Source: Anaerolineales bacterium (GTDB taxonomy: Bacteria > Chloroflexota > Anaerolineae > 4572-78 > J111). From it: a stretch of DNA of 21,796 bases. The stretch lies in contig JAAUSP010000057.1 of the NCBI GenBank assembly GCA_012032575.1, positions 1-21,796 on the forward strand. The letters run 5' to 3'. A program made the translations under genes and the position numbers. The notes beneath the pieces were generated by a model. It was not told the origin of the DNA and did not search any database. It saw only the letters and a program-made list of their open reading frames with translations. Of the stretch, positions 1 through 21,796 are shown piece after piece; position 1 is the first letter of the stretch; every line of letters starts with the position of its first letter.

Positions 1-1
1 C

Positions 2-631
2 TTGCTGCGGCAGGCCGGCGAGCGTTACGAGGTCAGCCATAGTTTGATCCACAGCTATGCCCGCCAGCAGTTGCCGGCTCCGGCTAAAAGCATCCGGCGG
101 CTGGCTGCCTGTTATGTCGCCCTGGCCTGGGAACAGAGCGCCCTGGGACGCGAGGGGTATGCTCGTCTGGATGCCGACCGGCCCCATTTGCTGCGGGTTT
201 TAACCGGCTGCGTTGAGCAGGAAGAGTGGGAGGCCGCTTATGGCCTGGCCGCCGCCATTGAGGAATATCTGGATCGGCAGGAATACCTGGCCGAGCGGGT
301 CATTGCCAACGAAGTGGGCCTGATGGCCGCCTGGCAGTTGGGCCGGCCCAACGAAGGCGACTGGCTGGGTAATCTGGGCGACACCTATCGCACGATGGGC
401 CATGCCCGCTGGGCCATCGAGCATTTTGAGCAGGCTCTCAACACCGCCCGCCAAAACGGTGACCGCCACAGCGAGGGCAACAGCCTGGGCAATCTCGGAT
501 TAGCCTACCGCGACCTGGGGCAAACCGAGCGGGCCGGACAATATCTGCGACAGGCGCTCGCGATCTTTGAAAAAGTTCGCTCCCCCAGCGCCGATTACGT
601 GCGCCAGTGGTTGTCCGAGCTGGAAGATTGA
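2..631 (+). CDS. C-terminal part of a TPR-containing ATPase/regulator-type protein (5' end outside window)
   Basis: The reading frame is open from the left edge, so the true start lies upstream and only the last ~209 residues are visible. Residues ~55-70 (Leu-Asp-Ala-Asp-Arg-Pro followed by a Leu-rich helix) resemble the helical region after the NB-ARC/AAA-type ATPase module in large signal-transduction proteins. Residues ~118-195 contain two tetratricopeptide repeats with the usual Gly-Asn-Leu-Gly...Tyr and Ala-x-x-x-Phe/Leu-x-Gln-Ala-Leu pattern. Such C-terminal TPRs mediate protein contacts in AfsR/NB-ARC-like proteins. The ATPase itself is not in the window, so that assignment is inference. 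The stop (TGA, 629-631) abuts a heptamer inverted repeat that separates this gene from the convergent MFS gene. Confidence 0.7.
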   Translation: MLRQAGERYEVSHSLIHSYARQQLPAPAKSIRRLAACYVALAWEQSALGREGYARLDADRPHLLRVLTGCVEQEEWEAAYGLAAAIEEYLDRQEYLAERVIANEVGLMAAWQLGRPNEGDWLGNLGDTYRTMGHARWAIEHFEQALNTARQNGDRHSEGNSLGNLGLAYRDLGQTERAGQYLRQALAIFEKVRSPSADYVRQWLSELED

Positions 632-632
632 C

Positions 633-697
633 AGAGATTAGAGATTGGAGATTCGGGCTAATAATCTCCAATCTCCAATCTCTAATCTCTAATCTCC
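633..697. repeat. Heptamer inverted repeat between convergent genes
   Basis: The left arm 633-653 is three 7-nt units (AGAGATT, AGAGATT, GGAGATT). After a 9-nt spacer come five units of AATCTC[C/T] (663-697). Positions 670-690 are the exact reverse complement of the left arm, a perfect 21-bp stem. It lies between two convergent stop codons, where a bidirectional terminator would sit, but it lacks a GC-rich stem and T-tract. I class it with the other short-period palindromic arrays of this window. Confidence 0.85.
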
Positions 698-705
698 CAG
701 ACTGC

Positions 706-1908
706 CTAATCGCTCCCCCGACTGCTCAGGCGAGAGATAAGCCAGACCCCAATCACCAGGCAGGCTCCGGCAGTTACGCCGAACATAGGACGGAGGCCGA
801 GCGCGTCGGCCAGGATGCCGCTCAACCACGGCCCGGCGAACATGCCGCTGGCGTACACCGACTGGTGCAGGCCAATAGCCGTCGTCCGTTCCGTGTCGCT
901 GACGTAGCGAATGCTCAAGCCCATCAACACCGGGTTATTAATCCCCTGAGCCAGCCCCAAGCAAAATTGAGCCACAAACAGCACGGCCAGCGAAGGGGCC
1001 AGGGCGGCTATCCCAATCCCCACCGCCTGCAAGCCAAAACTCAGATAGACCAACTGCCGCGATCCCACCCGGTTGGCTAAAGCTGAAGCCGCCAGGTTGC
1101 CCAAAGCAATGACCCCCAAGTGCATGCTCAACATCATACTTTGGGTCGTGCCGGTCCCGCCCAATGTTTTGGCCAGGATGGGCATAAAGCTAAAGGTGAT
1201 GCCCCAATCGGCGTATTGACTCACCGCGGCCAGAAGGGCCGGCAGCAGGACATCTTTGCGGGTAATCAGGCGGCCCGTACTGCCCAGCGCCGGCTGCACC
1301 GAAGGGCGGCGCGGTTCCCGAATGGGCAGCACCAGCAGAATGGCCAGTATCGCCACCCCAGCCGCCAGAAAAAAGGCCAGCGAATAACCGCCCCACTCGT
1401 TGAGCGAGCCGGTCAGACCGGTCCCGGTCATCCGGGCCAGCGAACTGACAAACATAAGGATAGCCGTGGCTCGCACCGCTTCAGCAGCGGGAAACTGGCT
1501 ACTAAAAACGGCCACCAGCGGCACCCACGTTCCGGCAGCCAGACCGGTGACAGCCCGCCCTGCCAGCAAGCCGTTGGCGCTGTCAGCCTGGGCAATCAGC
1601 CACGCCCCCAGCGCTGACATGCTCAAACAAACCACGATAAACGGTTTGCGCCAGCCCAGCCAATCGGCGGCAATGCCGATGGGCAAGCGCACCAGCGCCT
1701 GCCACAAGCCGTACATCGAGAGAATGACGCCTACCGTCGCCAGGTCGGTCACTTTGCTTTGCACATAGGTAGGCAGCGTGGGGATATACAAATAGAGGGA
1801 AACCCAATAGAGAAAAGCGACAACAATATACAGCCCGATTGCCAGCCGGGGGCGGCTACCACTCAGAGGCGAAGCGGCTGTTGTGGTGGCAGTTAAAATT
1901 TTGTTCAT
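706..1908 (-). CDS. MFS transporter, about 12 membrane segments
   Basis: This 400-residue protein has the hydrophobic periodicity of a Major Facilitator Superfamily carrier: two halves of about six helices each, separated by a basic loop near residue 200 (Pro-Ile-Arg-Glu-Pro-Arg-Arg). The first membrane helix begins about residue 23. A motif-A-like loop between helices 2 and 3 reads Ile-Gly-Ile-Ala-Ala-Asp-Trp-Leu-Gly-Trp-Arg-Lys, close to the canonical G-x-x-x-D-x-x-G-R-R/K. The substrate cannot be read from sequence. It is the last minus-strand gene after the uronate genes and the alpha/beta hydrolase, so a role in sugar-acid uptake or product export is possible, but a 107-bp gap with a small hairpin separates it and it may be independent. 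No strong ribosome binding site precedes the ATG; a weak GGGG is close to it. Confidence 0.85.
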   Translation of the reverse strand: MNKILTATTTAASPLSGSRPRLAIGLYIVVAFLYWVSLYLYIPTLPTYVQSKVTDLATVGVILSMYGLWQALVRLPIGIAADWLGWRKPFIVVCLSMSALGAWLIAQADSANGLLAGRAVTGLAAGTWVPLVAVFSSQFPAAEAVRATAILMFVSSLARMTGTGLTGSLNEWGGYSLAFFLAAGVAILAILLVLPIREPRRPSVQPALGSTGRLITRKDVLLPALLAAVSQYADWGITFSFMPILAKTLGGTGTTQSMMLSMHLGVIALGNLAASALANRVGSRQLVYLSFGLQAVGIGIAALAPSLAVLFVAQFCLGLAQGINNPVLMGLSIRYVSDTERTTAIGLHQSVYASGMFAGPWLSGILADALGLRPMFGVTAGACLVIGVWLISRLSSRGSD

Positions 1909-1975
1909 AACCCCGGAACTCCAGGAAAGAGAGATTTTGCAGCGTGGTTGAGAAACAGAAGCAGTTTCCTGCTGA

Positions 1976-1994
1976 GGTTACGAACATTGTAACC
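1976..1994. promoter_or_regulatory. Small palindrome upstream of the MFS gene
   Basis: GGTTAC (1976-1981) and GTAACC (1989-1994) form a 6-bp inverted repeat around a 7-nt centre in the 107-bp gap between the MFS start and the alpha/beta hydrolase stop. It could be an operator or a weak hairpin. Nothing else recognisable was seen in this gap. Confidence 0.25.
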
Positions 1995-2015
1995 CATTAG
2001 CCAAACCAGGCCATT

Positions 2016-2891
2016 CTACCTGGCCGAAATATCAACACCCCAAATTCCATGCTGTGCCTGTAAAAACAACTCGGCCAGCGCGTTGGGACGATGAACGTGG
2101 ATATCGTGGTCGGTGGCGGGGAACCAGTGGGCTTCAGAGCGGGGCAGGCCGGTTTGGGCGGCGGCCACCAACTTACGTTTGCGCTCGCTCCAATCGTCGC
2201 CGCTGTGGGCCACGCAGATAAGCACCGGCGCTGTCACCTGGGGATAGAGGGTTTGGGGGCGTTGATCCCACATGGCCTGCAAAATAGCCATGTGATTGGC
2301 TAGATCAAGCTGGCGGCGAATCGTGCCATCGGGCAGGGTCTCAAAATTGGCCAGGGTGGCCTCGATTCCCTCATCAGTCCAGTCGGCGTGGCTGACCCGG
2401 ATACTCTGTTTCAAAATCTCACGGGGCGTACCGTTCAAATCAGGTGGTCTTAATTCGGCGGCGACGGATTCCCAGGTGGCATTGGGCCTGGCCTGGAGAT
2501 CGAGAAAGCCGCCATCCACAAAGCCTAATCCACGGGCCAGATCAGGATAACGTGCGCCGAATTCCAGCACCACATTGCCGCCCCACGATTGACCGACCAC
2601 AATCGGCTGCTCCAGCGACAGGGCCGCCAAAAGCCGGGACAGGTCGGCGGTAATCGTCGCAAAATCATAACCCTCAGAGGGTTTGTCGCTCAGGCCGTGG
2701 CCGCGCTGGTCAACCGTCACCACCCGGTGCCCGGCCGCGGCCAGGCAAGCCGCTACCGCCTCCCAGGTCCGGCAGTTGCTCGACAGGCCGTGCAGCAGCA
2801 CAAAAGGCGTTTGGTCCCCCGGCCATTCGCGCACATGCAGGCGCAAGCCAATGTCAACAAAGTGGTTTTGAAAGGGCATCGGCACCCCCAT
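2016..2891 (-). CDS. Alpha/beta hydrolase fold protein
   Basis: A 291-residue cytoplasmic alpha/beta hydrolase with no signal peptide. The oxyanion-hole His-Gly is at residues 34-35 (Leu-Leu-His-Gly). The nucleophile elbow Gly-Gln-Ser-Trp-Gly-Gly places the catalytic Ser at residue 102. The Asp-Gln-Arg-Gly-His-Gly-x-Ser block (61-68) is typical of the esterase/lactonase/haloperoxidase branch. The C-terminal Thr-Asp-His-Asp-Ile-His segment supplies the His, and an Asp near residue 237 is the likely acid. The substrate is unknown. Position after sugar-acid genes makes a lactonase or esterase role plausible, but this is inference. Two starts are possible: Met1, directly after AGGA, or Met5, preceded by GGGGGTG; both keep the domain intact. 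A heptamer palindrome separates it from the LarA-like gene upstream. Confidence 0.85.
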   Translation of the reverse strand: MGVPMPFQNHFVDIGLRLHVREWPGDQTPFVLLHGLSSNCRTWEAVAACLAAAGHRVVTVDQRGHGLSDKPSEGYDFATITADLSRLLAALSLEQPIVVGQSWGGNVVLEFGARYPDLARGLGFVDGGFLDLQARPNATWESVAAELRPPDLNGTPREILKQSIRVSHADWTDEGIEATLANFETLPDGTIRRQLDLANHMAILQAMWDQRPQTLYPQVTAPVLICVAHSGDDWSERKRKLVAAAQTGLPRSEAHWFPATDHDIHVHRPNALAELFLQAQHGIWGVDISAR

Positions 2892-2909
2892 TCCTCAATA
2901 CTCAATCTC

Positions 2910-2964
2910 GTGAGACGTGATGCGTGATGCGTGAAAAGTCATTCATCACGCATCACGTATCACG
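2910..2964. repeat. Heptamer inverted repeat (GTGATGC family)
   Basis: Left array: GTGAGAC, GTGATGC, GTGATGC, GTGAAAA (2910-2937). Right array: CATCACG, CATCACG, TATCACG (2944-2964). Arms 2916-2934 and 2946-2964 pair over 19 bp with one mismatch. The right arm is identical to one arm of the palindrome at 9354-9403, so the two are copies of one element. It lies between two genes transcribed in the same direction, which argues against it being only a terminator of convergent genes. Confidence 0.85.
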
Positions 2965-2978
2965 AATCTTGGAACTCT

Positions 2979-4250
2979 TTACGGCTGCCCATTTTTGGGC
3001 TTGAGGCGATACAACAACTCGCCCGCTTTTGGCACCAACAAGATACCTTCGGCTTCGCGGCCGCGCCATTCGTCGAGGTTGAGGCTGTCGGGGTCGAGAT
3101 AGCCCAGGGAAAGGTTGCGGCAGCGCTCCTCCGGGATACGAGTGGCGAGAGTCACTTTGATGCGCGGCGACTCGACCCCGGTGGCGGCATCGTACTCGCC
3201 GATGCCGCGCAGGTGGGTACTGTGGGCCAGCACGCCGCCGGGATAATGCCTGAATTTGTCCCACTGCTTCAAAAAGTAATCGCGCACATGGTAGCCAATT
3301 TCGTCCAGCAGTTTACCATGCGTGTAGCTGATCTCGTCAATGTGGGGGGCGTAAATCACCACCTCGCCGCCGTCGGCGATGGCCGGCTCCATTTTGTACA
3401 TACCTTTGGCCGCCGTCCAGATGTCGTCGTACATTTTCGGCATCACCGACAGGACTCGTTGATAGGGCCGGTCAATAAAGGTGACGTGCAGTTTGGCGGA
3501 CAGATCGGCGGCGGCTTCATAGGCTTCTTCCGGCGTGCCGATATACAGCCCGGCCAAATCCTCGCCTTTGACGACCAAGCTAAAGCATAATTTAGGCCGG
3601 TCAATAAAAGCGGCGGCTTTGTCAATCACCCGGCGCACCGGGGTGTGCTTGGTGCCGATGACATCGTAGCTGGTGATAACCGCGCCCAGCCAGTGCGAAA
3701 AGTTGATTACCTCCGGCCCGCCAATGCCGGGGAAAAAGTATTTGTTGCCGCCCGAAAAACCGACCACCTCGTGTGGGAAGGTGGGGCCGCAGACGATAAG
3801 CTGGTCGTAGTCGAAGACCATTTTGTTGAGGCGGACATCCACCGCCTGGTTCATCAGGCCGCCGGTGATTTCTTCGATCTCGGCCGGGGTAATCTGGCCC
3901 AGGGTAATAAAGGTTTCGGGCAGGTCCCAGCGATGGTTAAAAATATTCACCCTGGCATATTTGCCGGCTCGCTCCTCCGGGGTCAGGCCGACCAGCGTGT
4001 TGATGGCCGACTCGCTCATGGCCTGGTGAGTGCCCAGGGCAATCAGATAATCGAGCGCCGCTACGTTATCGCCCAGATATTCATAAAACAAGCGGAACAT
4101 CTGAGGAATAGGCGCGGTGCGCGTGCCGTCGGGGATAATGATCAGCACCCGCTTGCCGCTCAAATTGACCTGCGCCAGGGCTGCCGCCACTACTTCGCGG
4201 ACTTCTGCCTCCGTTAAATATTGGTTTTCGTAACCTTTGCCAGCTAACAT
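2979..4250 (-). CDS. LarA-family nickel-pincer racemase/epimerase homologue (DUF2088)
   Basis: A 423-residue member of the lactate racemase (LarA) superfamily, whose members use a nickel-pincer nucleotide cofactor to racemise or epimerise 2-hydroxy acids by hydride transfer. Visible motifs are Asp-Gly-Thr-Arg-Thr (41-45), Gly-Thr-His-Gln-Ala-Met (73-78), His-Arg-Trp-Asp (106-109), and Phe-Ser-Gly-Gly-Asn-Lys...Pro-Gly-Ile (165-176). His160, Lys170 and His186 have the same spacing as the metal, pincer and catalytic residues His174/Lys184/His200 of Lactobacillus LarA. Characterised relatives include malate, phenyllactate and short-chain hydroxyacid racemases and D-gluconate 2-epimerases. Next to fructuronate reductase, which makes mannonate, a mannonate/gluconate 2-epimerase is my preferred guess. 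No cofactor-synthesis genes (larB, larC, larE) are in the window. A strong AGGAGG precedes the ATG. Confidence 0.85.
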   Translation of the reverse strand: MLAGKGYENQYLTEAEVREVVAAALAQVNLSGKRVLIIIPDGTRTAPIPQMFRLFYEYLGDNVAALDYLIALGTHQAMSESAINTLVGLTPEERAGKYARVNIFNHRWDLPETFITLGQITPAEIEEITGGLMNQAVDVRLNKMVFDYDQLIVCGPTFPHEVVGFSGGNKYFFPGIGGPEVINFSHWLGAVITSYDVIGTKHTPVRRVIDKAAAFIDRPKLCFSLVVKGEDLAGLYIGTPEEAYEAAADLSAKLHVTFIDRPYQRVLSVMPKMYDDIWTAAKGMYKMEPAIADGGEVVIYAPHIDEISYTHGKLLDEIGYHVRDYFLKQWDKFRHYPGGVLAHSTHLRGIGEYDAATGVESPRIKVTLATRIPEERCRNLSLGYLDPDSLNLDEWRGREAEGILLVPKAGELLYRLKPKNGQP

Positions 4251-4277
4251 AATTCCTCCTGTAAAAATGGCTGGTAC

Positions 4278-4357
4278 ATGTCACTGCGAACCGAAGGCGA
4301 AGCAGTCTCCCACTTCGGAGAGGGAGATTGCTTCGGCCTATGGCCTCGCAATGACAT
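4278..4357. repeat. 80-bp palindromic REP-like repeat, copy 1
   Basis: The element starts ATGTCACTGCGAACC and ends CTCGCAATGACAT. Its two halves pair as a long imperfect hairpin, with internal GAAGC/GCTTC pairing and an apical variable segment (about 4311-4322). Similar CATTGCGAGG...GAAGCAATCT palindromes are widespread intergenic repeats in many bacterial phyla and often create spurious ORFs. It lies 27 bp upstream of the LarA-like start and so could sit in the transcript leader. Confidence 0.85.
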
Positions 4358-4365
4358 TTGTATCT

Positions 4366-4445
4366 ATGTCACTGCGAACCGAAGGCGAAGCAGTCTCCTA
4401 TCCTAGATAGTGAGATTGCTTCGGCCTACGGCCTCGCAATGACAT
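4366..4445. repeat. 80-bp palindromic REP-like repeat, copy 2
   Basis: The second copy is in the same orientation, 8 bp after the first. Its outer arms are nearly identical to copy 1 (Y/R change at the CCTACGG position), but its apical loop differs (4399-4410). Differing loops and conserved stems are the signature of an element kept by its secondary structure or of independent insertions. It ends 23 bp before the stop codon of the SDR gene. Confidence 0.85.
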
Positions 4446-4468
4446 ATTCTTTTCTTCGCCGCCTCGCC

Positions 4469-5300
4469 TCACACCCCGCTAAAGGCCGAGAAACCGCCGT
4501 CCACCGGCACGACGATTCCGGTGACAAACGCCGAAGCGGGCGAGAGCAGCCACATCATCGTCCCCAGTAAATCTTCGGCGGTCCCAAAACGGGCCATCGG
4601 CGTGTGAGAGATGATGCTTTGACCGCGGGCGGTCAATTCGCCGGTTTCTTTGTCGGTCAGCAAAAAGCGATTCTGCTCGGTCAAAACGAAGCCGGGGGCA
4701 ATGGCATTGACCCGGATGCGGGGCGAATATTCCTGGGCCATATGCACCGCCAGCCACTGCGTAAAATTACTCACCCCGGCTTTGGCCGCCGAATAAGCCG
4801 GGATGCGGGTCAGCGGGCGAAAGGCGTTCATCGAGGAAACATTGAGAATCACCCCCTCGCCCTGCTCGACCATATATTTGCCAAAACCTGGCTGGGCAGA
4901 ATCGTCCCCAGCAAATTAAGATCAAAAACAAAACGCAGGGCATCCGGCGGCAGGTCGAAAAAGGATTGGTTGGGATTGGTGGTGGCGCGAGGACTGTTCC
5001 CGCCCGCTCCGTTGATGAGGCAGTCAATCCGGCCAAACGTGTCCATAATTTTTCGGCGGCCTGCTGGAGAACTTCCGGGTCGAGCACATCGCCGTACACC
5101 ACGATAGCTTCGCCAACACTGGTGTCAAAGCGGTGCATCAGCCGTTCGGCCAGGGCCGGGTCGCGATCCACAATAGCCACGCTGGCCCCACAGCCAACCA
5201 GCGCGCAGGCCATCTCGCCCCCCAAAATTCCGGCTCCCCCGGTGATCACAATCGAGCGGCCGGTAAAATCGTACATTTTGCTTAATTCAGCTAAGTCCAT
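4469..5300 (-). CDS. uxuB: Fructuronate reductase-type short-chain dehydrogenase (D-mannonate oxidoreductase), two apparent frameshifts
   Basis: An SDR-fold enzyme that would interconvert D-fructuronate and D-mannonate with NAD(H). Pieces in three frames join into one ~277-residue protein, the length of the Bacillus YjmF type. The N-terminus has the Thr-Gly-Gly-Ala-Gly-Ile-Leu-Gly nucleotide motif (20-27), followed by Asn-Gly-Ala-Gly-Gly-Asn, catalytic Ser in Asn-Val-Ser-Ser, and Tyr-Ser-Ala-Ala-Lys. The Ser-Met-Asn-Ala-Phe-Arg-Pro-Leu-Thr and Asp-Gly-Gly-Phe-Ser-Ala-Phe-Ser-Gly-Val blocks fit the mannonate oxidoreductase group rather than generic SDRs. The frame is lost at an A-run in the gene (T5 on plus, 5049-5053) and again at a T-run (A4 on plus, 4883-4886). 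Restoring one base at each gives an uninterrupted protein. GGAG precedes the ATG. It follows uxaE, which supplies its substrate. Confidence 0.8.
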
Positions 5301-5347
5301 AATAGATCTCCAAGTTTAAGTTGCGCCCATAAGGGCCTTGAGCGATG

Positions 5348-5417
5348 TTGCGTCTTGCGTCTTCCGTTTAGTGTCTGACCACTGATCACTGACTACTGAT
5401 GACTGGCTACTGTCCAA
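5348..5417. repeat. Composite heptamer tandem array downstream of uxaE
   Basis: Ten consecutive 7-nt units: TTGCGTC, TTGCGTC, TTCCGTT, TAGTGTC, TGACCAC, TGATCAC, TGACTAC, TGATGAC, TGGCTAC, TGTCCAA. The first part resembles the GCGTNTT family at 8283-8345. The second (TGANNAC) reads CAGTNRT on the minus strand, like the short tandemly repeated repetitive heptamers known from cyanobacteria. The stop codon of uxaE (TAG, 5407-5409) lies inside the array. Confidence 0.8.
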
Positions 5418-6945
5418 ACGGGCTGAGATGTTTATCAAAATGCTTTTCGAGCATCTGGTAGTAGGTTTCTTCGTTGCCTCGCAGGGCCGCAAAGAAAGGT
5501 TCGCGGAAAGTAGGATGGGCCAGCACCGAGCCAAAAGTGACGTGCAGGACTTCCCGCCCGTGAAAATCATCGAGCAGGGTGGCCAGCTTGTCGTCCGGCC
5601 ACTGGGTGATGTCGGGCACTTTGGACGCCTCAGCGGAAACGTGATAGGTGGCCCGGTCGGTTGGGTAGCGATCCAGGGCAAAGGCGACAATCTCGCGGAA
5701 AAGGGCCGGGTTCAGCACGGCGATGGCTCGCAGCGCTTCCAGATAACTCGTCCCGGCGGTTTTGAGGTGGACCAATTCGCCGGCCACCCTGGCAGCGATG
5801 GGATAAATGCTGAATTTATCGGAGCCGGAGTGCAAACTGAGTTTGTACGGGCCGTAGGTTTTGGCCACGGCGAAATGGCGGGCAAAGGATTTTTCAAATT
5901 CGGCCAGGTCGCCCTTGTAATCCACGCCCTTCTCAAACTCGCCCACGTAACGCGGGGCCAGGCTGACCCATTTGACGCCCAGCCGCTTGAGTTCATGCAC
6001 AATGTAAACGTGCTCGGCCAGGGTGGTGATGGTTTCGGTTTCGTCCACACTCATCTCCAGTTCAAAAGGCAGGTCTCCCTTGCCTCGGCCAGGTGGCGGT
6101 ACATGCTGACCGTGTGGGCTACCGCTCGACCGTATTTGGCCGTCGCCCGAGCCAGTTCAACCGGGCTGATGGTCAGGCTGAAATCGCCCAGGTCAATGGG
6201 CTGGCCGGCCAGGCGGCGCTGCGTATCTTCGGGGTCGCTGTCGAGGACGTTCCAGGGCAGCGCTTCGATTTTGGGCTGTAGCTCGTCAATCGAGGCGGTG
6301 TTGGCGCTGTTGTCCACGTATTCGCCGGGATCAATGGTAAAAAAGGTATACCCGGCGGCCACACAGATATCAATATCGTGGGTCGTTTTCAGGTGGTCGG
6401 CGTCGGCCCCGAAGCCGTCACGCCAGCCTTCCTGAAAATGCCCCACATGGCCTCGTCCATCACCTGCTGGGGGGTGCGCCCGGTGCGGGCATTTTCGCGC
6501 ATGGACTGCTGGGCCAGGATGGGGGCCATCGTCGAGTGGCGAACAGCCCGGATATGGCCCGGCGTCGCCAGGCCCAGCCGGTCGCCGCAGCCAGCGGATT
6601 TGCGCAAGCCGAGTGGTTGGGCCACCAAAAAAGGCAGCACCGCCCGCAGCGCGGCGCGTTGGCCGGGGTGGTCGGACAGGTGGTCAGGGTCAGTTCCGTT
6701 CCGTCAACCGTGACAGATTTCGCCTGCCCGAAACCAGTCTCGCCGCTGACTGATAAAACGCCCAGATATTTGTCAGTGTCCTGTCGCCCCAAAAACAGCA
6801 ATTTTCCCTGAGCTACAGCGATCGAGCGGGAATAAACCGGCATCCCGCTGAGCGACTCCAACTCGACGGTCAGGGCCTTGGCCTCATTCTCCGGCGGGAC
6901 CGGGGCCAACTCATTTGCCTGAAGATACATTAATAAAGTCGTCAT
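5407..6945 (-). CDS. uxaE: Tagaturonate/fructuronate epimerase, three apparent frameshifts
   Basis: A UxaE-family enzyme that epimerises D-tagaturonate to D-fructuronate, as in Thermotoga. Four pieces in different frames join end to end into a ~513-residue protein. Recognisable family blocks are Gly-Cys-Gly-Asp-Arg-Leu-Gly-Leu-Ala-Thr-Pro-Gly-His, Met-Arg-Glu-Asn-Ala-Arg-Thr-Gly-Arg-Thr-Pro, Trp-Arg-Asp-Gly-Phe-Gly-Ala-Asp-Ala-Asp-His-Leu-Lys-Thr, Phe-Thr-Ile-Asp-Pro-Gly-Glu-Tyr-Val, and Ser-Leu-His-Ser-Gly-Ser-Asp-Lys-Phe. The breaks are near 6675-6695, at the A4 run 6435-6438, and near 6077-6087; adding one base at each restores the frame exactly. The start (ATG, 6943-6945) has AAGGA 12 nt upstream and is divergent from the GHMP kinase gene. 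It links tagaturonate from IolO to the SDR downstream. It is either a gene with sequencing errors or a young pseudogene. Confidence 0.85.
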
Positions 6946-6961
6946 GGCTTTAAATTCCTTT

Positions 6962-6989
6962 TTGTCTGCATAAAGAATGATACTATAAT
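6962..6989 (+). promoter_or_regulatory. Sigma70-type promoter for the GHMP kinase operon
   Basis: TTGTCT (6962-6967), a 16-bp spacer and a perfect TATAAT (6984-6989) lie 35 bp before the ATG at 7025, inside the 79-bp gap between divergent uxaE and the kinase gene. A GGAGG ribosome site is at 7016-7020. No convincing mirrored promoter for uxaE was identified on the minus strand, though TTGATT is present there. Confidence 0.65.
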
Positions 6990-7024
6990 CAAGGGGTTAT
7001 CCATTTTATGCTTTTGGAGGTTTT

Positions 7025-8275
7025 ATGTCCCACCCAGGTTCACCCTCGACGCCGCCTGTCCGCACGGCCCGCCCCGAAGCTGAACGCGTCGAGACTCTTG
7101 TGACTCAGTTGAAACGCTACCCCCAGGTAGACCCGGCTACCATCGGCGTGGTTCGAGCGCCGCTGCGCATCTGCCCGCTCGGCGCGCATATTGACCACCA
7201 ACTCGGCCAGGTCACCGGCATGACCATCAACCAATCCATTCTGATGGCTTTTGCGCCCACCACCGATAACACGGTTTACGTGGAGAGCCTGGATTTTCAG
7301 CCGCCCGTCGCCTTTAAGCTCAACGACGTGCCCGGTTACGCCCCGCGTGATTGGGGCAACTATCTTCGCGGGGCTGTGCTGGCCTTGCAGCAAACCCACC
7401 ATCTCCGGCACGGGCTGATCGGCATTGTGGATGGCGAGATGCCCATTGGCGGACTCAGCTCGTCGGCGGCGGTGACGATTGCTTATTTGCTGGCGCTCGA
7501 AGCGGTCAACCACCTGGAAGAGCCGCCGGAACGCAACGTGGCCCTGGTCCGTTTCACCGAAAACCAATACATCGGCCTCAATAACGGCATTCTCGACCAG
7601 TCGGTGATTCTTTTTAGCGAAACCGGCAGCCTGACTTCCATTGACTGCCAAAGCGTCGAGGTGGAGCAAATTCCCGGTCCCCACCCCAACGGCGCTTTTG
7701 AAATTCTGATTGTCTACTCCGGCTTGACCCGCGTGCTGGTCGGCACGGATTACAACAACCGCGTGGCCGAATGTCGCGAGGCGGCCAGCTTGCTGCTGAA
7801 CCACAATGGTCAGACTGCCTCGCCCGACCCTCGCCTGCGCCACGTCGCCCCGGATATTTTTGTTGCCGAAGGCGGACGTTTGCCGGCCAACCTCCACCGC
7901 CGCGCCACCCACTACTTTAGTGAAATGCAGCGCGTGTCCGAAGGGCTGTCGGCCTGGCGGGCCGGCGACCTGGCCCGTTTTGGCGCGCTGGTGTCCGAAT
8001 CGGGCGAGAGTTCGATCAAAAATTACGAGTGCGGCAGCCCGCACCTAATCACCTTGTACGAAACCCTGCGCGAGACGCCCGGTGTGTATGGCACCCGCTT
8101 CAGTGGCGCGGGATTTCGGGGCAACTGCCTGGCCCTGATTGACCCGGCAGCCCGCGAATCCATCGCCGAAGCCGTTCACCGCCGCTACCCGGCTGCCCAT
8201 CCCGACGAAGCCCCGGCCTACAGCATCCACTTTTGCCAGCCGGATGGGAGAGCGGGGTTGTGTTCAGTAGACTAA
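7025..8275 (+). CDS. Galacturonokinase-like GHMP sugar kinase
   Basis: A 416-residue GHMP-superfamily kinase of the galactokinase branch; these phosphorylate the anomeric C1 of a sugar with ATP. Motif 1, usually Gly-Glu-His-Thr-Asp-Tyr in galactokinase, is here Arg-Ile-Cys-Pro-Leu-Gly-Ala-His-Ile-Asp-His-Gln (48-59), the form I associate with plant galacturonic acid kinase. Motif 2 is Pro-Ile-Gly-Gly-Leu-Ser-Ser-Ser-Ala-Ala (140-149). The likely catalytic Asp is in Asn-Gly-Ile-Leu-Asp-Gln-Ser (Asp191). Motif 3 is Gly-Thr-Arg-Phe-Ser-Gly-Ala-Gly-Phe-Arg-Gly (356-366). It is followed by a sugar-1-phosphate nucleotidylyltransferase, so the pair would convert a free uronate to a UDP- or dTDP-uronate. 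Proximity to tagaturonate metabolism supports an acid substrate, but galactose or arabinose cannot be excluded. Confidence 0.8.
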   Translation: MSHPGSPSTPPVRTARPEAERVETLVTQLKRYPQVDPATIGVVRAPLRICPLGAHIDHQLGQVTGMTINQSILMAFAPTTDNTVYVESLDFQPPVAFKLNDVPGYAPRDWGNYLRGAVLALQQTHHLRHGLIGIVDGEMPIGGLSSSAAVTIAYLLALEAVNHLEEPPERNVALVRFTENQYIGLNNGILDQSVILFSETGSLTSIDCQSVEVEQIPGPHPNGAFEILIVYSGLTRVLVGTDYNNRVAECREAASLLLNHNGQTASPDPRLRHVAPDIFVAEGGRLPANLHRRATHYFSEMQRVSEGLSAWRAGDLARFGALVSESGESSIKNYECGSPHLITLYETLRETPGVYGTRFSGAGFRGNCLALIDPAARESIAEAVHRRYPAAHPDEAPAYSIHFCQPDGRAGLCSVD

Positions 8276-8285
8276 TCCCTATGAA

Positions 8286-8345
8286 AAACGTGTTGCGTAT
8301 TGCGTGTTGCGTAAATTAACGAAAGACGCAACACGCAACACGTTT
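8286..8345. repeat. Heptamer inverted repeat (CGTGTTG family)
   Basis: Left array CGTGTTG, CGTATTG, CGTGTTG, CGTAAAT (8289-8316). Right array ACGCAAC, ACGCAAC, ACGTTTC (8326-8346). Arms 8286-8305 and 8326-8345 pair over 20 bp with one mismatch. It lies between the kinase and the nucleotidylyltransferase, which run in the same direction. Confidence 0.85.
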
Positions 8346-8409
8346 CCCACCCAAAATAAACCCCGGAAGCACCTTATTTCATACAAAAAACCAATTTGGA
8401 GCAACTTAG

Positions 8410-9358
8410 ATGCAAGCCGTAATTTTAGCCGCCGGAAAAGGTTCTCGTCTCAATCCAATCACTTTAAACCGCACCAAAGCGATGGTTCCCATTCTGGGCA
8501 AGCCGATTGTCGAGCGGGTCATGGAGAGCCTGGCCCAGAACGGCATCGAGGATTTTGTCCTGGTTGTCAGCCGGGAAGACAACGAAGTCACCCGCTACTT
8601 TAAGGAACAGTCAACCTTGAAGGTGAAGCTGCAATTTGTGATCCAGCCGGAGCGACTGGGCATGGCCAACGCCCTCAGCCTGGCCGCGCCTTATCTGCAC
8701 AACAGCTTTATCCTGTCCGCCTGCGACAACCTGACCCCGACGGAACACGTGGCCGATTTGTTAAAAACGCATCACCAACAGGGGGCCAATGCTACCCTGA
8801 GCTTGATGCAAATTGACCGGGCGCTGGCCAGCCGCACCGGCATCATCGAGTGGTACGACGGGCAGATTTCCCGCATTGTCGAGAAACCTTCTCCCGCCGA
8901 CGCGCCCTCGGATATTGCCAGCCTGCCCCTGTACGTTTTCTCGCCCAAACTGCTGGCCTATTTGCCACAGGTCAAGCTGTCGCCGCGCGGCGAATATGAG
9001 CTGCAAGACGCCCTGCAAATGTTAATTGACCACGATGGCCGCGTGACCGGGTGCTCACCCCAGCCGGCTGCAATTGACCAACGCCGCCGATTTGCTGGCC
9101 CTCAATCGCCATTATCTGACCACCGGCGGCGATACGCCCCAGTTGGCCCCGCGCACCGTCGGCCAGCACACCCACCTGATTACCCCGCTGCGGATCGAAG
9201 AAGGCACCACCATCGGCCCCGGCTGCGTCATCGGCCCGCGTGTTTACATCGAGCGCAACTGCCGCATCGGTGCCGACGTGCTGATCAAAGACGCCGTCAT
9301 CCTGCGCGATACCGTTATCGAAGACGGGAAACAGGTGGTGGGGGAAGTGGTCTCGTGA
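8410..9358 (+). CDS. Sugar-1-phosphate nucleotidylyltransferase with C-terminal left-handed beta-helix, one frameshift site
   Basis: The enzyme transfers a nucleotide from NTP to a sugar-1-phosphate. The N-terminal Rossmann-like domain has the signature Leu-Ala-Ala-Gly-Lys-Gly-Ser-Arg-Leu-Asn-Pro...Lys-Ala-Met-Val-Pro-Ile-Leu-Gly-Lys-Pro (6-32) and a metal-binding Asp near 106 (Ala-Cys-Asp-Asn). The C-terminal ~60 residues show hexapeptide repeats of a left-handed beta-helix (Thr-Thr-Ile-Gly-Pro-Gly-Cys-Val-Ile-Gly-Pro). The frame changes between 9048 and 9064. Restoring one base in the G3 run and one in the C4 run gives a 316-residue protein continuing Val-Thr-Gly-Val-Leu-Thr-Pro-Ser-Arg-Leu-Gln-Leu-Thr; a one-base insertion error would also fit. 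The stop TGA (9356-9358) lies in a heptamer palindrome. Its partner is probably the upstream GHMP kinase. The nucleotide specificity is not readable. Confidence 0.8.
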
Positions 9359-9412
9359 TACGTGATGCGTGATTTTTTCATTTCTCACGCATCACGTATC
9401 ACGCATCACTAC
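9354..9412. repeat. Perfect heptamer inverted repeat supplying both convergent stop codons
   Basis: Left units TGATACG, TGATGCG, TGATTTT (9356-9376). Right units TCACGCA, TCACGTA, TCACGCA, TCACTAC (9385-9412). Arms 9354-9372 and 9385-9403 are exact reverse complements over 19 bp. The TGA inside the left units ends the nucleotidylyltransferase (9356-9358), and the TGA read from the right units on the minus strand ends iolO (9399-9401). It may also serve as a bidirectional terminator. Confidence 0.9.
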
Positions 9413-10220
9413 TATTTATCAAGTCCCCGCAAAACTCAATCCCCCGCTTCGCCCCGGTGTCGGCGTCGGGTTTGGGCATGAATTCGCCGGAAACGAAGCC
9501 GGTGTAGCCGGTGGCAAAGAGCGTGGTCAGAATCGAGTTGAAATCAATGTGTCCCGCACCCGGATACCAGCGGTTGGAGTCGGCCACATGAAAGTGGAAG
9601 ATGCGCTCGCCGCAGGTCCGAATGCTCTCCTCAACGGACGGCTCTTCGATATTCATGTGGAAGGTGTCCAGCAGCAGGCCAAAGTTATCGGCCCCCACCC
9701 GCTCGATCAAATCCAGCCCGTCGGCAACGGTGTGGATCAGGTCGGTTTCGTAGCGGTTGAGCGGCTCCAGGGCGTAGCGCACCCCGTAAGGCGCAGCCGC
9801 CGCCGAACATTCCTGCAACGCCTCAACCAAAAAGGCCATAGACTGCTCGTGGGTTTGTCCTGCCGGGGTAATCCCCCGAATCAAACCCAGGATCACCACC
9901 GCCTCAAATCGCGCCGCCAGCGGGATATGGCTCTTGATCCGTTCGATGGCCGCCCGGCGCACGGCGGGGTCGCTGTTGGTAAAGGACAGCCGCTCCTCGC
10001 CCCAGGCCTGGCCGGTACCGATGGCCGGGACCACCAGGCCATGCTGCTGGACAACCGCCTCAAGTTCGTCGGGATTGACCAGCTTGGGGTCACGAATAGC
10101 TAATTCTACGCCCTCATAACCATAACTGGCAATTTTGGCGACGTTGGTTTCAAAATCCCCTTTAAAAGCTACCGCCTGAAATTGGGCCGCATGGGTGGAC
10201 AGAACCATGGATAGTTTCAT
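9399..10220 (-). CDS. iolO: 5-keto-L-gluconate epimerase (TIM-barrel sugar epimerase)
   Basis: A 273-residue TIM-barrel protein of the xylose isomerase-like/tagatose 3-epimerase superfamily. It closely resembles the Thermotoga maritima inositol-pathway epimerase that turns 5-keto-L-gluconate into D-tagaturonate: Met-Lys-Leu-Ser...Ala-Phe-Lys-Gly-Asp at the start, Ala-Ile-Gly-Thr-Gly-Gln-Ala (66-72), Glu-Pro-Leu-Asn-Arg-Tyr-Glu-Thr-Asp (152-160), Asp-Thr-Phe-His-Met-Asn-Ile-Glu-Glu (185-193) and His-Val-Ala-Asp-Ser-Asn-Arg-Trp (211-218). The expected metal ligands Glu152, Asp185, His211 and Glu246 are all present. It starts 8 nt after the AllA-like stop codon, indicating translational coupling. 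The last codons and the stop are read from a heptamer repeat, so the C-terminal Ser-Ser-Asp-Ala is probably repeat-derived. Confidence 0.85.
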   Translation of the reverse strand: MKLSMVLSTHAAQFQAVAFKGDFETNVAKIASYGYEGVELAIRDPKLVNPDELEAVVQQHGLVVPAIGTGQAWGEERLSFTNSDPAVRRAAIERIKSHIPLAARFEAVVILGLIRGITPAGQTHEQSMAFLVEALQECSAAAAPYGVRYALEPLNRYETDLIHTVADGLDLIERVGADNFGLLLDTFHMNIEEPSVEESIRTCGERIFHFHVADSNRWYPGAGHIDFNSILTTLFATGYTGFVSGEFMPKPDADTGAKRGIEFCGDLINSSDA

Positions 10221-10228
10221 AAGCCTGT

Positions 10229-10731
10229 CTAAACTCCCTCAATTCTGAGTTGGACATCCGCTTCAAGCTGGACCACCACACAATCATTGGCGTAAACCCG
10301 CTCCGGCAGCACAATCAGCACATTGGCCGGCTGGTCGCTCAGGGTGAAAGGAGCATGATGCCACACCCCCGGCCTCAGGCTGACCAGGGTTCCCTGCGGA
10401 ACCCGGAACACCCGGATTTTGTCCAGAGGCACCTCGCCGTTGGGGGGAGTGGCCGGGCCGACATGAATGAGAATATCCTGGTCCAGCGGCAGCATCACCT
10501 CGCCCGTGGTCGAGTGATACTCGGTCACATCAATCACCGGCTCCCGTTTTTCGACCCGGCAGGTGGAGAAAGAAGGGATGGTATGTGACCCCAGCGTTTG
10601 CTGGACCATATCCCGGAAAAATTCAATCGGCGCGGCCCCGATTTTTTCAGTTTGGGGATTGATGTAATTGGCATAACTGCCAAAAGGCAAAATTTTTCCA
10701 CACTTAATTCTTCTATTTTTACAGTGCGCAT
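10229..10731 (-). CDS. AllA-like (ureidoglycolate lyase family) cupin, one apparent frameshift
   Basis: A ~167-residue protein with the ureidoglycolate lyase/hydrolase cupin layout. An N-terminal Glu-Lys-Phe-Leu-Pro-Phe-Gly-Ser-Tyr segment and a central beta-rich region are followed by Arg-Val-Phe-Arg-Val-Pro-Gln-Gly-Thr and Pro-Gly-Val-Trp-His-His-Ala-Pro-Phe, matching the AllA block ending in Val-Trp-His-His-Pro-Leu-Phe. The start ATG (10729-10731) follows an AGGAG. The frame breaks at a T4 run of the gene near 10688-10692, and one added T joins the N-terminus to the rest. A longer in-frame reading upstream, through the heptamer array, lacks any homology and is rejected. It is tightly coupled to iolO, so a role in inositol breakdown is more likely than purine degradation. 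No other purine genes are visible. Confidence 0.7.
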
Positions 10732-10766
10732 AGGATTCTCCTGATGGTGGGGTATTATTAATCCAA

Positions 10767-10820
10767 ACGTATTGCGTGTTGCGTGTTCCGTTTGCTTTAC
10801 CTCGCGTAAGGCGCAACATG
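10767..10820. repeat. Degenerate heptamer array upstream of the AllA-like gene
   Basis: Left units ACGTATT, GCGTGTT, GCGTGTT, CCGTTTG (10767-10794), then a decayed right side GCGTAAGGCGCAACATG. The right side pairs only partly with the left. It belongs to the same GCGTGTT family as 8286-8345 and 12693-12752 and looks like an eroded copy. Confidence 0.7.
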
Positions 10821-10864
10821 AATATGGAGCAATTATTTTCTGGAAACTACTTTACTGTCGCCAA

Positions 10865-11104
10865 TCAAAATTCGGCCAGGTTCGGTTGTCTCTTCCGGCC
10901 CCATATAAAATAGGCGATTGGGCCAAAAAAATTGAGAAAGACGGCTGCCGTCCAAAGCTGCCGGCTGCCGTTGATCTGATCCGCCGAACGCTGCCGGATG
11001 TCCCACAAGGCTACCGCCAGCAAAGCAAATTGGAGGATGCTCAGCAGGACAATGGCCAACTTTTGGAGGTTAGTCAAGTTGTGCCAGCGCTTGTGTTTGC
11101 TCAT
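10865..11104 (-). CDS. Small PLDc_N-type membrane protein
   Basis: A 79-residue protein with two predicted membrane helices (about residues 15-35 and 52-70). The second ends in Asn-Phe-Phe-Gly-Pro-Ile-Ala-Tyr-Phe-Ile-Trp-Gly-Arg, the hallmark of the phospholipase D nuclease N-terminal (PLDc_N) family of small membrane proteins, which also occur alone without a PLD domain. I choose the second Met because GGAGG (11113-11117) sits 8 nt upstream of it; the upstream Met at 11119 overlaps this site. Function is unknown. It lies between iolN and the AllA-like gene but behind a strong terminator (11476-11509), so it need not belong to the inositol operon. Confidence 0.7.
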   Translation of the reverse strand: MSKHKRWHNLTNLQKLAIVLLSILQFALLAVALWDIRQRSADQINGSRQLWTAAVFLNFFGPIAYFIWGRKRQPNLAEF

Positions 11105-11319
11105 AATAAAATCCTCCATAAACTGTTTTTAGAAATTTATCAGACCCTAAGCACTTAAAAACTTTGTGGGTCTGAGAGCAACTGAAAAATGAGGGAGAAT
11201 GAGGTTTTTACCCAGCGAGAGCTATCTGGAGGCGCTGGGCCGGAAAAATCCGCAATAGACTACCGACAACTAACCACTGCAAGTGTTTATTAACCAAGAT
11301 TTTCGTTACGGCAATTCGT

Positions 11320-11429
11320 CATCGAATGAATTCGATGGCTGGTATCCAAAACCCGTTAAAACAGGTTAGGGCAACAATCTAACACGTTTCAACGTGTTTT
11401 CAATCTTAGACCCCGAATTCATTCGGGGG
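11320..11429. repeat. Nested palindromic element, ~110 bp
   Basis: Arms 11320-11369 and 11379-11429 are imperfect inverted repeats around a 9-nt centre. Each arm holds its own palindromes: an outer CGAATGAATTCG-type one and an inner CCGTTAAAACAGG or CACGTTTCAACGTG one. The result would be a cruciform or branched RNA rather than a single hairpin. Compensatory-looking differences between the outer palindromes (CATCG...CGATG versus CCCCG...CGGGG) suggest that structure is conserved more than sequence. No coding potential was seen. Confidence 0.7.
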
Positions 11430-11475
11430 CAACAGGGGCCGAAACAAAGCTGAAGTCCGCATTTTCATTGTCATG

Positions 11476-11509
11476 AAAACCGGGGAGTCTTGATAGACTC
11501 CCCGGTTTT
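11476..11509. terminator. Strong bidirectional intrinsic terminator after iolN
   Basis: AAAACCGGGGAGTCT (11476-11490), loop TGAT, then AGACTCCCCGGTTTT (11495-11509): a perfect 15-bp stem ending in T-runs on both strands. It begins 15 bp after the iolN stop and should end the iolM-iolN transcript. Confidence 0.9.
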
Positions 11510-11523
11510 GGTTCCAGTATCAA

Positions 11524-12658
11524 TTAAAACGTCGAGCGCTGCCCAATCATCGGCAGGGCGTAGACAGACTTCCAGCCGGGGCTTTGCGGCTCGCGCAGGA
11601 AGGGTTCCATTTCCTCGGCGGTGCGGAGGGTGATTTCCTCAACCGGCGGAACTTTGCCGGCGGGGAAGGCTTCCAGGATGTCGTCGTGGAGCAGGGTCAG
11701 GTAGCGCAGGATGGCCGCCAGAGGGCGCTTGGCTTTCTGGACGGTCGCATCGGCGGCGTTGCCGACCACCCCTTCGGGCGTGGCGGCGATTTCGATGGCA
11801 AAGTGACCTTCGCCTTCGGACCAGCGGCTGGCGACGATAGGGATCCACCGACTTGTCGAAGTGGCCTTCGGGCAGGTAGGATTTGCCCTGGGTGTTGACA
11901 GCATAATCCATATCCACCATGTCGGGGAAGAGGTACAGCCCCAGCGAGGTTTCGGCTTCGCAGGCGTGGACAAAGGTGGTCCCGTACTCGCCGCCGAACT
12001 TTTTCTCGCGGAAGAATTCGCGCACGGCCCGGTGCCAGTCAATCACCCGGAAGATGCCGGGCAGTTGGTAGCGCTTCTGGAGTTCCTGAATGGCCGACTC
12101 CAGCATCCACAGGTGGCCGTGGTTGTTGATCAAGATTTGTTTGCGCCAGCCATCGTTCCACAGGCCCAACATCACATCAACCAACATTTCACGGGCAATG
12201 TCTTCGCGAACGATAGAGGTAGCAGCCATCCCCATGTGGTGGAAGGGGTGCGCCCCAAAATTGAGCGGCGGCAGCGATAGGGAGCAGGGCGTGCCACGCT
12301 TGCCGGTGAAGCGGCGCACACCTTCGATAATCTGGCTGACAAACAGGGTGTCGGTGGCGGTGGGCAGGTGCAGACCGTGATTTTCGGTGCAGCCGATGGG
12401 CAGGAACAGGATGTCATTTTTGCGGCGCTCTTCGACCACTTTCCAGCGCACGGTGGTTTGAATATAAGAACCGGCTTTGCCCCACTCGACCGGCGACGGC
12501 ATGCCGTATTCGGCCAGGATCGCGTCAATCTGCTCGTCGCTGGCATCCCAAATCTCTTTTTTCATGCGGCCAACGCCGTTGTCCTCAAAAAACAGATCGG
12601 GGACGTTGGTTTCCAACAATCCTTCCGGGACCGGCATTTTGCCATTTGGGTTTGACAT
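11524..12658 (-). CDS. iolN: 3-dehydro-scyllo-inosose (diketo-inositol) hydrolase, creatininase family, one apparent frameshift
   Basis: A creatininase-fold metal hydrolase. In the Thermotoga-type inositol pathway the IolN member opens the ring of the doubly oxidised inositol to give 5-keto-L-gluconate. The metal-binding pattern is visible: Gly-Cys-Thr-Glu-Asn-His-Gly-Leu-His-Leu-Pro (89-99, Glu92, His94), Asp103, Asn-Asn-His-Gly-His (178-182), and His-Ala-Cys-Glu-Ala-Glu-Thr-Ser (231-238), the place of the creatininase His-Ala-Gly-Glu block. The frame shifts at a G3 run on plus (11840-11842). Removing one base gives a 377-residue protein continuing Val-Asp-Pro-Ile-Val-Ala-Ser-Arg-Trp. This is the one break in the window that looks like an insertion. 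AGGAG precedes the ATG at 12656-12658. It follows iolM with a 120-bp gap containing a heptamer palindrome. Confidence 0.8.
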
Positions 12659-12692
12659 TGGATCTCTCCTTAAGACTAAGCTAAATTTTATG

Positions 12693-12752
12693 GTTCGTGT
12701 TGCGTGTTACATGTTCCGTGAAACTATACGCAACACGTAACACGCAACACGC
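12693..12752. repeat. Heptamer inverted repeat between iolM and iolN
   Basis: Left units GTTGCGT, GTTACAT, GTTCCGT (12699-12719), preceded by GTTCGT. Right units ACGCAAC, ACGTAAC, ACGCAAC (12728-12748). CGTGTTGCGTGTTAC (12696-12710) pairs perfectly with 12737-12751, and the stem extends further with a few mismatches. It sits within an operon, before the iolN ribosome site. Confidence 0.85.
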
Positions 12753-12778
12753 TATTTATTATGCAGCACTACTTACAT

Positions 12779-13936
12779 TCAGTTCGGATACACCATCACT
12801 TTGCCATCCACCCGCTCGGTGCCTTTGATGATGGCGTCTACGGCTTTGTCTAATTGATAGCGGGCCGTAATGATCGGGCTGAGGTCCAGCCGGCCGGAAG
12901 CAACCATGCGAATGACATTGGGGAAGTTCTCGTCGCCGGAGTGACCCTGTGCCCCGTATACCTGCGCCCGGCGTACTTGCAAGGTTTCCAGGTACATGGG
13001 TACTTCTTTGGCGGCCCGGCCAATTTGCACAATCTTGCCGTTGATGGCGATGCTCTTGACCATCTCAGGGACAGTCAGGTGCGGCGCGCCGGCAGCTTCG
13101 ACGTAGAAGTTGAAGCCTTCGCCCTTGCTCAGGTCCATCAGCACTTCGGCAGCGCGCACGTCGCGCGGATCATAGACATAATCAGCGCCAATTTTCTTGG
13201 CTAACTCAAGTCGCTCTTTCGAGACGTCAAAGCTGACAATCTTGCCCGCGCCGGCAGCTTCGGCCAGACCCACTGCGGCCAGGCCAATGGGGCCAGCGCC
13301 AAAAATGCACACAAAGTGACCGGGCTTAAAGCCGCCCGCCCGCGAGAACATAGCGTTGTAAGATACACAGGTCGGCTCGGTCAAGGCAGCCACATCGTAG
13401 GCTTTCTTTTCATCGCCAAAGCGCTCGGCAATGGCGTTGATCTTCCAGGCAAACTTCGCGCCAATGGCGAGATAGTTGGCAAAGCCGCCGTCAGTGGTGA
13501 AGCCAATCTCTTCCAGGTTGGAGCAATGGTTGGGGAAGCCGTTGCGGCAGGGGGTGCAGTGGCCGCACCAGATCATCTCTTCGACGGTGACCATGTCGCC
13601 CACTTTCAAATCTTTCACATCTTTGCCCACTTCAACCACTTTGCCGGATAGTTCGTGGCCGGTGATGGAAGGGAATTTGGTCAGGCCGGGATAAAGCATG
13701 TAGCCGTCGGAATCGGTTTCATAAAAGTGCAGGTCAGACCCGCACACGCCGCAGGCCTGAACTTGCAGCAGAATTTGGTCGGGGTTGATTTTGGGGTCGG
13801 GCCGTTCGGTCACTTCCAATTTGGGATAGCGCCAGATACTGCTGCCGGTGATAGCCTTGCCGGTCTCCTCTTCCCAGTCAGACACATGGTAATCGTGTCG
13901 GGGTTCCCACTTTGCATTTAAAACTAAGCCTTTCAT
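12779..13936 (-). CDS. iolM: scyllo-Inosose dehydrogenase, zinc-dependent alcohol dehydrogenase family
   Basis: A 385-residue medium-chain dehydrogenase that would oxidise 2-keto-myo-inositol at a second position with NAD+. It matches the Thermotoga IolM type at its unusual N-terminus (Leu-Val-Leu-Asn-Ala-Lys-Trp, 4-10), an extension before the usual zinc-ADH start. Catalytic zinc residues are Cys65 and His94-Glu95 in Ala-Cys-Gly-Val-Cys-Gly-Ser-Asp and Gly-His-Glu-Leu. The structural zinc loop has Cys124, Cys127, Cys130 and Cys138 (Cys-Gly-His-Cys-Thr-Pro-Cys...Asn-His-Cys). The Rossmann motif is Gly-Ala-Gly-Pro-Ile-Gly-Leu-Ala-Ala. The Arg-Arg-Ala-Gln-Val-Tyr-Gly-Ala-Gln-Gly-His-Ser-Gly block also fits IolM. 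GGAGG lies 8 nt before the ATG. The upstream promoter overlaps a perfect LacI-type operator. Confidence 0.85.
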   Translation of the reverse strand: MKGLVLNAKWEPRHDYHVSDWEEETGKAITGSSIWRYPKLEVTERPDPKINPDQILLQVQACGVCGSDLHFYETDSDGYMLYPGLTKFPSITGHELSGKVVEVGKDVKDLKVGDMVTVEEMIWCGHCTPCRNGFPNHCSNLEEIGFTTDGGFANYLAIGAKFAWKINAIAERFGDEKKAYDVAALTEPTCVSYNAMFSRAGGFKPGHFVCIFGAGPIGLAAVGLAEAAGAGKIVSFDVSKERLELAKKIGADYVYDPRDVRAAEVLMDLSKGEGFNFYVEAAGAPHLTVPEMVKSIAINGKIVQIGRAAKEVPMYLETLQVRRAQVYGAQGHSGDENFPNVIRMVASGRLDLSPIITARYQLDKAVDAIIKGTERVDGKVMVYPN

Positions 13937-14026
13937 TTTTGAACCTCCATGGTTAATAAAGTGAATTTAGGGTTAATTAGATTTCAAGAGGGTTAGTCCT
14001 GAACCGAAATTTTTCAAAAAAACAAA

Positions 14027-14046
14027 TTATGCACACGTGTGCATAA
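14027..14046. promoter_or_regulatory. LacI-family operator at the iolM promoter
   Basis: TTATGCACACGTGTGCATAA is a perfect 20-bp palindrome with the central CG expected of LacI-family sites. It overlaps the edge of the putative -10 box of the iolM promoter and extends downstream, so binding would block initiation. The only other copy found is upstream of the LacI gene (21305-21324). Confidence 0.85.
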
Positions 14047-14073
14047 GTATAACACGAATTGATAACAGCGCAA
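14046..14073 (-). promoter_or_regulatory. Putative iolM promoter
   Basis: On the minus strand TTGCGC (14073-14068), a 16-bp spacer and TATACT (14051-14046) form a -35/-10 pair with a good -10 and a poor -35. The operator follows directly. The leader to the iolM ATG is about 100 nt and shows nothing else notable. Confidence 0.45.
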
Positions 14074-14167
14074 ATTTAGACATTTCAACTTAAGCCGGGT
14101 CTACTATCCTCAGTGACAGGTTTATCGAATTAAATGAATTTTGGTAATGATTTTTTTGATGAACCAT

Positions 14168-15187
14168 TCAACCGGCCAGGGGCAATTCGACCGGACGGGC
14201 TTCGTGGTAAGATTGGGTGGCGGCCAGCGCAATTTCCAGGGCAGCACGGGCATCCTGACCACTGACCACCGGCGCTTGATCGGCCCGAACCCGCTCGACA
14301 AAATCCTGGGCCTGGGCCAGATAGGCCTCGCCAAAACGCTCCATCAGATAGGGAACCATATCGTGGCTGATGCCCTGGCGGGTCAGCACCAGCACCGGTG
14401 TTTGCCGGTAATAGCCAATCTGCACCCCGCCGGTTGTGCCCAGCACTTCCGTCCTGATGTCGTAACCATACAAGGCATTGCGGCTAACCTCGACATTGCC
14501 CAGGGTGCCGTTTTTGAACAGCATATTGACCACCGCATTGTCAATATCGCCCACCGTGTTGAGTTGGGGAAAGGCCAGCGTGCCGCCCTCGGTGTAAACC
14601 CGCTTGACCTCATCGCCCATCAGCCAGCGTCCCAGATCAAAATCGTGGATGGCCATATCCAGGATCAGGCCGCCGCTGACGCTGGGCCGGGCGTATTCCA
14701 GGTCGGGGCAGAAGGGATCCCGCCCAATGGATTTGAATGTGACTGGCTGACCGATAGCTCCGACCTCGATCTGTTTTTGGGCGGCCACGTAGCCGGCATC
14801 AAAGCGGCGCATAAAACCGGCCTGAAACATCACCCCATTTTCGGCAATTGCCGCCAGCATGGCGTCGGTATCTTCAAGGGTCAAAGCCACCGGCTTTTCG
14901 CAGAAGATAGCTTTGCCCGCCTCCGCCGCCGCGATGACCACTTCACGGTGGGTGCTGGTGGGCGAAATAACAAAAACTGCCTTGATCTCCGGGTTAGCCA
15001 AAACATCCCGATAATCGGTTGACCAGAAAACGCCTGTTAACTCCGCCGCAAAAGCCCGCGCCCGTTCAGCCATAGCATCGGCCACCGCCACAATCCTGGC
15101 CTGGGGAATCCGTCCGGCCAAATGCCGGGCATACACCTGCCCCATTCGACCCAACCCAATGATGCCCACCGGCAGTTTAGCGTTCAT
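14168..15187 (-). CDS. Gfo/Idh/MocA oxidoreductase, inositol 2-dehydrogenase-like (paralogue 1)
   Basis: A 339-residue NAD(P)-dependent dehydrogenase. Its Rossmann motif is Gly-Leu-Gly-Arg-Met-Gly (11-16). Catalytic Lys98 is in Cys-Glu-Lys-Pro-Val, and Asp177 and His181 are in Leu-Asp-Met-Ala-Ile-His-Asp-Phe-Asp, with the same spacing as Lys97/Asp172/His176 of Bacillus IolG. The protein resembles the second IolG-like gene (19221-20234) along its length but diverges in the substrate-facing loop (Arg-Asp-Pro-Phe-Cys-Pro-Asp-Leu-Glu-Tyr). It could oxidise a different inositol isomer, such as scyllo- or chiro-inositol, or provide an isomerisation step. I prefer the Met at 15187, which has GGAG upstream; an ATG 27 nt further upstream lacks homology and sits across that site. 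It lies after the pentapeptide gene and before the iolM operator. Confidence 0.8.
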   Translation of the reverse strand: MNAKLPVGIIGLGRMGQVYARHLAGRIPQARIVAVADAMAERARAFAAELTGVFWSTDYRDVLANPEIKAVFVISPTSTHREVVIAAAEAGKAIFCEKPVALTLEDTDAMLAAIAENGVMFQAGFMRRFDAGYVAAQKQIEVGAIGQPVTFKSIGRDPFCPDLEYARPSVSGGLILDMAIHDFDLGRWLMGDEVKRVYTEGGTLAFPQLNTVGDIDNAVVNMLFKNGTLGNVEVSRNALYGYDIRTEVLGTTGGVQIGYYRQTPVLVLTRQGISHDMVPYLMERFGEAYLAQAQDFVERVRADQAPVVSGQDARAALEIALAATQSYHEARPVELPLAG

Positions 15188-15217
15188 TCCTACTATTCTC
15201 CAAATTAAGACCAAGTT

Positions 15218-15281
15218 GGAACTGAGGGAACTGAGGGAATTAAAGAGTCATTCAGTGCCCTCAATCCCTTTAGTTCCCTAT
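15218..15281. repeat. Nonamer inverted repeat (GGGAACTGA family)
   Basis: Left: GGAACTGAG, GGAACTGAG, GGAATTAAA (15218-15244). Right, on the minus strand: AGGGAACTA, AAGGGATTG, AGGGCACTG (about 15253-15280). The period is 9 nt rather than 7. The right side begins immediately after the stop codon of the pentapeptide gene. It is the same family as 17819-17869. Confidence 0.75.
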
Positions 15282-15844
15282 TCATAAATATCCCCGTTGG
15301 GCTTCATCGCCCCGCGCAGATGGACGTTGCTCAAATCGGCCCCTTCCAGGTTGGCCTCGAACAGGTTGGCCCCGCGCAGGTGCGCTCCTTCCAGGGTCAC
15401 ATTAGCCAGGTTAGCCCCCTTGAGCACCGCTTTGAGCAGTATGACTTCGGTGAGATTAGCCTGGCTCAGGTTGGCTTCGGTTAGATGCGCTTCCCGTAAG
15501 TTAACCTCAAGCAGATTGGCCTGTTCCAAATTGGCATAATTAAGCTGTCCCTGGCGCAAATTGGCTTTGGTCAGGTTAGCCTGGCTCAAATTAGCGTAAC
15601 TCAAGTTGGCCTCGCTGAGATTGGCCTCGGTCAGCAAGGCACCGGTCAAATTGGCGCCGGCCAGGTTGGCACCGGCCAGGTTGGCACCGGCCAGATTGGC
15701 CTGGCTCAGATTAGCTTCACTCAAATCAGCGCCGCTCAGGTTGGCACCTTTCAAATAAGCGCCGCTCAGGTCACAACCGGCCAGCCAGAGCGGTCTGGGC
15801 CGGTTCAGCAAATCATAGATTTGCGCGGATGTTAACTCGGCCAT
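15278..15844 (-). CDS. Pentapeptide-repeat protein
   Basis: A 188-residue protein made almost entirely of Ala-[Asn/Asp]-Leu-x-x pentapeptides from about residue 22 to 180, which fold as a right-handed quadrilateral beta-helix. A short N-terminal Leu-Thr-Ser-Ala-Gln-Ile-Tyr-Asp-Leu-Leu segment (4-13) precedes it. Near-identical Gly-Ala-Asn-Leu-Ala units (about residues 50-67) show recent repeat expansion, reflected as a DNA tandem repeat around 15650-15710. It begins 12 nt after the transporter ATPase stop and has a GGGGGA ribosome site, so it is co-transcribed with the importer. The biochemical role is unknown; relatives act as scaffolds or DNA mimics, and nothing here indicates which. Confidence 0.85.
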   Translation of the reverse strand: MAELTSAQIYDLLNRPRPLWLAGCDLSGAYLKGANLSGADLSEANLSQANLAGANLAGANLAGANLTGALLTEANLSEANLSYANLSQANLTKANLRQGQLNYANLEQANLLEVNLREAHLTEANLSQANLTEVILLKAVLKGANLANVTLEGAHLRGANLFEANLEGADLSNVHLRGAMKPNGDIYE

Positions 15845-15856
15845 GCCGTTTTCCCC

Positions 15857-16750
15857 CTATTCTTCCAGACCATGCGAGAATACTTCTTCGCTTTCCTCCA
15901 ATGCCTGGGCCAGATGCCGTTCAGCTTGGCCTGCCCCCGCCCCGACCTCTGAGTCGGTGCGAGCAAACTCGGCCAGCTCATGGCTCAAAGCGTCTAACTC
16001 ATCAGCGCCAGACATCATTCTCACCATCTCGTCACGGGCTAACTCGGCTTTGGTAAAGGTGCCAAAAGTGCGGCCCCGCTTCAGGATGGTAAATCTATCG
16101 CCTACAGCATAAGCGTGGTGCGGATTGTGCGTAATCAGAATGACCCCCAAATTTCGAGACTTCGCCTGGGCGACATAACGGAGTACGGTCCCGGCCTGCT
16201 TGACTCCCAGTGCCGCCGTTGGCTCATCCAAAATTAACACCTTCGCCCCAAAATAAACAGCACGGGCAATAGCCACACATTGACGCTCACCGCCGGAAAG
16301 GGTGCCGACGGGTTGGGAGGGGTCGCGCACATCAATCCCCATTTTGAGCATCTCTTCCCGCGCCACGCGGTCAGAAAATTTGACATCATAGCGTTTGAAC
16401 GGCCCCCAGCCTTCTCTGACCGGCTCCGAACCGAGGAAGAAGTTGCGCGAGATACTCATCAGCGGGATCATCGCCAGGTCTTGATACACGGTGGCAATAC
16501 CCCGATCCAGTGCGTCGCGGGGAGAATTGAAATGAACTTCCCGACCTTCAACCAGATATTGGCCTTCGTCGGGCCGATGAACCCCGGAGAGGGTCTTGAT
16601 AAGCGTAGACTTGCCCGCGCCGTTATCACCCAACAAACACATCACTTCGCCGGCCCGCACCGCCATCGAAACATCGCTGAGGGCGATGACGCTGCCAAAA
16701 TATTTGGAAATATTTCTGATCTCAATGAGAGGCGTTTCATTTTGACTCAT
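15857..16750 (-). CDS. ABC sugar importer ATPase, single-domain FrcA-like, with C-terminal extension
   Basis: A 297-residue ATP-binding subunit with one nucleotide-binding domain, unlike the two-domain RbsA type. Walker A is Gly-Asp-Asn-Gly-Ala-Gly-Lys-Ser-Thr (41-49), the Q-loop is Gln90, the signature is Leu-Ser-Gly-Gly-Glu (151-155), Walker B is Val-Leu-Ile-Leu-Asp-Glu-Pro (171-177), and the switch His is His208 (Ile-Thr-His-Asn). After the usual end of the domain (Met-Met-Ser-Gly, about 248) there is an acidic, probably helical tail of ~50 residues. The ATG overlaps the permease stop in ATGA (16747-16750), so the two are translationally coupled. With the neighbouring inositol dehydrogenases, myo-inositol is the likely cargo. 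Confidence 0.9.
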
Positions 16751-17799
16751 CTGCGTGATGCCTCCGCTCGTCGTCTGATGTAATTGTTAACCAACACCGC
16801 GATGACCAGCATCGCCCCCATAAAAACCTGGAACCAGTCGGCATCAACCCCGGCAAAAACAATGCCCTGGCGGACCATGCCAAAGATGAGCGCGCCCAGA
16901 GCCGCCCCAATGACCGAGCCGTAACCGCCGGTCAACAAATTGCCGCCGATGACCGCGCCAATAATGGCCAGAAACTCCTGCTGCTCGCCGCGCAGCACGT
17001 CGGCCGATTTGACGCTGGAAACCTGGATGGTTGCCACCAGCCAGGCGGCAAAGGCGGTAGTCATAAACAGGCCGATTTTTAGCCGGTCAACCGGCACGCC
17101 CACATTGCGGGCAGCCTCGGCCGCGCCGCCGGCCCCAAAAATCCAGTTGCCTACCTGCGTCCGCAGCAAAAGCCACGTCCCCACAGCAATGATGCCAAAC
17201 CACCACAAGATGGAAACTGAGAAATTAGCCCCGGCAATCCGAATATCATAAGCAAAAATGGCTCTCAGAATTTCGTAGCCGGCCAGGTCATCCAGGCCCC
17301 CCACCTGGGTGCGGCCGGTAATCATGCGGGTGAAACCGATGGTCGCCCCGCGCACAATGAATAAACTGCCCAAAGTAATGATAAAAGAGGGCAGCTTGGT
17401 TTTGACAACCATGTAGCCATTGAAGAAACCAACTGCCAGAGACAGCACCAGGGCTATCAGCGCGGCTACCGGCAAAGACAGTCCCAATTCCGTACCGAGG
17501 ATGGCAATTGTTACCCCGGCCATGCCGATGATTGAGCCGATGGACAGATCGAACTCACCCCCTATCATCAGTAGGGCCACCGCTACCGATAGAATCCCCA
17601 GGTGCGATGAAACCTCCAAATAGCTGGCTGTACCCCTTATGCTTAAGAACCCTCTGGAAGCGGCGATGGCAAAGAAGAGCCAAACTACAATAGCTCCGGC
17701 CAGCGCACCAAATTCAGGCCGGCTGAACAGGCGTTTCGTGAGGCTCGCGTGGACCAGACGCTCGTCTTGCCTTTCTGTTGCGACACTTGTTGATGCCAT
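16747..17799 (-). CDS. ABC sugar importer permease, RbsC family
   Basis: A 350-residue membrane protein of the ribose/inositol-type permease family with about 9-10 helices. The conserved [11 protein letters not shown] segment (79-89) and [14 protein letters not shown] near the C-terminus (about 291-304) identify the family. GGAGA lies before the ATG. It forms the membrane channel for the binding protein encoded upstream and pairs with the ATPase encoded downstream. A terminator-like hairpin in the 126-bp gap upstream probably lowers its expression relative to the binding protein. Confidence 0.9.
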
Positions 17800-17818
17800 G
17801 TAACTCTCCTTAAAAGCA

Positions 17819-17869
17819 GGGAACTGAAGGAACTGAGGGAACGAAAGGAATTTCCAAGTTCCCTCAGTT
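17819..17869. repeat. Nonamer inverted repeat between binding protein and permease genes
   Basis: GGGAACTGA, AGGAACTGA, GGGAACGAA (17819-17845) face GTTCCCTCAGTT (17858-17869). AACTGAGGGAAC (17831-17842) pairs perfectly with 17858-17869. Same family as 15218-15281. Confidence 0.8.
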
Positions 17870-17883
17870 TCTCAATTTTTTAC

Positions 17884-17917
17884 AAAGGCCGGGGTATTAT
17901 GCAACACCCCGGCCTTT
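17884..17917 (-). terminator. Hairpin terminator/attenuator after the binding-protein gene
   Basis: AAAGGCCGGGGT (17884-17895) and ACCCCGGCCTTT (17906-17917) form a 12-bp GC-rich stem followed by T-rich sequence, 8 bp after the binding-protein stop. Such hairpins commonly let the binding protein be made in excess over the membrane subunits. Confidence 0.8.
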
Positions 17918-17925
17918 TCGATCAA

Positions 17926-19029
17926 TTAGCGGGTTCCCGCAGCGCTCAGGTCAATAACCTGGGCCGCATTGTCGGCGGTCACAAAGCCAGGCCCGGTCAG
18001 CAGCACATCGCTGCCGACGGTGTTGAGGTTCTCTTTGTAGAGAGTTAACAGAACGATGGGCAGATAACCTTGCAGATACTGCTGCTGGTCAATGGCAAAC
18101 AGCATGTTACCGTCGCGCACCGCTTCCAGCACTTCGGGCGAGAGGTCAAAAGTGGCCAGGAGAATCTCACCCACCAAACCTTCGTCTTCCAAAGCGGCCA
18201 GTGCCGGGGCAGCGCCGGTGGGGCCGAGGGTCAGGATGCTGTCAACATCAGGATTGGCAGTCAGGGCCGCGGCAATTGCTTCCTGAGAGCTGGTGGGGTC
18301 GGCCAGATCAACCGCCAGCACTTCCACGGTGCCGCCGGCTTCAGTCATAGCATCGGTAAAGCCTTCGCAGCGCAGGTCAAGGGCCGCATTACCGACTTCC
18401 TGGTTGACACACAGCGAGGTGGTCGCGCCCGCTTCGGCCATGCGCTGGCCGCCGCCAAAACCGGCCTCATACTCAGTCTGGCCGACGTGGGTAACGATGC
18501 CCAAATCCTTGGCCACATCACTGCCGGAGTTCATTGAGACAACCGGAATACCGGCATCAACCGCCGCCATAATGGAATCGCTCAGAGCGTCGGCATCGGG
18601 GATAGAAACTACCAGGCCATCCGGCTCAGAGGCTACGGCCGCATCAATCAACTGGGACATGGCTACCATATCGAAGGTGCCCGGCGCTTGATATTCGACC
18701 GTTACGCGCATATCATTGGCCGCAGCGTCAACGCCGTTCTTAACTACGGACCAGAACGGGTCAGAAGCCTGGCCGTGGCTGACCACCACAAAGCGGAGCG
18801 GACGCATTGCCATTTCCATCATCTCTGTGCCGGCCTCAGCTTCGTCTGTAGCTTCTTCCATCGCTTCTTCCGTGGCTTCTTCGGTAGCATCCTGATACAA
18901 GGCCACTACTTCCTGTCCTGCCGGCTGGCCGGAAGCCGCAGACACACTTTGGGCAATAGCCCCCCAGGAGACGCTGATCAGCGCCAGAACACACAAGGTC
19001 GCCAAAATGACAAATAACCTGTTTTTCAC
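17926..19029 (-). CDS. Periplasmic-type sugar (probably inositol) binding protein of the ABC importer
   Basis: A 367-residue type I substrate-binding protein of the ribose-binding/LacI fold. I choose the GTG at 19027-19029 because GGAGGAG precedes it; an upstream ATG at 19053 has no such site. A Sec signal peptide occupies residues ~1-30 (Lys-Asn-Arg, then a hydrophobic core, then Ala-x-Ala-like ends) and I see no lipobox. A low-complexity acidic linker rich in Glu-Ala-Thr-Glu follows (about 45-68). The mature domain starts with Leu-Arg-Phe-Val-Val-Val-Ser-His-Gly and includes [19 protein letters not shown] and Gln-Gln-Gln-Tyr-Leu-Gln-Gly-Tyr, characteristic of this family. The cargo is inferred from the neighbouring inositol genes. 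Confidence 0.88.
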
Positions 19030-19075
19030 TGTAATCTCCTCCACATTGAACAAAGTTTGTTTTTTGATGAACTTT

Positions 19076-19103
19076 GAGATTTCCGCTGAAGCCAGGAAAT
19101 CCC
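19076..19103. promoter_or_regulatory. Leader hairpin upstream of the binding-protein gene
   Basis: GAGATTTCC (19076-19084) and GGAAATCCC (19095-19103) can pair over 9 bp (one G-U on the minus-strand RNA) about 50 nt before the binding-protein start, within the 191-bp gap after iolG. Further upstream in the leader an AGAGGAGG sequence on the minus strand lacks a following start codon. No clear promoter was found here. Confidence 0.3.
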
Positions 19104-19220
19104 CGCTACCAAGAGTTTACTTTCTCAATCAAGTTGGCAGTTTTTGTGCCGTTCCTCCTCTCTTTGTCATCGAATTGAAAAACAGCAAGTTTTCGACTAA
19201 CTATAACCTACTGTTTGTTC

Positions 19221-20234
19221 TCAAATTTCGCTCAATTTTACCGGCCGGTTTTCCCGATACGATTTTCCGGCAGCCAGGCCCATCACCACCGGAATCCGGC
19301 CATCCAGGCCGGTAACCGGCGGCGCAGTATCTTGCGCGATGGCTGAGACAAAAGCTTTCATCTCGGCCACATAAGCTTCGGTGTAGCGTTCCAGGAAGAA
19401 ATAGAGCGGCAAGGCTGACTGAACACCCTCGGCATTGCTGTAAACGGCATTATGAGGGGTATTGTTGGCTACCACAATCACCCCGTCCGAACCAAACACC
19501 TCCACCCGCTGGTCGTATCCATAGACGGCCCGGCGGCTGTTATCAATGGTTCCAATCGCGCCGTTAGCGTAGCGCAGCGTCACCATAGCGGTATCAATAT
19601 CACCGGCTTGCCCAATGGCCGGGTCAACCAGCACGGCCCCGGCAGCAAAAATTTCAGTCACCTCGCTGCCGATCAGGTAACGGGCCATATCAAAATCGTG
19701 GATGGTCATATCGAGGAAGATGCCGCCGGAAACTTTGACGTACTCAAGCGGTGGCGGGGCGGGGTCGCGGCTGCTAATGCGGACCAGGTGAGGTGCGCCG
19801 ATTTTGCCCGCAGCGACCATATCGCGTGCCTGTTTGAAGTTGGGGTCAAAGCGGCGATTGAAACCGATTTGCAATTTCACCCCAGACTGTTCAACCGCGG
19901 CCAGCGCCGCATCAATAACCTTCAGGTCAAGCGCAATAGGTTTTTCACAAAAGATGTGTTTGCCGGCGGCGGCGGCTTCGCTGATGAATTGGGCGTGGGT
20001 ATCGGTGCTGGAGCAGATGATAACCGCTTCGATATCCGGGTTATCCAAAATAGCTCGATGATCTTTGCCGGCGGTGGGGATATTAAAATCGGCGGCGCAT
20101 TTTTGGGCAGCTTCTAAAAAAACATCCGAAACAGCCAAAACCTGCACTTCAGGAATACGATACGCCAGGTTTTCGGCGTGGACACGGCCAATTCGACCGG
20201 CGCCAATAATACCAACGTTGATCTTCGCAGTCAT
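19221..20234 (-). CDS. iolG: myo-Inositol 2-dehydrogenase (Gfo/Idh/MocA family, paralogue 2)
   Basis: A 337-residue NAD-dependent dehydrogenase that would oxidise myo-inositol to 2-keto-myo-inositol (scyllo-inosose), the first pathway step. The nucleotide motif Gly-Ala-Gly-Arg-Ile-Gly (11-16) is at the N-terminus. Lys98 in Cys-Glu-Lys-Pro, Asp175 and His179 in Leu-Asp-Met-Thr-Ile-His-Asp-Phe-Asp reproduce the catalytic set of Bacillus IolG. Asn-Arg-Arg-Phe-Asp-Pro (126-131) is also typical. I choose ATG 20232-20234 because GGAGG (20246-20250) is 11 nt upstream; the TTG three codons earlier is only 2 nt from that site. It directly follows the LacI gene and precedes the importer, forming a regulator-enzyme-importer operon. 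Confidence 0.85.
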   Translation of the reverse strand: MTAKINVGIIGAGRIGRVHAENLAYRIPEVQVLAVSDVFLEAAQKCAADFNIPTAGKDHRAILDNPDIEAVIICSSTDTHAQFISEAAAAGKHIFCEKPIALDLKVIDAALAAVEQSGVKLQIGFNRRFDPNFKQARDMVAAGKIGAPHLVRISSRDPAPPPLEYVKVSGGIFLDMTIHDFDMARYLIGSEVTEIFAAGAVLVDPAIGQAGDIDTAMVTLRYANGAIGTIDNSRRAVYGYDQRVEVFGSDGVIVVANNTPHNAVYSNAEGVQSALPLYFFLERYTEAYVAEMKAFVSAIAQDTAPPVTGLDGRIPVVMGLAAGKSYRENRPVKLSEI

Positions 20235-20273
20235 CTCTGACAAACCCTCCTTTGGGAAATTTACAGGCGCGTT

Positions 20274-21278
20274 TTATGGGTTTACGTTTTGTTGGGTCGA
20301 CTCACGTACCATCAAGTCACACGGCAGAATTTGGTCCTGCACATCTTGTCCTTCAAGCAGTTCCAGAGTCATGGTCATCGCCAGTTGTCCAAGTTTGAAG
20401 CGAGGTTGATGGATCGTGGTGAGGGAAGGAGTAGTATACAAGGCTGGTTCAATATCGTCAAAACCAATGATACTCAACTCCTGGGGTACGGCGAGGCCCT
20501 GTTGATGACACGCCAGGAGCAGCCCAATAGCGATCAAATCATTGTAACAGAAAACAGCCGTAGCCTGGGCAGCCAGCATTGTTTCCAGACCGGCCCGGCC
20601 CCGTTCCAAATCACTACCGGCTTCCGGCGAGACAATCAGCATCGGATCGGAAGTAAGGCCGGCTTGAGTCAAGGCGACACTGTAACCGGCCAGACGCTGG
20701 CCATTCGACTTGGGGCGGTCGGATGCGCCAATGTAGCCAATCCGGCGGTGACCCAGCCGCAACAGATGTTCCGCCGCCAACTGCGCCCCCTGAAAATTGT
20801 CTACCGCTACCGAATACAGGAATTCGCCCTCTTCCTGGTTATTAATCAGCACAATCGGTACTTTTATCTGGTCCAGTTGCGAGCTGTATAAACTCCCCAC
20901 CCGCGAAGAGGTGACGATGATGGCATCTACCCGGCGGCGCTGAAAAGTTTCAACCACCGCCATTTCTTGCTCAGGATTGTTGTGCGAGGTGTTCAGGAAG
21001 ATGCTGTAACCGGCTACCTGAGCAATTTGTTCGGCCCCCTCAACCACCTGGGCAATAAAAGGGTCAGCGATAGTCGTAACAACCATACCGATGGTTTGGG
21101 TACGCCGGGAGAGCAAACTTTGGGCCACCGCGCTGGGGATATAGCCCATTTGCCGGGCCAATTGCTGGATGCGTTCGGTTGTTTCAAAGCTAATAGCTGG
21201 ATTACCGTTGAGCGCCCGTGAGACGGTGGTGTGTGATACGCCGGCAATTTTGGCAATATCCTTGATCGTAACCGGCAC
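20274..21278 (-). CDS. LacI-family transcriptional repressor, probable inositol regulator
   Basis: A 334-residue regulator. The N-terminal helix-turn-helix (Ile-Lys-Asp-Ile-Ala-Lys-Ile-Ala-Gly-Val-Ser-His-Thr-Thr-Val-Ser-Arg-Ala-Leu-Asn, 5-24) and hinge helix (Pro-Ser-Ala-Val-Ala-Gln-Ser-Leu, 48-55) are standard. The rest is a type I periplasmic-binding-like sensor domain (Ile-Gly-Met-Val-Val at 63 to Ile-Gly-Phe-Asp-Asp near 270). The start is GTG (21276-21278) with GGAGGGG before it. A palindromic operator lies 27 bp upstream, directly after the promoter, so it is probably autoregulated. The same palindrome at iolM gives it the two inositol transcription units as targets. The effector is inferred to be inositol or an early keto-inositol. 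Thermotoga IolR is not assumed to be related. Confidence 0.88.
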   Translation of the reverse strand: MPVTIKDIAKIAGVSHTTVSRALNGNPAISFETTERIQQLARQMGYIPSAVAQSLLSRRTQTIGMVVTTIADPFIAQVVEGAEQIAQVAGYSIFLNTSHNNPEQEMAVVETFQRRRVDAIIVTSSRVGSLYSSQLDQIKVPIVLINNQEEGEFLYSVAVDNFQGAQLAAEHLLRLGHRRIGYIGASDRPKSNGQRLAGYSVALTQAGLTSDPMLIVSPEAGSDLERGRAGLETMLAAQATAVFCYNDLIAIGLLLACHQQGLAVPQELSIIGFDDIEPALYTTPSLTTIHQPRFKLGQLAMTMTLELLEGQDVQDQILPCDLMVRESTQQNVNP

Positions 21279-21304
21279 GCTGCCCCTCCAGCTATTAATT
21301 CAAT

Positions 21305-21324
21305 TTATGCACACGTGTGCGTAA
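21305..21324. promoter_or_regulatory. LacI-family operator upstream of the regulator operon
   Basis: TTATGCACACGTGTGCGTAA differs from the iolM operator by one base (A to G near the right end). It shares the perfect GCACACGTGTGC core. It starts about 7 bp downstream of the -10 box of the LacI promoter, a roadblock or initiation-blocking position. Confidence 0.85.
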
Positions 21325-21331
21325 TATCTCT

Positions 21332-21360
21332 ATTTTACTATAATTTAAGGATGTTGTCAA
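21332..21360 (-). promoter_or_regulatory. Strong sigma70-type promoter of the LacI-iolG-importer operon
   Basis: On the minus strand a consensus TTGACA (21360-21355), a 17-bp spacer and TAAAAT (21337-21332) form a near-ideal promoter. The operator follows immediately. Confidence 0.8.
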
Positions 21361-21398
21361 GAGTGAATTTGTTCAGAAAAATAATACGAGGCTCTAAA

Positions 21399-21427
21399 TT
21401 GACTAAAGCCAATCTCGGGTATTTAAT
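21399..21427 (+). promoter_or_regulatory. Sigma70-type promoter for the SulP gene
   Basis: TTGACT (21399-21404), a 17-bp spacer and TTTAAT (21422-21427), 83 bp before the ATG at 21511. It is divergent from the LacI promoter 39 bp away, so the two units share the intergenic region. No operator copy is next to it. Confidence 0.55.
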
Positions 21428-21510
21428 GGGTGAGTCCTTTTCAAAAGCGAAGCCGCTTCAAGTTCCTCCTTCTTATTGAATAACTTAAAAATCAACAGAA
21501 AGATGACCCT

Positions 21511-21796
21511 ATGAATCGCTTAACCTTAGTTCAACTGTGGCGGCGTGAATTTACCCATTATGATAGCAGTAAGTTTCGTCAGGACTTGCTGGCCGGGTTA
21601 ACCGTAGCCGCCGTGGGACTGCCGCTGGCGCTGGCTTTCGGCGTGGCTTCGGGGGCCAACGCCGCCGCCGGGCTGGTGACGGCCATTCTGAGCGGGGTGA
21701 TTATCGGCGGGCTGTCGGCGCGCCTATCAATCATCCGGCCAGCCACGGGGCCATGAGCGCCATTTGATTGTCATCAGCCAGCGTTATGGCCTCGAA
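21511..21796 (+). CDS. SulP-family anion transporter, N-terminal part (3' end outside window, frameshifted)
   Basis: The visible N-terminus has Arg-Gln-Asp-Leu-Leu-Ala-Gly-Leu-Thr-Val-Ala-Ala-Val-Gly-Leu-Pro-Leu-Ala-Leu-Ala (24-43), then Phe-Gly-Val-Ala-Ser-Gly (44-49), the first membrane segments of SulP/SLC26 sulfate or bicarbonate permeases. The frame then breaks. From 21768 the frame gives Met-Ser-Ala-Ile, and after one added T in the T3 run near 21776-21778 it continues Leu-Ile-Val-Ile-Ser-Gln-Arg-Tyr-Gly-Leu-Glu to the window edge. An earlier loss of a G near 21715 restores Leu-Ser-Gly-Ala. At least two single-base losses are therefore needed. The ribosome site is weak (GAAAGATGA). There is no functional link to inositol metabolism. 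Confidence 0.75.

What the first reader, a model, noticed from the sequence alone, without database searches (positions are those of the whole stretch)
4469..21278. Thermotoga-type inositol pathway with a uronate exit branch in one locus
The window encodes an inositol-type importer, two IolG-like dehydrogenases, IolM, IolN, IolO, then UxaE and a fructuronate reductase. Each enzyme's product is the next one's substrate: inositol, keto-inositol, diketo-inositol, 5-keto-L-gluconate, tagaturonate, fructuronate, mannonate. The family assignments are seen in sequence; the pathway is established for Thermotoga maritima; its presence and extension in what looks like a Chloroflexota genome is my inference. 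It differs from the classical Bacillus iolBCDE route, none of whose genes are visible.
Basis: partly seen in the sequence, partly recalled or inferred. Interest (0 to 1): 0.75.

Follow-up and report, generated by a model that had tools for sequence, protein, structure and literature searches.

The report
Inositol-to-gluconate breakdown locus in Chloroflexota
One stretch of DNA from an uncultured Chloroflexota bacterium carries genes that probably import an inositol sugar and convert it, by a route known from Thermotoga maritima, into ordinary sugar acids; the route is known, and what this study adds is its packaging here and a likely nickel-enzyme last step.

Summary
IolM, IolO and both IolGs pass NCBI's curated cut-offs; IolN passes in the intact orthologue of the syntenic Anaerolineales MAG L001; UxaE matches its Pfam family. 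IolN, UxaE, the reductase and a nucleotidyltransferase are frame-broken in this contig, but dN/dS of 0.06-0.13 favours contig error or very recent damage. The route is the Thermotoga maritima one, so not new biochemistry.

(1) The gene after the reductase (2979-4250) is a LarA-family nickel-pincer enzyme closest to T. maritima GntE (D-mannonate/D-gluconate epimerase). Orthologues occur in 9 of 9 iol-bearing genomes and adjoin 6-phosphogluconate dehydrogenase in 4 genomes, so the exit is probably gluconate. (2) A palindrome precedes lacI and iolM; its 16-bp core occurs at exactly two places, both here, in 3 of 3 genomes searched. (3) It does not precede uxaE here, so co-regulation of that branch is unproven in this window, although relatives have single co-directional clusters. 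IolD and IolE reach cut-off in 0 of 9 genomes. Substrate and all reactions are inferred.

The parts
20274..21278 (-). LacI-family regulator, probable local repressor
   Evidence: LacI and Peripla_BP_3 Pfam; LacI genes 47-79% identical to the L001 copy at iolM loci of relatives
21306..21323 (.). palindromic operator-like site about 28 bp upstream of lacI
   Evidence: TATGCACACGTGTGCGTA, 1 mismatch; 2 matches in the window at up to 3 mismatches, 0.01 expected
19221..20243 (-). IolG1, inositol 2-dehydrogenase
   Evidence: TIGR04380 483.2 bits over 355; best PDB 3ezy 373.6 bits
17926..19053 (-). ABC importer substrate-binding protein
   Evidence: NF052284 rhizopine SBP 358.6 bits, cut-off 420 not reached; best PDB 4ru1
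16747..17799 (-). ABC importer permease
   Evidence: PF02653
15857..16750 (-). ABC importer ATPase, 297 aa
   Evidence: matches about the first half of YtfR/AraG-type models of about 500 positions
15278..15844 (-). pentapeptide-repeat protein, role unknown
   Evidence: PF00805; also after the ATPase in L001, L002, L003
14168..15214 (-). IolG2, second inositol dehydrogenase-like protein
   Evidence: TIGR04380 365.5 bits over 355
14027..14046 (.). perfect 20-bp palindrome about 91 bp upstream of iolM
   Evidence: TTATGCACACGTGTGCATAA; its 16-bp core at two places per genome in 3 of 3 genomes, all at this locus
12779..13936 (-). IolM, scyllo-inosose 3-dehydrogenase
   Evidence: NF041097 545.7 bits over 450
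11524..12658 (-). IolN, 3-dehydro-scyllo-inosose hydrolase; one frame break
   Evidence: NF041098; intact L001 orthologue 312.8 over 245; break
10229..10819 (-). cupin/ureidoglycolate-lyase-like ORF between iolN and iolO, role unknown
   Evidence: PF04115 33.7 bits (cut-off 23), PF16161 just below cut-off; relative in 1 of 34 loci, L002
9399..10220 (-). IolO, 5-keto-L-gluconate epimerase
   Evidence: NF041099 340.7 bits over 300; best PDB TM_0416 (2zvr) 232 bits
5407..6945 (-). UxaE, tagaturonate/fructuronate epimerase; at least three frame breaks
   Evidence: PF16257; breaks; L001 orthologue matches PDB 9lhu 387 bits
4469..5300 (-). SDR-family fructuronate reductase (D-mannonate oxidoreductase subfamily); two frame breaks
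   Evidence: NF006132; breaks
2979..4250 (-). LarA-family nickel-pincer epimerase, probable D-mannonate to D-gluconate (GntE-like)
   Evidence: best PDB 4nar 227.4 bits; cofactor and catalytic residues kept; orthologues in 9 of 9 iol genomes

Best explanation
This is a catabolic locus for myo-inositol or a close cyclitol. An ABC importer brings it in; IolG oxidises it to 2-keto-inositol; IolM oxidises again to a diketo-inositol; IolN opens the ring to 5-keto-L-gluconate; IolO epimerises to D-tagaturonate; UxaE to D-fructuronate; the SDR reduces it to D-mannonate. The LarA-family enzyme, using a nickel-pincer cofactor, then probably inverts C2 to give D-gluconate, which after phosphorylation enters the oxidative pentose phosphate pathway through 6-phosphogluconate dehydrogenase. 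A local LacI repressor probably binds the two palindromes, before lacI-iolG-importer and before iolMNO. Shown here: family membership, synteny, palindrome conservation, co-occurrence and purifying selection. Inferred: every reaction, the substrate, repressor-operator binding and the gluconate exit.
For: Curated equivalog hits. Synteny with L001, L002 and L005. In L007 lacI-uxaE-iolM-iolG-importer-iolN-iolO-SDR-larAH are all on one strand, and in L077 iolG-iolM-iolN-SDR-HAD-larAH-gnd-PPi-PFK-uxaE-PfkB-iolO likewise. The LarA homologue keeps the seven GntE2 cofactor/catalytic positions that I checked, plus the Glu and Trp of the group 18-20 signature. Orthologues in 9 of 9 iol genomes, next to gnd in G007, G008, G009 and G200; gnd also lies in iol loci L009, L073 and L074. 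UxuA absent from 5 of 9 genomes including both closest; ManD over cut-off in 0 of 9; LarC cofactor gene in 7 of 9. In 35 other LarA-orthologue loci of the phylum sample an SDR relative is near in 16, gnd in 4, uxaE in 2; in 5 control loci of a more distant LarA group none. Palindrome: 25 sites in 21 of 34 loci against a mean of 0.03 for 59 shuffled palindromes.
Against: No activity is known for these proteins. The LarA homologue is only 35% identical to GntE2 and two substrate-side residues differ (G286 to A, N348 to G); it is far under the cut-off of its nearest NCBIfam model (201.4 of 500). No LarC was found in G003 and G008, though both have the LarA homologue. ManD matches below cut-off exist in G002, G004 and G006 (best 414 of 550 bits). 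18 of the 35 other LarA loci had none of gnd, uxaE, SDR or HAD nearby. No gluconokinase was recognised in the window, and FGGY hits in 9 genomes stay under the GntK cut-off. The palindrome is missing before uxaE in this window. In the phylum sample 4 of 9 IolN genomes lack a close LarA homologue.
Confidence: 0.74

Rival explanations
1. The pathway ends at KDG: mannonate is dehydrated by UxuA or ManD encoded elsewhere, and the LarA homologue does something unrelated.
For: UxuA family hits in 4 of 9 iol genomes, strong in G005; ManD matches below cut-off in 3 of 9; the T. maritima control genome also rings for UxuA.
Against: No UxuA match in G001, G002, G007, G008, G009; ManD over cut-off in 0 of 9; the LarA homologue follows the reductase in L001, L002, L005 and L007 and adjoins gnd in G007, G008, G009 and G200.
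Confidence: 0.15
2. The uxaE-SDR-larAH cassette is a separate galacturonate module that merely lies next to an inositol operon.
For: It has no copy of the palindrome here and is separated from iolO by opposite-strand genes; UxaC, which feeds galacturonate in, matches in 6 of 9 genomes; in G007 and G009 the cassette lies on another contig than iolM, beside a different LacI gene.
Against: uxaE lies within 10 kb of iolM in 9 of 34 loci against about 0.14 expected for one copy per 5-Mb genome, and in L007, L008, L018, L022, L023 and L077 it is co-directional within the iol cluster.
Confidence: 0.15
3. The real substrate is not myo-inositol but another cyclitol such as scyllo-inositol, an inosamine (rhizopine) or an inositol derivative.
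For: The binding protein is nearest to a rhizopine-binding family but below its cut-off; two IolG paralogues are present.
Against: IolG1 scores far over the inositol 2-dehydrogenase cut-off and is closest to PDB 3ezy (that 3ezy is the T. maritima IolG is recalled). No aminotransferase was recognised among the ORFs scanned.
Confidence: 0.25
4. The locus is decaying: IolN, UxaE and the reductase are pseudogenes.
For: At least seven frame breaks in four genes.
Against: dN/dS against L001 is 0.061 (IolN), 0.127 (UxaE), 0.099 (SDR), 0.086 (NTase), within or next to the range of the ten unbroken genes (0.041-0.126); a nucleotidyltransferase that is not part of the pathway is hit too. These values reflect the past and cannot exclude very recent damage.
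Confidence: 0.07

Closest known systems
Thermotoga maritima inositol pathway (Rodionova et al. 2013; paper not held, known here from passages)
   Same: [quoted passage not shown] That IolG, IolM, IolN and IolO carry these steps there is recalled, and agrees with the NCBIfam names.
   Different: LacI regulator here, ROK-family IolR there; two IolGs in the window; no PfkB-family kinase recognised in the window (T. maritima has TM0415), although PfkB genes adjoin iolO in L077 and L079. Importers were not compared by sequence.
Thermotoga maritima galacturonate locus (gnd, uxaE, uxaD, gntE, gntK; PMC3750489, passages)
   Same: UxaE, a fructuronate reductase and a GntE-like LarA homologue; gnd too in relatives.
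   Different: There these genes are in a pectin locus under UxaR; here they adjoin the inositol genes. Whether the two reductases belong to one family was not compared.
GntE2/LarAH20 of T. maritima, D-gluconate 2-epimerase (PMC7583248, passages)
   Same: Closest solved structure (4nar); cofactor, catalytic and part of the signature residues kept.
   Different: 35% identity; best NCBIfam match is 'group 18', proposed but not shown to be hexonate epimerases, far below that model's cut-off.
Bacillus subtilis iolBCDE route
   Same: Starts with IolG.
   Different: IolD and IolE over cut-off in 0 of 9 related genomes.
Luteolibacter L-glucose pathway (PMC12632266, passages)
   Same: 5-keto-L-gluconate is epimerised to D-tagaturonate.
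   Different: Enters from L-glucose by LguA and LguD; the passages seen name no IolM or IolN.

Membership tests
T. maritima-type inositol pathway | IolG equivalog | tested here: met
   483.2 and 365.5 bits over 355
T. maritima-type inositol pathway | IolM equivalog | tested here: met
   545.7 over 450
T. maritima-type inositol pathway | IolN equivalog | tested here: met
   met by the intact L001 orthologue, 312.8 over 245; the broken piece in the window falls short, 213.3
T. maritima-type inositol pathway | IolO equivalog | tested here: met
   340.7 over 300
T. maritima-type inositol pathway | activity on keto-inositols | not testable with these tools
   needs purified enzymes
UxaE tagaturonate/fructuronate epimerase | match over most of the protein | tested here: met
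   two pieces match PF16257 in the window; intact L001 orthologue matches 9lhu over residues 36-521 of 523
GntE (LarA-family hexonate epimerase) | nickel-pincer ligands (GntE2 R41, K164, H180, named in PMC7583248) and catalytic residues (H154, K287 implied there by E155/S156 and G286; D38, H73 from my alignment) | tested here: met
   all seven identical in the window, L001, L002, L005 and L007
GntE (LarA-family hexonate epimerase) | curated cut-off of the nearest model NF052594 | tested here: not met
   201.4 of 500 bits
GntE (LarA-family hexonate epimerase) | cofactor biosynthesis gene larC in the genome | tested here: inconclusive
   7 of 9 related genomes; none found in G003 and G008; larB and larE not searched
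Classical iolBCDE pathway | IolD and IolE over cut-off | tested here: not met
   0 of 9 genomes for each; IolB and IolC were not searched

The most novel reading that the evidence does not exclude
In Chloroflexota the inositol route is packaged to run straight into the oxidative pentose phosphate pathway: the locus joins IolGMNO to UxaE, a fructuronate reductase and a nickel-pincer mannonate/gluconate epimerase of an untested LarA subgroup (with gnd in some relatives), so that many proteins now named lactate racemase would be hexonate epimerases.
Probability: 0.6. Interest if true: 0.5.

Novelty: new member of a known kind. Interest (0 to 1): 0.4.

Why it matters
It extends a pathway characterised in one thermophile to uncultured Chloroflexota, offers a testable substrate for an uncharacterised LarA subgroup (where a source gives a name among the 120 relatives listed, it is mostly 'lactate racemase' or DUF2088), and supplies a conserved operator-like motif by which the regulon can be found.

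Tried and rejected
Rfam search of the window at gathering threshold: 0 matches. The tRNA-Val call at 14498-14592 lies inside iolG2 on the same strand and is probably spurious. I considered the conserved ~300-aa gene between SDR and larAH in L077, L080 and L081 (and near larAH in L079 and L082) as a missing gluconokinase; the copies scanned matched no NCBIfam (E 1e-40) or Pfam family (E 1e-8), but its motifs look HAD-phosphatase-like (my reading), so the idea was dropped; it was not found in the window by tblastn. GHMP kinase plus nucleotidyltransferase (7025-9372): below the galactokinase cut-off and on the opposite strand; left out of the pathway. No structure was predicted. Literature: searches listed no paper that I recognised, from titles and abstract starts, as describing this pathway in Chloroflexota; the library is open-licence PMC only and the two primary T. 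maritima papers are not held, so absence from print is not claimed.
Full report
OBSERVATION. The pathway genes lie on the minus strand in the order stated. NCBIfam confirms IolM (545.7 bits, cut-off 450), IolO (340.7, 300), IolG1 (483.2, 355) and IolG2 (365.5, 355, a narrow pass). IolN is split by a frame break; the piece scores 213.3 of 245, but the intact orthologue in L001 scores 312.8. UxaE is in pieces that match PF16257, and the intact L001 orthologue matches solved tagaturonate/fructuronate epimerases over residues 36-521 of 523. The reductase belongs to NCBI's 'D-mannonate oxidoreductase' SDR subfamily (371.2 over 281 for L001). The importer is only broadly placed: its binding protein is nearest to a rhizopine-binding family but below that cut-off (358.6 of 420).

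ORIGIN AND FRAME BREAKS. No whole genome is held for the window. L001, an Anaerolineales MAG, aligns with 18197 of 21796 window bases at 82-90% identity in the same gene order, which makes a Chloroflexota origin secure. tblastn with the L001 proteins shows one break in IolN, one in the nucleotidyltransferase, at least three in UxaE and two in the SDR. dN/dS against L001 is 0.041-0.127 in the 14 genes measured; the four broken ones have 0.061, 0.086, 0.127 and 0.099. Error in the contig or very recent damage is therefore more likely than old decay; reads would decide.

At 2979-4250 a LarA-family protein (Lar_N) follows the reductase. Its nearest solved structure is 4nar (227.4 bits; next best 38.4), which Desguin et al. 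2020 identify as T. maritima GntE2, a D-mannonate/D-gluconate 2-epimerase (PMC7583248, passages). On an alignment with the window, L001, L002, L005 and L007, GntE2's R41, K164, H180, H154 and K287, plus D38 and H73, are unchanged; the loop Glu and the Trp that belong to the group 18-20 signature are kept; S156 is V (allowed in those groups), G286 is A and N348 is G. The best NCBIfam match is 'group 18 putative hexonate epimerase', at 201.4 of 500 bits, so membership in that model fails; the protein looks like a sister subgroup. No LarA tree was built.

GENOME CONTEXT OF THAT GENE. Nine MAG genomes with iol loci, of the 34 loci found, were searched. The LarA orthologue is in 9 of 9 (45-94% identity). 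LarC is in 7 of 9 (not in G003, G008). UxuA matches in 4 of 9 and not in G001, G002, G007, G008 and G009. ManD reaches its cut-off in 0 of 9, with weaker matches in G002, G004 and G006. In G007, G008 and G009 the LarA orthologue is directly beside a gnd relative (57-69% identical to the G200 copy); in G200 the neighbour is a curated Gnd (726.1 over 413), followed by a PPi-dependent phosphofructokinase. In G008 a PPi-PFK and a transketolase follow. gnd is also in the fetched stretch of iol loci L009, L073 and L074, and L073 and L074 have gnd beside an SDR but no larAH, so gnd linkage is not only through larAH. FGGY kinases are numerous but none reaches the GntK cut-off. Together this favours mannonate to gluconate to 6-phosphogluconate over mannonate to KDG. 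UxaC matches in 6 of 9 genomes, so the cassette may also serve galacturonate.

BACKGROUND RATES. In 400 Chloroflexota genomes IolN exceeds its cut-off in 9; weaker, creatininase-like matches bring the total with any match to 202. A close LarA homologue (over 420 bits) is in 62 (counted by hand, tested); 5 of the 9 IolN genomes have it against 57 of 391 others (one-sided Fisher p 0.006; relatedness not corrected). I then fetched 40 LarA loci from that sample: 35 of those 57, picked by hand for room on the contig and not all that had room, and 5 controls of the 19 genomes with a more distant LarA (32-34% identical). In the fetched stretch (17 kb, shorter for a few) an SDR relative was found in 16 of 35, gnd in 4, uxaE in 2, the HAD gene in 1; 18 of 35 had none of these four; the controls had 0 of 5. 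In a separate clustering of ORFs within 5 kb, the SDR group was upstream on the same strand in 13 of 14 cases.

NEIGHBOURHOODS. Of 34 loci found with IolM, by identity thresholds that I set, IolN is near in 24, IolO in 18, UxaE in 9, SDR in 4 and LarAH in 4; of the 18 with more than 5 kb on both sides, 13, 11, 5, 4 and 4. Many contigs are short, so these are lower bounds. L007 holds lacI, uxaE, iolM, iolG, the importer, iolN, iolO, SDR and larAH on one strand within about 14 kb. L077 (G200) holds iolG, iolM, iolN, SDR, HAD, larAH, gnd, PPi-PFK, uxaE, a PfkB kinase and iolO on one strand. Some IolM-like genes (for example in L015, L019, L020, L031) have no IolN nearby, so IolM alone does not prove the route.

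OPERATOR. A 20-bp palindrome, TTATGCACACGTGTGCATAA, lies about 91 bp before iolM (14027-14046), and an imperfect copy lies about 28 bp before lacI. For the 18-bp core at up to 3 mismatches the window has 2 matches against 0.01 expected. In the three whole genomes searched (G001, G002, G003; 16-bp core, up to 1 mismatch) it occurs at exactly two places each, both at this locus; the reversed control pattern has no match. In 34 loci there are 25 sites in 21 loci at up to 2 mismatches, 23 of them with lacI or iolM as the next assigned gene, against a mean of 0.03 for 59 shuffled palindromes. None is before uxaE in the window, L001, L002 or L005, and L007 has none at up to 2 mismatches. In L008, L018, L022 and L023 the site precedes a co-directional run that includes uxaE. 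A LacI protein binding it is inference from position and co-conservation.

KNOWN OR NEW. The intermediates to tagaturonate are those of the published T. maritima scheme (passages), and T. maritima also has uxaE, uxaD, gntE, gntK and gnd, in its pectin locus. So this is a new member of a known pathway. New in what I examined: the joined locus in Chloroflexota, the likely GntE-like exit by an untested LarA subgroup, and the operator-like motif. In T. maritima itself inositol did not support growth in the cited study, so even there the physiological role is open.

Noticed in passing
window 7025-9372 (+): GHMP kinase (galactokinase-like, 178.6 of 226.65 bits) and a sugar-1-phosphate nucleotidyltransferase (one frame break) lie opposite to and between iolO and uxaE; conserved in L001, L002, L005, nucleotidyltransferase also in L012. 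Possibly a sugar or uronate salvage pair.
   Followed up: partly
window 15278-15844 (-): Pentapeptide-repeat protein after the importer ATPase, also in L001, L002 and L003. In L005, L007, L024 and L032 another protein with a HExxH-like motif (my reading; the L007 copy has no Pfam match) follows the ATPase.
   Followed up: partly
window 15857-16750 (-): The importer ATPase is a 297-aa protein that matches about half of the roughly 500-position sugar-importer ATPase models.
   Followed up: no
window 10229-10819 (-): Cupin/ureidoglycolate-lyase-like ORF between iolN and iolO, shared with L002 but not found in L001.
   Followed up: partly
L077:11241-12164, L079:5875-6798, L080:11775-12686, L081:11586-12560: Conserved ~300-aa HAD-like protein (my reading of motifs; no Pfam or NCBIfam match in the copies scanned) next to the LarA homologue.
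   Followed up: partly
L022, L023, L029, L015: A second zinc alcohol dehydrogenase (30-33% identical to IolM) near IolM, in L022 and L023 with a metallo-beta-lactamase-fold protein between: a possible variant of the route.
   Followed up: no
L073, L074: iol loci with uxaE, SDR and gnd but no LarA homologue: either another mannonate epimerase or another exit.
   Followed up: no
L015, L019, L020, L031: Loci with a 56-68% identical IolM but no IolN nearby; a different ring-opening step or another pathway is possible.
   Followed up: no
window 14498-14592 (-): ARAGORN tRNA-Val call inside the iolG2 coding sequence, probably spurious.
   Followed up: no
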